Source of the DNA: Mesorhizobium sp. NZP2077
Lineage (GTDB): Bacteria; Pseudomonadota; Alphaproteobacteria; Rhizobiales; Rhizobiaceae
Assembly (NCBI RefSeq): GCF_013170805.1
Contig: NZ_CP051294.1
Coordinates: 248,001-312,000 of the forward strand
Direction of reading: 5' to 3'
DNA length: 64,000 nt
Shown here piece after piece: positions 1 to 64,000 of the stretch (its first letter is position 1; every line of letters starts with the position of its first letter). Below the pieces are notes generated by a model. That model did not search any database. It was not told the origin of the DNA and saw nothing but the letters and a program-made list of their open reading frames with translations. The position numbers were made by a program, and so were the translations under genes.

Positions 1-684
1 AGCCGCCTGGACTCGTGGATCGCTGCTTCCAATAGACTCCGGTCTTCGCGGCTGTACATGAATTGCCGGACGTGCTTTGTCGATCTGGAGAACCTCCAAG
101 GCGTTCCGTTCAGCCCTGTGACTAATGTGCCGCCTGACTATCGAAAAGGCCATGTCGGCAGCGCTGCTGCCACCAGCACAGGATCCTCTGGTACGGTCGA
201 GATTGAATATGCGATCCGATCGGACTTGGTGATCCGGAAAACGCTGACGGAATTCTCTGAAGTGCAGCCAACTCACACAAGTCCGGTGGTGCCTCATCAG
301 CCCTGCGTCAGCCAAAATGAATGTGCCCGTGCAGACACCAATTAGGGGGACCTTCTTGCTCGCAGCTTGCTTGAGATAATTAACTGTCGCGCTATCGACT
401 GGGGAATCGTGCCTTAATAGACCTCCGATCACGACAATATAGTCGAAATTGCCGGGGTCCGTGAAATCCGACGTCGGGGTTACGCGGATACCGCAGCTTG
501 AATCGATCGTATTCCGACAACTCGCCAAGACCTGCCAATCTGCAAAAACTCGACCCGATTTGTCGCCGTCGTCGCTAGCCAAACGTAAAGTGTCAACGAA
601 CAAAGCAAACGCCGTGAGCGTGAACGAGCGTGCGAGTATGAAGCCCACTCTTAGTCGTGCGGTCTTTGTAATTTCTCCCAACAC
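1..684 (-). CDS. GlxA-family AraC-type regulator, N-terminal part (cut by window edge)
   Basis: The minus strand is open from a GTG at 684 to the window edge (228 residues, no stop). An AGGAGG-like ribosome site lies about 9 bases upstream. The translation is a DJ-1/PfpI (amidase-like) domain: it reads FDYIVVIGG, then PLIGVCTGTF (nucleophile-elbow Cys), then SCAGGSSAADMAF. This matches the N-terminal domain of GlxA-type AraC regulators and closely resembles the complete protein at 38908-39927. The C-terminal AraC helix-turn-helix would lie outside the window. It is divergent from the (hydroxy)ectoine operon, so it is the obvious candidate regulator of that operon; this is inferred from position only. 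Plus-strand frames here are shadows. Confidence 0.85.
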   Translation of the reverse strand, partial: MLGEITKTARLRVGFILARSFTLTAFALFVDTLRLASDDGDKSGRVFADWQVLASCRNTIDSSCGIRVTPTSDFTDPGNFDYIVVIGGLLRHDSPVDSATVNYLKQAASKKVPLIGVCTGTFILADAGLMRHHRTCVSWLHFREFRQRFPDHQVRSDRIFNLDRTRGSCAGGSSAADMAFSIVRRHISHRAERNALEVLQIDKARPAIHVQPRRPESIGSSDPRVQAA

Positions 685-924
685 CTGGTTTAGCCTCCTC
701 TAGATATGATTGTGTTTGGCTGCGAGCCTGCGCAATGAAGAAGGGTAAGCTTGCCTCCGCTCAACCTCCTACGGGCCTGAGAAGAGAAAAAAGCAAGTAG
801 CACCTTTTGTGCGCGCTTCTTAATCGCATCGAAGGCCGAAAACGCGGGATCGCCGCTCTTCAGCGCGTTAGACTGATTGTGCTTGACGGGTTATCCGATC
901 AAGATTCAACCACGAGGCACTCAC

Positions 925-1788
925 ATGACAGCAGCAGGGAAGTTGGGAGTAAAGCATTTCGCACTCGCAGTCGTTCTGACAGCAATCACGCTTGGTGCTA
1001 CGGGACTAGCTGTTGCCGATGATCTGCTTACGCGCACGCGCGCCGGCGCCCCTCTTAGAATTGGCTTTTCAAATGAACGACCTTGGGCATTTCCCGATGA
1101 AAGCGGTAAAGCCGCAGGCCTGATGAATGTCGTCGCAATCAACACTCTCAAGGCAATGGGGATCACGAATATCGAGCCGGTTGTTGTAGAGTGGAATTCC
1201 TTAATTCCCGGCTTGCAGGCAGGGCGATATGACATGATCACCGGAGGGATGTACGTCCTGAAGACCCGCTGCGATAGCATCGTCTTCTCGGATCCAGTCA
1301 TAAGGATGGGGGATGTCTTTGGGGTCCCCAAGGGTAACCCAAAGAAGATCGAAACATTCGAAGACATCAAGAATCAAAATTCCGTCTTGGTCACCACCGC
1401 AGGTAACAACACGGTCGAAGTTGCCAAAAAGGTCGGGATTACAGACGACAAAATAATGCAAGTTCCCGGCCCCACAGAAATGCTAGCCGCAGTGCTAAGT
1501 AACCGGGCGGACGCGGCTGGAACAAATTATTTCAGCATAAAGGCTCTCGTCGACCAGAGTGATGGAAAGCTCGAAATCACAGATCTTAACAAAATGCCGG
1601 AGTGGACCTTGAATTGGGCTGCAATGGGCTTTCGCGAAGAGGACAAAAGTTTCATCGAGGAGTACAATAAATTTCAAAAGAAATATATAGGATCTGCCGA
1701 AATGATGAGCTCGGTCGCTGAATACGGTTACACAAAGGACAACCTGCCGGGTAATGTAGCGACGGATTGGTTGTGCAAGAACCGGTGA
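925..1788 (+). CDS. ehuB: Ectoine/hydroxyectoine ABC transporter substrate-binding protein (EhuB-like)
   Basis: Periplasmic binding protein of the polar-amino-acid (SBP_bac_3) family, 287 residues from ATG 925, which has GAGG seven bases upstream. Residues 1-33 form a Sec signal peptide with likely cleavage after AVA. The mature protein starts with PLRIGFSNERPWAF and continues with SLIPGLQAGRYDMITGGMYV, patterns typical of EhuB. It is the first gene of a same-strand series with eutE, eutA, eutD, an aldolase, two permeases and an ATPase, the usual company of Ehu-type uptake genes. Its expected role is to capture ectoine or hydroxyectoine for import. Other small polar solutes cannot be excluded from sequence alone. 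Confidence 0.85.
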   Translation: MTAAGKLGVKHFALAVVLTAITLGATGLAVADDLLTRTRAGAPLRIGFSNERPWAFPDESGKAAGLMNVVAINTLKAMGITNIEPVVVEWNSLIPGLQAGRYDMITGGMYVLKTRCDSIVFSDPVIRMGDVFGVPKGNPKKIETFEDIKNQNSVLVTTAGNNTVEVAKKVGITDDKIMQVPGPTEMLAAVLSNRADAAGTNYFSIKALVDQSDGKLEITDLNKMPEWTLNWAAMGFREEDKSFIEEYNKFQKKYIGSAEMMSSVAEYGYTKDNLPGNVATDWLCKNR

Positions 1789-1818
1789 AATAATGACTCT
1801 GTTGTAGGTCTACCGACG

Positions 1819-2808
1819 ATGGCGAAGAATCCAATTACGTCAACCGTTGATTTCCAGAGGGATGGAGTTCAGCATGGGTTCCTGAATTTGCCTTACTCGT
1901 GTGACCAGTCAGCCTGGGGATCGATTAGAATCCCAGTGACTGTAGCCAAAAATGGAGAGGGCCCGACGGTCCTCTTCACGGGTGCGAACCATGGGGACGA
2001 ATACGAGGGCCCTATTGCCCTTTTCGATCTGGCACGCAACATAAGAGCAGACGAGCTTTACGGTCGCGTCATCATTGTGCCCGGAATGAATTATCCCGCA
2101 TTCCGAAACGGCACAAGAACGTCACCCATCGATGGTGGGAACTTGAACCGAATGTTCCCCGGCGATCCGTCGGGCTCGGTGACGTCGAAGATAGCGGACT
2201 ATTTTTATCGTGCACTTCTGCCACTTGCGGACTTCGTAGTGGACTTCCACTCCGGCGGTAAGACGTTGGAGTTTATTCCGTTCTGTTGCGCTCACGTTCT
2301 GGACAACAAAGAACAGGAAGAAAAATGTGTCGCCGCCATGCGAGCCTTCAACGCGCCATATTCAGTCATGCTGATGGAAATTGACCCGGAGAATATGTAC
2401 GACACGGCTGCGGAACGAATGGGAAAGGTCGTCATCGGGACCGAGCTATCTGGCGGGGGAACGTCGACGGTCTATACAAATGAGATCGCGAAAAGGGGCA
2501 TTAGAAATATCCTGAAGCACGCCGGAATAGTAAAGGGCGACCTGGAGCAGGCGTCCTCGACGGAGCTTAACGTGCCCGACCCGAGCTGTTTCCTATTTTG
2601 CGAGAATTCTGGTCTTTTGGAACCGTGTGTCGACCTGGGTGACGTTGTTGTTGCAGGTCAGATTGTTGCCCGAGTTCACCCGATCGGCCGCACAGGTGCC
2701 CAACCGGAGGAATACCATGCCGCGATTGGCGGAGTATTTTCCGGGCGACATTTCCCCGGCCTAATTTCGGCAGGAGATTTTCTAGGGTTGGTAACGATTC
2801 CTCTGTGA
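1819..2808 (+). CDS. eutE: N-alpha-acetyl-2,4-diaminobutyrate deacetylase (EutE/DoeB-like)
   Basis: A 329-residue member of the succinylglutamate desuccinylase/aspartoacylase zinc-hydrolase family. The metal-site motif GANHGDEYEGP is near residue 55, followed by PGMNYPAFRNGTR, GGNLNRMFPG and DFHSGG with the third ligand His. EutE/DoeB removes the acetyl group from the ring-opening product of EutD and releases 2,4-diaminobutyrate, or its 3-hydroxy form when the substrate is hydroxyectoine. The gene lies 30 bp after ehuB and 35 bp before eutA, so one transcript is likely. Length and motif order are normal. Confidence 0.88.
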   Translation: MAKNPITSTVDFQRDGVQHGFLNLPYSCDQSAWGSIRIPVTVAKNGEGPTVLFTGANHGDEYEGPIALFDLARNIRADELYGRVIIVPGMNYPAFRNGTRTSPIDGGNLNRMFPGDPSGSVTSKIADYFYRALLPLADFVVDFHSGGKTLEFIPFCCAHVLDNKEQEEKCVAAMRAFNAPYSVMLMEIDPENMYDTAAERMGKVVIGTELSGGGTSTVYTNEIAKRGIRNILKHAGIVKGDLEQASSTELNVPDPSCFLFCENSGLLEPCVDLGDVVVAGQIVARVHPIGRTGAQPEEYHAAIGGVFSGRHFPGLISAGDFLGLVTIPL

Positions 2809-2843
2809 ACAGTACTTGGTCAACGTAGACAGAAGGCATTTCT

Positions 2844-3623
2844 ATGGCTGAACAACATGAAACCGTGCGACGGTTCGGTCGCTCGAATGCTGCAACATTC
2901 GATGACGGGCCGGGGAAGTACAGAATAGGACTTGTCGCGTTGTCCAACGACTATGTGACTGAACGAGATTTCATGAATATGCGACCCGATGACGACGTCG
3001 TCATCTACACGAGTCGGCTGGCGAATGCTCCTGACTGCTCTTTGACGTCGTTGCGCGAGATGGCGCCACGCATCACCGAAGCCACTTCGCTGCTTGTTCC
3101 GGAAGGCCGCCTCGATGTCGTTGCTTATTCCTGCACCTCGGGAACGGCCGTTATGGGCTACGAGAGGGTTCAGGAACTTGTTCATGCTGGTCGTCCGGAC
3201 GTAGCCTTCAGCACTCCTCTTACTGCGTCACTAGCAGGGCTCAATCGCTTTTCGGTACGACGTGTCGCCGTTCTCACTCCTTATACCGACGAAGTGAATT
3301 ACGTGATCGCCAGCAATATTGAGGCGTCCGGAATCGAAATAGCGGAGTTCAACAGTTTCAATCTGTCCGACAACGAGTTGATGGCGAGAATTACCCCGGA
3401 TAGTATCGTTCGGTCTGCGTTGGAGCTTGATACATCGACCGCCGATGCCTTGTTCATTTCTTGCACCGCGATCAGGGCGGTTGAGGTAATAGAGATTATC
3501 GAAGCAAAAATCAAGAAACCGGTGATCACGGCGGTGCAGGCGCTGTTTTGGCAATCCTTGCGACTTGCAGGTTATAACAAGCCTGTTCCAGGATACGGGA
3601 GTTTATTGAGACTGTCCCAATAA
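2844..3623 (+). CDS. eutA: EutA-like Asp/Glu racemase / maleate isomerase family protein
   Basis: A 259-residue protein of the two-cysteine Asp/Glu racemase, arylmalonate decarboxylase and maleate isomerase superfamily. The two half-sites are AYSCTSGTAVMG (about residue 98) and FISCTAIRAVEV (about residue 208), each with the catalytic-type Cys. EutA proteins accompany ectoine catabolic genes in rhizobia. Their reaction is not established; isomerisation of an acetyl-diaminobutyrate intermediate has been suggested. It sits between eutE and eutD. A paralogue without this context lies at 10693-11442. Confidence 0.82.
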   Translation: MAEQHETVRRFGRSNAATFDDGPGKYRIGLVALSNDYVTERDFMNMRPDDDVVIYTSRLANAPDCSLTSLREMAPRITEATSLLVPEGRLDVVAYSCTSGTAVMGYERVQELVHAGRPDVAFSTPLTASLAGLNRFSVRRVAVLTPYTDEVNYVIASNIEASGIEIAEFNSFNLSDNELMARITPDSIVRSALELDTSTADALFISCTAIRAVEVIEIIEAKIKKPVITAVQALFWQSLRLAGYNKPVPGYGSLLRLSQ

Positions 3624-3660
3624 ATGGATATCGGGTCCCTTTAAATAGTGTGGAATTAAT

Positions 3661-4842
3661 ATGTTTTATGACAAGCCATTCAGCCCAGCTGAGTATGAGA
3701 GCCGAATATCAAAAGTGAAGCGGAGCATGGAAGCGGGCGGTTTCGACCTCCTCATCTGTCAAGACCCTGCAAGCATGAACTGGCTCTCCGGTTTTGATGG
3801 ATGGTCCTTCTACACCCCACAGGCTGTTCTGATATGTTTAAGCGAAACCGCCCCAATTTGGTTCGGTCGCGCCCAAGATGCTAAGTCGGCGCAGATTACC
3901 ACGGACATTCCAACTTGCAACATCATCGGCTATTCTGAACCGTTAGTCCATCACGCGTCGAAGCACCCATTTGACGAACTCTGCGGCCTCATCCAGACGC
4001 GAGGCTGGGCATCCGCACGCATAGGCGTCGAGATGGACGCCCACTATTATACAGCCAGGGCTCATCAGCATTTGGTAGCCGGCCTTCCAAATGCACGATT
4101 TGCGGATAGCAAGGAATTGGTCAATTGGGCAAGGCTGGTGAAGTCCGAGGCCGAATTGGTGTACATGCGGGAAGCCGGGCGGAACGTTTCGAGCACGATG
4201 AAGAAGGCAATTGCCAATGTCAAACCTGGCAGGAAGCAATATGAAATCGTCGCCGACGTGTATCACTCTCAGATCACCGGCCTCGATGGAAAGTACGGGG
4301 ACTACACAAGCATTTGTCCGCTTATGCAGGTTGGCGAGGGCACGAGTACTCCCCATTTGACCTGGAGTGGCGAGGCTCTCCCAACCTCAGGCCTGGTTGT
4401 GATGGAGCTAGCGGCAGCGCGCCGACACTATCACACGCCTTTGACCCGCACGCTCCATCTTGGCGCCCCCCCCAGCCACATGGCCCGGCTCGCGGCCACG
4501 ATCGTCGAGGGAGGCGACGCCGCACTCAGCGCGGCTAGACCTGGGGTAACTTGCGGCGAAGTTGAGAGAGTGTGGCAGGCCGTCCTCCGAAGGGATGGCT
4601 TTGAGAAATTAAGCCGCGTTGGATATTCGATTGGGTTGAACTATCCCCCCGATTGGGGTGAGAGAACCGCAAGCCTGCGCGATGGTGACACGACGGTCCT
4701 TGAAGAGGGCATGTGTTTTCATTTTCAATCAGGCGTGTGGCTGGCAGAATATGGTGTCGCGGTATCGGAGCCTTTTGTTGTGACAGACAAAGGCGGAGAA
4801 CGGCTGTCTAATGTCGATCGTGAATTGATTGTAGTCGACTAA
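3661..4842 (+). CDS. eutD: Ectoine hydrolase, M24 family (EutD/DoeA-like)
   Basis: A 393-residue creatinase/prolidase-fold protein: an N-terminal creatinase domain (to about residue 155) with NWLSGFDGWSFYTPQ, then an M24 catalytic domain. At the position of the usual metal-binding Asp pair it reads VVMELAAARRHYHTPLTRT, so the two aspartates of metal-dependent M24 peptidases are missing, as expected of the creatinase-like ectoine hydrolases. EutD opens the ectoine or hydroxyectoine ring to N-acetyl-diaminobutyrate, the substrate of EutE encoded two genes upstream. The start ATG is 37 bp after eutA. Confidence 0.87.
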   Translation: MFYDKPFSPAEYESRISKVKRSMEAGGFDLLICQDPASMNWLSGFDGWSFYTPQAVLICLSETAPIWFGRAQDAKSAQITTDIPTCNIIGYSEPLVHHASKHPFDELCGLIQTRGWASARIGVEMDAHYYTARAHQHLVAGLPNARFADSKELVNWARLVKSEAELVYMREAGRNVSSTMKKAIANVKPGRKQYEIVADVYHSQITGLDGKYGDYTSICPLMQVGEGTSTPHLTWSGEALPTSGLVVMELAAARRHYHTPLTRTLHLGAPPSHMARLAATIVEGGDAALSAARPGVTCGEVERVWQAVLRRDGFEKLSRVGYSIGLNYPPDWGERTASLRDGDTTVLEEGMCFHFQSGVWLAEYGVAVSEPFVVTDKGGERLSNVDRELIVVD

Positions 4843-4858
4843 AGGTAACATAGCTCAA

Positions 4859-5899
4859 ATGCGTCTTTTTGCATCCGATAACGTGACCGGCGCCTGCCCA
4901 GCTGTCGTAGAAGCGGTCCTCTCCGCCAACGCTGGTCTCGCTGCGTCGTACGGGGAAGATTACTGGTCGACTGCTTTGAGGGCTAAATTCTCGGAGATTT
5001 TTGAGACACAGGTAGAAGTATTTCCGGTTCTTTCCGGGACGGCCTCAAATGCACTGGCTCTGGCAGCCCTAACGCCGGTTTACGGAAAAGTGTACTGCCA
5101 TGAGTTATCCCACATCAATACTGATGAATGTGGGGCGCCTGAGCTACTCACCGGCGGTGCAAAACTCATCCCGATGCGCGGTGCCAATGGCCGGATCGTG
5201 CCGGATGACCTTGCCCAGGCAATTCGCGGCCGTGGAAATGTTCACGTTCCTCAACCCGCCGTCGTTAGCATCACGCAGGCATGCGAAACCGGCACAGTTT
5301 ACCGGCCTGGTGAGATTCTCGAAATTGCGGCGATCGCCCGTGATCATCACCTTAAAGTTCACATGGATGGCGCACGCTTTGCAAATGCACTTTCAACCTT
5401 GGGTGTCACTCCTGCACAAATGACATGGCAGGCCGGCGTCGATGTTCTGTCATTCGGCGGGACAAAAAATGGATGCTTCGTGGCTGAAGCGGTAATCTTC
5501 TTCAAGCCTGAAATGGCTGAAAATTTTGATTTTTTGCGCAAGAGGTCAGGACAGTTAATTTCAAAGATGCGTTTCGTTTCGTCACAGCTACTGGCCTATA
5601 TCTCCGATGACCTTTGGCTTCAAAATGCAATGGTTGCAAACAAAATGGCTCAAAAACTGAGCCGCGGAATGGCGGCTCTCCCCGACATCGAACTGGCCTA
5701 TCCGACCGAGTCTAATGAGGTCTTCGTGCGGCTACCAGATTACCTCATTGGCGGCCTAAGGGCAAAGCACCGATACATCAACGAAGATGAGCTTGATGGG
5801 AAAGCCGTTCGCTTTGTAGCATCATGGGTCACTACAGACGAGGAAGTTCAGAGCCTTCTCGACGATATCAGTCAATGCATCCTGGAAGCCAAAGCGTGA
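4859..5899 (+). CDS. ltaE: Low-specificity threonine aldolase-type PLP enzyme
   Basis: A 346-residue beta-eliminating lyase/threonine aldolase. It has the substrate motif at HELSHINTDECGAPE, the PLP-ring Asp in VHMDGARFANA (D170) and the Schiff-base lysine in SFGGTKNG (K203). These enzymes cleave beta-hydroxy-alpha-amino acids to glycine plus an aldehyde. The start is 16 bp after eutD, well inside the operon. Such an enzyme is not a standard part of ectoine loci, and the usual eutB, eutC and diaminobutyrate transaminase genes are absent. 3-Hydroxy-2,4-diaminobutyrate from hydroxyectoine is a beta-hydroxy-alpha-amino acid, so this enzyme may supply the next step (inference). Confidence 0.85.
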   Translation: MRLFASDNVTGACPAVVEAVLSANAGLAASYGEDYWSTALRAKFSEIFETQVEVFPVLSGTASNALALAALTPVYGKVYCHELSHINTDECGAPELLTGGAKLIPMRGANGRIVPDDLAQAIRGRGNVHVPQPAVVSITQACETGTVYRPGEILEIAAIARDHHLKVHMDGARFANALSTLGVTPAQMTWQAGVDVLSFGGTKNGCFVAEAVIFFKPEMAENFDFLRKRSGQLISKMRFVSSQLLAYISDDLWLQNAMVANKMAQKLSRGMAALPDIELAYPTESNEVFVRLPDYLIGGLRAKHRYINEDELDGKAVRFVASWVTTDEEVQSLLDDISQCILEAKA

Positions 5900-5947
5900 G
5901 AGTCAGAGCGCAGACATACTAAGTTCTCAACAGGGCGCCCCGCCGCG

Positions 5948-6614
5948 ATGACATTTGTGGAATTCATCATCACCTACTATCCGCGCTTCCTCAGCGGTAC
6001 GATAGTGACTATCGAGCAGTTCGTTTTGGCGTCAGTGTTGTGCATTTTCCTGGCCCTTCTAGCTGGGCTTATGAAGCTCTCACCTAGAACCTCGGTCCGC
6101 GCCTGCGCCACCGTCTATATTGAAATATTCCGCGGTACGTCGCTGTTAGTGCAATTATACTGGATCTTCTTCGTGTTACCACTATTTGGTATAACGCTTG
6201 ACAAGTTTACGGCAGGATTTGTGGCCGTCGGTCTTAATGTGGGCGCCTACGGCGCAGAACTCGTTCGTGGGGGGGGTGCTTTCCGTCCCAACAGGACAAT
6301 GGGAGGCGGCGGTTTCTATTAATATGTCGCCTGGAAAACGGATGTCCCGAATCATACTTCCTCAAGCATTGGTAAACATGCTGCCCGCATGGGGCAACTT
6401 GTTGATCGAACTGCTGAAAGGAACGGCTCTGGTGGCCACTATTGCTGTAGCAGACCTGACGTTTGAAGCGCGTCAAATCAATTATTCGACGTTCCTGTCG
6501 GCCCAAAGTTTCGGGACTGCGTTGATAATATATTACGTCCTGGCAAGGTTTCTTTTAACTCCTCTCATGCGCCGGCTCGAAAAGATCATGGCGAGTCAGA
6601 TAGGAAGGGAATAG
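5948..6614 (+). pseudogene. ehuC: Polar amino acid-type ABC permease (EhuC-like), frameshifted
   Basis: HisM-type permease of the Ehu transporter, intact except for one frame break. Frame one (5948-6322) carries the N-terminal membrane helices through IFRGTSLLVQLYWIFF and NVGAYGAELVRG. The match then continues in another frame as VLSVPTGQWEAA and RRIILPQALVNMLP-type EAA-loop sequence to the stop at 6614. The break is at a run of eight G (6269-6276); seven G would restore RGGVLSVPTGQWEAA, which aligns with the EAA region of the next permease. It may be a sequencing error, a real null or a phase-variable tract. It overlaps nothing and directly abuts ehuD. Confidence 0.82.
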
Positions 6615-7283
6615 ATGACCAACTGGCGCTGGGATTTTGTCTGGGAGATCCTTCCGAGATTAATCTGGGCAACCGGAAACACTCTGCTCGCCGCTGGCGG
6701 AGGGTACGCCATAGCGCTTGTACTGGGGCTGGCATTGGCAGTTGCACAAAGGTCGAGGCACAAACTATCCAAAAACATCCTGCGCGAATTGGTCGAATTC
6801 ATCCGCTCGACACCTCTCGTGCTCCAAATATTCTTCATTTTCTATGTCGGCCCCCAATTTGGGGTGTGGCTGTCACCATGGACGGCGGGAATGGTGGCGA
6901 TAGGCCTCCACTACGCAGCGTACCTGTCTGAGGTGTATCGTGGAGGCATTGATAGCGTACCCAAGGGTCAGTGGGAGGCGGCCACCGCGATAAACTTGAC
7001 AACGACACAAACCTACTGGCGCATCATCCTTCCCCAGGCGTTGCCCCCCTCCCTGGCAGGTATGGGAAATTATCTCGTTGGCATATTCAAAGACACGCCT
7101 ATGCTTTCGGTCATCGGCGTTGGTGAGTTGATGCATACGGCGAACGCGATCGGATCCGAAAGTTATCGCTTTTTGGAACCCTACACTCTCGTCGGCGTGA
7201 TCTTCCTTGCCATATCGCTCCCGACTGCGGCCTTGGTCCGTCTGCTAGAAGCTTCGGTGCGTCGCACCTTGGGGATGAGTTGA
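6615..7283 (+). CDS. ehuD: Polar amino acid-type ABC permease (EhuD-like)
   Basis: A 222-residue HisMQ-family permease. It has several hydrophobic helices, an STPLVLQIFFIFYVGP segment and the EAA loop SVPKGQWEAATAINLTTTQTYWRIILPQALPP, which couples the permease to the ATPase. The ATG immediately follows the stop of the upstream permease, and its stop abuts the ATG of the ATPase at 7284, so translation is probably coupled. Together with EhuB, the EhuC-like protein and EhuA it forms the uptake system. Confidence 0.88.
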   Translation: MTNWRWDFVWEILPRLIWATGNTLLAAGGGYAIALVLGLALAVAQRSRHKLSKNILRELVEFIRSTPLVLQIFFIFYVGPQFGVWLSPWTAGMVAIGLHYAAYLSEVYRGGIDSVPKGQWEAATAINLTTTQTYWRIILPQALPPSLAGMGNYLVGIFKDTPMLSVIGVGELMHTANAIGSESYRFLEPYTLVGVIFLAISLPTAALVRLLEASVRRTLGMS

Positions 7284-8102
7284 ATGAGTGAGGACATGAC
7301 ACAATTTCCACTGCGGCTTGAAGGCGAGAATGCACCGATGGTTCGGTTCATGAACGTGTCCAAGAGCTATGGCGAACTCACTGTGCTCGATCAGCTAAAT
7401 TTGGACGTTGCTCCAGGTGAGATGATGACGATCATCGGGCCTTCCGGTTCAGGAAAAACAACCGTTCTGCGGATGTTAATGACGCTTGAGACCATCAATA
7501 GAGGCGTAATTTATGTCGATGGGGAACCCCTCACGCACATGGAGAAGAACGGGGTTCTTGTTCCCGCAAACAAAGTGCACCTTCGAAGGATGCGCGCCAA
7601 GATTGGCATGTGTTTTCAGCACTTCAATCTGTTCCCTCATATGACAGCGCTACAGAACTGCATGGAAGGGCCAGTGCAGGTCCTCGGACTCACAAAGGAA
7701 AGCGCGCGTCAGCGAGCCGAGGAATTGCTGGAAATGGTAGCCATGTCGGACAAGCGAGATCATCATCCGTCCCGCCTTTCTGGCGGTCAGCAGCAGCGTG
7801 TCGCAATTGCTCGAGCCCTTGCCATGCGGCCAAAGGTGATGCTGTTCGATGAGGTAACGTCAGCACTTGATCCAGAAGTCATAAACGAAGTCACTGGCGT
7901 TATCCGAAAGCTCGTGGGAGAGCATCATCTAACGATGATGATGGTAACGCACCAAATGGGATTCGCTAGGGACATATCTGACAGGGTATGCTTCTTCTAC
8001 GGTGGGAAGATTGAAGAACAAGGCGCACCTGCCGATCTCTTTGGCAGCCCAAAGAAGCAAAGAACTAAGCAGTTTCTGAGCGCGGTCAAAGAAGCAGTAT
8101 GA
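7284..8102 (+). CDS. ehuA: ABC transporter ATP-binding subunit (EhuA-like)
   Basis: A 272-residue ATPase of the polar amino acid transporter type. It has Walker A GPSGSGKTT (about residue 52), Q-loop CFQHFNLFPHMT, signature LSGGQQQRVAIARAL, Walker B VMLFDEVTSALDP and switch His in VTHQMGFA. An insertion between Walker A and the Q-loop (MEKNGVLVPANKVHLRRMR) is typical of ectoine-type ATPases. It is the last transporter gene of the operon, with its ATG adjacent to the ehuD stop. Confidence 0.9.
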   Translation: MSEDMTQFPLRLEGENAPMVRFMNVSKSYGELTVLDQLNLDVAPGEMMTIIGPSGSGKTTVLRMLMTLETINRGVIYVDGEPLTHMEKNGVLVPANKVHLRRMRAKIGMCFQHFNLFPHMTALQNCMEGPVQVLGLTKESARQRAEELLEMVAMSDKRDHHPSRLSGGQQQRVAIARALAMRPKVMLFDEVTSALDPEVINEVTGVIRKLVGEHHLTMMMVTHQMGFARDISDRVCFFYGGKIEEQGAPADLFGSPKKQRTKQFLSAVKEAV

Positions 8103-8215
8103 CAGCTTGCTGAGGCGTCGTTTCGACAGAGATCATGTGCCGACAATCACTATTGGAAGGTAGAAGTGATGAATTATGTTCTACAGATATTCGCTAGTGT
8201 ATCTGGTGCGAAGTC

Positions 8216-9694
8216 ATGAGTAATTGTCTGACTGTGGAGGAATATAGAGCAATAGCGGGATCAATTCTGCTGCCAACGCAAGCATTCATAGACGGAACGT
8301 TTCGACCGGCTATCTCGGGAAAGACCTTCGAATCCATAAACCCGGCGACGGGCAAGGTGCTTGCTAATATTGCCGCTTGTGACAAGAATGATGTGGATCT
8401 CGCAGTGGCTAAGGCTCGCGAGGCCTTCAAGGATGGCCGCTGGTGCAAGATGCTGCCTGCAGACCGTAAGGCCGTGCTGCTGCGTTTGGTTGAGCTTTTG
8501 CGGCGCAATGCGCGCGAACTGGCTGTGATGGAGTCAATCGACAGCGGTAAGACGATCTACGATTGCGAGAGCGTTGACCTTCCCGAAGCCATTAACTGCA
8601 TAAAATGGCATGCCGAGGCGATAGACAAGATTTACGATCAAGTGTCACCCGCGTCAGATGGTCACATGGCGATGATCGTGCGTGAGCCCATCGGCGTCGT
8701 CGGCCTTGTCTTGCCCTGGAACTTCCCACTGCTAATGCTGGCATGGAAAATTGGGCCGGCGCTGGCGGCGGGCTGTTCCGTTGTCGTCAAACCCGCGGAG
8801 GACACATCGCTTACAACCCTTCGTGTCGCCGAGCTGGCGCATGAAGCAGGGGTTCCTAAAGGAGTGCTGAATGTCGTAACGGGGTCCGGAGCTGATGTCG
8901 GCCAGCCGCTAGGCCTGCACACGGACGTCGATATGGTGTCCTTTACAGGCTCTACCGAAACCGGCCGACGGTTCTTACGCTATGCCGCCGACAGCAATAT
9001 CAAGGAAATTGTTCTGGAAATGGGGGGCAAAAACCCCTGTATAGTGATGGATGATGCCGAGAACTTGGAAAGCGTGGCTGCCCATGTGGTGAACGGGGCT
9101 TTTTGGAACATGGGAGAGAACTGTTCTGCAATATCCCGGCTCATAGTTCACAAAGACGTCAAAGCCCCCTTGCTGGAGCGCATCGTGGCATGTGTTCGTG
9201 AATGGCCGCTAGGCGACCCGCTTAACCCGGGGAACCGTATTGGCGCCCTCGTCTCGAGAGCGCATTTCGACAAGGTTTGTTCCTATCTTGATGGCGGCGA
9301 GAAGTTGTACATCGGCGGTTCGACCGTCGAAGGCATCTATGTAGAGCCCACCGTAATGGATGTGTCCAACAATCAGGTAAGAGCCGCCCGCGACGAGATT
9401 TTCGGACCTATCCTATCAGTCATAACTGTAGAAAGCCTCGATGAAGCTATCCAAATCGCCAACGATACTGACTATGGTCTAACGGCGTCAATCTTCACCG
9501 GAAATGCAAAAAGAGCGCTCCATGGTGCACGAAGCTTGAAGGCTGGCACCGTTACCGTTAACAGCTTCGGAGAAGGCGACGCTTCTACTCCCTTCGGGGG
9601 ATACAAGCAATCGGGCTTTGGAGGGCGCGATAAATCTATCCACGCCCACGATCAATATACTCAGCTCAAAACCATTTGGTTGGATTTGTCTTGA
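8216..9694 (+). CDS. NAD(P)-dependent aldehyde dehydrogenase (ectoine locus)
   Basis: A 492-residue ALDH superfamily enzyme. It has VLPWNFPLLM (Asn), FTGSTETGRRF (cofactor loop), catalytic Glu in LEMGGKNPC and catalytic Cys in NMGENCSAISRL; the C-terminal QSGFGGRDKS is also normal. It lies 113 bp after ehuA on the same strand, so it probably belongs to the locus and oxidises an aldehyde from (hydroxy)ectoine breakdown: aspartate semialdehyde in the DoeC role, or aminoacetaldehyde if the aldolase route holds. It is clearly paralogous to the aldehyde dehydrogenase at 60696-62183, down to the DQYTQLKTIWLDLS tail. Confidence 0.88.
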   Translation: MSNCLTVEEYRAIAGSILLPTQAFIDGTFRPAISGKTFESINPATGKVLANIAACDKNDVDLAVAKAREAFKDGRWCKMLPADRKAVLLRLVELLRRNARELAVMESIDSGKTIYDCESVDLPEAINCIKWHAEAIDKIYDQVSPASDGHMAMIVREPIGVVGLVLPWNFPLLMLAWKIGPALAAGCSVVVKPAEDTSLTTLRVAELAHEAGVPKGVLNVVTGSGADVGQPLGLHTDVDMVSFTGSTETGRRFLRYAADSNIKEIVLEMGGKNPCIVMDDAENLESVAAHVVNGAFWNMGENCSAISRLIVHKDVKAPLLERIVACVREWPLGDPLNPGNRIGALVSRAHFDKVCSYLDGGEKLYIGGSTVEGIYVEPTVMDVSNNQVRAARDEIFGPILSVITVESLDEAIQIANDTDYGLTASIFTGNAKRALHGARSLKAGTVTVNSFGEGDASTPFGGYKQSGFGGRDKSIHAHDQYTQLKTIWLDLS

Positions 9695-10692
9695 GAGGGT
9701 TGATTGGGTATAGTGCATGTTCTCATTCGTTATTGGTAAAGAGAGGGCCGCAATTGCATTGAGGCGGCAGCCTACAGCCCGCCGAAGCCGCGGATGATGC
9801 CCATCGGCTGGAAGATGTCTCTTCCTTCCCGCTATGTTCAACGCAGGTCGGCAAGGTCGTCATCCCCGATCTCTACATCGAGGCTGGCATTTCGGGCGCG
9901 ATCCAACATCTCGCCGGCATGAGGGATTCGAAGGTCATCGTCGCTATCAACAAGGACGAGGAGGCACCGATCTTCCAAGTTGCGACTGGCCTGGTCGGCG
10001 ATCTTTCCGTCACCCCTGCCAGAGTTGCAGAAGGCGCTTGAGTTCGGCCGGATGGCCCTCCGCTTCTTAAGCTGGGCAGGGGGGCCGATTGATGAGGTGT
10101 GCTGGGCTCAAACCGTCGGCCCTCGTTCAAAATGCTGAATGAATCTCCAACTGTCAGACCATCTTCGCCGCGATAATATCTTTTAGCCGCGTCGGGGCGA
10201 GATGAAAACGGAGAGCAGCCTGCACCTTTCACACCCTGACCCGAGCAAGTAGCCTGCCGTGGGTGGATGCGGCTAAATTATACCGGAGTGGCGGTAATAC
10301 GCAGAATTGCCGCAATATACCGTCGAAAATCAATCTCACTCATTTGCGAAAATCGCTCAAAATGCAACTGCCGTGCCGATCACAGTTCTGGCTGGAGCAT
10401 GACGATCAACGATCCAGATGCGCGGAATATACTTCCCTGCAAAGGCGCCAATTGCTTGCCGGCGTTATGCTTGGCATTAGATCGCCGACCAACCGAACTT
10501 GTGAAGGGGCCACCCTCAGGTCGGCTTGGCCGCGCGAGCGAAGCGCACGCACACGGGCTGATTTTTCGAACTACCGAGCGCGGCAAAGCACCATACGTTT
10601 CGTGCCTGTTATCGCACTTTGCGCCAAAACACATGTGTCGACGCGTCGATTCAATGCGAGAGGCGCGAACCTGAATTCTCATTGAGGGCATC
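9695..10692. other. Long intergenic stretch with a gene remnant
   Basis: Nearly 1 kb separates the aldehyde dehydrogenase from the second EutA-like gene. The only recognisable coding content is the etfA tail remnant at 9844-10041. The rest (9695-9843 and 10042-10692) contains open frames without family resemblance and no clear tRNA, repeat or terminator. It looks like decayed DNA at a recombination junction. Confidence 0.5.
9844..10041 (+). pseudogene. etfA: Remnant of electron-transfer flavoprotein alpha subunit C-terminus
   Basis: The frame from 9844 to the TGA at 10039-10041 reads [18 protein letters not shown], then [18 protein letters not shown] and [10 protein letters not shown]. This is the FAD-binding C-terminal signature of EtfA, where the usual text is [30 protein letters not shown]. 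Only about 65 residues survive, without the N-terminal domain, and the end is altered ([12 protein letters not shown] in place of ADYGLVGDLF...). It is a relic of a deleted etfBA locus, not a working gene. Confidence 0.75.
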
Positions 10693-11442
10693 ATGACAGA
10701 ACTTGACACTCAGATACTAGACCGCGTCACAAAACCATCTAAGGCAGCTACTGTTGGCCTGATCGTTCTCAATACCGACGAGGTGGCTGGCATAGCTTTC
10801 AACTCTATAATGCCAAAGGAAAAGGTTTCGGTCTTCGAGACGAGGTGTGGCTACAATACCGTTAACGGGTTTTCACTAACCAGGACCTTGGCTGAGGTGG
10901 CCAATGATCTGCCGCCGGTTGATCGAATGGACGTGGTGGCGTTCAGTTGCACCAGCGGTACTGTAGCTTGGGGTCTGGAAAGGCTGTTTTCCGAGCTTAG
11001 TAAGGCGTTCCCTGGCGCCAAGTATACGTCGCCGGCTTCGGCGGCCATCTTAGCTTTGAGGCGGTTAAACGCGTCGCGTATAGCATTATTGACCCCCTAC
11101 GGATTAGAAACGCATAAATCATTTCTTAGCTTCTTTGGCGGAACCGGCTTCGAAATTGTAGCAAATGGAACTTTCCCTTATTCGACCGATCATGAAATAT
11201 GCGAGCTAAGTAGCGAATCTATCTTCGGAGCAGCTAAGACATTGACTTTGGATGGTTTGCCGGATGCGCTTTTCATCTCATGCTGCGCAACGCCCGTCGT
11301 GCCTCATATCAAAGACTTGGAAAGGGAGCTTGGTATCCCCGTTGTTACCAGTTCCCAGGCCATGGCGTGGGATGCGCTTCATCTTGCTGATTGCTACGAG
11401 CCCATTCAAGGATTTGGACGGCTTTTGACATTGTCGCGGTAG
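10693..11442 (+). CDS. Asp/Glu racemase / maleate isomerase family protein (second EutA-like)
   Basis: A 249-residue protein with the two half-site cysteines FSCTSGTVAWG (about residue 83) and FISCCATPVV (about residue 197). It belongs to the same superfamily as the EutA-like protein at 2844 but is distant from it and stands alone. The ATG is preceded by GAGGGCATC. Substrate unknown: candidates are ectoine intermediates, maleate-like diacids or hydantoin-type compounds. No operon partner follows, since the next genes are on the other strand. Confidence 0.78.
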   Translation: MTELDTQILDRVTKPSKAATVGLIVLNTDEVAGIAFNSIMPKEKVSVFETRCGYNTVNGFSLTRTLAEVANDLPPVDRMDVVAFSCTSGTVAWGLERLFSELSKAFPGAKYTSPASAAILALRRLNASRIALLTPYGLETHKSFLSFFGGTGFEIVANGTFPYSTDHEICELSSESIFGAAKTLTLDGLPDALFISCCATPVVPHIKDLERELGIPVVTSSQAMAWDALHLADCYEPIQGFGRLLTLSR

Positions 11443-11558
11443 TCGGATTGATAGGATTCCTAAACCAACGACGCTAAATATGGGTGAAGCTGGAATTCGG
11501 CGCTCGGGGCGCCCCATGACCGACCGAACAGGTGAAATACGTCAACTTAATTTCACAA

Positions 11559-12410
11559 TTACGGCTTCAGCAAATGCTGAACGGCCCATAAACAGTGAAA
11601 TCCCACGAGCGCGGCAACGTGCGCCAGGTGTGCGCGCGTCGTCGGTGCAATCGCGCGTTTAGACTTCGAACAGCTCAACCCGTGCCTGTCGAACAGCGGT
11701 ATCAACGCTAGGAACCAACTTGAAGTCTTGAAGTGATCCAAAAAGGTTTCGCTTTCTACCGAGAGCGTTTTAATATGTGGCCCGAGCACCGACACTATTG
11801 CTTTCGCCGCATTTACGATAAGCGGCAAGGCATCGAAGAAGATCGGAAGCCTTGCATCTTGTAGGGAGGCGAAGGCAGCCATAGCCTCACCTCCGACATA
11901 GGAATATATGGTCGCCACCCGTTCCGCGCTAAGATGGGAGGCTTTGTGCGGCATGTTGAGCAGAGCGTCGGTATCTTCCCACGAAATCGCCTGGATAAAG
12001 GCCGGCTCCCCTACTTCCGGTGGCGGACCATAGGTAAACAACCCATAGTTCTTCGACCTCCCGGCTTGGCTCCCCCTTGTGAAGAAGGTCTCCAGGCTTC
12101 TGATTCGGTTGGCGTGGTTATGATGTCGGGCGTTCCGAATTGCCAACAGTGTCGCTGTTGGCGCAGTTCGGTTCCACTCAAACACGATTCGAGGATCGTC
12201 CTTTGCGGCGTCATAAATGCTATGAAATGCGTTCAGGATCGCCGAAAGACCTTGGTCCAGGTTTCTGGCACATTCCTGCGGGTCGATCCGCAGAAGCTTC
12301 GGTGCGCGCATGAGATGTTCGGTATTGATCCGCAACGCATGCGAAAAACTATCGAAAGCTTCGCTTATTGATTTCACGCTTTCCTCAAAACTTTTGGGAG
12401 ATTTCAGCAC
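11559..12410 (-). CDS. Unknown protein in XRE-ImmA operon (HEPN-like RNxxxH motif)
   Basis: A 283-residue protein of no recognised family, largely alpha-helical in appearance. Near residue 92 it has the sequence IRNARHHNHANR, which contains R92-N93-x3-H97. That spacing matches the RNxxxH motif of HEPN ribonucleases, but a six-residue motif is weak evidence. The ATG at 12410 immediately follows the stop of the ImmA/IrrE gene at 12411, so the genes are translationally coupled as XRE, ImmA, then this gene. Its partners and the divergent ubiquitin-like operon suggest a defence or stress-response role (inference). Confidence 0.6.
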   Translation of the reverse strand: MLKSPKSFEESVKSISEAFDSFSHALRINTEHLMRAPKLLRIDPQECARNLDQGLSAILNAFHSIYDAAKDDPRIVFEWNRTAPTATLLAIRNARHHNHANRIRSLETFFTRGSQAGRSKNYGLFTYGPPPEVGEPAFIQAISWEDTDALLNMPHKASHLSAERVATIYSYVGGEAMAAFASLQDARLPIFFDALPLIVNAAKAIVSVLGPHIKTLSVESETFLDHFKTSSWFLALIPLFDRHGLSCSKSKRAIAPTTRAHLAHVAALVGFHCLWAVQHLLKP

Positions 12411-13385
12411 TTAGGATTTCGCGGAACGAGCCGAAAATCCGAGAGACAAACCGCGGGCGAAAGGCGGAATGACAAACGATGTCTTCAAGTCGGACCGCGC
12501 ATGGATCAGAATAAAGGTATTGTACGGAGTACCAAAACCTTCCGCGACGAACTCGACGATCTGGCCGTTCCTGTCTTCCATTGGCAGTGTGCCGGGTTTG
12601 GACATCTTTCGACCGCCTAGGGGAATGAAGCTGGCCAATGGATTCGCGCCATCGATCTGTTCGGGTAGGATTAACTCTCCGAAGCGCTTTTGAAAGAGCG
12701 GCGATATCTCAACCCGGCGAAGCGGAGACGTCATCCCCAGGAGAGGACATACCTCGACCGGGTTAAGGACTATAACCGCGCAGGCTCTGGTATTGCGCCT
12801 TACATACTCTCTCAGCGATGCGTAAATTGAGGCTCCAAATTTCTTGCTGAGAGCCAGCGGCACTTTAATGCCAAAGCTGCTGTCAGCCGCCATCTGTGCA
12901 AAGCGCGAATCCTGGAAAAAGACTACCGCAGCGAAGATGTTTGCCTCACGCTCGAACTGATCGGATATGTCGGGCGACAAGGACTTATCGCAGTCCTGTA
13001 TCCACTTAAACATCGGCCTTTGGTGGGGGATGTGCTTATGTCCGGCCTCATGCAGTTTGATGAAATTCTGCTTTGTCTCCGTGACAGAGGTGTCGATATG
13101 GATGAGATCCGCCTGAACGTCGAATACCCCTCGCACCTTCTCGATTGCCGATTTCACAAATCGTGCGGCGCGATCCCCGAGATCCTGAGCGTAGCGCAGG
13201 AGAGTTCGTGGATCGAAGGCGCTCAGAGGCGAGACCCGGAGCTTGGCCGCGCTCAATAAATCAGGGACCGGCGTAGGCAGCCGGTCCCATGCATTTGCTT
13301 TATTCAACAGGTCGATCGCCGCGCGATGGATGGCGGTATACTCATTTGGCGAAAGCGAGCTGTCATCGGGCTTTCTCAAGATCAA
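12411..13385 (-). CDS. ImmA/IrrE-family metallo-endopeptidase
   Basis: A 324-residue protein. It has the zinc-protease motif HEAGH (H112-E113-x2-H116) in FIKLHEAGHKHIPHQ and the downstream helix QFEREANIFAAVVFF, which supplies the third ligand Glu. Both are hallmarks of the ImmA/IrrE (DUF955) family. Such proteases typically cleave or inactivate a partner XRE repressor on stress or phage cues. Here the XRE gene is directly upstream and overlaps by 4 bp (13382-13385), which fits a repressor/anti-repressor pair. The 150 or so C-terminal residues are unassigned. Confidence 0.85.
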   Translation of the reverse strand: MILRKPDDSSLSPNEYTAIHRAAIDLLNKANAWDRLPTPVPDLLSAAKLRVSPLSAFDPRTLLRYAQDLGDRAARFVKSAIEKVRGVFDVQADLIHIDTSVTETKQNFIKLHEAGHKHIPHQRPMFKWIQDCDKSLSPDISDQFEREANIFAAVVFFQDSRFAQMAADSSFGIKVPLALSKKFGASIYASLREYVRRNTRACAVIVLNPVEVCPLLGMTSPLRRVEISPLFQKRFGELILPEQIDGANPLASFIPLGGRKMSKPGTLPMEDRNGQIVEFVAEGFGTPYNTFILIHARSDLKTSFVIPPFARGLSLGFSARSAKS

Positions 13386-13753
13386 TCCTTCTTTGACCGT
13401 AGATAACCGAGGTATTTCAATAACTCTGCCTCCTCAGTCTGCGTTAAATGCAATTCAGCGAAGGTCGCCGCTCTCCCATGGCGCTCAACATCGGTACGCG
13501 CTGTAGTGATATAGCCCGCTAACTCCATAAGTTTGTCGTAATCCACGCCGTACAGGTTTGAGAGTGCATACAGGATATTCGGTGACGGTCTTTGAATCTT
13601 TCCGTTTTCAATCTGGCTGAGATAGGCATTTGATACTTCTTTGTTAGTGGCCTCCTCAACTTGGCGGAGGGTCAGCTTTCGGTCAGTGCGGATAGACCCG
13701 ATATATTCTCCTAGGGTTACTTTCACGACTCTACTCTTTTCATGGCAGTGCAT
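13382..13753 (-). CDS. XRE-family transcriptional regulator
   Basis: A 123-residue protein with a Cro/CI-type helix-turn-helix at residues 15-65: GEYIGSIRTDRKLTLRQVEE, then NAYLSQIENGKIQRPSPNIL. The C-terminal tail (TEEAELLKYLGYLRSKKD) is a helix, perhaps for dimerisation or ImmA recognition. The start may be ATG 13753 or an in-frame GTG about 27 bp inside, just before KVTLGEY; neither has a strong ribosome site. It heads the XRE-ImmA-unknown operon, divergent from the ubiquitin-like operon, and likely binds the palindrome between them (inference). Confidence 0.85.
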   Translation of the reverse strand: MHCHEKSRVVKVTLGEYIGSIRTDRKLTLRQVEEATNKEVSNAYLSQIENGKIQRPSPNILYALSNLYGVDYDKLMELAGYITTARTDVERHGRAATFAELHLTQTEEAELLKYLGYLRSKKD

Positions 13754-13804
13754 GATGCGCCGAGCACTACCTGGGTTTCACGGCGCAAGGCATTTTACCG
13801 CCAC

Positions 13805-13822
13805 TGCTTGATAAGTCAAGCA
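13805..13822. promoter_or_regulatory. Palindromic operator candidate between XRE and ubiquitin-like operons
   Basis: TGCTTGA-TAAG-TCAAGCA is a perfect 7-bp inverted repeat with a 4-bp spacer. A second, looser copy (GCTTG at 13864-13868 and CAAGC at 13879-13883) surrounds a TTGACA at 13866-13871 that would be the -35 box of the rightward ubiquitin-like operon. A half site TCAAGCG lies between them. The arrangement fits an XRE repressor controlling both divergent operons. Confidence 0.6.
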
Positions 13823-13950
13823 TGCGATGCATATGCTAATTATCTCAAGCGTGCGTATCTTTTGCTTGACAAACTGAGCAAGCTTGCCTCATCATGCAGG
13901 CATTGGATATCCGCGGTGGATCGCCAATAGCAACAGACGAGGCATTAAAG

Positions 13951-14703
13951 ATGAAACTGACTGAAACTGAACATTCGAGTTCGCGCGTCGAGGAGCTTCT
14001 TGAGGAGATCCTCGACGAGATCGTCGATCTGGAAGCCTACGCCAAAGATGGCAAGCGCCCGCCATTGGCCAAGCGTTACCGCTTCAAGGTCAACGACACC
14101 GCTTACGTGTGGGACAAGCCGCACATCACCGGTCGCGAGGTTCTTGCGCTTGCTAGCCTGACGCCGCCTGAGAATTATACGCTGCGCGTAAAGCTCGCGG
14201 GGCACAAGCCGCAGAAGGTGGAACTAGATGAGCGTGTCGATCTCCGTCACCCTGGTACGGAGAAGTTCCGCGCGATCCGCAAAGAACAGACTGATGGTGA
14301 AGTCCAGGAGCGGCGCGATGCGCCGCTCCTGGACGCCGACCGGCTGTTCCTCGAGTCGTATGGCCTTCCGTTCGAGATCGTCCAAGACGGCTCTACGTGG
14401 GTGATTCTGCGCGATTTTCTCCTGCCACCCGGCTTCACGCACCAGCATGTCTCGGTTGCCATCCGCATCGAGCAGGGATACCCGCTGACTCAGCTCGATA
14501 TGCTCTATGTCTTTCCGAAGCTTGCTCGGCTGGACGGCCGCGAAATCCCACAAACGCAGGTCGAGCAGTCCATCGAAGACAAAATATTCCAGCGCTGGTC
14601 GCGTCACCGCTCCGGCGAAAATCAGTGGATTCCGGGTGTCGATTGTCTCGAGACTCATGTCTTCCTCATCGAAGAGATTTTCGAGAAGGAGGCTGCGCGA
14701 TGA
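13951..14703 (+). CDS. Ubiquitin-like (multiubiquitin-type) domain fused to bacterial E2-family domain
   Basis: A 250-residue protein from ATG 13951, chosen because GAGG lies 8 bases upstream; an ATG at 13894 lacks this. Residues 1-40 are charged and helical. About 42-116 resemble the bacterial multiubiquitin beta-grasp domain (YRFKVNDTAYVWDKPHITG ... YTLRVKL ... VDLRHPGTEKF). About 126-250 resemble the prokaryotic E2 family E domain (LFLESYGLPFEIV, LLPPGFTHQHVSVAI, QLDMLYVFPKL, then FQRWSRHR). Cys232 in PGVDCLETH is the only cysteine in the protein, so it is the sole candidate for thioester catalysis. Family assignments are by eye. The gene overlaps the E1-JAB gene by four bases (ATGA). A single polypeptide carrying both modifier and E2 is unusual, because a conjugatable modifier needs a free C-terminus. 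Confidence 0.82.
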   Translation: MKLTETEHSSSRVEELLEEILDEIVDLEAYAKDGKRPPLAKRYRFKVNDTAYVWDKPHITGREVLALASLTPPENYTLRVKLAGHKPQKVELDERVDLRHPGTEKFRAIRKEQTDGEVQERRDAPLLDADRLFLESYGLPFEIVQDGSTWVILRDFLLPPGFTHQHVSVAIRIEQGYPLTQLDMLYVFPKLARLDGREIPQTQVEQSIEDKIFQRWSRHRSGENQWIPGVDCLETHVFLIEEIFEKEAAR

Positions 14704-16106
14704 ATGTCACGCTCAGCATATCCGTCGACCAGCACGACAAACTATTCGATCATTTGTTCCCTGGCGATAACCTCGAGGCTGCCGCCCTTCTCCTGTGCGG
14801 CGGTGCTAAGCACGCCGATCGATACCGACTGTCAGTTCGGGAAATCATCCTGTTAGATCACGACAAGTGCAAACGCCTCGATGATCGGATTTCCTGGCCG
14901 ACCGACCTGATAGTCCCGCATCTCGACACTGCCGAAGCGCTTGGCCTTAGTGTGATCAAGGTGCATTGCCATCCGGGCGGCCATTCCGCATTCTCCTCCG
15001 ACGACGACGAGGGCGACGGAGAGCTTTTGCCCATCGTACGCTCTTGGGTTGCCGCCAATCTCCCGCACGGAAGCATCGTCATGTTGCCGAGCGGTCGCCT
15101 GTTTGGCCGTTACCTCTGGCAGGGTCACGCTATGCATAATTTGGATATGATCAGCGTGGCTGGACCCGACATTCGTTTCTTCCCGAATGTCCAAAGGAAC
15201 ACAGCGGCTGAGCCATCCTTCGGTGCATCTCAGGACCAGGCTTTTGGAGAAGGTACAACCTCAACCCTCGCCAAGCTTCGAGCTGGCATCGTAGGCATCT
15301 CGGGCACTGGCAGTCCACTGCTCGAGCAGTTGGTACGCCTCGGCTTCGGAGAAGTAGTCATTGTCGATCCAGACCACGTCGAGGATCGCAATCTAAACCG
15401 CATCTTGAATAGTTCCGTCGCCGACGCTCAGGCCGCACGACTCAAAGTGGATGTTGCCGAAACGGCTGTGCTTGCAACCGGCCTTCCAACCCGGATCATC
15501 AAGATGGCAACAACGTTGATGTCGGCGCCGGCGATTCACGCGCTCTCGGTTTGCGATGTCATTTTCGGATGCGTAGACACCCATACCGGGCGCTTTCTGA
15601 CAAACTTGGTATCGACCTACCACACGATCCCCTATTTCGATATCGGTGTGATGCTTGATGCAGCTGTGGAAGGCGACGACAAGGGAAAGATCCTGGATAT
15701 CTTCGGCACGGTCCACTATCTGGTGCCCGGCCGTTCTAGCCTGATCTCCCGGGATGTCATCTCTCTGAGCACCGTGGCAGCAGAGGGCTTGGCGACGTCG
15801 GACCCGGCGGCGGCGGCTCAACAGGTTCGCGACAAATACATTCGCGGTGCCGTCGCAAGCAGGCCTGCCGTCATCACCATCAACATGTTTGCCGCAGCGT
15901 TGGCCGCGAATGATTTTCTTGCCCGGGTACATAATTACCGCCAGATGCCAAATGCCGATGTCGCATCAATCGAGTTCAGTCTTGGTCAGTTGCGCCTTGT
16001 CGCAGACGAGGAACAGGAAGACTGTACGCTTCTGCGCCCATGGCTGGGGCATGGCGATATCGCGCCACTTTTGGGACTGCCCGAACTCTGGGAGATCTCG
16101 CAATGA
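14700..16106 (+). CDS. JAB-domain peptidase fused to ThiF/E1-like adenylyltransferase
   Basis: A 468-residue two-domain enzyme whose ATG 14700 overlaps the previous stop. The N-terminal JAB/JAMM domain has the full metal motif H89-x-H91-x7-S99-x2-D102 (HCHPGGHSAFSSDDD), with Glu26 as the likely catalytic acid. The C-terminal E1/ThiF domain has the ATP loop GIVGISGTGSPLLEQLVRLG (about 197-215), VDPDHVEDRNLNR, and CVDTHTGR at the position of the usual CxDN. The E1 half would activate the ubiquitin-like domain by adenylation; the JAB half would process or remove it. Such E1-JAB fusions occur with multiubiquitin and E2 genes in bacteria. It overlaps the next small gene by four bases. Confidence 0.88.
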   Translation: MNVTLSISVDQHDKLFDHLFPGDNLEAAALLLCGGAKHADRYRLSVREIILLDHDKCKRLDDRISWPTDLIVPHLDTAEALGLSVIKVHCHPGGHSAFSSDDDEGDGELLPIVRSWVAANLPHGSIVMLPSGRLFGRYLWQGHAMHNLDMISVAGPDIRFFPNVQRNTAAEPSFGASQDQAFGEGTTSTLAKLRAGIVGISGTGSPLLEQLVRLGFGEVVIVDPDHVEDRNLNRILNSSVADAQAARLKVDVAETAVLATGLPTRIIKMATTLMSAPAIHALSVCDVIFGCVDTHTGRFLTNLVSTYHTIPYFDIGVMLDAAVEGDDKGKILDIFGTVHYLVPGRSSLISRDVISLSTVAAEGLATSDPAAAAQQVRDKYIRGAVASRPAVITINMFAAALAANDFLARVHNYRQMPNADVASIEFSLGQLRLVADEEQEDCTLLRPWLGHGDIAPLLGLPELWEISQ

Positions 16107-16339
16107 ATTGGTTGGGGGATGCAGCTCAGTATATGGCCGGCAGCATGCGCCACCTTTTTCGCCGGCCCTACCGGGCTATCGTGCGGGAGGGTAGCTTACC
16201 AAAGTTGATCGCCCCGCGAACGCTTTACATACTCAATGAAGATGGGGAAGCTTGGCAAGCTGTCGTACTGCAATTAAATGTGAGATTGCGGCAACTTCTC
16301 CAGAAAATTGCGCTTAATGATGAGAATCGATGCGCTTGA
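16103..16339 (+). pseudogene. DUF6527-like protein, apparently shortened
   Basis: A 78-residue product whose ATG overlaps the E1-JAB stop (ATGA). Residues 20-53 (RRPYRAIVREGSLPKL, then RTLYILNEDGEAWQAVVL) resemble the start of DUF6527-family proteins, which often follow E1-JAB genes in these operons. The Cys-rich CPCGCG stretch and the distal half expected next are not found; the frame ends in QLLQKIALNDENRCA at 16339, four bases before the end of the convergent tniQ. Transposon insertion or deletion probably trimmed it. I assign the family by eye, so a genuine short gene remains possible. Confidence 0.55.
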
Positions 16340-16342
16340 GTC

Positions 16343-17218
16343 TCAGTTCAGCTGCAGTGGCTGCGGGGTTCTCGAGCTGCCGGCGCCGATTGCAGCGAAC
16401 CGCGTATAATGGGCGCCAAGCGTTTGGCGCTTGAGTTCGGACACTAGCGCCGGACCTTCCCGGTGGACGATTGAGATGCCAGCGAGCAGTGCTATGCGGA
16501 GTGCGATCGGCAAGATGGGTCTTGCAATCGTAGGTCTAGGAAGTCCCTGTTCCGCTACAAGCTCATCAAAACCTTGAACGACGGCACCAAGGATGGTGGA
16601 GTGGTCTATCAATGCATCATGGCGGAAGGGCTTTGGGCACCGCCTGATGAGCAGCAATCGGGCGATATCGATTGGCGATATCCGACCGGCAGATGCTTCC
16701 CTCAGCGACTGACCGATGAGCCGCTCGCCGTCGAGGGCATCTTCCCAAAGATCCTCGAACGGCGATGACGGGCTTGCCAGAGCAGATATTCCCTCCCTCT
16801 TGTCATGCTGCCGTTGTCTGCAAACGGGACAGGTTATCCGCCAACCCTCGATCCAGCTTCGCTGTACCGCAGTTGCCGCGCCTTGCCACCTGTTTTGCTC
16901 GGCACAGGCGGTGCAGCGTTGAATGGCGCGTGGCGCTACGAGCCGCGCCGCCGATTTTGGGAATCCAGAGGTGGCCATTGCCAGGATTGCCGAAGATTGG
17001 GTTCGAAACAGCCTCGCAACGTGGCCGGCGGCGGTTGGCCCCAGCTTTGTATCGGATTGCCGCAATGACGTTGCCTCCGGAATGGCATGGCGAAACATTA
17101 TCAGCGGTGAGACGCCGTAGAAATCGGCATGGCGCGTGATCCATGACGACAGGAGCTCATCCGGGACAGGTTTGAGAATGACAGGAAGCGGCTTCGTGTC
17201 GCCGAGGTCTCGGATCAT
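16343..17218 (-). CDS. tniQ: TniQ-family transposition protein
   Basis: A 291-residue TniQ. The N-terminus (PLPVILKPVPDELLSSWITRHADFYGV) is the usual DE-x-L-x-SW signature, followed by zinc-finger cysteines in RCTACAEQNRW and ITCPVCRQRQ. TniQ is the target-selection partner of TniA/TniB in Tn5053-like and Tn7-like elements. The ATG overlaps the end of the tniB-like frame by four bases. No tniA transposase, tniR or transposon end was found, so this is a truncated transposon. Confidence 0.85.
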   Translation of the reverse strand: MIRDLGDTKPLPVILKPVPDELLSSWITRHADFYGVSPLIMFRHAIPEATSLRQSDTKLGPTAAGHVARLFRTQSSAILAMATSGFPKSAARLVAPRAIQRCTACAEQNRWQGAATAVQRSWIEGWRITCPVCRQRQHDKREGISALASPSSPFEDLWEDALDGERLIGQSLREASAGRISPIDIARLLLIRRCPKPFRHDALIDHSTILGAVVQGFDELVAEQGLPRPTIARPILPIALRIALLAGISIVHREGPALVSELKRQTLGAHYTRFAAIGAGSSRTPQPLQLN

Positions 17219-18080
17219 GCGTAAGCTGTTTCGGCGCTAACTGGAGGGCACCAACTTTCCACCGCTTCATCCGTGATGTGCTCTATGCCGCTCTCGATCG
17301 AATCGGCCGCCAGGCTCGTGATCGCGTGGAAAATATTTGCAGTGATGCCGCCGCTGATCTGCAGAATTCGGCGCAGAGATTTCGGCGTGAGCACCGTCGG
17401 TCGGCGAAGCGGCAAATTCCGCAAAATGGATGAGACCAGCGCTTCGAACTGTTCGTTGGCCGCCACCTATTTAAGGTCAGCTCGCCGAACCGGCGAGCAA
17501 GCTGTACGTCGCCGCTTATCGCCTCGCGGGCTTCGATGACGCCGAAGCAAACCAGGGAGATCTGAAGCCGATTGCTGAGAAATCGTAGCGTGTTCAGCAC
17601 GACCCGCTGTTCGCGGTACGAGCCAGCGAGAATGTTATGTATTTCATCGATCACCAGGACCTGGACGCCGACGGTTTTCAGAAGTCGCAACGCCGCTTGC
17701 TCCATATGCACGATGTCGGCGCGGGGTGCCTGTGGTGCGCCAAGGGCAGCCAGAATCTCGGCATATAAACGGCGCTCACCTGGCTTCCCGGTCATCTCGA
17801 TTGCCAGCACCGGTATAGCCTGAACGCCGGTCGTCGGATCAAAGCATGAGGGATTATTATCGCAGAATTTCTCCAGGATCATTGTCTTGCCCATGCCACT
17901 GTCGCCGTAGATGGCCACCGAAGGCATGCGAGTGCCGCGAGGATGATCGACCAGTAGGTTGAGACGATCGAGCGCCTGCTTGGCGCGCGGATAAAAAATC
18001 CAGCGGCGGGCCTGGATTGCGCGAACGCGCAGAACGTCGGGCTCGCTGAGGAGGTCTTTGGCCGCTTGCGTCAGATGGAT
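17215..18080 (-). pseudogene. tniB: TniB-like AAA+ ATPase, truncated and frameshifted
   Basis: The ATPase is recognisable from HLTQAAKDLLSEPD through IYGDSGMGKTMILEKF (Walker A), VLVIDEIHNILAGSYREQR (Walker B and sensor) to LARRFGELTL. The match then jumps frame near 17470 to AANEQFEALVSSILRNLPLRRP and on to the stop at 17215. One missing G in the GGCGGCC tract would explain the shift. The N-terminal few residues are lost at about 18080, where the sequence becomes IS66 tnpC. The protein would regulate TniA and target choice; as read it is not functional. Confidence 0.78.
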
Positions 18081-18729
18081 GGTAGCGGATTGCTTCAGCG
18101 AGCTTGCTCTTCTGGCTGACCAGGGCGAGCTTCTCGCGCAGCCATGGCTGGAGGGTATCGATGATGGGGCGGCTTCTCTCCTGGCGCGCGGTGCGCCGCT
18201 CTTCGGGCGAGCGTCCCCGTATCTCGTTCTCGATCTTGTAGAGCTCGGCGATGCGCTGGAGCGCCTCCGTGGCGATCGGCGCGGGCCCGGACTGGGCCAG
18301 TTCGTAGAAGCGTCGACGGACATGCGCCCAGCAGAACGCCAGGCTCACGGCATTGCGCTCGGCCAACGCCCGGTATCCGGCGTAGCCGTCGACTTGCAGG
18401 ATTCCGACGAAGCCCTGAAGGTGCCGCAGTGGCTGTTCGGCCTTGCGGTCGGGTGCATAGAGATAGGCGACGCCAGGTGGAGCGATCCCGCCCCAGGGGC
18501 GATCGTCGCGAGCATAAGCGAACAGCTGGCCCGTCTTGGTGCGGCCGCGCCCGGGATCGAGCACCGGCGCCGTGGTCTCGTCGGCGAAGAGCTTCCCGGA
18601 GGCCTTCAGCCGCTCGAACAACCGCTCGTGGATGGGGCGGAGCAGGAAAGCCGCCTTGCCGACCCAATCGGCAAGCGTCGAGCGATCCAGGTTCACGCCT
18701 TGGCGGGCGTAGATTTGCGCCTGGCGATA
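18080..18729 (-). pseudogene. tnpC: IS66 transposase TnpC, C-terminal fragment
   Basis: From codon YRQ at 18729 leftward the frame reads AQIYARQGVNLDRSTLADWV, KLFADETTAPVLDPGRG, GFVGILQVDGYAGY and FCWAHVRRRFYEL. This is the catalytic core of an IS66 TnpC, with an Asp in FADET and another in LQVDGYAGY. It is cut at about 18080, before the last catalytic region, where tniB sequence begins. The N-terminal part of the same gene lies nearly 10 kb away at 28215-28796 and ends with LPLYR, which would join to YRQAQIYARQ. The two were separated by insertion of a RIT element and other DNA. Confidence 0.85.
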
Positions 18730-18814
18730 AGATGTTGCGCAGAGGATTATGCTGCGGAGGCTCCATTTCCTCCCTGATTTCAGGCAATCTGGAGTAATCT
18801 CCGCAACATAATTT
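18728..18814 (+). repeat. RIT left terminal inverted repeat
   Basis: The 87-bp arm begins TAAGATGTTGCGCAGAGGAT and ends CCGCAACATAATTT. It matches the reverse complement of 25474-25560 at 83 of 87 positions. It contains two inward and outward recombinase-site-like segments, TTGCGCAGAGGATTATG and TAATCTCCGCAACATAA. Confidence 0.88.
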
Positions 18815-19240
18815 ATTGGACTCAAATAGCGTTTAGGAACGCCATCACGCCCTTGTTCTCTTTCCACGGCCTTTCCGGTCGCGGAGCGGCGGCGCTGCAG
18901 AGTGCCATCGCTTTCGCTTTCATCTCGAGATCGATCTCGGCGTAGATGTTGGTGGTCTCAAGGCTTACATGTCCGAGCCATGCACGGATGGTGTTAAGGT
19001 CGACACCCGCCTGCAGCAGATGGCAGGCGCATGTATGGCGGATCACGTGGGGTGTGATCGGCCTTGCAGCGAGCGATGGCACCTGTGCCGCACATCGCTC
19101 GACAAGCCGATAAACTCCGAACCGCGTATATCGTTTGCGATGGCGGCTGAGGAAGACGGGCTCGCAGGTTTCCCGTCCCTGAATGAGCTCGCCGAGCGTA
19201 TCCTCTGTGCGCGCCCACAGTGGGCATTGGCGGATTTTGT

Positions 19241-20961
19241 GTCAAACGGCCTCCAAAACTGACCCCCGATCGGCGTCCAATTTTGGCTCTGACGCACTTT
19301 TGGTGGTGATGGAGCCTACCCAGCGCCGATGACGCGCGCCTGGAGTAGGTCGAGTTTTCCTCGGCCGTACATTTGGCGTTTCACGAGCTTGAGTTTGGTG
19401 ATCTGCCCCTCGGTTTGGCCATTGGACCAGGGAGATGTGATCGCCGCGCTCACAGCCGCTCGGTCCTTGACGATGCCGTTGGCGAAGGGGGCAACAAGGC
19501 CCGATCGAGCTTGCTCCAGCCATGGCTCAAGATCGACGAGAGACTTCTTGCGGATCATGGCCTGGAAGGCGGCGATGATTCCTCGGGCATCGACCAGCTG
19601 GGGCACACCGCCCTCAATCGCGGCGACAAGGACGGTTTCGGACTTGGAGAGGTTGTCGCGACCGACGGTCATCAGCCGCGCTATGGTCCGCGCCGAGGGC
19701 GCCCGGCTCAAGGCGCCACCATCGACCTTTTCCGCCTTCCGACGGCGCGTAGCCCACTCGGTGACAACCCGAAGACTACCACGGAACCCTTGGCCTTTGA
19801 GCCGTCGCCATAGCTCGGCGCCGTTCCGCCGTCCGGCCGACCACTGGGCGTCGAGCCATGGCAGGTGCAGTTCGAGCGAGTTCTCGCGGACGCGGAAGAT
19901 ATCCGAGCGTTGACCGCGCATGACGCGACGGACAAGGCCGCGGCTGTACCCGGTCCGGCGAACGATCTCCTTGATCGTCACCCCGGTCTTGGCCAGGCCG
20001 AGAATGGCGGCGTTGGTGTCTTCCCGGCGAAGATATCCCTCATATTGGATCCGCTCGGCGGCAGTGAGCAGGTCGGGATTGATCGTGACTGCGCCGATCG
20101 CGGACCGAATCTGGCGCATGGATTTGCGCACGGCGTCGAGGAAGGCGCGGCTGGCGTTCTCCATCAAGTGCCAACGGTCGGCCACCTGGATCGCCTTCGG
20201 CAGAGCCTTGGCTGCAGCCATTGCGTAGCCACCGCCACGGTCGCGGGCGACGATGCCGATCTGAGGCTGGTCAGAGAGCCAGGCCTGAGCCGTCGCTGGT
20301 TCCCGGTCAGGCAGCAATGCGATGGTCTTGCGCCGCTCCAGATCGCAGATGAGGGTTCCATAGCGCTGGTTGCGTCGCCACGCCCAGTCGTCGATCCCGA
20401 TCACGGCTGGCGGAACGAAGCGCGGGCTGCCGCGCCGCCGCACGACGCGCAGCAGGGTGTCGTTGCTCACTGGCAGCATCAGTCTCCGGGCGAAGCCCGC
20501 TGCCGGGCGCCCGCCCAGAACAAGCCCAAGATGATGAACGATATCGTCGAGGCGAGCGGTTCGCCGCGCCCATGGCGCCAGGACGCCCTCGTCAAAGCGC
20601 TCGGCGAAGATTCGCCGGCCGCACAGAACCGCGTCGCAGTGGAACCGGCGCACCAGGACGACCAGCCGAACAGGCTTTCCAGCCAACGGCAGATCCGCCA
20701 AGCGCCGCTGATACCGGCTGTGGATCCGCTCCGATCTCGTTCCGCAGCCCGGACAGGCACTCGCCATGCTCAAAGGTCGGATCGTGATGAGCGTCGCGTC
20801 GACCGCACTGGCGGCATCTTCAACAACAAAGCCGCGAGGGACGAGAGTCGATGGTCGGAGGGCCTGGCCCATGGCATTGATTCCTTTTGTGAAACCAGTG
20901 CCAGCCGACGTCACAATGTCATCAAAACTGAGTCAGAGCCAATTTTGCACGCCGATTCCCC
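19241..20961 (-). mobile_element. ISL3-family insertion sequence, copy A
   Basis: One gene (19316-20914) plus ends. The left end starting GTCAAACGGCCTCCAAAACT pairs imperfectly (18 of 25) with the far right end of copy B (GTGAATCGGCGTGCAAAATT, read from 22657). The 8-bp GATTTTGT duplication flanks the pair, not each copy, so A and B either moved together or one inserted beside the other. Copy A right end and copy B left end meet near 20961 in sequence that does not carry a full copy of the outer left repeat. Confidence 0.75.
19316..20914 (-). CDS. ISL3-family transposase (copy A)
   Basis: A 532-residue ISL3 transposase. The N-terminal zinc finger is ACPGCGTRSERIHSRYQRR with later cysteines near FHCDAVLCGRRIFAE. 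The DDE domain starts at VIGIDDWAWRRNQRYGTLIC (catalytic Asp) and passes through ADRWHLMENASRAF; the C-terminal motif is WSNGQTEGQITKLKLVKRQM, which carries the final catalytic Glu. Its predicted protein is identical to that of copy B. Long plus-strand frames across it are antisense shadows. Confidence 0.9.
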   Translation of the reverse strand: MTSAGTGFTKGINAMGQALRPSTLVPRGFVVEDAASAVDATLITIRPLSMASACPGCGTRSERIHSRYQRRLADLPLAGKPVRLVVLVRRFHCDAVLCGRRIFAERFDEGVLAPWARRTARLDDIVHHLGLVLGGRPAAGFARRLMLPVSNDTLLRVVRRRGSPRFVPPAVIGIDDWAWRRNQRYGTLICDLERRKTIALLPDREPATAQAWLSDQPQIGIVARDRGGGYAMAAAKALPKAIQVADRWHLMENASRAFLDAVRKSMRQIRSAIGAVTINPDLLTAAERIQYEGYLRREDTNAAILGLAKTGVTIKEIVRRTGYSRGLVRRVMRGQRSDIFRVRENSLELHLPWLDAQWSAGRRNGAELWRRLKGQGFRGSLRVVTEWATRRRKAEKVDGGALSRAPSARTIARLMTVGRDNLSKSETVLVAAIEGGVPQLVDARGIIAAFQAMIRKKSLVDLEPWLEQARSGLVAPFANGIVKDRAAVSAAITSPWSNGQTEGQITKLKLVKRQMYGRGKLDLLQARVIGAG

Positions 20962-22658
20962 GGCTTATGGGGTCAATTTTGGGCTCTGACGCACTTTTGG
21001 TGGTGATGGAGCCTACCCAGCGCCGATGACGCGCGCCTGGAGTAGGTCGAGTTTTCCTCGGCCGTACATTTGGCGTTTCACGAGCTTGAGTTTGGTGATC
21101 TGCCCCTCGGTTTGGCCATTGGACCAGGGAGATGTGATCGCCGCGCTCACAGCCGCTCGGTCCTTGACGATGCCGTTGGCGAAGGGGGCAACAAGGCCCG
21201 ATCGAGCTTGCTCCAGCCATGGCTCAAGATCGACGAGAGACTTCTTGCGGATCATGGCCTGGAAGGCGGCGATGATTCCTCGGGCATCGACCAGCTGGGG
21301 CACACCGCCCTCAATCGCGGCGACAAGGACGGTTTCGGACTTGGAGAGGTTGTCGCGACCGACGGTCATCAGCCGCGCTATGGTCCGCGCCGAGGGCGCC
21401 CGGCTCAAGGCGCCACCATCGACCTTTTCCGCCTTCCGACGGCGCGTAGCCCACTCGGTGACAACCCGAAGACTACCACGGAACCCTTGGCCTTTGAGCC
21501 GTCGCCATAGCTCGGCGCCGTTCCGCCGTCCGGCCGACCACTGGGCGTCGAGCCATGGCAGGTGCAGTTCGAGCGAGTTCTCGCGGACGCGGAAGATATC
21601 CGAGCGTTGACCGCGCATGACGCGACGGACAAGGCCGCGGCTGTACCCGGTCCGGCGAACGATCTCCTTGATCGTCACCCCGGTCTTGGCCAGGCCGAGA
21701 ATGGCGGCGTTGGTGTCTTCCCGGCGAAGATATCCCTCATATTGGATCCGCTCGGCGGCAGTGAGCAGGTCGGGATTGATCGTGACTGCGCCGATCGCGG
21801 ACCGAATCTGGCGCATGGATTTGCGCACGGCGTCGAGGAAGGCGCGGCTGGCGTTCTCCATCAAGTGCCAACGGTCGGCCACCTGGATCGCCTTCGGCAG
21901 AGCCTTGGCTGCAGCCATTGCGTAGCCACCGCCACGGTCGCGGGCGACGATGCCGATCTGAGGCTGGTCAGAGAGCCAGGCCTGAGCCGTCGCTGGTTCC
22001 CGGTCAGGCAGCAATGCGATGGTCTTGCGCCGCTCCAGATCGCAGATGAGGGTTCCATAGCGCTGGTTGCGTCGCCACGCCCAGTCGTCGATCCCGATCA
22101 CGGCTGGCGGAACGAAGCGCGGGCTGCCGCGCCGCCGCACGACGCGCAGCAGGGTGTCGTTGCTCACTGGCAGCATCAGTCTCCGGGCGAAGCCCGCTGC
22201 CGGGCGCCCGCCCAGAACAAGCCCAAGATGATGAACGATATCGTCGAGGCGAGCGGTTCGCCGCGCCCATGGCGCCAGGACGCCCTCGTCAAAGCGCTCG
22301 GCGAAGATTCGCCGGCCGCACAGAACCGCGTCGCAGTGGAACCGGCGCACCAGGACGACCAGCCGAACAGGCTTTCCAGCCAACGGCAGATCCGCCAAGC
22401 GCCGCTGATACCGGCTGTGGATCCGCTCCGATCTCGTTCCGCAGCCCGGACAGGCACTCGCCATGCTCAAAGGTCGGATCGTGATGAGCGTCGCGTCGAC
22501 CGCACTGGCGGCATCTTCAACAACAAAGCCGCGAGGGACGAGAGTCGATGGTCGGAGGGCCTGGCCCATGGCATTGATTCCTTTTGTGAAACCAGTGCCA
22601 GCCGACGTCACAATGTCATCAAAACTGAGTCAGAGCCAATTTTGCACGCCGATTCACA
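20962..22658 (-). mobile_element. ISL3-family insertion sequence, copy B
   Basis: The second copy has the same orientation, with its coding region offset from copy A by exactly 1697 bp. Its left end (GGGGTCAATTTTGGGCTCTG) differs from that of copy A (CGTCCAATTTTGGCTCTG) in the outermost bases and in one G, while the interior is identical as far as the translations show. The right end is next to the GATTTTGT target duplication at 22659. Confidence 0.75.
21013..22611 (-). CDS. ISL3-family transposase (copy B)
   Basis: A 532-residue transposase with an amino-acid sequence identical to copy A, including the CPGCG zinc finger, GIDDWAWRR and SNGQTEGQITKLK motifs. The identity indicates very recent duplication or active tandem formation. 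The open frame is intact, so this element could be active. Confidence 0.9.
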   Translation of the reverse strand: MTSAGTGFTKGINAMGQALRPSTLVPRGFVVEDAASAVDATLITIRPLSMASACPGCGTRSERIHSRYQRRLADLPLAGKPVRLVVLVRRFHCDAVLCGRRIFAERFDEGVLAPWARRTARLDDIVHHLGLVLGGRPAAGFARRLMLPVSNDTLLRVVRRRGSPRFVPPAVIGIDDWAWRRNQRYGTLICDLERRKTIALLPDREPATAQAWLSDQPQIGIVARDRGGGYAMAAAKALPKAIQVADRWHLMENASRAFLDAVRKSMRQIRSAIGAVTINPDLLTAAERIQYEGYLRREDTNAAILGLAKTGVTIKEIVRRTGYSRGLVRRVMRGQRSDIFRVRENSLELHLPWLDAQWSAGRRNGAELWRRLKGQGFRGSLRVVTEWATRRRKAEKVDGGALSRAPSARTIARLMTVGRDNLSKSETVLVAAIEGGVPQLVDARGIIAAFQAMIRKKSLVDLEPWLEQARSGLVAPFANGIVKDRAAVSAAITSPWSNGQTEGQITKLKLVKRQMYGRGKLDLLQARVIGAG

Positions 22659-23235
22659 GATTTTGTTGCCTTTGCCGTGAAGAGTGACGAGCGCATGATT
22701 ATCGCCGCGCCGACTGATCTGAAGATCGCCGACCTCTAATCTCGTGGCTTCCGAGACCCGCGCTCCCGTGTTGTAGAGGAAGAGCAACAGGGCATGCTCG
22801 GCCTGGCCGCGTAGGGTTTGGCGGTCGGGAACCGTTACAAGCGCTTCCATTTCGTCCCTGCTCATCCACGAGACCGGCTGCGGCGCGGCCTTCTTTGTCG
22901 TGATGGCACGGATCTGCGCGCACCAGGCAAGATGAGCTGGGTCACGGCTGGCGACAAAGCGCGCGAAGGATCGGATCGCCGTCAGACGTTGGTTTCGGGT
23001 CTGTACCGAGCAACTGCGGCTCTCCTCAAGATGAGCAAGGAACTGCAGTATGAGTGCCGGAGTAATATCTTCGACATTCAGACGATCCGCTGATTTGCGG
23101 ATCTTTGTACTGATAAATGGCAGCAGCAGCGTGAAGCTGTCGCGATAGCTCATTTGCGTATTGCGGGCGAGACGGCGTTCAGTGAAGATGTAATCAGCCA
23201 GAAAGCGCCGAAGCCAAGGGCCGAGTGTACGAAGA

Positions 23236-24188
23236 TCACGCATGGTGTCCTCCGTTGACGTAGCGGTCGAAGCAGGCCGATGCTTCGTGTAACAGTTCCG
23301 GTGTCATCGACAGGTAGACGCTTGTGCCGTCCAGGTCGGCGTGACCGAGATATGTCGAGAGTGCTGGTAGCAGCCGTTGCACATCTGCGCCGTCGCGATA
23401 CCAGGACGTCAGCCGATGGACGGCTGCAGTATGCCTCAGGGCGTGGAGACACGGGGCGCGTCGGCCATCATCCTTATGGTCGATTCCGACATGCTTGAGT
23501 AGCCGTTTGAATGCATGATCGACATTGTGTTTCCTTACCTGCGTTCCGTCGCGGTTTGCGAGAAAGGCGGACGCCATTCCTTCTGGCAGGGGGGCGATCG
23601 GCACGGAGTTCGGCATAACGTCTAAGGGCACCGGCAAGTTGAGGCGCTACAGGAACGAGACGGCTCTTGTAGAATTTGGTGTTCCTCACCGTCAGGATGG
23701 CGTCCGCAAGCTCGACATCCTTCATGGTCAGATGGAGCGCTTCGCTGGTTCGCAGCCCCGCGCCATACAGGATCAAGAGCAACATATGGAAGGTCTCGGC
23801 GTCGAGCCGGATACTGCGCTTGCGGCTAATGCCAATGCTTCCAAACAGACGCTGCAGTTCCTCACGGGAGTAGATGTAAGAGGGCGCTGATTGCGGCTCC
23901 CGCGGCTCTTCGTCCGCCGGCGGCAACGGCGAGGCGACAGCATAACCGCGACTGATCGCATAACGGTAAAAAACCGGCGAGAGTGCCATATTTGTTCGCG
24001 CGGCAACGCGTGAGCGGACCGGTTCCAGCGAGAAAGCGGCGCGCATCGCTTTCGGTAACCGCATCGCAGCACGCGTGCTCGGGGAAGTTCTTGCAAAATT
24101 GGTACAATGTCCTTGCGCTGGTGATAAATCGCGCGCCATGGGCGCGCCGCCATACGACATAGTGGTCGACCGCTTCACGAAGAATCAT
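23236..24188 (-). pseudogene. Second RIT tyrosine recombinase, two homopolymer frameshifts
   Basis: ATG 24188 (MILREAVDHYVVWRRAHGAR) overlaps the stop of the first recombinase as ATGA. The match goes RANKYGTLAG, shifts at a six-T run near 23970 to FYRYAISRGYAVASPLP, continues with LILYGAGLRTSEALHL (Arg) and shifts again at a six-C run near 23597 to LPEGMASAFLANRDG. It ends with CLHALRHTAAVHRL (HxxR) and YLGHADLDGTSVYL (Tyr) at 23236. One base fewer in each run would give one frame, so sequencing error is a serious alternative to decay. Confidence 0.82.
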
Positions 24189-25418
24189 AGGAGGCCTCCC
24201 AGATCGATCTCCGCAACCTCGCGAAGAACATTGAGATTGACCTTGGCGTAGATCGCGGTGGCCCTCGTGCTTCGATGACCGAGATAGTCTCCGACCGCCT
24301 TCATCGATAAACCTTGATCCAGGAGATGTTGGGCCGCGGCATGGCGTAACGCATGTGGGCCGCGGCGCTTGCCTGTGATTCCGAGATCATTGAGACGAGT
24401 AAAGACGATCCCCTTAATTACCCCGCGGGTAAGCGGCCTAATCGGGGCTTTCATCGTCAGGAACAGTGTCCGTTCAGGGTGCGCGGGTCGAACCTCGCGC
24501 AAGTAACGCAGGATCGCTTGCCCCACATCTGGTGACAGCGGATAGAGATGGGTGCGTCCGGGCTTGGGGCAGCGTACCCGCAACATCTCCTGCTGCCAGT
24601 CTAAGTCTCCCAGCTGCAGGCCGCTGACTTCTCCGGCACGCAGACCGTAGGTGATCAGCAGCATCAGGATAGCGCGGGCGCGTATCTCGTGGGGATGGTT
24701 TCCTTCTGTGGTAGCGAGTAGACGGGTGACCTCGTCCCGGTTCAATCCCTTCGGAATTGTCTCGCCCGGATAGCGCCGTGGCGGCATGATCCCGTCGGCC
24801 AATCCCGGTCTGCACCAAGCCTGCTGCTCGGCGAACCGGATGAACCTACGAAGTTGTTGAGCATAGAGATGGGCGGTTGAACGATTAAAACCGCGCGCAT
24901 GATAACGCGCGATAAACTGATCGAAGTAGGATATCCCTGCCGACGATAGATCGACGCCTGTTTCATCCAGCCAAACGAAAAAAGCTGTCGACCGTTCGAC
25001 AACAATCATCGATCGTCTTCTTCGCCCATCCGCGTTCGGAGGCCATGCGCGTGGCAAAGATAGCAACCTCGCGCGTATGGGAGTGGAACATAGCCCGCGG
25101 CTCAAACCAGCCCATAAAGCGCATCCACCGCTCAGCGTGCCCGAAGAAGCGCCGACCTGCGCGAGATCGTGACTTGCGTTCCGCGGGTGAGGACCACCGC
25201 CGGAGCGCGTTCTCGATCTTGGACAAGTTCGAACTGTCGTTGTCGTGCAAATCGAGAATGCGCACCAAATCCCACTGGTGGTATGCGATCTTCCGCAATG
25301 TCTCGATCTTAATGCCGAGACGCTCGCAATGCGAAAGATACTGAAGCCGCTCCTTCTGCAATGGGGCGGAACGATAGCGCGCGATCGTGCGCGGTTGTCC
25401 AAATAGAATTTCAAACAT
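24185..25418 (-). pseudogene. First RIT tyrosine recombinase, one homopolymer frameshift
   Basis: ATG 25418 starts MFEILFGQPRTIARYRSAPL. That frame runs to DDCCRTVDSFF at about 24990, where a six-T run moves the match to the frame reading VWLDETGVDLSSAGISYFDQ. The catalytic parts follow: LITYGLRAGEVSGLQLGDL (Arg), HALRHAAAQHLL (HxxR) and YLGHRSTRATAIYAKV (Tyr). The stop is at 24185. With five T the whole gene is one frame of about 410 codons. It is the promoter-proximal gene of the trio. Confidence 0.82.
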
Positions 25419-25473
25419 GATCCGAGTCTCCTTGTTGTTGGAGCCCTGATCATGCCACCGGCTTGGCTTCAGA

Positions 25474-25560
25474 AAATTATGTTGCGGAGATTACTTCAAA
25501 TTGTCTGAAATCTGGGAGGAAATGGAGCCTCCGCAGCATAATCCTCTGCGCAACATCTTA
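25474..25560 (-). repeat. RIT right terminal inverted repeat
   Basis: The 87-bp arm ends CTGCGCAACATCTTA at 25560 and is the inverted partner of 18728-18814, with four mismatches near positions 23, 26, 31 and 40 of the arm. It lies upstream of the first recombinase and may also hold the promoter of the trio. Confidence 0.88.
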
Positions 25561-25731
25561 CCGTTTGGACTAACCCGCTCCGCCACGGCGGCGCGGCAAG
25601 GGGGGTGTACGCCGACGGCGCGGTCTTGATGGCGTCCTCTGTCGTGCCGGTCAGGCGTTCAATAGGAGCTCCAACTGCGCGAGCATGGGGTGGCTGCTTG
25701 CAGCCCATTCCATCGGACAAAGGAGCTTGTC

Positions 25732-26618
25732 ATGACCCAACTTCGGCAACGCATGAGCGAGGACATGCAGGTGCGCAACTTCGCGCTCAACACCCAGCTC
25801 TCCTATCTGCAACAGGTGTCGCTGTTCGCCCGCCACTTCGGCAAGTCGCCGGACGTGCTCGGGCGCGAGGACATTCGGACCTATCAGGTCTATCTGACCA
25901 ACGAGAAGAAGCTGGCGTCCGGTTCGATCCACACCGCCATCGCTGCGCTGCGCTTTCTCTACAGTGTGACGCTCGAAAGGGACTGGGCGCCTGAAGAGGT
26001 CCTCCCGTTTCCCAAGAAGCCGCAGAAGCTGCCGATCATCCTCAGCCCCGAGGAAGTTCAGCAATTCCTCGGCTGCGTCCTCAACGTCAAACACCACGCC
26101 ATCCTGACCACCTGCTATGCCGCCGGCTTGCGCATCTCGGAGGCGGTTCAGCTGAAGACCACGGACATCGACAGCCAGAGAATGGTCATCCGCGTCGAGC
26201 AGGGCAAAGGCCAGAAGGACCGCTACGTGATGCTGTCGCCCAAGCTGCTGGAGATCCTGCGCAGCTATTGGAAGGTGTGCCGGCCAGAGGCGAGGCTCTT
26301 CCCCGGCGATCGCGCCGGCCAGCCGATCACCAGGGATGCGGTGGGACAAGCCTGCGCGAAAGCGCGCGACCTCTCCCGCTTGCCCAAACCGGTCACGCCG
26401 CACAGCCTGCGGCACGCCTTTGCCGTCCATCTATTGGAGGCCGGCGCCGACGTGCGCACCATTCAACTGCTGCTCGGTCACCGCAGCCTCGCGACCACCG
26501 CCCATTACCTGCGGATTGCCACCAACAAGGTCTGCGCCACGTCGAGCCCGTACGAGCTCTTACCGCGTCCGGCCCCCCCCCCACCCCGCCGCCGCCGGCC
26601 AAGCCTCAGTACTTCTGA
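25732..26618 (+). pseudogene. Tyrosine integrase of IS91-type element (C-run frame break)
   Basis: ATG 25732 has AAGGAG 6 bases upstream. The product has a SAM-like N-terminal domain (NTQLSYLQQVSLFARHFGKS), first Arg in YAAGLRISEAVQLK, HSLRHAFAVHLLEAG (HxxR) and LLGHRSLATTAHYL (Tyr), so the catalytic set is complete. At the end, a run of ten C (26573-26582) leaves the frame open into the transposase. With eight or eleven C it would stop at 26616-26618 after PPPPAKPQYF, the natural end. The apparent 795-residue fusion is therefore probably not real. Confidence 0.82.
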
Positions 26619-26628
26619 GCTCAAGCCG

Positions 26629-28077
26629 ATGGCCCGCTCGGGGCCGGAGGTGGCGGATATATTCCGCCGCTATGGCGAAGCCTATCGCGTGCAGCATGAC
26701 GCGTCGCTCAGCACCGCGCAGCGTCGCGTCATGACGGCGATCGAACTCTGCCGCACCGCCGCGCTCGGCGGGCATATCGAGCAGTGCGATCAATGCGGCC
26801 ACCAGCGCATCGCCTTCAACAGCTGCCGCGACAGACATTGTCCCCGCTGCCAATCGCTGGCCCGCGCGCAATGGCTGGAGGACCGTCGCGCCGAGCTTCT
26901 CGACACACAGTACTTCCACGTCGTCTTCACGCTGCCGGGTGACATTGCCGCCATCGCCTATCAGAACAAGGCGCTCGTCTACGGTCTGCTCTTCCGCGCC
27001 ACCGCCGAGACACTGCGCACCATTGCCGCCGATCCCAAACACCTGGGTGCCGAGATCGGCTTCTTCGCCGTGCTGCACACCTGGGGCCAGAACTTGCTGC
27101 ACCATCCCCACCTGCACTGCGTCGTCCCAGGCGGTGGCCTTTCTGCCGACGGCACGCGATGGATTGCCTGCAAACCCGGCTTCTTCCTGCCGGTCCGGGT
27201 GCTCTCACGCCTGTTCCGACGCTTGTTTCTGGAGCACCTGGAGAAAGCCTTCGCGGCCGGCCAGTTGAAGTTCTTCTCTAGCTTGCAGGCCTTGAGCGAG
27301 CGCGACGCCTTCCGGCGCTATCTGGCGCCCCTTCGAAAGGCCGAGTGGGTGATCTTCGCCAAGCCGCCCTTCGCCGGACCCGAACAGGTCCTCGACTACG
27401 TCGGCCGCTATACGCACCGCGTCGCCATTTCCAACAATCGCCTCGTCGCCATCGAGGATGGCACCGTTCGTTTCCGCTGGAAGGACTATCGGCACGGCAA
27501 TCGGCAAAAGGTCATGACCGTCTCGGCCGACGAGTTCATGCGCCGCTTCCTGCTGCATGTCCTGCCCGACGGCTTCCATCGCATCCGCTATTACGGCTTC
27601 CTCGGCAATCGCCATCGCGCGCAAAAGCTCGCCCACTGCCGCGACCTGCTCGGCATGCCGGCTCCAGAGGCGTCGAACAGCTGCTCGGCGAAGGACTACC
27701 GCGACCGCTACGAGGACCTTACCGGGCATTCCCTCCGGCAATGCCCGGCCTGTCATCAGGGGCGGATGATCGTCATCGAAACGTTCGACGGCGTCACCGG
27801 ACCCCCCCCCCGCCATACCGGGATACATCATGAAAGAAGCGCTCAGCTTTCGTCGTCACCGTATCGCCCGGGCCGTTCGGCCGCAAAACCGAGCCGGTCC
27901 CGCGAAGGTGCGCGCCGTCACCCCCGGGCAGCCTCTCCCGGCAGGGCGCGGCGCCGGTCCTCACCTTGCCGCAACCGATATCCGTGCCGCTTTCGGCGCA
28001 CCGACCCCTGCAATCGCCGCGTCCACGACCGCATCCGCGCCCACGCCATGCCGGTTCATGGGCACGGCCTCAATTGA
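26629..28077 (+). CDS. IS91-family transposase
   Basis: ATG 26629 starts MARSGPEVADIFRRYGEAYR. It has the zinc-binding region HIEQCDQCGHQRIAFNSC, then CRDRHCPRCQSLARAQWL, HUH-type HPHLHCVVPGGGLS and the Y1 region FLGNRHRAQKLAHCRDLL. It acts by rolling-circle transposition. The frame as read runs to 28077 across a ten-C run (27802-27811); a one-base change there would end it at 27833 with PPPPYRDTS, which looks like a more normal tail. The catalytic part is intact either way. Confidence 0.85.
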   Translation: MARSGPEVADIFRRYGEAYRVQHDASLSTAQRRVMTAIELCRTAALGGHIEQCDQCGHQRIAFNSCRDRHCPRCQSLARAQWLEDRRAELLDTQYFHVVFTLPGDIAAIAYQNKALVYGLLFRATAETLRTIAADPKHLGAEIGFFAVLHTWGQNLLHHPHLHCVVPGGGLSADGTRWIACKPGFFLPVRVLSRLFRRLFLEHLEKAFAAGQLKFFSSLQALSERDAFRRYLAPLRKAEWVIFAKPPFAGPEQVLDYVGRYTHRVAISNNRLVAIEDGTVRFRWKDYRHGNRQKVMTVSADEFMRRFLLHVLPDGFHRIRYYGFLGNRHRAQKLAHCRDLLGMPAPEASNSCSAKDYRDRYEDLTGHSLRQCPACHQGRMIVIETFDGVTGPPPRHTGIHHERSAQLSSSPYRPGRSAAKPSRSREGARRHPRAASPGRARRRSSPCRNRYPCRFRRTDPCNRRVHDRIRAHAMPVHGHGLN

Positions 28078-28118
28078 ACGCCCATAGCGGCCACCTGTGC
28101 CCGCGGCTTAGTCCAACA

Positions 28119-28196
28119 CGTTTTTAGCTCACCGTCGCGATCCACCACAGCGCGCTCTCGCCAGCCGCCTTTCTGCGCGACGCCAAGCTAAAAACG
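28119..28196. repeat. Imperfect hairpin-forming inverted repeat beside IS91 end
   Basis: Left arm CGTTTTTAGCTCACCGTCGCG (28119-28139, 21 bp) pairs with 28176-28196, whose reverse complement differs at only three adjacent positions (CAC versus TGG). The loop is 36 bp and has no coding match. It is followed at 28204-28223 by a 20-bp palindrome, TTATGTTGATGTCAACATAA. Both lie between the IS91 end and the point where IS66 tnpC is cut. Confidence 0.7.
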
Positions 28197-28214
28197 CTCT
28201 GCATTATGTTGATG

Positions 28215-28796
28215 TCAACATAAACGGTACAGGGGAAGATGGTCGGCGTACTTGGAGACCAGCACATGGGCGACGGTCGCCTCAGTCGGGATGCCGCCCT
28301 CGACAAGCCGTGGCGGAGCCGGTGCCTGCACCACGACCTCCTCGCAGCTCCGGCAGGCGTATTTCGGTCGGCGCGTGACGATGACGCGGAATTGGGCCGG
28401 CACGATGTCGAGGCGCTCGGAGCGATCCTCGCCCATGACATGCAGCATTCCCTTGCAGCACGGGCAGATCTTGTCGGGAATGTCGATGATCTGCTCGATA
28501 CGCGGCAGATGCGCGGGCAGTGATCCACGGTTGGCGCGGCGCTTCCTGGCGCGAGCCTCGCGCTTGGCAGTATCGGCGGTGTCCTCCGCGGCGAAGCCTT
28601 CAGCCTCGATCTGCTCGGCCTCTTCCAGGCCCAGCAGCAGCTGGTCGACCGGCAGGCTCTCTGCCCTGCGGCCGAAGCGGTGGCGCTGCAGTTCCTTGAT
28701 GATCTGGCGCAGCCGCTCGTTCTCGGCGCGCTCCGCCGCGAGCATCGCCTGAAGCGCGATCGGATCGTTGGTCTGAGGCTCGGCCGGGTTGCTCAC
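28215..28796 (-). pseudogene. tnpC: IS66 transposase TnpC, N-terminal fragment
   Basis: ATG 28796 (MSNPAEPQTNDPIALQAMLA) begins a coiled-coil segment (AERAENERLRQIIKELQRHR). The IS66 zinc-binding region follows (DKICPCCKGMLHVMGEDRSE ... YACRSCEEVVVQ), then TEATVAHVLVSKYADHLPLYR. Homology ends at about 28236; the last two codons before the stop at 28215 come from foreign sequence. The catalytic remainder is at 18080-18729. It lies downstream of tnpB and tnpA of the same element. Confidence 0.88.
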
Positions 28797-28854
28797 AAGG
28801 CCGATTCAATCATGCATTCCAATGCTTTGCCAGCGCCTCTAGCCTCCCATGGAA

Positions 28855-29211
28855 TCAACTTGCCGCGACCGGCGCGCGCGTCTCGCGGGCGTCATGCACG
28901 CGCCGCCAATCCAACCCTTCCAGGAGCGCCTGCAATTGCGCCGCCGACAACCTCACCACGCCATCGGTGATGGCAGGCCAGCAGAACTTCCCGTCCTCCA
29001 GACGCTTCGCCAGCAGGCACACGCCGGTGCCGTCGAAGTACACCAGCTTGACCCGGTCGGCGCGCTTGGCCCTGAAGACGTAGACCGCGCCAGAGAACGG
29101 ATCGGCGCCCATCGTCTCGCGCACCAGCGCCGCCAGGCCTTCGGCCCCCTTGCGGAAGTCCACCGGCTTCGTCGCGACCATCACCTTGACCACACCCGTC
29201 GGCCCGATCAC
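28855..29211 (-). CDS. tnpB: IS66 family accessory protein TnpB
   Basis: A 118-residue IS66 Orf2/TnpB: VMVATKPVDFRKGAEGLAAL, VYVFRAKRADRVKLVYFDG and GKFCWPAI are the standard family text. Its ATG overlaps the tnpA stop by four bases, as usual for the tnpA-tnpB-tnpC order. Needed with TnpA and TnpC for IS66 transposition. Intact. Confidence 0.92.
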   Translation of the reverse strand: MIGPTGVVKVMVATKPVDFRKGAEGLAALVRETMGADPFSGAVYVFRAKRADRVKLVYFDGTGVCLLAKRLEDGKFCWPAITDGVVRLSAAQLQALLEGLDWRRVHDARETRAPVAAS

Positions 29212-29654
29212 GACGGCGCCTTCAGCGCACGGATCACCGCCGCCACCGTCCTGGCGTCGGCGCCACGACCGACCCGCATGGCGACGCCGTCAATCTCCAG
29301 CTCTATCACGCCGGTTTCTCGCGCGGCCTTCCGCTGCCGTGTCGATCTCGCGCGCTTCCCCGCCGGTTCGGGCTCCTGTGCCGCGACCACCGCTGGAACA
29401 AACAACGGCTCCGGTGCCGGCGCATTCGCCAACGGCACCCGCGCGGACCGGCGCCAGGCGAACAGCTGCTGCGGGGACAATGCATGTCGCCGAGCCACCG
29501 CGCTCACCGTCTCGCCAGCATCGTAGCTTTCCGCCACGATCCGCGCTTTCTCCTCCGGCAACCATTCGCGCCGCCGTCCAGAACCCGTGAATATCTCAAG
29601 CCGTCGAACCGGCTCCTCGTCCCTGGACTTAAGCGTAAGCTCTGAAATCGTCAT
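29208..29654 (-). CDS. tnpA: IS66 family accessory protein TnpA
   Basis: A 148-residue IS66 Orf1/TnpA with an N-terminal helix-turn-helix: RREWLPEEKARIVAESYDAG, then TVSAVARRHALSPQQLFAWR. The C-terminal half is basic (KRARSTRQRKAARE) and ends in ELEIDGVAMRVGRGADARTV. It is the first gene of the element. The IS66 outer end GTAAGCGCTGTCCCGTTGGC lies upstream, read leftward from 29730. Confidence 0.9.
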   Translation of the reverse strand: MTISELTLKSRDEEPVRRLEIFTGSGRRREWLPEEKARIVAESYDAGETVSAVARRHALSPQQLFAWRRSARVPLANAPAPEPLFVPAVVAAQEPEPAGKRARSTRQRKAARETGVIELEIDGVAMRVGRGADARTVAAVIRALKAPS

Positions 29655-29710
29655 GTGTCGAAGCCCTCAAAGGCTCCGAGCATCGTCGCTCACGACAACG
29701 CGCGAAAGGT

Positions 29711-29730
29711 GCCAACGGGACAGCGCTTAC
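29711..29730 (-). repeat. IS66 outer terminal inverted repeat
   Basis: Read on the minus strand from 29730 the sequence begins GTAAGCGCTGTCCCGTTGGC, the GTAAGCG start typical of IS66 ends, about 75 bp before the tnpA start. The opposite end was not found, because the element is truncated at about 18080. Confidence 0.6.
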
Positions 29731-29842
29731 TGCGATGGCGGCGGGTGGTATTGTGAAAGGCATGGCAGCGACAAACCGATTATTGACCTGGCCGCTGTAA
29801 TTGCCCACCCCCGTCACCCGCTCAATGCGGCACAATGCCTTG

Positions 29843-30274
29843 TCACTCGTCTTCGATGTCCGGGTACTGCGGGGGAGCCTTGCCGATCTTGCTGAGGATT
29901 TGCGGGTAGCTTGTATTGGGCCGCGGCTGCGCTGTTCCAATAACTTCAACGCGGAAGCGCCATTCGTCACCGTAGTCGTACAGGAAGGTCATGGCCGATC
30001 CCACCTTCTGGAAGGCCGTGATGACGCGTGTGCGCTTTACGCTGCGAGAGCCGCTCCCCTCCATGTCGGCGAAAAGTTCGAACCGCCGGGGCGAGTCAAA
30101 CAGCTTTCCCGTCAACTTTGAATAGAAGCCATAGGCATGGTCCATGTCGAAGTCATATGCCGCTACGATGGCTTCGGCCAGATCCGCTAGCGTGCTCGAA
30201 CTCGACACCTCGATGTCCCGATAAAGTCGTGCCCGAAGAGAGACCCGGAAGATCAAGGTGACCGGTTCACTCAT
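29843..30274 (-). CDS. Plasmid pRiA4b ORF-3-like protein
   Basis: A 143-residue protein from ATG 30274. It has LIFRVSLRARLYRDIEVSSS, DFDMDHAYGFYS and MTFLYDYGDEWRFRVEVIG, the last being the conserved YDYGDxWxxxV core of the pRiA4b ORF-3 family. Function unknown. The frame is continuous with the upstream IS66-type transposase (no stop between ...SSFKPSAADIV and MSEPVTL), so it could be made alone or as a C-terminal extension. Such proteins are common passengers of rhizobial plasmids and insertion sequences. Confidence 0.75.
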   Translation of the reverse strand: MSEPVTLIFRVSLRARLYRDIEVSSSSTLADLAEAIVAAYDFDMDHAYGFYSKLTGKLFDSPRRFELFADMEGSGSRSVKRTRVITAFQKVGSAMTFLYDYGDEWRFRVEVIGTAQPRPNTSYPQILSKIGKAPPQYPDIEDE

Positions 30275-31569
30275 CACGATATCAGCCGCTGACGGTTTGA
30301 AGGATGATTTTGAAGACGTTCGCGCCCGGATGAGACGCGCGGTATCGACGACGGTTCGAATGTCGGCTTCGCCCTGTGCGGCCCACATGGCGCGATAGCC
30401 GTTGGTGACCTTTCGCTGAACGACGGCGGGTCTGAGCGCCCGTTCACATCCGTTGTTGGTCGCCTCGACCAGACCCGGCCAATCGACGAAGGTCAAAAGC
30501 TGATCGCGAGCCCGCCCGAACTTGTTCTGGATGTCGCGGGCCAGGTCGCACGATGTCGGTGCGGCCAGGATGTCGTCCAGACTTCGCTCCAGGGCGCGGC
30601 GCTTGGCGGCGATGGTCGAGGCGGCGAATGTTTCGAGGCCGTCGGCCAGGGTGAAGGCCCGTCGCAGCCACAGCTTGAGCCGCGCGGCAGCATGTCCTGG
30701 CCCGCCTCGTCGGCATAGGCGACGTCGCGGGCGAGATGCGCCAGGCAGGTCTGGGGCGCACTCGCGTGGCCCTGTTGTGCGGCATAGCGATCGGAACACC
30801 ACACGTCGGGTCGATGCCCGTCCATCAGGGTCCGCACCACGATGGCGCCGCGTGTCGGAGCGGCCTGATGAACGACCGCCTCCGGGCAGCGGAACACCCA
30901 GTGGTATGAATTGCTCCCCTCGATCCGCACCCCGGTCTCGTCGCAGGCGACGACCCTGGTGCGACGCAACGCCATGATCGCGTTGTCGCGCTCGGCCATG
31001 AAGGCGCCCTGGGCCCGACGCAGCATGTTCATCAGGCCGCCCTGGCTGACGGCAAGACCGAAAAGGTCCGCGAACGCGCCCTGCAGCCGCTCGTAGGACA
31101 GCGCCTGGAAGGTCTTGAGATAGGTCGCCACCGCATGCGCTCGCGGCCCGAATGGCGTCCCCTTCGCCGCGTCCGGCACGGCCGCGACGACCAGCGTGCC
31201 GCAGGAAGGGCAACGAACCGCCAGACGCCGATGGCGCTCGATCAAGGGCCTGATCGCGGGAAGATCGATCTTGTCGTGCGCGCTGACGGTTTCGGCGGGA
31301 AGATCGTTAGAAAGGCTGGCCCGGCAGCAAGGGCATTGGTCGGGATGATGCTCGACGAGGCGATCGAAATCCTCGCTCAGGGCGCGGCTGTGCCCCTTAT
31401 GTCCCGGCTTGGCGCCGCCTGGCTTCGCCTTGTCCCGACGCTCCTTGCGATCGCCCGACGGAGGCTTCGATGACGTGCGCGACGTCTTGTCCGGTCGCTG
31501 CATCCGCAGCACCAGATCGATCAGTTCCTCCTTCGTCAGCCGCTCCAAATCACTGCGATCCATATCCAC
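30275..31569 (-). pseudogene. IS66-type transposase (second element), frameshifted
   Basis: ATG 31569 starts MDMDRSDLERLTKEELIDLV. It has the IS66 N-terminal KTSRTSSKPPSGDRKERRD region, zinc region CPCCRASL ... VRCPSCGTLV and the catalytic part RVVACDETGVRIEGSNSYHW. Near 30690 the match changes frame to RLKLWLRRAFTLADGLE and then VEATNNGCERALRPAVVQRK (final Glu). An extra GC dinucleotide (CCGCGCGG where CCGCGG would fit) explains the shift. It has no tnpA or tnpB and differs from the IS66 element next to it. Confidence 0.85.
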
Positions 31570-31650
31570 ATGGATTCAGGGTTTCGCACGCCTGACAAGG
31601 TGGTGGGTAATTGGCCGCTCGCCTACGCCAGTTCGATTTGCGTTGTTCTC

Positions 31651-31717
31651 ATAACAATTTGGCGTGCGCCACATGAGTTTTTGTCTGGTTGTCTTGCCCT
31701 ACACCGGCGGCTAGCGT
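31651..31717 (+). promoter_or_regulatory. Regulon-type promoter (site 1), before the StcD-like remnant
   Basis: ATAAC at 31651, second repeat ATGAG at 31673 (22 bp later), TTGTCT at 31689 (16 bp later) and TAGCGT at 31712 after a 17-bp spacer. The spacing is identical to five other sites at 35376, 51968, 54728, 54906 and 62331. It would start transcription just before the decayed StcD-like start codon and could also read toward the enolase-superfamily gene at 32238. Confidence 0.7.
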
Positions 31718-31752
31718 GCCCCTGTCCTGCCAGCACCAGCAAAGTGGGCAAA

Positions 31753-31863
31753 ATGGCAGCGTCTGGTATATTCCTCACTCCAGTAACCTTGCGCAACCGG
31801 CGGAACAATCACCGAGTTCAATGGCACGCCTGGATTGCCGAAGCGAAGACAGCCGCCAAGTAA
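31753..31863 (+). pseudogene. Decayed 5' end of an FMN oxidoreductase (StcD-like) gene
   Basis: It reads MAASGIFLTPVTLRNRRNNHRV, clearly related to the start MAASLKFLSPIELRTKALRNRVV of the gene at 35473, and then loses similarity. The upstream 100 bp, including the regulon-type promoter, is also similar between the two loci. Only about 20 codons are recognisable, so it is a relic. Confidence 0.65.
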
Positions 31864-31920
31864 CGCTTTGCAGACCGGCTCGCCCGGGCTGCTACGTTAT
31901 TGCTTGGCCTTGTTGAATGA

Positions 31921-32088
31921 ATGTCGCTCATTGGCGCAAAGAAGGCGAGTGCTCATATGGCGAAGATGGCAGATCGGCTTGAATTAAATTCGGTGAGAAC
32001 AGAAATTCTGGCGATCATCAAGGCTTTTATCGTGTGCGTTGCCCTCTTCCTTGCCGTGCTTACATTCAAATTTGGAATGGTCTTGTAA
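31921..32088 (+). CDS. Possible small single-pass membrane protein
   Basis: A 55-codon frame (MSLIGAKKASAHMAKMADRL at the start) ends in one strong hydrophobic helix, AFIVCVALFLAVLTF. It has no good ribosome site and no family match. Its support is the clean soluble-plus-membrane pattern and its position in front of the catabolic gene at 32238. It may be spurious. Confidence 0.3.
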   Translation: MSLIGAKKASAHMAKMADRLELNSVRTEILAIIKAFIVCVALFLAVLTFKFGMVL

Positions 32089-32237
32089 CTTTCGGTTGGC
32101 TTAAACGGCGGGCTGCATCGCTAAGTCTTCCGTCCCGGGCCGCATCGGGTCGTTCAGGCTAAGCCTCAGCGTCAGCTGGTGAGTGCCGGTTAGCGTTGAA
32201 CCCATCCGAAGGTCAATCTGAGAAAAAGGAAGATACC

Positions 32238-33353
32238 GTGTCCGACTGCGCCATCAAGAGTATTGATGTTTTCAAGGTGGATCTTCGTTATGAGGGCGGG
32301 ATTTATCAATTGTCCGGTGGGCGAGAGTACAGCCTCTTCGATGCCACGATCGTTAGAGTCACGACGAAGGATGGCCTCGAGGGTTGGGGGGAAAGCACCC
32401 CCTGGGGCTCCAATTATGTCGCGTCCCATGCTCTAGGCGTTCGATCAGGTATCGCAGAAATGGCGCCGCAGTTGATTGGTCTAGACCCCAGACGAGTGGA
32501 CCGGACCTATGACGCCATGGATGCAGCGCTGTTGGGCCACGAGCATGCCAAGACAGCAATCGACGTCGCCTGCTGGGATATTTTTGGTAAATCGGTGGGT
32601 TTGCCCGTGTGCGAACTATTGGGGGGACGCACTAACGTCAAGATGCCGGTTATTTCGTCGATCCATATGGATGATCCGGAACATATGCGCCGGAGCGTCG
32701 CTGAGCATCGCGCGATGGGATATCGAGGACACTCAGTCAAGGTTGGCGGGGAGCCTGCGGAGGACGCCGCAAGAATTGCAGCTGCGCTGGCAGATCAGAA
32801 GCCGGGAGAATTCTTTATCGTCGACGCAAACGGGGGGCTGACTGTCGAGACTGCTTTGCGTATGCTTCGGCTTCTTCCGCAGGGCCTAGACTTTGTTCTG
32901 GAGGCGCCGTGCGCAACGTGGCGGGAATGCATTTCCCTGCGCAGAAGGACCAATATTCCGATCTTCTTCGACGAACTGGCTACCAGTGATGCTTCAATCG
33001 TTCAGCTGATAGCTGATGATGCGACGGACGGAATAGGCTTGAAAATTTCCAAGAATGGCGGGCTTACGAAGGGGCGCCGCCACCGCGATATCTGTATTGC
33101 GGCCGGCTACACGATGAGCGTCCAAGAGACCGCAGGCTCTGATATTGCCTTCGCCGCCATCGTACATATGGGCCAGACCGTGCCGGAGAGATACCTTCGC
33201 TGTGTGCTTGAAAGTCGCGGTGTCTTATCCGGAAAAACTGCTGACGGCCCTTACGACGTCATTGACGGGCGTATTGTCGCGCCGAATCTGCCGGGCCTGG
33301 GCATCACGCCTCGCCTCGACTTCTTGGGGGATCCTGTTGCGAGTTACTCTTAG
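32238..33353 (+). CDS. Enolase-superfamily racemase/epimerase (hydroxyproline-betaine epimerase-like)
   Basis: A 371-residue member of the mandelate racemase/muconate lactonising group from GTG 32238, chosen because AAGGAAG precedes it by five bases; a TTG at 32196 has no such site. N-terminal capping domain, then the barrel with K168 in HSVKVGG, metal ligands D196 (VDANGG), E222 (LEAPC) and D245 (FFDEL), and the opposite lysine in GLKISKNGG (K269/K272). Lysines on both faces mean 1,1-proton transfer, that is racemisation or epimerisation. HpbD-type enzymes epimerise 4-hydroxyproline betaine and cluster with the same kinds of genes found downstream here. A dehydratase of the same fold acting on 3-hydroxyproline is the main alternative. 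Confidence 0.82.
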   Translation: MSDCAIKSIDVFKVDLRYEGGIYQLSGGREYSLFDATIVRVTTKDGLEGWGESTPWGSNYVASHALGVRSGIAEMAPQLIGLDPRRVDRTYDAMDAALLGHEHAKTAIDVACWDIFGKSVGLPVCELLGGRTNVKMPVISSIHMDDPEHMRRSVAEHRAMGYRGHSVKVGGEPAEDAARIAAALADQKPGEFFIVDANGGLTVETALRMLRLLPQGLDFVLEAPCATWRECISLRRRTNIPIFFDELATSDASIVQLIADDATDGIGLKISKNGGLTKGRRHRDICIAAGYTMSVQETAGSDIAFAAIVHMGQTVPERYLRCVLESRGVLSGKTADGPYDVIDGRIVAPNLPGLGITPRLDFLGDPVASYS

Positions 33354-33565
33354 GCAGATATGGTTCTTTGAAACTCCTAAGGCTTCTAGAATAAGTTGGT
33401 TGGCACTCCCGATGGCTTGAAATCCAGCCATGTGTTTTCGCGCAGAAAACCATTCGATTTCCCCATCCTGTCGGAGCTCTCACCACAACGTTTTGCGTTG
33501 GCATTTGTTGGCCATCGGAGGATGCCATAGAACGATAGACTTCAGACAGTTGCGGTGTGACAGGG

Positions 33566-34096
33566 ATGCGATCCAAAACGCTGTACCAGAACATCCAGAG
33601 GTTACTGCCGACCTTCGAGGCAGCTGCCCGTTGGGGAAACTTTACTTTGGCTGGCGAGGAAGTGGGTCTGTCGCAAAGCTCGGTTAGCAAACAGAATAGT
33701 CAGCTCGAAGGCCGGCTTGGGCAGCCGCTCTTCGCTAAGGCGCATAAGAAAATTGCGCTGACGCCGGCTGGCGATCGGCTCTTAAGGGCCTACTCCGTGG
33801 CTGCCTCTCAAATCATTGATGCTCTTGAGGATTTAATCCAGGAGCGATCCCGACAGCAAATCGTCCTCTCGACATCATCGGCCAACGCGACCTTCATGCT
33901 GCTGCCACGGGTCGCCGAGGTCACGCACTTAAAGCGAGTTATGATCAACGGTTATCGGGTGCCCCAGAAATACTCATTTGAAGACGGTAGCCTTGCCGGG
34001 TTATCTCGTCTTTCCCGGCCATTGTATGGCCCGGGTTGGGCGCCTGCGAGAACCGCTTCCACTGTTGGAGATGACCTTTGTCGCATACCGTCTTGA
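33566..34096 (+). pseudogene. LysR-family regulator, truncated
   Basis: The N-terminal winged helix is intact: LLPTFEAAARWGNFTLAGEE, then QSSVSKQNSQLEGRLGQPLF and LTPAGDRLLRAY. The linker follows to LSTSSANATFMLLPRVAEV at about 33925. The effector-binding domain is then absent: the frame continues for about 55 unrelated residues (YSFEDGSLAGLSRLSRPLYG) to a stop at 34096. ATG 33566 is used; a GTG at 33557 is also possible. Recombination probably replaced the C-terminal two thirds. It may still bind DNA. Confidence 0.75.
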
Positions 34097-34114
34097 TGTC
34101 GCTCAATCAAGGCA

Positions 34115-34552
34115 GTGCGCAGCAGTGAGGAGCTACTAGTGCGCGGCGCGTACCGACCGCAGGTCGGCCAAGGTCCCAAGGACCGCCGTCAGCTTTCCAA
34201 CTTGCCAGCCTCTTCCCAACGGGAGCTGTTCCAGCGATCCAAAGGCCGCTGTGAGAATTGCGGCCGCCCGCACGGCAAGACCGTCGCGCACCTTGGAGAC
34301 GGCCGTTGGTGGGACGTTGAAGCTACGATGTGGAGGTCAGGCTTGGGAAAAGCCCTGCGGGACCTTCCCCCGCTCCTGAACTACCAGGAAACAATTCAGT
34401 ACATCAGAGTGTTTCTCGCTGCCGTTCACCTCGACCGTGACTCGTTGGCGCCGAATAGGCGCGTCTATTGCCAACGCTGCGCGATGCTGCATCATCAGCA
34501 GGAGAACCTCCGTAAGCGCTGTTCTGATGGCACCTTTCGCGCCTGGAAATAG
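34115..34552 (+). CDS. HNH-like zinc-finger protein of unknown role
   Basis: A 145-residue protein. CENCGRPHG near residue 47 and YCQRCAMLHHQQEN near residue 119 form two CxxC knuckles, and LAAVHLDRDSLAPNRRVYC between them resembles the His-x-Asp stretch of HNH nucleases (usually VAHLDHDPxNN). The normal catalytic His-His pattern is not complete, so nuclease activity is uncertain. It is a stand-alone gene after the truncated LysR gene. Confidence 0.55.
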   Translation: MRSSEELLVRGAYRPQVGQGPKDRRQLSNLPASSQRELFQRSKGRCENCGRPHGKTVAHLGDGRWWDVEATMWRSGLGKALRDLPPLLNYQETIQYIRVFLAAVHLDRDSLAPNRRVYCQRCAMLHHQQENLRKRCSDGTFRAWK

Positions 34553-34690
34553 AGCCGCGTACAGAGGTTTCTCGCACCCCCGCCATTCACTCACTACTCG
34601 CGAAGGCCTCCGCGCGCGTTCTTGGCCCCGCCACGGCTCGAATAGATTACGGTTGCGAGGTTTCTCCCTACCCCGGATTGGGCGCCTCGC

Positions 34691-35137
34691 TTGTCGCGGA
34701 CGGGGCGGAACATGTATCGTTTGGCCGAGAGTTGGAGGGGGACATTCCGCATGTACAACGGCTGGGCGCTTTTTGCTGCCTTGATCTACAGCTTTGCGGT
34801 GTTGCCGACATGGCTTGAGAAATTGCGCGCGATCGGGTCACCAGCTGCCCCACGCATCGCTGCTTCCGGCGTGGGCGTCATAAGTTCTGCTTACCTAATT
34901 CTCTGCGGCGCGATCTTGCTGACGGACTGGACAAATCCTTTCGAGGGGAAAGGGGGCGCCTTGGGCTCAGCGGTCCACAATGCAAAGGGCTGGCTAATAG
35001 TGGGGGCAATTGTTGTCTGGCCATATCTCCTGACCCTGGTGGGATTGGTGATTGGCTTGATCGCCGTTCGCGAACTGCGGGGGGGCGACACGGCGATCAA
35101 ACTGAGCCTCGATCAGACGCCTTTCGCCTGGGCGTAA
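34691..35137 (+). CDS. Hypothetical membrane protein, three helices
   Basis: Up to 148 residues; the start may be 34691, ATG 34712 or ATG 34751. Hydrophobic segments are YNGWALFAALIYSFAVL, GVGVISSAYLILCGAILL and WLIVGAIVVWPYLLTLVGLV, followed by a charged tail. No family recognised. It precedes the promoter of the flavoprotein gene but is more than 200 bp from it and is probably independent. Confidence 0.45.
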   Translation: MSRTGRNMYRLAESWRGTFRMYNGWALFAALIYSFAVLPTWLEKLRAIGSPAAPRIAASGVGVISSAYLILCGAILLTDWTNPFEGKGGALGSAVHNAKGWLIVGAIVVWPYLLTLVGLVIGLIAVRELRGGDTAIKLSLDQTPFAWA

Positions 35138-35375
35138 GGCGACGGCTTTGGGGGCGTTTCGGCCAGGTGTCGAGTAAATTCCTTTTCGAGCGCAGCCACC
35201 GCAACGTACCTTGGTTGCGTCGCCGCCTCGCCCGCCGCCGAGACGCGGCCTTTTATTTGCGATCGCTCTCAGGCCGGTATGAACCGGCCTTCGCCGTGCG
35301 AGCGTCGCTTGGACCCAACGCTCGACCCTGTCCAATGCCGCAATGGAACTTGACGCCGTCTCGTCAGCCCCGCGC

Positions 35376-35442
35376 ATAACCCTCAGTCGTGCACGACATA
35401 ACTTTTTGTCCCGTTGTTTTGCCCCTCTTCGCGCGTTAGCGT
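35376..35442 (+). promoter_or_regulatory. Regulon-type promoter (site 2), before the StcD-like gene
   Basis: ATAAC at 35376, ATAAC at 35398 (22 bp later), TTGTTT at 35414 (16 bp later) and TAGCGT at 35437 after a 17-bp spacer. The gene start at 35473 is about 30 bp downstream, so transcription would begin with a short leader. This is one of the best matches among the six sites. Confidence 0.8.
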
Positions 35443-35472
35443 GCCCTTCCTGCCGACAGCAGAGTAGGCGCA

Positions 35473-37455
35473 ATGGCAGCTTCACTAAAGTTCCTCTCGC
35501 CCATCGAACTGCGCACCAAGGCACTGCGCAACCGCGTCGTTTTTGGTGCCCATACTGCAAACATGGCCGAGAACGGTTTGTCCGGGGCCCGCCATATAGC
35601 CTATTACGAGGAGCGGGCGCGGGGCGGCGCAGCTATGATCGTCGTCGAACCTATGCCCGTGCATGCGGCAACGGTCTTAACCAGAGGCAATTTTCGGCCT
35701 AGCGACGATTTGGTAATACCCGCGTTTACGCAGGTGACCGATGCGATCAAGCGTCATGGCGCGCTGGCAATCCAGCAAATTTACCACGTTGGCAGCCACG
35801 GCGACTCGGATCTTTCTTACCACGCCCATTGGTCTCCATCCGGTTCCCCAAGCTATCATGACAGTGACGGTTCACACGTCATGTCCGCAGCCGAGATCGA
35901 AGAAACGATCGATGGATTCGTGAACGCGGCACGCCGATGCCATGAGGCTGGCTTCAACGGGGTGGAAGTTTGGGCTGCCTATCACAGCTTGCTCGACCAG
36001 TTCTGGACACCATGGTCCAATCGCCGCGACGATCAATGGGGCGGCTCGCTCGGAAATAGGACGCGGCTGTCGCGAACGATCCTTCAGCGCATCCGGGAGG
36101 TTTGTGGGCCGGAGTTCATAGTCGGACTCGCCATCTCTGACGAACAGGATTCCGGTGGTGTTTTGGCTCGCCCGGACTTGGTCGACATCATTGCTGTACA
36201 TGATGAAGCTCGTTTGATCGATTATGTCACCTGTGGCACCGGCAGCTACTTCGACTTCTATAAGATTATGCCCACCTTTCTGTATCCCGAAAAGTTGGGG
36301 GTCGATCTAGCAGAAACCGTCAAGAAACGTGTCACGCACGCGCTGGTGATTGCGGAAAGCCATATCCGCACTCCGGAGAACGCCGAAGCCGTCATAGCGT
36401 CCGGGTCAGCGGACCTTGTGTCCATCGTGCGAGGCCAGATCGCCGATCCTCATCTTGTCAACAAAGCTGCCGCAGGCAGGCCCGAAGATGTGAGGGGGTG
36501 CCTTTCCTGTAATCAGATGTGCTGGGGCCGACGCTCACGCGATTACTGGATAAGTTGTCTTGTGAACCCGTCCGCCGGTCGAGAATTTGAGTGGGGTGGT
36601 GACCGCTTCGATAAGGCCTCTCGGCCTAACCGAGTCCTGGTTGTTGGTGGCGGCCCAGCAGGCCTCGAGGCCGCGCGTGTGGCAGCCGAACGTGGCCACA
36701 CTGTTACGCTTGCCGAGGCTTCTAGCGTGCTTGGCGGGAATTTCCGCCTTGCAGGCCTGCAGCCGCGAAGGGCGCAGATCTTGGAATTGCTCGAGTGGTA
36801 CGAAAGGCAGCTGCAAAGGCTGAACGTTGAAGTTCGACTGAACACCTACGTGGAAGCCGCCGAAGTGGTCGCTGAAGCAGCCGACCATGTGATCATTGCC
36901 ACGGGCTCACTTCCACGAGAAACGGGTTTTCAAAAGGCGTTGCCCCAATGGGACATCATGCCAGGGTGGGAGCGTGGCAACACGTATTCTGTCGAAGCGA
37001 TCATGGCTCGGCAGGCGCGGCCTGGTAAACGTGTTCTTCTACTCGATGAAAGCGGCGGCTGGCGAGGTTGCGGCACAGCTTGGAAACTCGCTGACGATGG
37101 CCATGAGGTGACGCTCGTAACGCCGGATCCCATGGTCGGCCGCGAATTGCAGCGAATGGCCGCAGATGCGCCCCTCCGAAAGGTGCTCGCCAAGCTTGGC
37201 GTTCACTTTGTTTTGGAAAGCAGCATACTCGAGTGGCACGGAGACGGCGCGACAGTTCTGTCGCACCTTGACGGCAGGCGTAGCTTTATCGAGGCCGATA
37301 CGATCGTTACGGCAACTACAAACGTGGCTGCGAATTCGTTGGCGCAGGAACTGCTAGCGTTAGCGGTCCCATTTCACGAAATTGGGGACGGGGTGGCGCC
37401 GCGGCAGGCCCCCTATGCAATATTCGAGGGTCGCAAGATCGGGCTCGCGCTTTAA
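35473..37455 (+). CDS. FMN/4Fe-4S/FAD oxidoreductase, N-methylproline demethylase-like (StcD type)
   Basis: A 660-residue enzyme of the trimethylamine dehydrogenase / 2,4-dienoyl-CoA reductase family. An N-terminal FMN barrel (MAASLKFLSPIELR ... LRNRVVFGAHT) is followed by the 4Fe-4S motif C343-x2-C346-x3-C350-x11-C362 (CLSCNQMCWGRRS). Next comes an FAD-binding Rossmann fold VLVVGGGPAGLEAARVAAER at about 394 and a C-terminal NAD-type half. Family members remove N-methyl groups from secondary or tertiary amines; StcD acts on N-methylproline in stachydrine catabolism. The betaine transporter, MttB-type gene and hydroxyproline genes nearby support an N-methyl(hydroxy)proline substrate (inference). 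Confidence 0.83.
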   Translation: MAASLKFLSPIELRTKALRNRVVFGAHTANMAENGLSGARHIAYYEERARGGAAMIVVEPMPVHAATVLTRGNFRPSDDLVIPAFTQVTDAIKRHGALAIQQIYHVGSHGDSDLSYHAHWSPSGSPSYHDSDGSHVMSAAEIEETIDGFVNAARRCHEAGFNGVEVWAAYHSLLDQFWTPWSNRRDDQWGGSLGNRTRLSRTILQRIREVCGPEFIVGLAISDEQDSGGVLARPDLVDIIAVHDEARLIDYVTCGTGSYFDFYKIMPTFLYPEKLGVDLAETVKKRVTHALVIAESHIRTPENAEAVIASGSADLVSIVRGQIADPHLVNKAAAGRPEDVRGCLSCNQMCWGRRSRDYWISCLVNPSAGREFEWGGDRFDKASRPNRVLVVGGGPAGLEAARVAAERGHTVTLAEASSVLGGNFRLAGLQPRRAQILELLEWYERQLQRLNVEVRLNTYVEAAEVVAEAADHVIIATGSLPRETGFQKALPQWDIMPGWERGNTYSVEAIMARQARPGKRVLLLDESGGWRGCGTAWKLADDGHEVTLVTPDPMVGRELQRMAADAPLRKVLAKLGVHFVLESSILEWHGDGATVLSHLDGRRSFIEADTIVTATTNVAANSLAQELLALAVPFHEIGDGVAPRQAPYAIFEGRKIGLAL

Positions 37456-37910
37456 TGGGACGGCTGCGCAACGTATACGACTTCTTCTACATGGTTTTTT
37501 TCGCCGAAATCGAATCTCCTGCAACAGAATCATTTCACGTTCAGATCGGCGGCGGCGTTATATGGTTTGATGATTGGTTACCCCCGGTAACACTGCAACT
37601 GGAAGCGCGGACTGAGGCCGATAATAGTGAGCCGTTCGCTTCCGCAGTCATTTAAACGCACCAGATACTGCCGAGGATGCGCCATTAAATCGATGCCCGG
37701 ACCTAGCGTCGGCAAGTGCAGTACGACCGCAAGGTGGAAGGAGCGATGCGCGAAATCGATTAAACCGAAATCTATGATGGATGGAAATGCAAAGCAGTTC
37801 CGGATGGCCAGTTCGATGGCAGTCATCAGCCAAAGTTGGCTGTGTTCGACCGCCCACCCTACGCGCCCGCATTCATTGCCGTTTGCAGGAGTTGGGGCAC
37901 CGCCAAAAGC
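37456..37910. other. Intergenic stretch without a convincing gene
   Basis: About 455 bp between the flavoprotein stop and the SDR stop. A 66-codon frame (37455-37655) starts on the flavoprotein stop codon, and other short frames exist on both strands, but none resembles a known family. No inverted repeat or promoter of the local type was seen. Confidence 0.4.
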
Positions 37911-38675
37911 TCAATAGACGGCCTTGGCGCCGGCAACTTCGAGGGTGGTTCCGGCAATGAAGCGGGCTGCATCTGAGCTCAGAAAATACACCGCATCAGC
38001 AATATCGTCGGGTGCTCCTAGCCGGCCAAGAGGATTGGACTTGCTGAGCTCGGCCACAGCCGTGTCCGGGTCGAACCCACGATGTACAAACCCAGAGCGT
38101 AGCATGGGCGTATCAATCTCGCCGGGACATATAGCATTGACCCTTATTCCATCCCCGGCATGGTCGCGGCCAAGACACTTTGAGAACGTCGCGACAGCCG
38201 CTTTGCTGGTGCAATATGCTGCGTGACTGGGTCCAGGATGGATGCCCCAGGTGGACGAGATATTCACGATCGATCCACCGCCGTTTTCCTTCATGTAAGA
38301 AATCGCACGTCGGCAGGTGTAAAAAACTGCTTTTAAATTGATATCAAACGTTCTCTCCCAATCCTCGTCGGTCGTTTCCAAAACGGTACCTCTTGTGATG
38401 ATCCCCGCGTTGTTGACGAGCGCGTCCAGACGGCCGGTCAGGCCGACGGCGGTATCGATCAGGCCCTCGCAGTACGCCTTGCTGCGTAGGTCCCCGGCTT
38501 TAGCCAATGCATTTTGACCCGACCGGTTCAGTTCAAGGGTTGTCTCATTCAGTCGGTCCGAATTGGTGTCGCTGGCGACGACGAAATATCCGTGTGCGGC
38601 GAAACGTTTGCAGATGGCTTCACCCATTCCGCCAGCGGCACCGGTAACAACGACGGTTTTGGTTTCAAGAGTCAT
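37911..38675 (-). CDS. Short-chain dehydrogenase/reductase
   Basis: A 254-residue classical SDR: TGAAGGMGEAI (cofactor loop), NNAGI at about residue 88, Ser in NISSTWG and the catalytic Tyr-x3-Lys in AAYCTSKAAV. The acidic residue SDTN after the second strand favours NAD(H). The substrate is unknown; a hydroxy acid or sugar-type alcohol is usual for FabG-like proteins. Divergent from the GlxA-type regulator at 38908, which may control it. Confidence 0.85.
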   Translation of the reverse strand: MTLETKTVVVTGAAGGMGEAICKRFAAHGYFVVASDTNSDRLNETTLELNRSGQNALAKAGDLRSKAYCEGLIDTAVGLTGRLDALVNNAGIITRGTVLETTDEDWERTFDINLKAVFYTCRRAISYMKENGGGSIVNISSTWGIHPGPSHAAYCTSKAAVATFSKCLGRDHAGDGIRVNAICPGEIDTPMLRSGFVHRGFDPDTAVAELSKSNPLGRLGAPDDIADAVYFLSSDAARFIAGTTLEVAGAKAVY

Positions 38676-38907
38676 CTAAAGCACCATCTCCGGAATTGCA
38701 GCTCGAACGTCATAAGCTAGACCACAATTTGGTTCCGTCGCGCTTGGAAGCGACGTCGATTGGGCGGACCTGTCGTTCTTGTATGGCCCGCAAGATCGAC
38801 ATTCCCTTATTCTGGCCCAAGCGGTCGTCGTGGCAGCTAGTGACCAGCGCGTGCACTCACTACTTCAATACGTGGCAGGGCAATTAGCCTATAATCGAAG
38901 GCGGGTG

Positions 38908-39927
38908 ATGGGACCAGAGCTGCGCAAAGTGCCAAAGGTCAAGCTATCGGTCGGCATCATTGTCACTCCCCGTTTCACGTTGAGTGCCCTAGGAAATTTC
39001 GTCGATGTGCTGAGGCTGTCGAGCGACGAGGGTGACCGAAGCGAACGGAGAAACTGTGATTGGAGAATGGTGTCAGACACCATGAGCCCGGTTCGCTCGA
39101 GCTGCGGTCTCAACGTTCAGCCTGATCAACGATTAGGCGACCCGAGGCGGTTTGACTATATTGCAGTTGTTGGAGGGCTTATCGAGCGATCTGCAGAAGT
39201 AGGTCCAGCCTACCAAGGGTTCCTGCGCGAAGCCGCCCAAAGGGCAGTGCCGCTTATTGGAATTTGTACGGGGTCGTTCCTGCTTTACAAACTCGGCCTG
39301 TTGGACGGCTACAGGTGTTGCGTTAGCTGGTTCCACCACAACGATTTCCTTGAAAATTGCGGAGGACCAGAGCCCGTCTCGAACCGGATGTTCGTTGTGG
39401 ATCGTGACCGCTTGACATGCCCGGGGGGTAATAGTTCCGCGTATCTAGCGGCTTGGCTCGTTGAGCGCCACGTAAGTGAGACAGCAGCAAAAAAAAGCCT
39501 GCGTATGTTGAACATACCGGACCTGAAGGGCCCTGAGGAAGTTCAGCCAGGCGTTCCGCTGAAGATGGCGACGAATGAGCCTACGACCCGGAAGGCCCTG
39601 TTGTTTATGCACCAGAATCTTGATGCCGCCCTAACAATCGATCGTGTATCCAGACACGTTGGTCTCAGCAGGCGGCAGCTCGAACGTAAATTTATCGACG
39701 ATTTGGGAATGACGCCCAGTAAAGCGCTTCGCCAGATGCGCTTGGACCAGGCCGAAGCTCTGCTCCTAACGACCGGCAAAAGCTTGGCAAATATAGCATT
39801 GGAATCCGGTTTTTCAGACGACTCTCATCTCGTCCGGTTGTTCAGGCACTATCGGGGGGTGACGCCCAACACCTTTCGCAGTGCCGCGATATCCAATCCC
39901 ACACAAGAAATCTATGCGGGCAGCTGA
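38908..39927 (+). CDS. GlxA-family AraC-type transcriptional regulator
   Basis: A 339-residue protein from ATG 38908, with GGCGG just upstream; an earlier in-frame ATG at 38779 adds 43 residues of poor quality. The DJ-1/PfpI-like domain has RRFDYIAVVGG and PLIGICTGSFLLYKLGL with the elbow Cys, then LTCPGGNSSAYLAAW. The C-terminal AraC DNA-binding domain (about 240-325) has LTIDRVSRHVGLSRRQLERK and NIALESGFSDDSHLVRLFRH. It is a candidate activator of the shared promoter family, since its direct repeats 22 bp apart suit AraC-type proteins. It overlaps the convergent receiver-like gene by 16 bp. Confidence 0.87.
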   Translation: MGPELRKVPKVKLSVGIIVTPRFTLSALGNFVDVLRLSSDEGDRSERRNCDWRMVSDTMSPVRSSCGLNVQPDQRLGDPRRFDYIAVVGGLIERSAEVGPAYQGFLREAAQRAVPLIGICTGSFLLYKLGLLDGYRCCVSWFHHNDFLENCGGPEPVSNRMFVVDRDRLTCPGGNSSAYLAAWLVERHVSETAAKKSLRMLNIPDLKGPEEVQPGVPLKMATNEPTTRKALLFMHQNLDAALTIDRVSRHVGLSRRQLERKFIDDLGMTPSKALRQMRLDQAEALLLTTGKSLANIALESGFSDDSHLVRLFRHYRGVTPNTFRSAAISNPTQEIYAGS

Positions 39928-40313
39928 GAGATCATTAATTGGACCAATGAGGCAGGCACAACCGGTTCTTCGAGCCGGCTGATAGAATCGAACTTGGCGG
40001 GTATGTCCGACGTATTATGCCCGACCAGAAATATGAAAGGGATCTTGCGACGTGCCAAGTGTTCTGCCGCCACAAAGGTCGCCTCGCCCTGTAGATTGAC
40101 ACCTAGGATGGCTCCGTTGATCGGAGCCGACGACATGATGATATCAAGTGTGTCTTCAATCGTGCTGACCGGGTAAATGACGTCCGCACCAACTTGTACA
40201 AACGACTCTCTAAGCGCGAAAGCGACTGCGAAATCGTCCAATGCAATCAGGATGCTGCAGTCTTTGAGGGTCCTAAGGTTCAAAGCTTTTCTCCGACCAA
40301 TGCCGTTGCTCAC
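39912..40313 (-). CDS. Degenerate response-regulator receiver-domain protein
   Basis: A 133-residue stand-alone receiver fold: CSILIALDDFAVAFALRESF, INGAILGVNLQGEATFVAAE and RRKIPFIFLVGHNTSDIP follow the CheY pattern. At the phospho-acceptor position the expected Asp (as in ALLDVNL) is Gly71, and the conserved Lys before the last helix is also missing (LEEPVVP). It cannot be phosphorylated in the usual way, so it is a pseudo-receiver or a phosphorylation-independent partner. The start is GTG 40313. Intact single-domain receivers of this sort are common in rhizobia. Confidence 0.7.
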   Translation of the reverse strand: MSNGIGRRKALNLRTLKDCSILIALDDFAVAFALRESFVQVGADVIYPVSTIEDTLDIIMSSAPINGAILGVNLQGEATFVAAEHLARRKIPFIFLVGHNTSDIPAKFDSISRLEEPVVPASLVQLMISQLPA

Positions 40314-40360
40314 CGCTGTTGGTGCCTCGAGGTCGATGACACGGGTCGCTGCCTGCCGAA

Positions 40361-41605
40361 CTAGCCTAACAGTCGCTCTTCAAACGGATAGTTAGAGAGC
40401 AGTTCATAGCCATCGGAGGTTACGAGCAACTGCTCTTCCAACTTGACACCATCTCTTTCGCCAACCGCACCGATGTAGCTCTCAACACAGATGACCATGC
40501 CAGCCTCAAGGGTCGCGTCATAAGCCACGGGCCCCCGAAACGACGGCTTGACCTGGGGATATTCGTCGCACATGCCAACGCCGTGGATCAATGCGGGGTA
40601 CGCCTGTTGCCGGAATTCCTCTGGGACCGGCCAAGCTGAAGCTTGAAGATCCTTCATGCTCAGGCCAGCGCGTATCAGCTTCATGTTCGTTTGCAACTCG
40701 TCGTAAGCGAACTGGTAAAGCTGCTTCTGCCGCGCGCTTGGCGCCTCTTTCCCGTAGTAGAATGTCCGAGAGACATCGCAGAAATATCCGAATGGCCCAA
40801 CCATATCGGTATCAAAACCAACCAGATCACCCGGCTCGATCACACGCTGAGTGGCTTCTTGCAACCATGGATTAATCCGCGGACCTGACGCAAGCATCCG
40901 CCCCTCATGCCAGCCTCCCTGATTGGCAAGATTGGTATAATTGAGCAGCCCCCACAGTTGCAATTCCGTGACCCCCGGGCCCATGCTTGCCTCCATGTGG
41001 GCAATGCCGTGTTCCGCCACGGCGCAAGCCCAGCGAATACAAGCGATCTCGTCGTCAGATTTGATGACTCGAGCGCCCTCCACGATGCTAACCGCATCGA
41101 CAACCTCAAGACCGCGATCCATCAAAGCCTGCGTAATGCTGGGATTGACGTACTCGACCGCTACCTTCCGGTTGGTGGTACCGATCTCGCTGAGGAATGA
41201 GACAACATCATCCGCGAAGAGCTTTGCGGTTTCCGGCAGCTCATTACCGCCTTCAAAAAAAGAGATCGGCCTTCCTGGTCTGACGCTGTCGGCCGAGGAA
41301 GCGAGAGTAAATGCCTGATGAAGGGTAATTGGGCCATCGAGCGGCAAAAAGAGATAGGTGACAGGAATATGAGACTGGAACAGGGGGAAGGTGTTGTAGT
41401 CGACCGTATACCGGATAGTGATCGGACTTACTAGGATGCAAAGTGCAACATCTGCCTCACGCATAGCTGACCGGAGCCGCTCCTTCCGATAGCCGTCGAG
41501 ACGTTTAAAGTCGATGGCCGGCATGGGGCGAAATTTGCGCAAATCGCTCCAATTATCGCTAAGGACGAGGCCGTCAGGACCTGGCGTAATCAACTTATTA
41601 TCCAT
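40361..41605 (-). CDS. M24-family metalloenzyme, DddP-like
   Basis: A 414-residue protein from ATG 41605, preceded by AAGGGGGG. N-terminal creatinase domain, then a metal-dependent M24 domain. Ligands are all visible: Asp in GFDTDMVGPFGYFCDVSRTF (two Asp), His in LIHGVGMCDEYP, Glu in ICVESYIG and Glu in KLEEQLLV. WHEGRMLASGPRINPWLQEA and the GMCDEYP region resemble the DMSP lyase DddP, but other M24 hydrolases share much of this. It could cleave DMSP or hydrolyse another substrate from the betaine/proline network. Unlike EutD at 3661 it keeps the metal site. Confidence 0.72.
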   Translation of the reverse strand: MDNKLITPGPDGLVLSDNWSDLRKFRPMPAIDFKRLDGYRKERLRSAMREADVALCILVSPITIRYTVDYNTFPLFQSHIPVTYLFLPLDGPITLHQAFTLASSADSVRPGRPISFFEGGNELPETAKLFADDVVSFLSEIGTTNRKVAVEYVNPSITQALMDRGLEVVDAVSIVEGARVIKSDDEIACIRWACAVAEHGIAHMEASMGPGVTELQLWGLLNYTNLANQGGWHEGRMLASGPRINPWLQEATQRVIEPGDLVGFDTDMVGPFGYFCDVSRTFYYGKEAPSARQKQLYQFAYDELQTNMKLIRAGLSMKDLQASAWPVPEEFRQQAYPALIHGVGMCDEYPQVKPSFRGPVAYDATLEAGMVICVESYIGAVGERDGVKLEEQLLVTSDGYELLSNYPFEERLLG

Positions 41606-41936
41606 CGCGGACCCCCCTTCTGTGTCAACAGCGTGCCATGCGGCAAGCTTGGCACCCTTCAACATATGCGGCGACCTTAGGAGCCGGCTGTACCTACTTC
41701 AAATGAGTATTAATGGTGAGCCGGATAACCAGGAGTCATAGCTGGACTGGATTTGCCCCCTTATCGACGCCTGGGATTTCGGGTTCTGACTTAGAACCAG
41801 GCCCATGACTGTAGATTGTCCGTCACATGACTTTTTCGATGCTTGCGAGGACGTCAAAACTGGCTGTAATCGAGATAGACCTTCAGGTCGCCCGTATATT
41901 CTCGTCGGGCTCAACTCCTCTGAGCGAGACACAACC
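41606..41936. other. Divergent intergenic region
   Basis: About 330 bp between the DddP-like gene and the SDR at 41937. It holds no convincing gene. CACATGACTTTTTCGATGCTTG at about 41822 loosely resembles the second repeat and -35 part of the local promoter family, but the -10 part is missing, so I do not count it. TACTCATTTGAAG occurs inverted near 41697, a string also seen at 33971 and 63779. Confidence 0.4.
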
Positions 41937-42698
41937 ATGGCCGATACGAAAAAGGTCGTCATCGTTACCGGTGCAACGTCTGGCATAGGTGAAGCTGTCG
42001 TAACAGCATTCGGCGCCGCAGGGGCATCTTTGGTTTTGGTAGGCCGTGATCCGGAGCGTGGTAAAAGGGCCCTGCGGGCATTGGAGAATGTAGGTTGTGT
42101 TGCAACCCTGATGCTGGGAGATGTCGCTGATCCGAGCTTCGCGGACCGGGTGGTCGCTTCCACTGTGGGGCGATACGGTAAGGTGGATGTCTTAGTCAAC
42201 AGCGCGGGCACGATCCGCCGGGGGACGGCGGTGGAGACCTCAGACGAGGATTGGCGGCAGACCTTCGACGCTAACGTCAGCGGTGTATTCTATTTCAGCC
42301 GAGCAGCGGTGAAGGCCATGAGGGGCACTGGTGGCGGCAGCATTGTAAACATAGCATCCAACGTTGGATTGGTCGGCTGTACCAACCTCGCGGCCTACTG
42401 TGCGTCGAAGGGTGCGGTGGTTTTGCTGACGAAAGCCATGGCTCTGGATCACGCCAAGGAGCAAATCAGCATCAATGCTGTGTGCCCCGGCGCTGTTGAT
42501 ACGCCCATGCTAGTTTCGGCTCATAACGAGCCGGTCACGGCTGATGAGATCCTGCAGCGCAACATCGATTCAATACCACAGGGTCGCGTGGCCACGCCGT
42601 CGGAAATCGCAAGCCTTACAGTGTTCCTTGCGAGCAAGGAGGCGAGGCACATCACCGGTGTGGCTATCCCGATAGATGGCGGCTTCACGGCGGGATAG
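41937..42698 (+). CDS. Short-chain dehydrogenase/reductase
   Basis: A 253-residue SDR from ATG 41937, the first Met before KKVVIVTGATSGIGEAV; an upstream in-frame start adds 44 poor residues. It has NSAGTIRRG in place of NNAG, Ser in NIASNVG, and Tyr-x3-Lys in AAYCASKGAV. VLVGRDPERGKR suggests NADP(H) preference. It lies 9 bp before the next SDR, so the two and the hydantoinase gene form one operon. Substrate unknown. Confidence 0.85.
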   Translation: MADTKKVVIVTGATSGIGEAVVTAFGAAGASLVLVGRDPERGKRALRALENVGCVATLMLGDVADPSFADRVVASTVGRYGKVDVLVNSAGTIRRGTAVETSDEDWRQTFDANVSGVFYFSRAAVKAMRGTGGGSIVNIASNVGLVGCTNLAAYCASKGAVVLLTKAMALDHAKEQISINAVCPGAVDTPMLVSAHNEPVTADEILQRNIDSIPQGRVATPSEIASLTVFLASKEARHITGVAIPIDGGFTAG

Positions 42699-42707
42699 GA
42701 GGGATCC

Positions 42708-43520
42708 ATGGGTAACAAGCTATCAGGCAAGGTTGCCGTCGTTACCGGCGGTAACAGAGGAATTGGTCGGGCTATTGCCGAAAGGCTCGCCGCGGAAGAA
42801 GCGGTGGTTGTTGTTGGTGATGTGTCTGGCGAACCTACAACTTCTAAAAGCAGCGCCTCTGAGTTGATATTTTTGCAACTCGACGTCACAAATCAGGAGT
42901 CGGTTCGTTCCTTTGTAGACAAGGTCCTACAAAGGTTTGGCAAGATTGATATTCTGGTCAACAATGCTGGAATTGTGGTCCATAAGTCGATTGACGAACA
43001 AACTGTCGAGGATTGGGACCGGATGATGGCGGTTAATCTTCGGGGCCCGTTCTTAATGGCCAAATATGTTGCGCCGGAAATGAGACGGACTGGTTCGGGC
43101 GCAATAGTCAACATAGGGTCAGTAGAGGCGTTTATGGTCAATCCTTGGCACACCGCCTACGCGGCGAGCAAAGCCGGAGTGCACGGCCTAACGCTGGGAC
43201 TGGCAGTCGATCTTGGCCCAGACGGTATACGCTGTAATACAGTATGCCCGGGCTGGATCGATACCGACCTCAATCGAGCGTATGTCGAGATGCATCCAGA
43301 TCGCAGTTTGATCGAACGTGAACTTGGGCAGCTTCACCCCGTGGGCCGGATCGGTTGCCCCAAAGAGGTCGCTAATGCGGTGCTTTGGCTGGCGAGTGAG
43401 GAATCCAGTTTCGTGAGTGGCGAAATGATCGCCGTCGACGGTGCCCGGACCAGGAAGATTTCCCTGCCCCCGATCCTGGACGAAGAGTATCGGGCCAAGC
43501 TGTCGAAGCTTACGGTTTAG
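42708..43520 (+). CDS. Short-chain dehydrogenase/reductase
   Basis: A 270-residue SDR with TGGNRGIGRAIAERL, NNAGIVVHKS, Ser in NIGSVEAF and Tyr-x3-Lys in TAYAASKAGV. AGGAGGGATCC just before ATG 42708 is a strong ribosome site. The C-terminus (ARTRKISLPPILDEEYRAKL) is longer than in simple FabG-like proteins and reminiscent of dehydrogenases acting on sugar acids or hydroxy acids. Operon with the SDR before and hydantoinase gene after. Confidence 0.85.
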   Translation: MGNKLSGKVAVVTGGNRGIGRAIAERLAAEEAVVVVGDVSGEPTTSKSSASELIFLQLDVTNQESVRSFVDKVLQRFGKIDILVNNAGIVVHKSIDEQTVEDWDRMMAVNLRGPFLMAKYVAPEMRRTGSGAIVNIGSVEAFMVNPWHTAYAASKAGVHGLTLGLAVDLGPDGIRCNTVCPGWIDTDLNRAYVEMHPDRSLIERELGQLHPVGRIGCPKEVANAVLWLASEESSFVSGEMIAVDGARTRKISLPPILDEEYRAKLSKLTV

Positions 43521-43632
43521 GGATGGGTTGCGAGCCTCGAGCGGTTTACGGCAAGTCTTGGTGCTTGGCAGGACTAGGGTCCAGCGGGGCCTTCGAAAGG
43601 CTACGCCGGGACTTTCAGGCGGCTGCCAGGTA

Positions 43633-45681
43633 ATGACAAAGAGAGCTAGCCGACAAATGCGGCCCGTATTCCTTGGGATTGATACCGGCGGTACCTACAC
43701 CGATGCCGTTCTGTGGGCCGAGACAGATGGTTCGCTGCATGGACCCACCAGGGGCGAGGTGCTGGCCAAGGCCAAGGCACTGACCACGAGGCACGACCTT
43801 GCCATCGGCATTTCGGGCGCCGTTGATGCGGTTCTTCAGCAGGCCGGCACTAGACCAGATGCCATCAAGCTGGTCTCAATGTCGACAACCCTCGCTACCA
43901 ACGCGTTGGTCGAAGGCCAGGGCGGCCGCGTTGCACTTGTCATGATCGGGTTTTCCGAGGCTGACCTTGCACGCGATGGGCTTAGGACCGCGCTCGGCAC
44001 CGATCCGGTGGTGTTTTGCCGGGGGGGACACGATGTGTACGGCAACACCGCGGGCCTCAACCTCTCCCCTCTCGAGGTAAGTTTGCCAGAGCTGAGTTCC
44101 TCTGTATCGGGCTTTGCCGTCTGCGGCTATTTTGCCACGCGCAACCCCGCGCATGAACTCGCAGCAGTAAAACTGATCCGCGACCGTACCGGCCTACCGG
44201 CCACAGCCAGTCATGAGTTGACGAGTAAGCTCGGCGGTCCGCGCCGTGCGCTGACGACGCTACTCAATGCGAGGCTGATATCGATGATCGACCGCCTAGT
44301 CGCGGCAACGGAAGGGTTCCTCAAAAAGCGCGGGATAGCCGCCCCCCTTATGGTCGTCCGCGGCGACGGCGCCCTCGTCTCGGCGGCTTTTGCCCGCCAG
44401 CGGCCTATCGAGACAATCCTGTCCGGTCCTGCGGCCAGCCTGGTGGGTGCCTGCTACTTGACCGGCTTTGACAACGCCGTCGTCTCCGACATAGGCGGCA
44501 CAACCACGGACGTCGCTGTGCTCGAGAACGGCCGGCCGCGCTTGGACCTGGAGGGTGCGACTGTCGGTGGCTTACGCACCATGGTTGAAGCGGTGGCCAT
44601 GCACACCTTTGGCCTTGGTGGCGATTCGGAAGTCACGTTGGAGGATGGAGGGTTAAGCCCGAAAATCCTGCTGGGCCCGCGCCGCCTAGTCCCTCTCGCC
44701 CTGGCAGGCATGACACATGGAGACGCCGTCAGATCAGAACTCGAGCGCCAGATGCGATCGCCAAATCCAGGCCGCTTGGACGGCCGCTGCGCAGTCCGCA
44801 CCGGTGTTCCAGATAGGCTTGCTGCCGGACTATCCCCGGGAGAAGCGAAGCTTTACGAGGTTATTGGATCCGTCGCCGTCCCTCTCGACCGGCTGCTTAG
44901 CTCCAATGCCCAAGGCGCAACGCTCGATCGCCTGGTGGCAAGAGGGCTCGTGCAAATCGCGGGGTTCACCCCGTCGGACGCCGCCCATGTACTGGGCAAG
45001 CAGACGAACTGGGATCCGGTGGCAGCTAGGCTTGGCGCGGAGCTGTTTGCCCGCAAGCGCGATGGACGCGGGCAACCAATTGCCGCATCGCCAGAGGCCT
45101 TGTCCGAACGAACATTGCTGACATTGACGCGGCTGTCGGCTGAAATCATCCTTGAAACTGCGTTTTCCGAGGACGGGCTCAACGGCGCGGCCACCGTAGC
45201 GGACGCCCTGGTGCAGCGCGCTGTTGACGGATACCCGGGCATCGCTCGGCTCAGCGTCGCGCTGGACCGTCCTGTAATTGGGATCGGCGCCTCGGCTCCC
45301 CTGCACTACGCGGGTCTGGCCGCGTTAATTGGCAATGACTGTGTGGTGCCCGAAGATACCGACGTTGCCAACGCGCTCGGTGCCGTTGTCGGCCAGGTCA
45401 GGGTGTCGGCCGAAGCTCACGTCAGCCAACCCACGGAAGGACTATTCCGGCTTGCTGCGGGCGGTCGAGTTCGGGATTTCCCGGACGAGGCGTCGGCGAT
45501 CGCCGCCGCTGATGCGGACGCCCGGGCTACCGTCGCTGAGTACGCGAGGGAGGCCGGCACCGACGCTGCCGAAATCAATGTCGCGACCGAGTTCCGTGTA
45601 TCCACGGTCGAAGGTCAGCGCATGTTCGTCGAAGCCAAATTAGTAGCGGTCGCTCTCGGCAGGCCCAGAATTGCGGCTTAG
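43633..45681 (+). CDS. Hydantoinase/oxoprolinase family protein
   Basis: About 682 residues from ATG 43633; the open frame reaches back to 43441, inside the SDR, but that part is not family-like. The acetate-kinase-type ATP domain starts FLGIDTGGTYTDAVLW. VSMSTTLATNALVEGQGGRV and ETILSGPAASLVGACYL with DIGGTTTDVAVLENG follow, all standard for HyuA/OplA proteins, which use ATP to open cyclic amides or carboxylate ketones. No HyuB partner is nearby. Its GGTYTDAVL version suggests a single-subunit subfamily. It may act on a pyrrolidone- or hydantoin-type intermediate (inference). Confidence 0.82.
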   Translation: MTKRASRQMRPVFLGIDTGGTYTDAVLWAETDGSLHGPTRGEVLAKAKALTTRHDLAIGISGAVDAVLQQAGTRPDAIKLVSMSTTLATNALVEGQGGRVALVMIGFSEADLARDGLRTALGTDPVVFCRGGHDVYGNTAGLNLSPLEVSLPELSSSVSGFAVCGYFATRNPAHELAAVKLIRDRTGLPATASHELTSKLGGPRRALTTLLNARLISMIDRLVAATEGFLKKRGIAAPLMVVRGDGALVSAAFARQRPIETILSGPAASLVGACYLTGFDNAVVSDIGGTTTDVAVLENGRPRLDLEGATVGGLRTMVEAVAMHTFGLGGDSEVTLEDGGLSPKILLGPRRLVPLALAGMTHGDAVRSELERQMRSPNPGRLDGRCAVRTGVPDRLAAGLSPGEAKLYEVIGSVAVPLDRLLSSNAQGATLDRLVARGLVQIAGFTPSDAAHVLGKQTNWDPVAARLGAELFARKRDGRGQPIAASPEALSERTLLTLTRLSAEIILETAFSEDGLNGAATVADALVQRAVDGYPGIARLSVALDRPVIGIGASAPLHYAGLAALIGNDCVVPEDTDVANALGAVVGQVRVSAEAHVSQPTEGLFRLAAGGRVRDFPDEASAIAAADADARATVAEYAREAGTDAAEINVATEFRVSTVEGQRMFVEAKLVAVALGRPRIAA

Positions 45682-45795
45682 GGAAGCGCAGGCCGACTGT
45701 TTCCGAAGGGCTATGCAGAGCACTGAGGGGATAGGTCGCCGCACGGTCAGTTAAAAGCAGACCGTTTTGGATGACAAGGGTCCCCTGTCCTTGAA

Positions 45796-46848
45796 TTATC
45801 CCAGGCCAGGCCCAACCCACGCTGGTACGGTTAAGCGGCATTGTTGCGGCGAGACACCGTTAAATAATCTGAAGCACTTTGCAAAATGGGAAGGAGAGAC
45901 AAACCCGCAAGCCATTGCTATATCGACAATCGCCATGCTCGTACCTTCGATCAACCGTTTCCCGTGTTCTACACGGACCCGAAGGTAGTGTCGCACAGGC
46001 GGCATGTGGACGTGTGCTGCAAACAGGCGCTCCAACTGTCGCCGCGATACGCCAGCGCGTTTTGCCACTTCGCTCATGCTCAGCGGGCATTCAACGTTTT
46101 CATCCATGATCCGCATCGACATAAGAAGTTTATCGCTGACACCGGCAAAGGCGAGCCCTGTCGGACCGGTCTGTCGGTTCGTCCCGGAGCGCTGTCCTTC
46201 GACCGTGGCGTGCCGGCAAACCTGCTGAGCCGTAAACCCCCCGACATGATTTGCGATCATATCCACGGCCAGGTCGAAAGAGGCTAGTTCGCCTGCACAA
46301 GTCGAAAACTGCCCGTCCTTTACGAACAGGGTGTCGCGGATGTCGGGCTGGCTGAACACCTCAGAGAAAGCGGCAAGCCGAGACCAATGGATTGTACAGC
46401 GTGTTCCGGCCAGAAGACCCGTCTGCGCTAGCAACCATGAAGCCGTTCCCAGTGCCGAAATGGGCACACCGCGACGTGCGATCATGCGCAAAAAGTTATT
46501 GCATTGTGGGCTCAGCCGCCGCCCTACCTGCTCACCGGCGACAATTATGAGGTGGTCCGGCCCCCGGGAAGGCGAACGAGAATTAAGTTCATCAGTGGTT
46601 ACATCCACAGCAACCGAGATGCCGCTTGACCCTTCAACTGGCTGCGTGCTGAAACCGGCGATCCTCCATTTAAACAACTTCAACCGCATTACGGTATTTG
46701 CTATGTGAAAAGGCTCCAGAAAGGCGTGAAGTGCCAGCTGCGAGAACCCCGGAAAGAGAAGGATAGCCAGCTCGATCGGGCGGCCCTGAGACGGCATCTC
46801 CGCGACGGTCGACGCGTTGATCGCATTGATATCCGGATGTGCATTCAT
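45796..46848 (-). CDS. GlxA-family AraC-type transcriptional regulator
   Basis: A 350-residue regulator from ATG 46848, chosen for GGACGA about 5 bases upstream; an earlier start at 46890 is possible. The N-terminal PfpI-like domain (ELAILLFPGFSQLALHAFLE ... HLIIVAGEQVGRR ... LGTASWLLAQTGLLAGT) has Thr-Ala where the elbow Cys would be. The AraC domain has CPLSMSEVAKRAGVSRRQLERLF and VDIAMACGFVSPSHFAKCFR. Proteins of this type regulate carnitine, betaine and arginine catabolism (GbdR, CdhR). The betaine transport and MttB genes begin just upstream on the same strand, so it may control them. Confidence 0.85.
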   Translation of the reverse strand: MNAHPDINAINASTVAEMPSQGRPIELAILLFPGFSQLALHAFLEPFHIANTVMRLKLFKWRIAGFSTQPVEGSSGISVAVDVTTDELNSRSPSRGPDHLIIVAGEQVGRRLSPQCNNFLRMIARRGVPISALGTASWLLAQTGLLAGTRCTIHWSRLAAFSEVFSQPDIRDTLFVKDGQFSTCAGELASFDLAVDMIANHVGGFTAQQVCRHATVEGQRSGTNRQTGPTGLAFAGVSDKLLMSMRIMDENVECPLSMSEVAKRAGVSRRQLERLFAAHVHMPPVRHYLRVRVEHGKRLIEGTSMAIVDIAMACGFVSPSHFAKCFRLFNGVSPQQCRLTVPAWVGPGLG

Positions 46849-46940
46849 TGCTTTCGTCCAGCTGCCTTGCAAACAAACAGCCGCTTTCATAGAGACCGGG
46901 TTCGGTCGCTGCCGGCCATGTGAAACAGGATATAACGGTT

Positions 46941-48461
46941 CTAGAGGACAGCCTCACCGATATCGAGTTCTCGACGTTTCATGAAATCAAGAAGCTGCTC
47001 GTCGATCGCTTCATCGAGAGGTGGAGGCTGGTATTCCTTCAAGGATCGAACAGCTGCGTCCAACCCCCGCGTGTTCGCATCCCGGGCGCCGGCAAAACTC
47101 CATTGCTCGAAGCTATCGTGGTCCATCAGGTCAGGGACAAAGAAGGCTTGTTCGAAGTTCTTGAGGGTGTGCGCAGTTCCCAGATAATGGCTACCAGGCT
47201 CGCTCTGGCGGATCGCATCCATCGTTTCGTCCATCTCACTCATCACGAGCCCCTGGCCAAGCTTGTAGAACATGACCATCTGCTCGGCGTCGAGCATGAA
47301 TTTGCTATAGCTTTGGGTCAGGGCCCCTTCCAGGTAGCCCGTGGATGACAGCACGAAGTTTGCACCGGCAATCAGGACGCCGTACATGTTACGGGCTGCT
47401 TCATAGCCAGCTTGCGCGTCGACAAGTTTTGAACTGGTGCAGCTCCCACTACACCGCCAGGGTAGCTTGTAGTGTCTGGCCAATTGACCGACCAGCATGT
47501 TCATGTGGTCGATCTCTGGGGTGCCGGCCATTGGCGCTCCGCTTTTCATGGAAACGGTTGCCAGCCACTGCCCATAAATGGAGGGCGCGCCTGGCCTAAC
47601 AAGCTGAGCAAAGGCTATTCCCGCCAGCGCTTCTGCGTTGAGCTGAGCCACTGCGGCTATTGTACTTGCAGGGGTACTGGCCCCCGCCAAAACGAAGGGA
47701 GTGAAAAGGATGGCCTGATTGCTTGCTGCGTAGACCTTGACCGAATCCAGCATGGTCGCGTCCCAGACCAGCGGCGAATTGCAGTTGGCGATCGAGACCA
47801 TGACCGTGTTGTTGTGAACGAATTCATCGCCGAAGACGATCTTGGCCATGGTGACGGTGTCTTGCGCCCGTTCTCCGGACGTCACAGCGCCCATGAACGG
47901 TTTGTCGGAGTATTTTATCAGGCTGTAATTCATGTGCAGGTGGCGCCTGGGAACGGCAATGTCCATTGGCTCACAAAGGACGCCTCCGGTCATGTGCATC
48001 GCCGGAGCTTGGTAAGCGAGCTTCGCAAAATTAACAAAATCAGCGATCGTCGAATTTCTTCGCTTGCCCTCAAGATCAAGCACGTTCGGCGATCCGTACG
48101 CCGGCGTAAAGATCGTCTTACGTCCCCCGATGGTGACTGTCTTTGCTGGATTGCGAGCGTGAATCGTAATGTATTCGGGAGCCTGGGCCACGAGCTCCAT
48201 CAAATGGTGTCTGTCGATTCTGATGCGCTGACCAGTGACGCTGGCGCCAGCTGCGCGCCACATTTCCACCGCCTCGTCGTCACGAAACTCTATCCCTATC
48301 TCCTCTAGGATCTGCATCGAGTAGTCGTGAAGCCTAAGCAGTTGGTCCGAGCTCAACAAATCCATATAGGGCAGACCGCGTTCTAGCGACGGCATATAAG
48401 TCACCGACTTCTCAGAACGGAGCTTCTGTCGGGCGTCCCGGCCACCTGATCTTGCAGACAT
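46941..48461 (-). CDS. MttB-family (trimethylamine-type) methyltransferase, non-pyrrolysine
   Basis: A 506-residue MttB superfamily protein: MQILEEIGIEFRDDEAVEMW, TIHARNPAKTVTIGGRKTIF, GSPNVLDLEGKRR, and later GYLEGALTQSYSKFMLDAEQ. No in-frame amber codon exists, so it is a non-Pyl member like the glycine-betaine or proline-betaine methyltransferases that hand a methyl group to a corrinoid protein. GGAAGAGAAAG precedes the ATG. It is the last gene of the betaine transporter series (about 100 bp after the ATPase), which points to a betaine substrate. The corrinoid protein and its reactivase are not in the window. Confidence 0.87.
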   Translation of the reverse strand: MSARSGGRDARQKLRSEKSVTYMPSLERGLPYMDLLSSDQLLRLHDYSMQILEEIGIEFRDDEAVEMWRAAGASVTGQRIRIDRHHLMELVAQAPEYITIHARNPAKTVTIGGRKTIFTPAYGSPNVLDLEGKRRNSTIADFVNFAKLAYQAPAMHMTGGVLCEPMDIAVPRRHLHMNYSLIKYSDKPFMGAVTSGERAQDTVTMAKIVFGDEFVHNNTVMVSIANCNSPLVWDATMLDSVKVYAASNQAILFTPFVLAGASTPASTIAAVAQLNAEALAGIAFAQLVRPGAPSIYGQWLATVSMKSGAPMAGTPEIDHMNMLVGQLARHYKLPWRCSGSCTSSKLVDAQAGYEAARNMYGVLIAGANFVLSSTGYLEGALTQSYSKFMLDAEQMVMFYKLGQGLVMSEMDETMDAIRQSEPGSHYLGTAHTLKNFEQAFFVPDLMDHDSFEQWSFAGARDANTRGLDAAVRSLKEYQPPPLDEAIDEQLLDFMKRRELDIGEAVL

Positions 48462-48563
48462 CTTTCTCTTCCTTGATTTACGCCAGAACGTAGGCCAGAT
48501 TAGTGTTTAAAACCAACAATTAAAGCTGATGTACGGTATGTGCTGAGGTTATGCTCAAACGAC

Positions 48564-49610
48564 CTAAAGCCGCTCTTGAATGCCCCGAAGCAGGGAAGCT
48601 GCTGTCACAATGCCCATGGCGGCTCCTGCCTCGTCCACGACCACCAGTGGCCGGTTCCCGTGGCGATTCGATAAAGCGACCAGTTCATTGATCCCGGCGT
48701 CAGGTCCCAGGCGTGGCGCATCGGCGAGAGCCGTGCCGTCGCCAGCGTCAGCGGATAGCGGCGACATTACAGACGCCGCCTTCAAGAGCTTCAACCGGCT
48801 GCTTCCCTGAACGAACTTTTCGACGTACGGATGCTTAGGGCTCCCGAGGATGTCTTCAGGCGAGCCGATCTGAAGCATTTGCCCGTCTTTCATGACACCG
48901 ATCTGGTGTCCGAGCCGGACGGCTTCGTCCAGATCGTGCGTTATGAAGAGCGTTGTCTTTTGCAACTTGTCGGCGAGCTCTTTGAACTGGTCCTGAAGAT
49001 CCCGCCGGATGAGAGGATCGAGCGCAGAAAAAGGCTCGTCCATCAGAAGGATGGCAGGATCGGCCGCCAGCGCCCTGGCAAGCCCAATCCTCTGTCTCAT
49101 CCCCCCTGAGAGTTCGTCGGGATAACGGTCACCCCAGCCAGCCAATTGCACCAGCTCTAGCTTTTCTTCTGCGACTTCACGGCGCTGACGGGTGCTGACT
49201 TTCCGGAGCTCAAGGCTCAATGCGACATTGTCGCGGACCGTCCTGTGCGGCAGGAGTGCAACATTTTGGAAGACCATTCCGATTGAGCGGGCGCGAAGCT
49301 CGCGGATTTCATTCTCGGATTTCAGGTTGATATCCTCACCACCGACAATGATCTGGCCGGCGGTGGGCCTGATTAGGCGGTTCACGTGGCGGACCAACGT
49401 CGACTTTCCGCTGCCGGAAAGCCCCATGACGCAGAAGATCTCTCCGGCTTCTACCTTGAAGGAGACGCCGGCAACAGCGACCACACAGCCATGCTTCTCA
49501 AGCAAAGTAGCCTTTGAGAGGAACTCGCGTTGAATGTCGCCGAGATCAAACTTCGAGGTCGTCCCGAAGACCTTCCAGACGTCTCTGAATTCAATGGCGT
49601 GCGCTGTCAA
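48564..49610 (-). CDS. Betaine-type ABC transporter ATPase (ProV/OpuAA-like) with CBS region
   Basis: A 348-residue ATPase. I choose TTG 49610 (TAHAIEFRDVWKVFG) because GGAG lies six bases upstream; no ATG or GTG fits. It has Walker A GLSGSGKSTL, LSGGMRQRIGLARALA, Walker B ILLMDEPFSALDP and THDLDEAVRLG. The C-terminal CBS-type segment (INELVALSNRHGNRPLVVVD EAGAAMG) is typical of osmoregulated betaine importers. Part of the ProWXV-type operon with the binding protein (49683) and permease (50732). Confidence 0.9.
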   Translation of the reverse strand: MTAHAIEFRDVWKVFGTTSKFDLGDIQREFLSKATLLEKHGCVVAVAGVSFKVEAGEIFCVMGLSGSGKSTLVRHVNRLIRPTAGQIIVGGEDINLKSENEIRELRARSIGMVFQNVALLPHRTVRDNVALSLELRKVSTRQRREVAEEKLELVQLAGWGDRYPDELSGGMRQRIGLARALAADPAILLMDEPFSALDPLIRRDLQDQFKELADKLQKTTLFITHDLDEAVRLGHQIGVMKDGQMLQIGSPEDILGSPKHPYVEKFVQGSSRLKLLKAASVMSPLSADAGDGTALADAPRLGPDAGINELVALSNRHGNRPLVVVDEAGAAMGIVTAASLLRGIQERL

Positions 49611-49682
49611 AGGCGATCTCCACGTTGACGAAGCCCCGCCCGGCAACCCCGAAGGCCGCCGGGCGAGCCGATACAACCGCAA

Positions 49683-50714
49683 TCACTTCGCGGCTAGCTT
49701 AGCCGTCGCTATCCAGCTGTTCCATTGATCGAGATGAGCCTTCTTCCAGTCCTCGGCATGACGACGGATGTCCTCGTTAGATTTTTCGCCCTTGTGGACA
49801 AGAAGATTTTCGTCGTCGATGTCCTGGATCGGGATCTCGACCTGCTCAAACCACTTGTTGGCGGCTGGGTTCTTCTTGAGGAAATCGTTGTTAGCGAACA
49901 CATGGTGGGTGTTGACCGAGAACCCCAGATTTCCAATGCTGGGAACGGTTGTGACGGCGCCAGCCTGTTCGTCAGGCAATGACGTAAAAGGAACGGTCAG
50001 CCATGAAACATTTTCGCCGTGGCGAAGAATGCCGTTGACCCATGTCGGGGTCCAGCCGTAGTACAGCACCGGTTTGCCGGCCTTAACCCGTTCAATGGCG
50101 TCTGCTATCAAGGCGAAATACTCGCCCTGGTTATGTGTGACAGTGGCTCGAAGCCCATATGCATCAAGCTGGTGTTCGATGATCCGTTCACACCCCCAAC
50201 CGGGCTCACAGCCGTAAAGGTCTGCTTTTCCGTCGCCATCGATGTCGAATAGCGCCGCGATCTTCGGGTCTTTCAGCTGATCGATCGTCTTGATGCCATA
50301 CTTGTCGGCCGTAGCCTTATCGATCGAATATCCTTGGATTGAGTTTTTGGCGAGCGTCCCTACACGATGAGCCTTGGCGTCGCCGCCAGCCTTCTCCGCA
50401 AATGCAACATGCAGGGGATACCAGTGCGGCGTATAATAGTCTGCGTCACCGCTCGCCACAGCGATGTGGGCGACAGGAACCTGGGTCTGCAATGGCTCGT
50501 CGACGGTATATCCAAGGTCCTCAAGGCCGAGCTTCACCACATAGGCCTCGAATAACTCTTCGGCAATGCCGTTGTACAGGGGCCGTGCGGTGACGCCGGT
50601 GCCGGGAAGGTCTGCGGCTAAGGCATGTCCAGTAGACACCACCAGCGTTCCCAACACAGTCACAGCCGCGGCTAGTCGCCTAAGATGCCAACCTATTCTC
50701 TGTTGATCGTTCAT
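49683..50714 (-). CDS. Glycine betaine/proline-type substrate-binding protein (ProX-like)
   Basis: A 343-residue binding protein from ATG 50714 (MNDQQRIGWHL). Signal peptide to about residue 34 with ALA cleavage. The mature part carries GYTVDEPLQTQVPVAHIAVA, SGDADYYTPHWYPLH, DLYGCEPGWGCERIIEHQL and KPVLYYGWTPTWVNG. The Trp and Tyr residues in HWYPLH, PGWGCE and YYGWTP form the aromatic cage that binds quaternary ammonium groups in this family. Ligand probably a proline- or glycine-type betaine. Middle gene of the transporter operon. Confidence 0.88.
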   Translation of the reverse strand: MNDQQRIGWHLRRLAAAVTVLGTLVVSTGHALAADLPGTGVTARPLYNGIAEELFEAYVVKLGLEDLGYTVDEPLQTQVPVAHIAVASGDADYYTPHWYPLHVAFAEKAGGDAKAHRVGTLAKNSIQGYSIDKATADKYGIKTIDQLKDPKIAALFDIDGDGKADLYGCEPGWGCERIIEHQLDAYGLRATVTHNQGEYFALIADAIERVKAGKPVLYYGWTPTWVNGILRHGENVSWLTVPFTSLPDEQAGAVTTVPSIGNLGFSVNTHHVFANNDFLKKNPAANKWFEQVEIPIQDIDDENLLVHKGEKSNEDIRRHAEDWKKAHLDQWNSWIATAKLAAK

Positions 50715-50731
50715 ATGAGCTCCCATTGTTG

Positions 50732-51715
50732 TTAAGCAGATACGCGTTGCCGGCGATTCTTCGATCCTTCTCGTGCCGCCGGGGCGCCTTGGAAGGAATT
50801 GACAACACTTGTGATGAGTGAGGCGGGGCCGCGTTTGTACCAGGCGACGTGGTCGAATTGCCTGCTCCTGGACATCGCAGATTGCGTTAGGCGGTCCAGA
50901 ATGATCGCAAGGAAGACGATACCTGTTCCGGCCGTTGCGGCCAGACCGATGTCCAGGCGGCCAATACCGCGCAAAACCATCTGACCGAGCCCGCCAACCG
51001 CGATCATGGAGGCGACCACGACCATCGAGAGCGACATCATCAAAGTCTGGTTTACGCCCGCCAATATGCTCGGCAGGGCAAGCGGTATCTGGGCCTTGAA
51101 CAGAAGCTGGCTGTCGGAGGCACCGAAGGCTCGCATGGCCTCGACAACTTCTTCAGAGACCTGCTGAATGCCCAGCGTGGTCAGCCGGATAACGGGCGGC
51201 AGGGCAAAGACGATCGTTACAATGACGCCGGGCACATTGCCAATGCCAAACAACATTACGACCGGCACGAGATAGACGAATGACGGGATCGTCTGCATTG
51301 TGTCGAGGATTGGCCGGCAGATAGCAGCCGCCCGATCGCTGCGGGCGGCCAGCACCCCCAGGGGAATGCCAACAACTGTGCAGAAGAGGACTGCGGTGAA
51401 AACGAGAGAAAGGGTTGTCATCGTTTCCCCCCAGATCCCCAGGAAGCCGATGACAGTCAACAGACTGGCGATCTGGAGCGCTAGCCTCCAGCCCGCAATC
51501 TGCCAAGCAATCAATCCGAAGCACAAAATCGTGACAACGGGTGGAATTCCTTTCAGGGCGCCGTCAAAGGTCCGGAGAAGCTGGTCAATGGGCCATTTCA
51601 CGCTCTGAAAAAACGGCCGGTACTGGTCCACTACCCAGCCCAAGCCATTCGCGACCCAATCGTCGAAGGGTATGTGCCAGATTTTGAATGGGTCTAAAAT
51701 GTCTTCAGGCTTCAC
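50732..51715 (-). CDS. Betaine-type ABC transporter permease (ProW/OpuAB-like)
   Basis: A 327-residue permease from GTG 51715 with AAGGAAG upstream (TTG 51730 is the other option). Several hydrophobic helices; the coupling loop reads VVEAMRAFGASDSQLLFKAQ IPLALPSILAG-like and ends GINQTLMMSLSMVVVASMI-type (here GVNQTL). IGVPLGVLAA-type IGIPLGVLAARSD is also present. First gene of the transporter operon; a regulon-type promoter lies at 51968-52034, about 250 bp upstream. Confidence 0.9.
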   Translation of the reverse strand: MKPEDILDPFKIWHIPFDDWVANGLGWVVDQYRPFFQSVKWPIDQLLRTFDGALKGIPPVVTILCFGLIAWQIAGWRLALQIASLLTVIGFLGIWGETMTTLSLVFTAVLFCTVVGIPLGVLAARSDRAAAICRPILDTMQTIPSFVYLVPVVMLFGIGNVPGVIVTIVFALPPVIRLTTLGIQQVSEEVVEAMRAFGASDSQLLFKAQIPLALPSILAGVNQTLMMSLSMVVVASMIAVGGLGQMVLRGIGRLDIGLAATAGTGIVFLAIILDRLTQSAMSRSRQFDHVAWYKRGPASLITSVVNSFQGAPAAREGSKNRRQRVSA

Positions 51716-52235
51716 CAAACTTCCTTTCAATCAGGATTTTGATTACGACTGAGCGGCCATCCGCCCGAAATAGCAGTCAGCAGGATCACAGTCTCAACCA
51801 AATGTTCTGACAGCCAAATGCAAGGCTGATAAGTCGTTTGGCGGGTCAAGCCGCCACATCAATGATACCCGGCAAAGCCATTTCTGAATCTGGACTTACC
51901 GGGCATTTCGCGCGACCTTCCATCTACCATGCCGCGCAAGAGGGCTCGTCCTCCTAACGTTCCCGAAACGCTAGCGGGGCCGCTTGGACAAAACAACCGG
52001 ATAAAAAGTAATGTCCCGCGAGCCTAAATGTTATCAAAGGACGGCAAGCCCGCTGTGCTTGAAATGGAGCATCCTGGCGACGAAATAGCGCCAGCGGCCG
52101 CATCTCGGTCAACTCCGGCCGAGGCGAGCCGCTTCAAGGCTTCTCGAACCCCAACCCGACGATACGTCTCTCTGACCAGGCCATCCTCTCGGAGGTTTTC
52201 GCGGCAGCGTTCAACGTGGGCACGTTGCTCGCCAG
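51716..52235. other. Intergenic stretch carrying the transporter promoter
   Basis: About 520 bp before the transporter operon. It contains the regulon-type promoter at 51968-52034, pointing left, and otherwise short frames with no family match. A frame starting at 52028 on the plus strand overlaps the decayed gene on the other strand and is a shadow. Confidence 0.5.
51968..52034 (-). promoter_or_regulatory. Regulon-type promoter (site 3), before the betaine transporter operon
   Basis: Read leftward: ATAAC from 52034, ATTAC from 52012 (22 bp later), TTGTTT from 51996 (16 bp later) and TAGCGT from 51973 after a 17-bp spacer. The stretch between second repeat and -35 is TTTTTATCCGG, the same as in site 6. 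The leader to the permease start would be about 245 bases. Confidence 0.8.
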
Positions 52236-52874
52236 TTAAATCGTGCTCAAGCTTTCTCTGCCAGTCCTGATGGGAAGGTCGACTTCCTTGACCGACTTGG
52301 CCGCCGTCGAGACCGAGGCCGGCCGGCTATCGTCATAGCGGGGCCGTATGGCGCTGTTGGGGTTAAACTCGGTTCGCTTGTCGTTTCCTGAAATGACGAG
52401 GTCGGGATCCGAAACCCGACCCGAGAGGCTATAGACGAAAGTCGACACGATGCGGTCTAGCACGGCATCGACTTCCTTCGGCCGGTGCACTGCTTCGTGC
52501 GGCACGCGGTCGGGAACGGCAGTCTCGTGATGCCGCGATCATTGTGGCGTCGAGCACCTCGCGATGATCGAGCGAGGTGATGATCTCGCGCCGGGCCGGG
52601 CAGAAATCATAGGGCGCATGAGCGCCATCGCCCTCGCCGATATGGAAGGCATAGATCTCGGGATAGGCCGTGAGCCCCATGCGGAGGCTTGGTTTGATGT
52701 CGTAGAAGGACGTGATGGCGTCTGCAGCAGGTGGGTGGCACCAATGCCGCCAAGCGGATCGTCGATCACCAGGCCGAAGCGGTCGAGCGGGTTCCAGTCT
52801 GGCAGCGCTTGCGCGATCGAGGCCGGCTAGCCTCCTATCTCCAAGTCGAACTTCAGCAGTGTGATGAGATGCAT
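52236..52874 (-). pseudogene. Decayed unknown gene with several frameshifts and a stop
   Basis: Read leftward from ATG 52874, MHLITLLKFDLEIGG is followed by an in-frame stop. Related text then continues as FGLVIDDPLGGIGATHLLQT, changes frame to AITSFYDIKPSLRMGLTAYP and YDFCPARREIITSLDHREVL, then changes again to NDRGITRLP and HEAVHRPKEVDAVLDRIV. The pieces join into one plausible protein of about 200 residues that I cannot name. At least three lesions mean it is dead. Confidence 0.55.
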
Positions 52875-52946
52875 GGCTGTACCCACTCAACAAAACGCTA
52901 GGCCGGACCCACGAGGCCCGGCCAACAGTCACTCAAGCAGACACGT

Positions 52947-54596
52947 TTAGGCCTTTGAGAGCCAAACTTTGCCGAGATCGATCTCGAAAGTCGGGTGCAT
53001 CGGGAAGTCTTTGACCTGCTTCGTGGAGTGGTGAAACACCGAAAGCCAGTAAGGCTGGATGATGATGCCAGAATCCTGCAAAAGCGCCTCAATTTCCTGC
53101 ATCAGAACCTTACGCTTTGCCGGGTCCGGAACTGCCAACGCGGCGTCCAGTTTCTCGTCGAACTTCGGGTTCGACCACCCTGTTTCGTTCCATGCGACGC
53201 CACTGCGATAGGCCAAAACAAGATTTTGCACCCCGAGCGGCCGGTGATTCCAGTTGGTTATCGAAAGCGGGTATTTTAACCAGTCATTGTAGAAGGTGCT
53301 GCTGGGCAGGACCGTCCGCTTGACCTTGAACCCTGTCTCGCGAAACTGCGCAGCGATCGCATCGCCGGCGTCTTTAAGCCAATCCGTGTCCGGACTGATG
53401 ATATTATGTTCGAAGTCGAACTGGCCAGCCTCGGTCATCAGGTGCTTGGCGGCATCAATGTCCCGTTTAGTCTCTGGGAGCGGATAAAATTCGGGATGTA
53501 TCGGCGCTACATGATAGTTGGCACCAACCGTACCGCGTCCATCGTTGGCAAGCTGTAAAATGGATGCATTGTCGACGGCCAATTGTAGCGCATTGCGTAC
53601 CCGCTGGTCATCGTACGGCTTGTTAGTGACTTGGGTGCGGCATAGCAGCGTTGTCGCCGTCTTCGCCTCGGAGATCACCAGACCCAGCTGGTCGTAGGAC
53701 TTGATGCTATTGGCATAGGTCTGGTAGTTCGCATCGATCTCACCGGACTCGAAAGCACTCGGCACGACGGTCGCATCGGACCCATAGTCGATAAACTGAA
53801 CCTCATCCAGGTATGCTTCGCCGCCCCACCATTGTCCCTGAGTGCGACGCTTCAGGACGGCCTTTTGGCCCACATCCCAAGATACCAGCTCAAATGGACC
53901 GGTGCCAATCGGGTGTTTGATGAGGTCGGAGCCATTTTTCTCGAAGTCGCGGTGCACGACCAGCGCCGGGTAGTCTGCGATTCCGGGGATAATGGTGATG
54001 TCGGGCTTCGACAGCTTGAGTTTGACCGTGTGGTCATCAACCTTAAGGATGGCGCCATCCTGGGCCTTGCCTGTTTTATCGTCGATCAATGAGCTTAGTC
54101 GTGTGGCCATCGAGTTGCCGGCGGCGTCTCTCTCACACCAACGCCTAAGGTTGAAAATGACATCATCGGCGGTAAAGTCGTCACCATTGTTCCATTTCAC
54201 ACCCTTTCTGAGGTGCAAGACGTATTCCTTGGCATCTTCACTCGTATCCCAGCTCTCCAGCAGCCGGGGCTCAAATGTGTATTCAGTAGTGTATTTGACC
54301 AATGGCTCCAGGAACTGGCGGTAAATGTTGGCAAGCTCTGAAACGTCAACGGTACGCGGGTCCTTCGCGCCATATACGATCATCGCCACTCGCAACGTGC
54401 CGCCTTTGGTCACAGCGTCTTCGGCATGCGCAGACGGAACCGCACCGAGCATCGAGTAAGCAACGGCGGTGGACGCGCCGAAGATGGAAGCGAGAGCCAG
54501 GAATTCCCGTCTGTCCATATCGCCCTTCCTGACGTCATCAGCGAGATTGCCGAAGAGTTTGGGCAGTCGGTTGCCATTTCTGCTGAAAAAACGCAT
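52947..54596 (-). CDS. Family 5 (dipeptide/oligopeptide-type) substrate-binding protein
   Basis: A 549-residue SBP_bac_5 protein from ATG 54596, which has GGGGAGC five bases upstream. A twin-arginine signal [20 protein letters not shown] starts about residue 27 and ends near SAHA. The mature part has [20 protein letters not shown], the family signature around [23 protein letters not shown] and [13 protein letters not shown]. No matching permease or ATPase genes are in the window, so it is an orphan or works with a system elsewhere. It has its own regulon-type promoter at 54728-54794, which ties it to the betaine/hydroxyproline genes. Confidence 0.87.
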
Positions 54597-54727
54597 GTGA
54601 AGCTCCCCAAGGTTATTCGAACGGCTCATGCGGCGACAGTGCCGCTAGGCCGTCATTAAGCACCGACAAACCTAGAATTCCTGAGGGAATTCAGCGCGGC
54701 GTCAGAGGTTTGCCCCTGATGACAAGA

Positions 54728-54794
54728 ACGCTAGCCATGCGCATCCCCCAAAACAACCTGATAAAAAGTTATGCGCGGCGCCAAGGAAAGTTAT
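54728..54794 (-). promoter_or_regulatory. Regulon-type promoter (site 4), before the binding-protein gene
   Basis: Read leftward: ATAAC from 54794, ATAAC from 54772 (22 bp later), TTGTTT from 54756 (16 bp later) and TAGCGT from 54733 after a 17-bp spacer. The gene starts about 130 bases further on. Confidence 0.8.
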
Positions 54795-54905
54795 GCGGCG
54801 CTAATGGAAGGTGCACGATATGAACTGCCTTGCGGTCCGGGCCTTTGCTGGCCGGAAATTCCCGGAATGAACAAGGCCTACACGGGGTGCACGGCGTGCT
54901 GCTCC

Positions 54906-54972
54906 ATAACATTTTGGCCCACGTTTCATTACTTTTCGTTTGGTTGCTTTGCCTCCCCCATCTCGCTAGCGT
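54906..54972 (+). promoter_or_regulatory. Regulon-type promoter (site 5), before the MDR reductase gene
   Basis: ATAAC at 54906, ATTAC at 54928 (22 bp later), TTGCTT at 54944 (16 bp later) and TAGCGT at 54967 after a 17-bp spacer. The reductase ATG is at 55014. With site 4 it forms a back-to-back pair. Confidence 0.78.
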
Positions 54973-55013
54973 CACCGGCGATCTACCAGACAATCAGGAC
55001 GGATGGTTCCCGG

Positions 55014-56129
55014 ATGAGTAGTACAGCCGCGAATGCGCCCGCCCGGGTTGGCGATATCCCGGAAGTTATGGTCGGAGTAGTGCTTGTAGGGCACGGCGGT
55101 TTCAACAAGCTTGAGTATCGGCTGAACATCCCAGTCCCGAAGCCCGGTCCAGATGAAGTCCTGATCCGGGTTGCTGCGGCGGGTGTCAACAATACCGACA
55201 TCAACACGCGCATTGGCTGGTATTCCAAGAGCGTGAAAGCCAGCACCGGTGAGGCTGCGACGCAAGCTCAGGACGCCGACGCGACCTGGACCGGGGCGCC
55301 GATGTCCTTTCCCCGAATTCAGGGAGCGGATTGTTGTGGCCGCATCGTCAGCGTCGGCAACAACGTGGACCCGCGCCGCGTCGGTGAGCGTGTCATTAAC
55401 GCGAATACGCTGCGTTTTTATGTCAACTACCGGCCAATGGAGAGCTGGGTGTTTGGCTCCGAGTGTGACGGGGCATTCGCACAGTACATGAAAGCCCCCT
55501 CCTGCGAGGCGCATAAGGTCGACTGCGATTGGAGCGACGTCGAGCTAGCTTCAGTGTCATGCTCCTATTCGACGGCAGAAAACCTGCTGCACCGGGCCGG
55601 ATTGAAGCCGGGTGAGCATGTCGTTATCACCGGTGCATCCGGTGGGGTTGGATCCGCCGCAGTCCAGTTGGCAAAACGACGCGAAGCCTTCGTGACAGCG
55701 GTCGCGGGCCCGACAAAGGCCAACGAGATGCGGAAGCTGGGCGCCGACCGCGTCATTGCGCGCGGAGAGAGCCTGACCAAGCACCTGGGCAAAGAAAGCG
55801 TTGACGTCGTCGTCGACGTAGTCGCTGGGCCTGCCTTTGCCGACCTTCTCGATGTGTTGAAGAAAGGCGGGCGCTATGCTGTCGGCGGGGCGATTGCCGG
55901 TCCCATTGTCGAACTCGACGTACGAACGTTGTATCTGAAAGATCTCACTTTTTTTGGGTGCACATTCCAAGACGACGCCGTTTTCAAGAACCTCGTATCG
56001 TACATCGAAAGAGGCGAAGTCCATCCTTTCGTTGGGAAAACCTTCCCTCTGAAAAATATCGCGGAAGCCCAGCAAGAATTTCTGTCGAAAACTACTAGCG
56101 GCAAGCTAGTGCTCATCATTCCTGATTGA
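55014..56129 (+). CDS. Medium-chain dehydrogenase/reductase (quinone-oxidoreductase type)
   Basis: A 371-residue MDR protein from ATG 55014. N-terminal GroES-like domain (PKPGPDEVLIRVAAAGVNNTDINTR), nucleotide-binding ITGASGGVGSAAVQLAKRR and C-terminal GKTFPLKNIAEAQQEFLSKT. An insert after NTRIGWYSKS (TGEAATQAQDADATWTGAP) is unusual and shared with some bacterial alcohol dehydrogenases. The Cys and His zinc ligands of true alcohol dehydrogenases are not evident, so a zinc-free reductase of an enone or quinone is likely. Its own regulon-type promoter lies directly upstream, and the racemase-family gene follows on the same strand. Confidence 0.83.
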   Translation: MSSTAANAPARVGDIPEVMVGVVLVGHGGFNKLEYRLNIPVPKPGPDEVLIRVAAAGVNNTDINTRIGWYSKSVKASTGEAATQAQDADATWTGAPMSFPRIQGADCCGRIVSVGNNVDPRRVGERVINANTLRFYVNYRPMESWVFGSECDGAFAQYMKAPSCEAHKVDCDWSDVELASVSCSYSTAENLLHRAGLKPGEHVVITGASGGVGSAAVQLAKRREAFVTAVAGPTKANEMRKLGADRVIARGESLTKHLGKESVDVVVDVVAGPAFADLLDVLKKGGRYAVGGAIAGPIVELDVRTLYLKDLTFFGCTFQDDAVFKNLVSYIERGEVHPFVGKTFPLKNIAEAQQEFLSKTTSGKLVLIIPD

Positions 56130-56143
56130 AAAGAAGTGATGCA

Positions 56144-56210
56144 ATGGCAAAGCTGAGTATCGCGTCAATCGATGTCTTTGCCCACCGTCGCCCGTCTTCA
56201 ACAGATCCGA
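56144..56210 (+). pseudogene. Possible remnant of an enolase-superfamily start
   Basis: ATG 56144 with AAGAAG upstream opens MAKLSIASIDVFAHRRP, which looks like the first strand of mandelate-racemase/enolase-superfamily proteins (compare CAIKSIDVFKVDL at 32238). After about 15 residues the frame is unrelated and overlaps the racemase gene. It suggests that an enolase-superfamily gene was lost here by deletion. Confidence 0.4.
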
Positions 56211-56219
56211 AAGATCAAG

Positions 56220-57314
56220 ATGTCCAACGCCCCGAGCTACGAAATTCCGGTCTCCTCCACGTTCACGGCCTACGATTGCCACTGCGAAGGCGACGTGGAA
56301 AAGGTTGTCGTCTCAGGCCTACCTGAACTACCTAAGGGGACAGCATTTGAAAAGATGAAGTTTTTTCGAAAGCATCATGACGATATCCGCTTGTTCTTTC
56401 TCCGCGAGCCTCGTGGCAGCATGATTCAATCTGTAAATTTTATCGTGCCAACGGAAAATCCGGAAGCGGTTGCTGCATACATTATTGCCGAGGCGGAAGA
56501 GTATCCGGAAATGTCAGGTGGCAACACGATCAGCGTGGCAACGACCATGCTGAAGACCGGCATGGTTCCGATCACAGGCCCGGTGACCCGGTTCAAGCTT
56601 GAGGCCCCTGCAGGCCTCATCGGCATCGAGTGCGATACGGCTGACGGAAAGGTCGGTGCGGTCCGGTTTATCAACCAACCTGCTTTCGCCTACTGCCTTA
56701 ATAAGACCATCCAGCTGCCGGGCTTTGGCGACCTTACCGTTGACGTCGGCTATGGCGGCATGACTTACGCTATCGTCAACGCACGGCAGTTTGGGTTTGA
56801 CCTCGTTGCATCCGAGGGCCGGAGGCTGAGCGACTTGGGGCAGGAGATCAAGGCAGCGGCTGCGGCGCAGATTCCGGTGTCACACCCGCTGAACACAGAG
56901 CTTCCGGGCATTACTCAGACAATGTTCGTGACTCCGATCGAGCGTTCCGACCGGGGAGTAGAATCGAAGAACGCGGTGATCGTTTCCCCTGGACGCGTCG
57001 ATCGCTGCCCGTGCGGTACGGGAACATCCGCGCGTTTGGCTGTCATGCATGCCAAGGGTGAAATCGCGGAAGGGGAGCGATTTACCCATAAATCGCTGAT
57101 CGACTCAATCTTTACCGGGGAGATCCTCGCCACGACAACAGTTGGGCCGTACAGCGCCATTATTCCGGCCGTCAGTGGACGCACCTGGATCACCGCGAAG
57201 TGCTCCTACATTCTGGAAAAGGACGATCCCTACCCCGCGGGCTATGCAATTACTGACACCTGGCCGCAAATGACGCCTGAGCACGTCTCGGTCGCAGGCA
57301 CCGCGCACGCATAA
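56220..57314 (+). CDS. Proline racemase-superfamily protein, Ser/Cys type
   Basis: A 364-residue protein from ATG 56220 (56172 is a longer option). The two catalytic positions are S99 in EMSGGNTISVAT, where epimerases usually have MCGHG with Cys, and C265 in DRCPCGTGTSARLA. So it is a Ser/Cys variant, unlike the Cys/Cys paralogue at 62656. An N-terminal extension of about 20 residues and SFxx-type inserts also differ. Superfamily members epimerise (hydroxy)proline or dehydrate 3-hydroxyproline; the exact reaction cannot be read from these residues. Same strand as the MDR gene, 90 bp after it. Confidence 0.83.
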   Translation: MSNAPSYEIPVSSTFTAYDCHCEGDVEKVVVSGLPELPKGTAFEKMKFFRKHHDDIRLFFLREPRGSMIQSVNFIVPTENPEAVAAYIIAEAEEYPEMSGGNTISVATTMLKTGMVPITGPVTRFKLEAPAGLIGIECDTADGKVGAVRFINQPAFAYCLNKTIQLPGFGDLTVDVGYGGMTYAIVNARQFGFDLVASEGRRLSDLGQEIKAAAAAQIPVSHPLNTELPGITQTMFVTPIERSDRGVESKNAVIVSPGRVDRCPCGTGTSARLAVMHAKGEIAEGERFTHKSLIDSIFTGEILATTTVGPYSAIIPAVSGRTWITAKCSYILEKDDPYPAGYAITDTWPQMTPEHVSVAGTAHA

Positions 57315-57318
57315 GTTC

Positions 57319-58347
57319 TTATCGGAGCGGAAGGGTTGGTAGTTCGCCCGATGCCGGCTCAGTGAGAGTAATTTCCTCGGCGCCGGCGATGGATGCCGGT
57401 ATCTGGCCGCTAACCGTCAACGGCATAGGATTGAGACCAGCTACCTGCGTGATGAGCCAGTCCCGGAAGATCTGGACATCTTCCCGGTCGAGTGCGGCAT
57501 CCGGAATCACCAGATGATGCTTTCGGCCCGTCAGATAACTTTCTGTCACGGGTCGTATCAAGACACCCTCATTGAGGTAGTCACTTACCACGTGGCGCCA
57601 TCCAAGCCCGATGCCAAAGCCTCTGATAACGGATTGGATCATCGTTGAGTAATTGTTGAACGTAATCGCACGCTTGAAATCGGCCGAGACCCCAAACTGA
57701 CCGAGCCAGCCAGCCCAATTGAAGGGTGACCAGGGGTAGACGGACCAATGCTGGTCATCCATATCAAGCAGGACCTCGTTGACCAGATCACTGGGCGCCA
57801 CAATAGACGGCGAGTGCGGCAGATACGATTTCCCACAGATCGGAAAGACCTCCTCCGCGAAAAGCTCGACAGCGGTGAACCCCGGCCGCGGCAGGTGCCC
57901 CATCACCACAGACACGTCAAAACCATCGGTCGCCGGCGCGGGGCTGCGTTCGAGAGAGACCAGGTGGAGATCGATGTTCGGATTGTTCATGATAAAATCG
58001 CCGATCCTGTGGCTCATGAACATGGTGCCGAACGACATCGGCATTCCCACCGTTAGCCGCCTAGCTTTTTGCCCCCTGCGCACGCTGTCAAAAGCCGCAG
58101 CGATGTGTGCAAGACTCAGGGTGGTAGCTTCAAACAACTCTTCACCTGCGGGCGACAACGACACCTTCTGGTTTCCGCGATTGAAGAGCTGCGTGTCGAG
58201 GTGATCCTCAAGCGTCAGGATATGCCGGCTTACGGCCGCCTGAGTAACGGAGAGTTCATTGGCAGCCTTCGTAAAGCTTACGTGACGAGCTGCAGCCTCA
58301 AATGCTCGCAGCGCGCTCAACGGCAGCCGTCGATAATCCTTGGACAT
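57319..58347 (-). CDS. LysR-family transcriptional regulator (GcvA-like)
   Basis: A 342-residue LysR protein. Winged helix: PLSALRAFEAAARHVSFTKA, ANELSVTQAAVSRHILTLED, LFNRGNQKVSLSPAGEEL. The effector domain has PMSFGTMFMSHRIGDF and FGIGLGWRHVV. It is intact and convergent with the racemase gene (4 bp between stops). About 45 residues at the C-terminus (SGQIPASIAGAEEITLTEPA) extend beyond the usual family length. It may respond to a proline-type ligand (inference from neighbours). Confidence 0.88.
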   Translation of the reverse strand: MSKDYRRLPLSALRAFEAAARHVSFTKAANELSVTQAAVSRHILTLEDHLDTQLFNRGNQKVSLSPAGEELFEATTLSLAHIAAAFDSVRRGQKARRLTVGMPMSFGTMFMSHRIGDFIMNNPNIDLHLVSLERSPAPATDGFDVSVVMGHLPRPGFTAVELFAEEVFPICGKSYLPHSPSIVAPSDLVNEVLLDMDDQHWSVYPWSPFNWAGWLGQFGVSADFKRAITFNNYSTMIQSVIRGFGIGLGWRHVVSDYLNEGVLIRPVTESYLTGRKHHLVIPDAALDREDVQIFRDWLITQVAGLNPMPLTVSGQIPASIAGAEEITLTEPASGELPTLPLR

Positions 58348-58460
58348 GCCTAATCGTTATCCCGGCCCTGTACAAAAGTAAATCGCAAGCCGCGGCGACG
58401 CCGACCTGCGAACGCGAGGTCGACGCAGGAGCCCACTGAAGACCTGTCCCGAAAAACAAG

Positions 58461-59798
58461 CTATTCGCGGCCGGCGTGCCATTCTCTGTATGCCAGGTTA
58501 ACCCGTGCACCCACGGCTGTGAACGGCCGCGGAGGCAAGGCCTGGGGCTCATCGAACGCGCTGAAAACTTTGCCGAGTGCCGACTGATGGCCGAGTAACA
58601 GCTCCGCGGTCGCTATACCGGCCGACGTGGACTTGGTTCCGCCGATGCCGTTGCAAGCACAGGCCGCGAAAATCCCTTTTTCCACCTGGCCGAACAGAGG
58701 AACGGAATTGCGGGTCAGCGCCATCGCGCCCGCCCAGCGATACTGCATTTTGAGGTGACGGTGATCGGGGAACCGATCGGCGAATTTGCGATCGAGGAGG
58801 GCCCCTGCCCTCCTCATCGTGCCACCGCCTGCTTCGATGTTGGGGTTGTATGTGTAACGCGAGCGTACCAGTAGCCGGTCGCTGTCTACCCCATTGATTC
58901 GGCGAATCGTCGTTCCCATTGGCGCCGCCGGCGTCGCGCCCCACTTCCTAGATCCGCCAAGCGAAGATGGCGCGAACGGTTCAGTCAGCGCGGCGTACGT
59001 AAAAACATGGAGAAGTTCTCCTCTTCCGAATCCGAAGCTTTCGGCATGCCCGTTGGTAGCCAGAACCACCCGCCCTGCTTTGACTGTGCCTTTCGGGGTT
59101 TTCACGACACAGCCGGAAGACGAGGCCTCAATGGATAGGGCCGGCGTCCGCTCGAATAGCCTGATCGACCCCTGAAATAGGTCAGCAATTGCTCGCACCA
59201 TCGCGGCGGGCTGGACCATGACGGCACCGGGTGTGAAAAGCCCTGATTTGAATGATCGTGTCCCTGTGAGCTCTTGTGTCTCCGTCTCACCCAGCAGTTG
59301 ATTAGGTTCGCCCATCGACTTGAGCTGGGACGAGTACTCCTCGAGATGCTTAGTGCCTGACTCAGTCATGGCGACGCTATATTTGCCGCTCGGATCGAAA
59401 ATGTCTTTGTCCCAGCCATTTTCCTGAGCGAGGCGAGCGTAGAGTTGAATAGCCGTGCGAGCGACCAGGATCTCGTCGCGGTTTTGAGCAGCCGCATCGA
59501 CCCCGAAATTTCCCGAGGCAATGTCGTGAGGCAGATCAATGAGAAACCCAGAATTTCGGCCACTGGCACCATTGCCAACCAGATCGGCATCGATGATGGC
59601 TACCGACAAATTTGGGTCGAGTTCCGATAGCCTCACAGCGGCTGCAAGGCCCGCAAAGCCCGCGCCTATGATGACGACGTCGGCGTTGATGCCGCCATCT
59701 AGCGCGGGCGTTGGGGTCCTGGGAGGAAGCAATGCCGTCCAGCCGGATTGCGCGCCGTGGTTAGGAAGACGACGTGCGTGGAACGTCTTAGTGGTCAT
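58461..59798 (-). CDS. FAD-dependent D-amino-acid oxidase-type oxidoreductase
   Basis: A 445-residue DAO-family flavoprotein. VVIIGAGFAGLAAAVRLSEL is the FAD-binding fold, AIIDADLVGNGASGRNSGFL the next strand, and RVVLATNGHAESFG and YRWAGAMALTRNSVPLFGQ later motifs. It resembles amine and secondary amino acid oxidases such as PuuB. With the DapA-family and aldehyde dehydrogenase genes before it, the likely job is oxidation of cis-4-hydroxy-D-proline to the pyrroline carboxylate. ATG 59798 overlaps the previous stop by four bases, so translation is coupled. Confidence 0.86.
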   Translation of the reverse strand: MTTKTFHARRLPNHGAQSGWTALLPPRTPTPALDGGINADVVIIGAGFAGLAAAVRLSELDPNLSVAIIDADLVGNGASGRNSGFLIDLPHDIASGNFGVDAAAQNRDEILVARTAIQLYARLAQENGWDKDIFDPSGKYSVAMTESGTKHLEEYSSQLKSMGEPNQLLGETETQELTGTRSFKSGLFTPGAVMVQPAAMVRAIADLFQGSIRLFERTPALSIEASSSGCVVKTPKGTVKAGRVVLATNGHAESFGFGRGELLHVFTYAALTEPFAPSSLGGSRKWGATPAAPMGTTIRRINGVDSDRLLVRSRYTYNPNIEAGGGTMRRAGALLDRKFADRFPDHRHLKMQYRWAGAMALTRNSVPLFGQVEKGIFAACACNGIGGTKSTSAGIATAELLLGHQSALGKVFSAFDEPQALPPRPFTAVGARVNLAYREWHAGRE

Positions 59799-60694
59799 CG
59801 TGCTGTTTCTTTTTCAACCAAGGGCCCCAAGGCCGCTTTAAGAGCTGCAATACGTTCTGCGGGCACCGGCCTGAAGGGTTTCCTCACTGCGCCGCTGCTG
59901 TAGCCCGTAATTTCTGCGGCTGCATACGCACTTGGAACATAACCGCCATAGTCGCCCTGCCAAAGCAGCGACATGATAGGCTCGAGGATGCGCCACTGGG
60001 CCTGAACGTCGTCCCAACGCTTTTCCTTGGCCGCCTTGACGATTGCCACGCAGGCGCGAGGCGTGACGTTCGCACCGCCCCAGATCAGTCCTGAACAACC
60101 TGCAAACAGAGAGAAAGGTACGAGTGGATCCGCACCATTGAGGATTTCAAGGCCGGTACCGATCAACTGAACCTGCGAGGTCAGATCTCCACTACTGTCC
60201 TTGATTGCGCGGAACTCCGGAAGTTCGCAAAGCCTGCGGAGCAGGTCGGGAGTTATTCGTACACCGACTGCCTGAGGCACATTGTAGCCAATGATAGGCA
60301 AACCGACCTTGGCGACTTCCGCATAAAAATCAAAAACGCTGTCGTCGGTCGACGGACCTTCGAAAAACGGAGGAAGCAGCATGACTCCGTCGGCCCCGGA
60401 GTCCTTCGCAAATTGGGTCCTGTCGACTACGTCGGCGGTCAGCAGAGCCGAGGTTTGAGCAATGACCTTCGCCCGTCCCGCAACGATACGGGTGCCCCGT
60501 TCTATAAGGGCTTTAGACTCGTCCGTCGTGAGGTAGACGTGCATACCGGTGCCGGAGCTGAACACGAAACCATCAACACCTGCAGCCAGATATCGCTCGA
60601 CGTGCTCCTCCAGGCGGTTGAAGTCGAGGCGACCTTTGGCATCGAATGGAGTTGTGATTGCCAGATTGAGACCTTGGAAAGCAAATGACGACAT
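59795..60694 (-). CDS. DapA-family lyase/deaminase (pyrroline-4-hydroxy-2-carboxylate deaminase-like)
   Basis: A 299-residue N-acetylneuraminate lyase/DHDPS superfamily barrel. The Schiff-base lysine is in FRAIKDSSGDL, the Tyr in IIGYNVPQAV and the substrate loop at FSSGTGMHVYLTTDE (in place of GTTGE). In hydroxyproline catabolism a family member deaminates Delta1-pyrroline-4-hydroxy-2-carboxylate to 2-oxoglutarate semialdehyde. The aldehyde dehydrogenase gene immediately upstream and the oxidase immediately downstream fit that pathway step for step. Gap to the upstream stop is 1 bp. Confidence 0.84.
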   Translation of the reverse strand: MSSFAFQGLNLAITTPFDAKGRLDFNRLEEHVERYLAAGVDGFVFSSGTGMHVYLTTDESKALIERGTRIVAGRAKVIAQTSALLTADVVDRTQFAKDSGADGVMLLPPFFEGPSTDDSVFDFYAEVAKVGLPIIGYNVPQAVGVRITPDLLRRLCELPEFRAIKDSSGDLTSQVQLIGTGLEILNGADPLVPFSLFAGCSGLIWGGANVTPRACVAIVKAAKEKRWDDVQAQWRILEPIMSLLWQGDYGGYVPSAYAAAEITGYSSGAVRKPFRPVPAERIAALKAALGPLVEKETAR

Positions 60695-60695
60695 T

Positions 60696-62183
60696 TCAGA
60701 AACCTCCGTTAGAGCTGCTCAGGTCAACCCACAGGGTTTTTATCTGGCAATACTGATCGTGTGCGTGCAGGGACTTGTCGCGGCCACCGAAACCGGATTG
60801 TTTGTAACCTCCGAACGGGGTTGCGGCGTCGCCCTCCCCGTAGGAGTTCACAGTAACTGTGCCCGCATTGATTGCCCGGGCGGCGCGAAGCGCACGCGTG
60901 CCGTCACCACTGAATACCGAGGCCGCCAAGCCGTAGTCAGTTTCATTAGCGAGAGAAACCGCCTCCGCGAGGGATTTCACAGCAATCACCGAAAGGATCG
61001 GCCCGAAGATCTCTTCCTTGACGTGGCGGCCTTCGTGACGCTTGAATTCAATGATTGTGGGCTCGATAGTAGTGCCATCGACGGCATTCCCACCGATAAT
61101 CACCTTGCCATCGTGCTCGAGATAGCTGCTCACCTTCTCAAAATGGGTCGCAGAAACGAGCGGTCCGATGCGGGTCTGTGGGTCCAGCGGGTCACCCACG
61201 ATCCACGTCTTGGTTACAGCGGTAAGCTTCTCGAGCAGACGATCCTTAACATCCACATGGACGAAAAGACGTGAAATTGCCGAACAGTTCTGACCCATAT
61301 TCCAGAAGGCGCCGTTTGCGATATGAGCAGCCACGGCATCGAGATCCGAGGCGTCTTCCATCACGATGCAAGGGTTCTTGCCTCCAAGTTCAAGCACAAC
61401 TTCCTTCAGGTTGCTTTCAGAGGAGTACTTGAGGAAGCGCCGGCCAGTCTCAGTCGAGCCTGTAAACGAGATGGCATCAATGCCAGGGTGGCGTCCAATC
61501 GGTTCGCCGACGTCAGGACCGTCACCGGTCACAACGTTGAAAACTCCGGCAGGCACTCCGGCATCGAGTGCAAGCTCCGCTACCCGCAAGGTCGTCAGCG
61601 ACGTTTCTTCGGCCGGCTTTACGACAATTGTGCACCCCGCTGCAAGGGCCGGGCCTATCTTCCAAGCCAAGGTCAAAAGCGGGAAATTCCACGGCAGGAC
61701 GATCCCCACCACCCCGATCGGCTCGCGCACAATAAGACCAAGTGCTGCATCGTTCGCGGGGGCGACCTGATCATATATTTTGTCAATGGCTTCCGCGTGC
61801 CATCGCAGGCTGTTTACAGCCTCGGGGACGTCGATATTGGTGCAGTCGCCAATGGTCTTGCCGCTGTCTAGGCTTTCCATCAGTGCAAGTTCGGACGTGT
61901 TCTCCTCGATGAGTGAAGCAAGACTGAGCAAAACTTTTTTGCGGGCGGCTGGAGCGAGTTTCGACCAACGGCCGTCCTCGAGGGCATGCCGAGCGGCGGC
62001 AACCGCCTGGTCCACATCTGCGGCCGAACCCGCAGGAATCTCCGCCAAAACCTCGCCTGTCGCAGGGTTCAGTGTCTTGAAGGTTTTGCCCGATAGAGCG
62101 GCTGTCTGCACCCCATCCACAATCATGCTGGTTGGAAATCCGAGCGATTGGGCCTGGGTCTCATAGTCGACTTTGTTCAGCAC
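60696..62183 (-). CDS. Aldehyde dehydrogenase (2-oxoglutarate semialdehyde type)
   Basis: A 495-residue ALDH from GTG 62183, chosen for AGGGAGAACTGAA upstream; an in-frame start at 62315 adds 44 residues. VLPWNFPLLTLAWKIGPAL, FTGSTETGRRFLKYS, catalytic Glu in LELGGKNPC, catalytic Cys in NMGQNCSAISRL. It is a paralogue of the ectoine-locus ALDH at 8216. As first gene of the operon with the DapA-family and oxidase genes, it most likely oxidises 2-oxoglutarate semialdehyde to 2-oxoglutarate. The regulon-type promoter at 62331-62397 drives the operon. Confidence 0.87.
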   Translation of the reverse strand: MLNKVDYETQAQSLGFPTSMIVDGVQTAALSGKTFKTLNPATGEVLAEIPAGSAADVDQAVAAARHALEDGRWSKLAPAARKKVLLSLASLIEENTSELALMESLDSGKTIGDCTNIDVPEAVNSLRWHAEAIDKIYDQVAPANDAALGLIVREPIGVVGIVLPWNFPLLTLAWKIGPALAAGCTIVVKPAEETSLTTLRVAELALDAGVPAGVFNVVTGDGPDVGEPIGRHPGIDAISFTGSTETGRRFLKYSSESNLKEVVLELGGKNPCIVMEDASDLDAVAAHIANGAFWNMGQNCSAISRLFVHVDVKDRLLEKLTAVTKTWIVGDPLDPQTRIGPLVSATHFEKVSSYLEHDGKVIIGGNAVDGTTIEPTIIEFKRHEGRHVKEEIFGPILSVIAVKSLAEAVSLANETDYGLAASVFSGDGTRALRAARAINAGTVTVNSYGEGDAATPFGGYKQSGFGGRDKSLHAHDQYCQIKTLWVDLSSSNGGF

Positions 62184-62655
62184 TTCAGTTCTCCCTCGTG
62201 TCCCAATGACATCGACAACAATGTTCCGTGGAGCTCGCCCTGCATGCGCAAGGTGCGTGGGCACCCCCAACTCGACAAGGACGGCGCTATACATGGCCGT
62301 CAAACTGGCTCTCATGCGCGGAGTTCAGGAACGCTAGAAGCCTGCAAATACTAAAACAACCGGATAAAAAGTTATGCGCGGTAACCCTAAAAGTTATCGA
62401 GAATGGACGCTTCGCACGTTGGCAAGAAACGGACCGGACAGCGGCTGATCGAACCTACAGGCGGCGCGCCGCCGAGGACGGCCGCTCAGATATTCAACGT
62501 CCCTGTCGCGGCTGTTCTACGTCGCCAGACCAAAGCATCGTAGGTATTTGAAGGCTGGAGCAAAGGACTTAGCCTTTTCCCGGCCTCGTCCCATCGCCTC
62601 TACTGCGCACCTCGGCATATGTTTAGAAGGGTGCCAACACCGCAAAGCGGAAACC
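62184..62655. other. Divergent control region
   Basis: About 470 bp between the aldehyde dehydrogenase and the proline racemase-type gene. It contains the leftward regulon-type promoter at 62331-62397. To its right no matching rightward promoter was seen; short frames such as 62403-62543 have no family match. Confidence 0.5.
62331..62397 (-). promoter_or_regulatory. Regulon-type promoter (site 6), before the aldehyde dehydrogenase operon
   Basis: Read leftward: ATAAC from 62397, ATAAC from 62375 (22 bp later), TTGTTT from 62359 (16 bp later) and TAGCGT from 62336 after a 17-bp spacer. Transcription would begin near 62324. This leaves a leader of about 140 bases to GTG 62183, or almost none to the alternative start at 62315. 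Confidence 0.8.
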
Positions 62656-63669
62656 ATGAGATTCAGCCACAGATTGTCGATCGTCGATTCACATACTGCC
62701 GGTGAGCCAAGCCGGTTTGTTGTTTCAGGTTTCCCAACGATACCTGGCTCGACAATGGCCGAGCGGATGCGCAACCTGATCAACGATTACGACTGGATCC
62801 GCCGGGTGACCATGAATGAACCGCGGGGCCACCGCGACATGTTCGGCGGCGTGATCGTCCCCCCCGTCAACCCAACTTCGCATGCAGGTGTGGTCTATAT
62901 GGACGGCGGCCAGTTTTACAATATGTGCGGGCATGCCTCGCTCGGGCTTTGCGGAATGCTCGTTGAGACCGGGCAGGTACCACGTACTGGCCGCACCACA
63001 GAAGTCCGGTTAGATACGCCTGCCGGGCTGGTGGTCGGATCGGTTACAAGCAGCGATGCGGGAGACGTGGAAGCGGTATCCCTTATTGACGTCGCGTCCT
63101 TTGCTTTTGCCCTGGATCAGTTTGTTGAGGTCCCTAACTACGGCCGAGTCCGCGTTGACTTTGGATATGGCGGGAATATTTTCGTAATCGCCGAGGCCGC
63201 AGACATGGGCTTCCAGTCCATCGACCCGGAACACACCACCGATCTGATCAAGGCCGGCGTGGCGTTGCGCCAAGCGGCAAGGCTGCAATACCGGTTCCAG
63301 CATCCCGAGCAGCCTCATATCGACGGGATTGACCTTGCGATGTTGACCGCTCCGGCCTCAAGCAATGCCACGGACGCGCGCAACATCGTCATCCTCGGCC
63401 AGGCCCAGGCAGACCGATCGCCCTGCGGCACCGGCACGTGCGCGCGCATGGCCGTCGAGCATGCTAAGGGCCGGCTCAAGGTCCAAGAGCGCTTCAGGCA
63501 CGAAAGCTCCATTCGGACATTTTTTGAAGCGCGCATACTGGAAACAACGAAGGTTGGACCCCTGCCTGCGGTAATACCGGAAATTAGTTGCCGACCTTTC
63601 CTTACCGGCTTTAGCGAGTTCGTCGTTGATCCAGAGGATCCATTGGGGAACGGCTTCGTGCTCGGATAA
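62656..63669 (+). CDS. Proline racemase / 4-hydroxyproline 2-epimerase, Cys/Cys type
   Basis: A 337-residue enzyme from ATG 62656 (RFSHRLSIVDSHTAGEPSRF is the standard N-terminus; the frame extends upstream without similarity). Catalytic pair C91 in NMCGHASLG and C257 in SPCGTGTCAR, both cysteines, as in proline racemases and 4-hydroxyproline epimerases. VDSHTAGEP and GGNIFV contact the substrate in the family. Next to the oxidase, deaminase and dehydrogenase genes, epimerisation of trans-4-hydroxy-L-proline to the D-form is the likely function. It is divergent from that operon. Confidence 0.87.
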   Translation: MRFSHRLSIVDSHTAGEPSRFVVSGFPTIPGSTMAERMRNLINDYDWIRRVTMNEPRGHRDMFGGVIVPPVNPTSHAGVVYMDGGQFYNMCGHASLGLCGMLVETGQVPRTGRTTEVRLDTPAGLVVGSVTSSDAGDVEAVSLIDVASFAFALDQFVEVPNYGRVRVDFGYGGNIFVIAEAADMGFQSIDPEHTTDLIKAGVALRQAARLQYRFQHPEQPHIDGIDLAMLTAPASSNATDARNIVILGQAQADRSPCGTGTCARMAVEHAKGRLKVQERFRHESSIRTFFEARILETTKVGPLPAVIPEISCRPFLTGFSEFVVDPEDPLGNGFVLG

Positions 63670-63911
63670 TTCTGGTTGGGGTATCATGCTGCTCTAGCCA
63701 AGAAGGAACGCAACAAGGCGTTCCCACGAAGACCGGAGCTTGGCAGCTCATAACCCAGGGTCATCACCAACCGCAGCAATACTCATTTGAAGATTGCCAG
63801 TTGAGCGCGTTATCTGCCTGGATATGAAGCACCTGCTTGGGTCCGCCAATTCCTGTCGACCGATGCCGAGCACCGCCACCTCCTATCCTTACCAGCCACT
63901 GAGGAGCACAT

Positions 63912-64000
63912 ATGCCTGTAATTCACATTGAAACCTTTAAGTCGAGCGACGAGAAAAAGACGGAACTGGCCGGGGAAATCACCAAGCTGTTTTGTGACAA
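63912..64000 (+). CDS. Tautomerase-family (4-oxalocrotonate type) protein, cut by window edge
   Basis: ATG 63912 begins MPVIHIETFKSSDEKKTELA followed by GEITKLFCD, then the window ends. After Met removal Pro1 is the catalytic base of this family, and the beta-alpha pattern matches. GAGGAGC lies 5-6 bases upstream. Its partner in this locus is unknown; it may tautomerise an enamine or enol from proline or betaine breakdown. Confidence 0.8.
   Translation, partial: MPVIHIETFKSSDEKKTELAGEITKLFCD

Follow-up and report, generated by a model that had tools for sequence, protein, structure and literature searches.

Six predicted promoters with a shared direct-repeat operator, and R2 as candidate AraC-type regulator, in a betaine/hydroxyproline gene cluster of Mesorhizobium

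The window, i.e. the whole 64,000-nucleotide stretch of Mesorhizobium sp. NZP2077 DNA that was analysed, carries a cluster of betaine- and hydroxyproline-type genes, the features of which are collected in Table 1. One operon runs proW-proX-proV-mttB-R2, with gaps of 237 (from the site to the listed proW start), 5, 0, 102 and 50 bp. ProX matches the PDB glycine betaine-binding protein 1r9l (E 1.7e-99), while the MttB-superfamily protein finds its best PDB match in 4yyc, a ‘putative trimethylamine methyltransferase’ (E 1.2e-153), and also matches the glycine betaine methyltransferase 9yce (E 5.5e-109); substrates were assigned through family names, and several of the scores lie below the NCBIfam cut-offs. 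None of the ORFs scanned was recognised as encoding a corrinoid protein. Two regulators, R2 and R1, both display the AraC-family/DJ-1-type architecture (PF01965 plus PF12833), and the NCBIfam GbdR model gave 218.8 bits for R2 and 162.9 for R1 at a cut-off of 480, so the threshold for a GbdR orthologue was not reached.

Table 1. Features of the cluster, with positions in the window
Position	Strand	Feature	Basis	Downstream genes and remarks
31651-31717	+	Operator I + predicted promoter	Weight matrix, consensus	Decayed OYE-like start (by eye), then dehydratase-like ORF
32196-33353		Enolase-superfamily (cis-3-hydroxyproline dehydratase-like) ORF		Starts ~480 nt past site 31651
35376-35442	+	Operator I + predicted promoter		FadH/OYE-type oxidoreductase 35473-37455; start codon 30 nt past TAGCGT
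38779-39927	+	R1, regulator of R2's family, paralogue	Pfam, NCBIfam	
45796-46890	-	R2, AraC-family regulator, DJ-1/PfpI-like N-terminal domain + HTH_18	Pfam PF01965, PF12833	
46941-48461	-	MttB-superfamily methyltransferase, possibly betaine:corrinoid type	PF06253	
48564-51730	-	proV, proX, proW: glycine betaine/proline-type ABC importer		
51968-52034	-	Operator I + predicted promoter	Orthologous promoters aligned	Operon proW-proX-proV-mttB-R2
54728-54794	-	Operator I + predicted promoter		SBP_bac_5 solute-binding protein (peptide/nickel-type) 52947-54629
54906-54972	+	Operator I + predicted promoter		Zn-dehydrogenase, then 56172-57314
56172-57314		trans-3-Hydroxyproline dehydratase/proline racemase family gene		Behind Zn-dehydrogenase, site 54906
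57319-58347	-	LysR-type (GcvA-like) regulator		Rival regulator by co-occurrence
62331-62397	-	Operator I + predicted promoter		ALDH 60696-62315, DapA-like 59795-60694, DAO 58461-59798, perhaps LysR 57319-58347

All six sites display one layout, namely an ATAAC-type direct repeat, a second repeat 22 bp on, a -35-like box after a further 16 bp, a 17-bp spacer and TAGCGT, and both the coordinates and the spacing claimed in the initial annotation were confirmed in each of them. The -35-like box reads TTGTTT in four sites, TTGTCT at 31651 and TTGCTT at 54906. By leave-one-out weight-matrix scanning, each site scored 46.6-68.9 bits and ranked right after its five training sites, and the top non-site in the window yielded -15.4 bits with the six-site matrix. 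A consensus of 33 fixed bases matched, at up to 5 mismatches, the six sites and nothing else in the window, and at up to 3 mismatches the same six sites only in the 7.69-Mb genome, with 0 matches of the reversed-pattern control; the genome copies are thus confined to the cluster rather than scattered at random places.

The sites had been said to stand all upstream of betaine/hydroxyproline-type genes, which does not hold directly for 31651, with no intact gene right after it, and not obviously for 54728(-), which precedes a peptide/nickel-type solute-binding protein. By eye, the region after 31651 looks like a second OYE gene of which a decayed beginning is left, but protein and DNA BLAST gave no support for an OYE remnant there. 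The sites 54728(-) and 54906(+) are divergent and 111 bp apart, and the listed ORF start of the Zn-dehydrogenase (54771) lies upstream of its promoter, with an in-frame ATG at 55014, 41 nt past TAGCGT.

The regulon extends past its own locus. Searching the genome and its relatives, as the initial annotation had advised, added to the six sites others in nine further genomes, yielding 31 operator-I sites in 10 of 144 Mesorhizobium genomes, and operator I was absent in other genera among 394 genomes of the family; three matches beyond Mesorhizobium (a Lysobacterales MAG, Mucilaginibacter and Polaribacter) are presumed to be chance. An alignment of 25 distinct copies (26 places) displayed strong conservation of the operator and CTAGCGT and none of the flanks, the copies having been collected by a pattern that selected for both operator and TAGCGT. 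As this pattern demanded TAGCGT, the -10 conservation is partly built in, and a separate operator-only search was therefore made. Of the 31 sites, 25 carry TAGCGT at a distance of exactly 17 bp behind the -35-like box, a count for which the pattern partly selected. Six sites were outside the reach of the TAGCGT pattern: three of these carry TAGCGT at 17 bp, one carries it at 18 bp, and the remaining two show TACCAT (at 16) and TACCAA (at 17) instead. The repeats are spaced by 22 bp, or by 21 bp in G117 and G004, as one would expect of AraC half-sites that work in pairs. A same-orientation ORF of at least 150 aa follows the inspected sites within about 650 nt, save 31651 and G025:C3:168203, the latter having no clear target. 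In some of the nine further genomes, sites also precede genes for importers of the peptide type, S15-type hydrolases and an amidase.

A GlxA-type AraC regulator had been proposed for these promoters, encoded at either 38908 or 45796; the latter (R2) follows the sites across species, while the former (R1) does not. Relatives of R2 are present in all 10 operator-I genomes. In each, the R2 gene immediately follows mttB and stands downstream of both proW and proV, the site itself preceding proW; in G037, a stretch of about 4.9 kb separates the proV/SDR part from mttB. The R2 proteins of these 10 genomes grouped as one clade (support 0.995) in a tree built from 30 proteins of the R2 type. As the last gene of its operon, R2 is probably autoregulated.

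Alongside other R2 relatives, a second element, operator II (TTTAGTCAAC-N6-GTGAGACTTTTGCA), was found in 17 of the 144 Mesorhizobium genomes, none of which is among the 10 with operator I. It stands before mttB in 14/14 upstream regions read, and in 17 of 19 sites ACTTTT is followed by a TAG at the same distance as in operator I. When the operator-II words were looked up in operator I, TTTAGTC was exact in 13 of the 25 distinct copies and in 0/6 in the window, GACTTTT was present in 7 and ACTTTT in 22 of the 25, and the words are 2 bp closer or further apart in one operator than in the other; the two operators thus appear, by their letters, alike only in part. The operator-I weight matrix yielded no credible site in five R2-relative loci, where all scores were negative and the only two to pass the maximum of the shuffled control (with the 67-bp matrix, in L045 and L046) fall inside R2-type genes. 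Taking both operators together, an R2-type gene occurs in 27 of 27 genomes with operator I or II versus 30 of 144 overall (Fisher P 3e-26, relatedness ignored), and 3 of the 30 R2-type genomes (G054, G075, G132) have neither operator at the thresholds used. We therefore consider it likely that the six sites constitute one family of activator-dependent promoters, with R2 as the regulator that would bind both half-sites.

The LysR/GcvA-type regulator of the cluster could bind the sites and control the same genes instead, as its orthologues (at least 79% identity) occur in exactly the 10 of 144 genomes with operator I and its gene lies directly before the proW promoter in several of them. Yet this perfect match is explicable by co-inheritance of one mobile cluster. 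LysR sites are T-N11-A dyads, and direct repeats two turns apart at a -35 box are not LysR-like; moreover, the orthologue is found in 0 of 17 operator-II genomes, where mttB is preceded by an operator that resembles operator I in part. Control by LysR appears unlikely on this evidence. The paralogue R1 belongs to R2's family, shares the cluster in both G000 and G025, and has weaker relatives (39-48%) in some other site-bearing genomes, but its close orthologue occurs in only 2 of the 10 operator-I genomes (own plus one other), a co-occurrence on which it was dropped as regulator, and no operator I precedes its own gene, leaving it a very improbable activator. Slightly less probable still is that the sites arose from a single repeat element through duplication or transposition and have no regulatory function: mobile-element genes on the left side of the cluster and the leaders of 31651 and 35376, alike by eye, conform to it, whereas neither the 20 bases before the element nor 9 of the 17 spacer columns are conserved between copies, and ORFs follow the inspected sites in the same orientation, with the two exceptions given above.

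With R2 as the preferred regulator, the two operators could reflect divergence within its family. Three positions of the DNA-binding domain were tried as specificity changes; they split 8 operator-I from 5 operator-II proteins and failed for 10 versus 16, where position 296 alone separates the two groups. We tentatively suggest, as a possibility, that regulator and operator changed together within one genus, i.e. that an ancestral R2-type regulator used operator II before the mttB operon, that operator I is used by a derived clade which a mobile betaine/hydroxyproline cluster carries, and that this derived regulon came to take in peptide importers, S15 (X-Pro-type) hydrolases and an amidase. 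If so, a single AraC-type activator in rhizobia would link corrinoid-dependent demethylation to the scavenging of (hydroxy)proline peptides and proline betaines from plants.

The account that follows is our inference as regards binding and activation, ligand and pathway, and also the identity of the boxes as promoter elements. A dimer of R2 would bind the two ATAAC-type direct half-sites, of which the downstream one abuts or overlaps the -35 box TTGTTT. From there, R2 would bring sigma-70 RNA polymerase to TAGCGT, a poor -10 element, in the manner of class II activation. The ligand is probably an imported N-methylated (hydroxy)proline, a related betaine, or a breakdown product; ligand-bound R2 would then turn on the betaine importer, the methyltransferase and R2 itself, and also the OYE-type oxidoreductase, the dehydratase-type enzymes, the DAO-DapA-ALDH route and the peptide-type solute-binding protein.

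These results sharply delimit a regulon of betaine/proline-type catabolism in Mesorhizobium and name its operator and a candidate regulator, and two operator types on different branches of one family provide a natural case for the co-divergence of AraC-type regulators and their sites. As the shared operator ties MttB-like proteins, S15-type hydrolases and peptide-type binding proteins to one inducer, their function becomes testable.

The regulon is new and its type of control is known: a search of the open-access literature returned no description of such a betaine/proline-type regulon in Mesorhizobium, while the kind of control is familiar from CdhR-like sites. MtgB/MtpB-type proteins are corrinoid methyltransferases of betaine demethylation, MtpB being from Eubacterium limosum; through its match to 9yce the operon's MttB-superfamily protein resembles this type, its substrate assignment being putative. 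In its R2 architecture (AraC family, GATase-1-like domain) and in quaternary-amine uptake and catabolism as candidate targets, the system resembles CdhR and GbdR of Pseudomonas aeruginosa. CdhR of Pseudomonas is reported to use direct half-sites GGTCGC about two turns apart with a 15-bp spacer, hence a period of 21 bp; these are said to be very similar to the GbdR, SouR and ArgR sites, and CdhR enhances its own expression and is called a class I activator (PMC5806209). The direct repeats of the window, 22 bp or about two helical turns apart and with R2 as the presumed bound protein, are similar in this respect, but the half-sites here begin with ATAAC, are 22 (21) bp apart and touch the -35 box, unlike those of the class I activator CdhR, and by inspection share at most a GTC core with GCCGC and GGTCGC of GbdR and CdhR. 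Unlike in both, the candidate targets here include an MttB-type methyltransferase and hydroxyproline-type enzymes. HypR regulons (GntR family) govern proline/4-hydroxyproline in Proteobacteria, with HypR acting negatively in S. meliloti, and in some Gammaproteobacteria extend to proline (di)peptidases and a permease for peptides (PMC5343134). The Mesorhizobium cluster shares with them hydroxyproline-type catabolism genes, whereas its candidate regulator is an activator of the AraC type and the cluster has genes for betaine import and MttB in addition.

The six copies of operator I, in which paired ATAAC-type direct repeats precede putative TTGTTT and TAGCGT promoter boxes, were aligned without gaps over 69 bp, yielding the consensus nnATAACnnTnnGnnnnnCnnnnCATnACTTTTTnTCnGGTTGTTTTGn13GCTAGCGT, and the spacings of 22, 16 and 17 bp claimed in the initial annotation were true for all six. 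By leave-one-out weight-matrix scoring the sites reached 46.6 to 68.9 bits, while the top non-site place in the window scored -15.4 with the matrix trained on all six. Querying the 7,689,947-base genome with ATAAC-N16-CATNACTTTTTNTCNGGTTGTTTTG-N15-TAGCGT (≤3 mismatches) returned six matches, all being the window sites and none at random places, versus 0 with the reversed pattern. The invariant spacing, the score gap, the six genome-wide matches and the empty control thus establish the observation as real and rule out chance.

Most sites precede betaine/hydroxyproline-type genes; the initial assignment of all six to such genes needs correction at 31651, with its distant ORF, and at 54728(-), whose SBP_bac_5 gene is not an obvious betaine gene. 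MttB and ProXWV would fit betaine import and demethylation, and DAO, DapA-like and ALDH the lower hydroxyproline route (HypO, HypD and HypH), as assigned by family, with some scores below curated cut-offs, and by general knowledge of the pathways. Ten downstream proteins, from a subset of the sites in other genomes, were scanned as well: there the element precedes SBP_bac_5 importers, an OpuAC-type binding protein, S15/CocE-type hydrolases, an amidohydrolase and an amidase followed by an S15 hydrolase; no clear target gene was seen on inspection of the site G025:C3:168203. The SDR, M24 peptidase and hydantoinase-A-type genes of the cluster lack operator I, and therefore might be regulated by R1 or in some other way.

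Operator I sites, regulator genes and neighbouring features (window coordinates)
Position	Feature	Remark
31651	operator I	enolase-superfamily ORF starts ~480 nt downstream
35376	operator I	upstream of FadH/OYE-type oxidoreductase gene
51968(-)	operator I	upstream of proW, proX, proV, mttB, R2; successive gaps 5, 0, 102, 50 bp
54728(-)	operator I	upstream of SBP_bac_5 protein gene
54906	operator I	upstream of Zn-dehydrogenase and trans-3-hydroxyproline dehydratase/proline racemase family genes
62331(-)	operator I	upstream of ALDH, DapA-like and DAO genes, perhaps LysR too
38779-39927(+)	R1	paralogue of R2
45796-46890(-)	R2	proposed activator
57319-58347(-)	LysR gene	rival regulator candidate
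17283-31213	TniB, phage-type integrases, IS66-like ORF	mobile-element genes on left side of cluster
19316-20914, 21013-22611	tandem ISL3-type transposase ORFs	all 533 translated positions identical
25690-28077	IS91-type/integrase fusion ORF	left side of cluster
31718-32195	stretch behind 31651	leader and first codons resemble, by eye, a decayed version of the OYE gene start at 35473; OYE-like remnant unsupported by BLAST
37911-45681	SDR, M24 peptidase (DddP-like), hydantoinase-A-type genes	
54771-55014	Zn-dehydrogenase start region	longest-ORF start lies upstream of its own putative promoter; ATG 55014 likely start

Mesorhizobium is a genus of legume symbionts, and the TAGCGT-requiring pattern was found at 25 places in 8 of its 146 genomes; omitting the -10 requirement raised the count to 27, again in those 8 genomes (144 searched), and both searches combined gave 29. 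G117 and G004 have the same gene cluster and element but a repeat spacing of 21 rather than 22 bp, a pattern matching these two alone among the 144 genomes. This brings the total to 31 places, spread over 10 of the 144 genomes, with every reversed control 0. Within a family sample (394 genomes of 109 genera, including seven other Mesorhizobium, all non-carriers), operator I was found in the window's own genome only. Of 12 stretches detected by exact scanning of GTDB representative contigs with the second half of the operator, Mesorhizobium accounted for nine (sp. YC-39, M. temperatum, M. tianshanense, M. amorphae plasmid pM0123d and a MAG); the remaining three came from unrelated bacteria.

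Across 26 places (25 distinct copies, ≤5 mismatches), ATAAC, CAT-A, TTTT and GTTG were invariant and CTAGCGT almost so, an invariance partly built in by the search pattern, which required most of these columns. The first repeat is frequently ATAACATTTAGTC and the second ATRACTTTTTGTC or near, and information is low in the 20 bases 5′ of ATAAC (≤0.84 bit each), in 9 of the 17 spacer columns (<0.6 bit) and from column 70 onward (≤0.64). TAGCGT lies exactly 17 bp away in 25 of the 31 places; the exceptions are TAGCAT, TACCGT, TAGTGT and TACCAA at 17, TAGCGT at 18 and TACCAT at 16, and the six sites outside the reach of the TAGCGT-requiring pattern carry TAGCGT at 17 in three cases and at 18 in one. 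Variation of this sort, which keeps TA and a spacing of 17 ± 1, would be expected of a -10 box, marking a putative box.

R2 and R1, both AraC-type proteins with a DJ-1/PfpI domain, had been proposed as candidate activators; R2 tracks the sites in ten genomes, whereas R1 has a close orthologue in G025 only. Proteins sharing 77% identity or more with R2 are encoded in G000 (the window's own genome), G025, G037, G090, G136, G140 and G142, every one site-bearing, and the other three site-bearing genomes hold 67-71% relatives in the same cluster with MttB at 82-88%. A tree was built from 30 R2-type proteins of 28 genomes, out of 30 with such a gene (G075 and G111 were omitted for a stop inside theirs); in it the ten group as a single clade with support 0.995, whose attachment among the others is poorly supported. 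R2 directly follows mttB in all ten; proX had no match in the clusters of G117 and G004, and in G037 the proV/SDR part lies ~4.9 kb from mttB. An order sample (397 genomes, few Mesorhizobium, ≤5 candidates scored in the genomes listed) gave an R2 match at E 1e-110 in the window's own genome only. In the clusters of the other species, a third same-family regulator lies between ALDH and LysR at L034:10155-11150, with equivalents at L031, L039, L042, L043 and L044, 39-43% identity to R1 and, for the L034 copy, 222 bits with the GbdR model; none was seen at that place in the window.

Co-occurrence alone cannot separate R2 from the LysR protein, because LysR orthologues occur in exactly the ten operator-I genomes. 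R2 relatives elsewhere (59-72%) mostly neighbour a more distant MttB (47-50%) without a LysR orthologue, and all 14 mttB upstream regions read there carry operator II, TTTAGTCAAC-N6-GTGAGACTTTTGCANTAGGTC, found at 19 places in 17 of 144 genomes (reversed control 0), none of the 17 having a LysR orthologue and none of the 144 genomes both operators. Operator II partially resembles operator I: among 25 distinct copies of the latter, 13 have an exact TTTAGTC (none of the six window sites, whose closest words are TTTAGGC and TCAGTC), 22 have ACTTTT and 7 have GACTTTT. Of the 19 operator-II places, 17 have TAG 37 bp from GACTTTT, equalling the TAGCGT distance in operator I, and two have it at 36 and 38 bp. 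An R2-type gene (≥59%) is present in 27/27 operator-bearing genomes versus 30/144 overall (Fisher P 3e-26, for hand-compiled sets of related, non-independent genomes); R2-type genomes matching neither operator were G054, G075 (stop inside the gene) and G132, and operator II persists in G111 although a stop interrupts the R2-type gene there. Most simply, R2-type proteins would bind elements of both types, protein and operator presumably having diverged together. Their DNA-binding domains gave no clean code for operator type (10 operator-I versus 16 operator-II proteins): position 296 alone separates the two sets, and G117 and G004 look operator-II-like at 295 and 318. Positions 294, 295 and 318 had separated 8 from 5 proteins but fail for 10 versus 16.

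A pair of direct half-sites spaced by two turns, with the nearer one next to the -35 box, is the class II layout of AraC-type activation, and R2, as the last gene of an operon headed by the operator, would be positively autoregulated. What appears new here is this regulon, and it is notable that operators of two types are found within a single genus. The initial view that no such regulon had been described stands insofar as none was found in the open-access literature searched (subscription papers falling mostly outside it), but the kind of regulation is already known from GbdR, CdhR, SouR and ArgR. CdhR is the nearest studied case: according to PMC5806209, its half-sites (GGTCGC, 15 bp between) are likewise direct but lie upstream of the promoter, CdhR being termed a class I activator, whereas the proximal half-site in the window abuts the -35 box.
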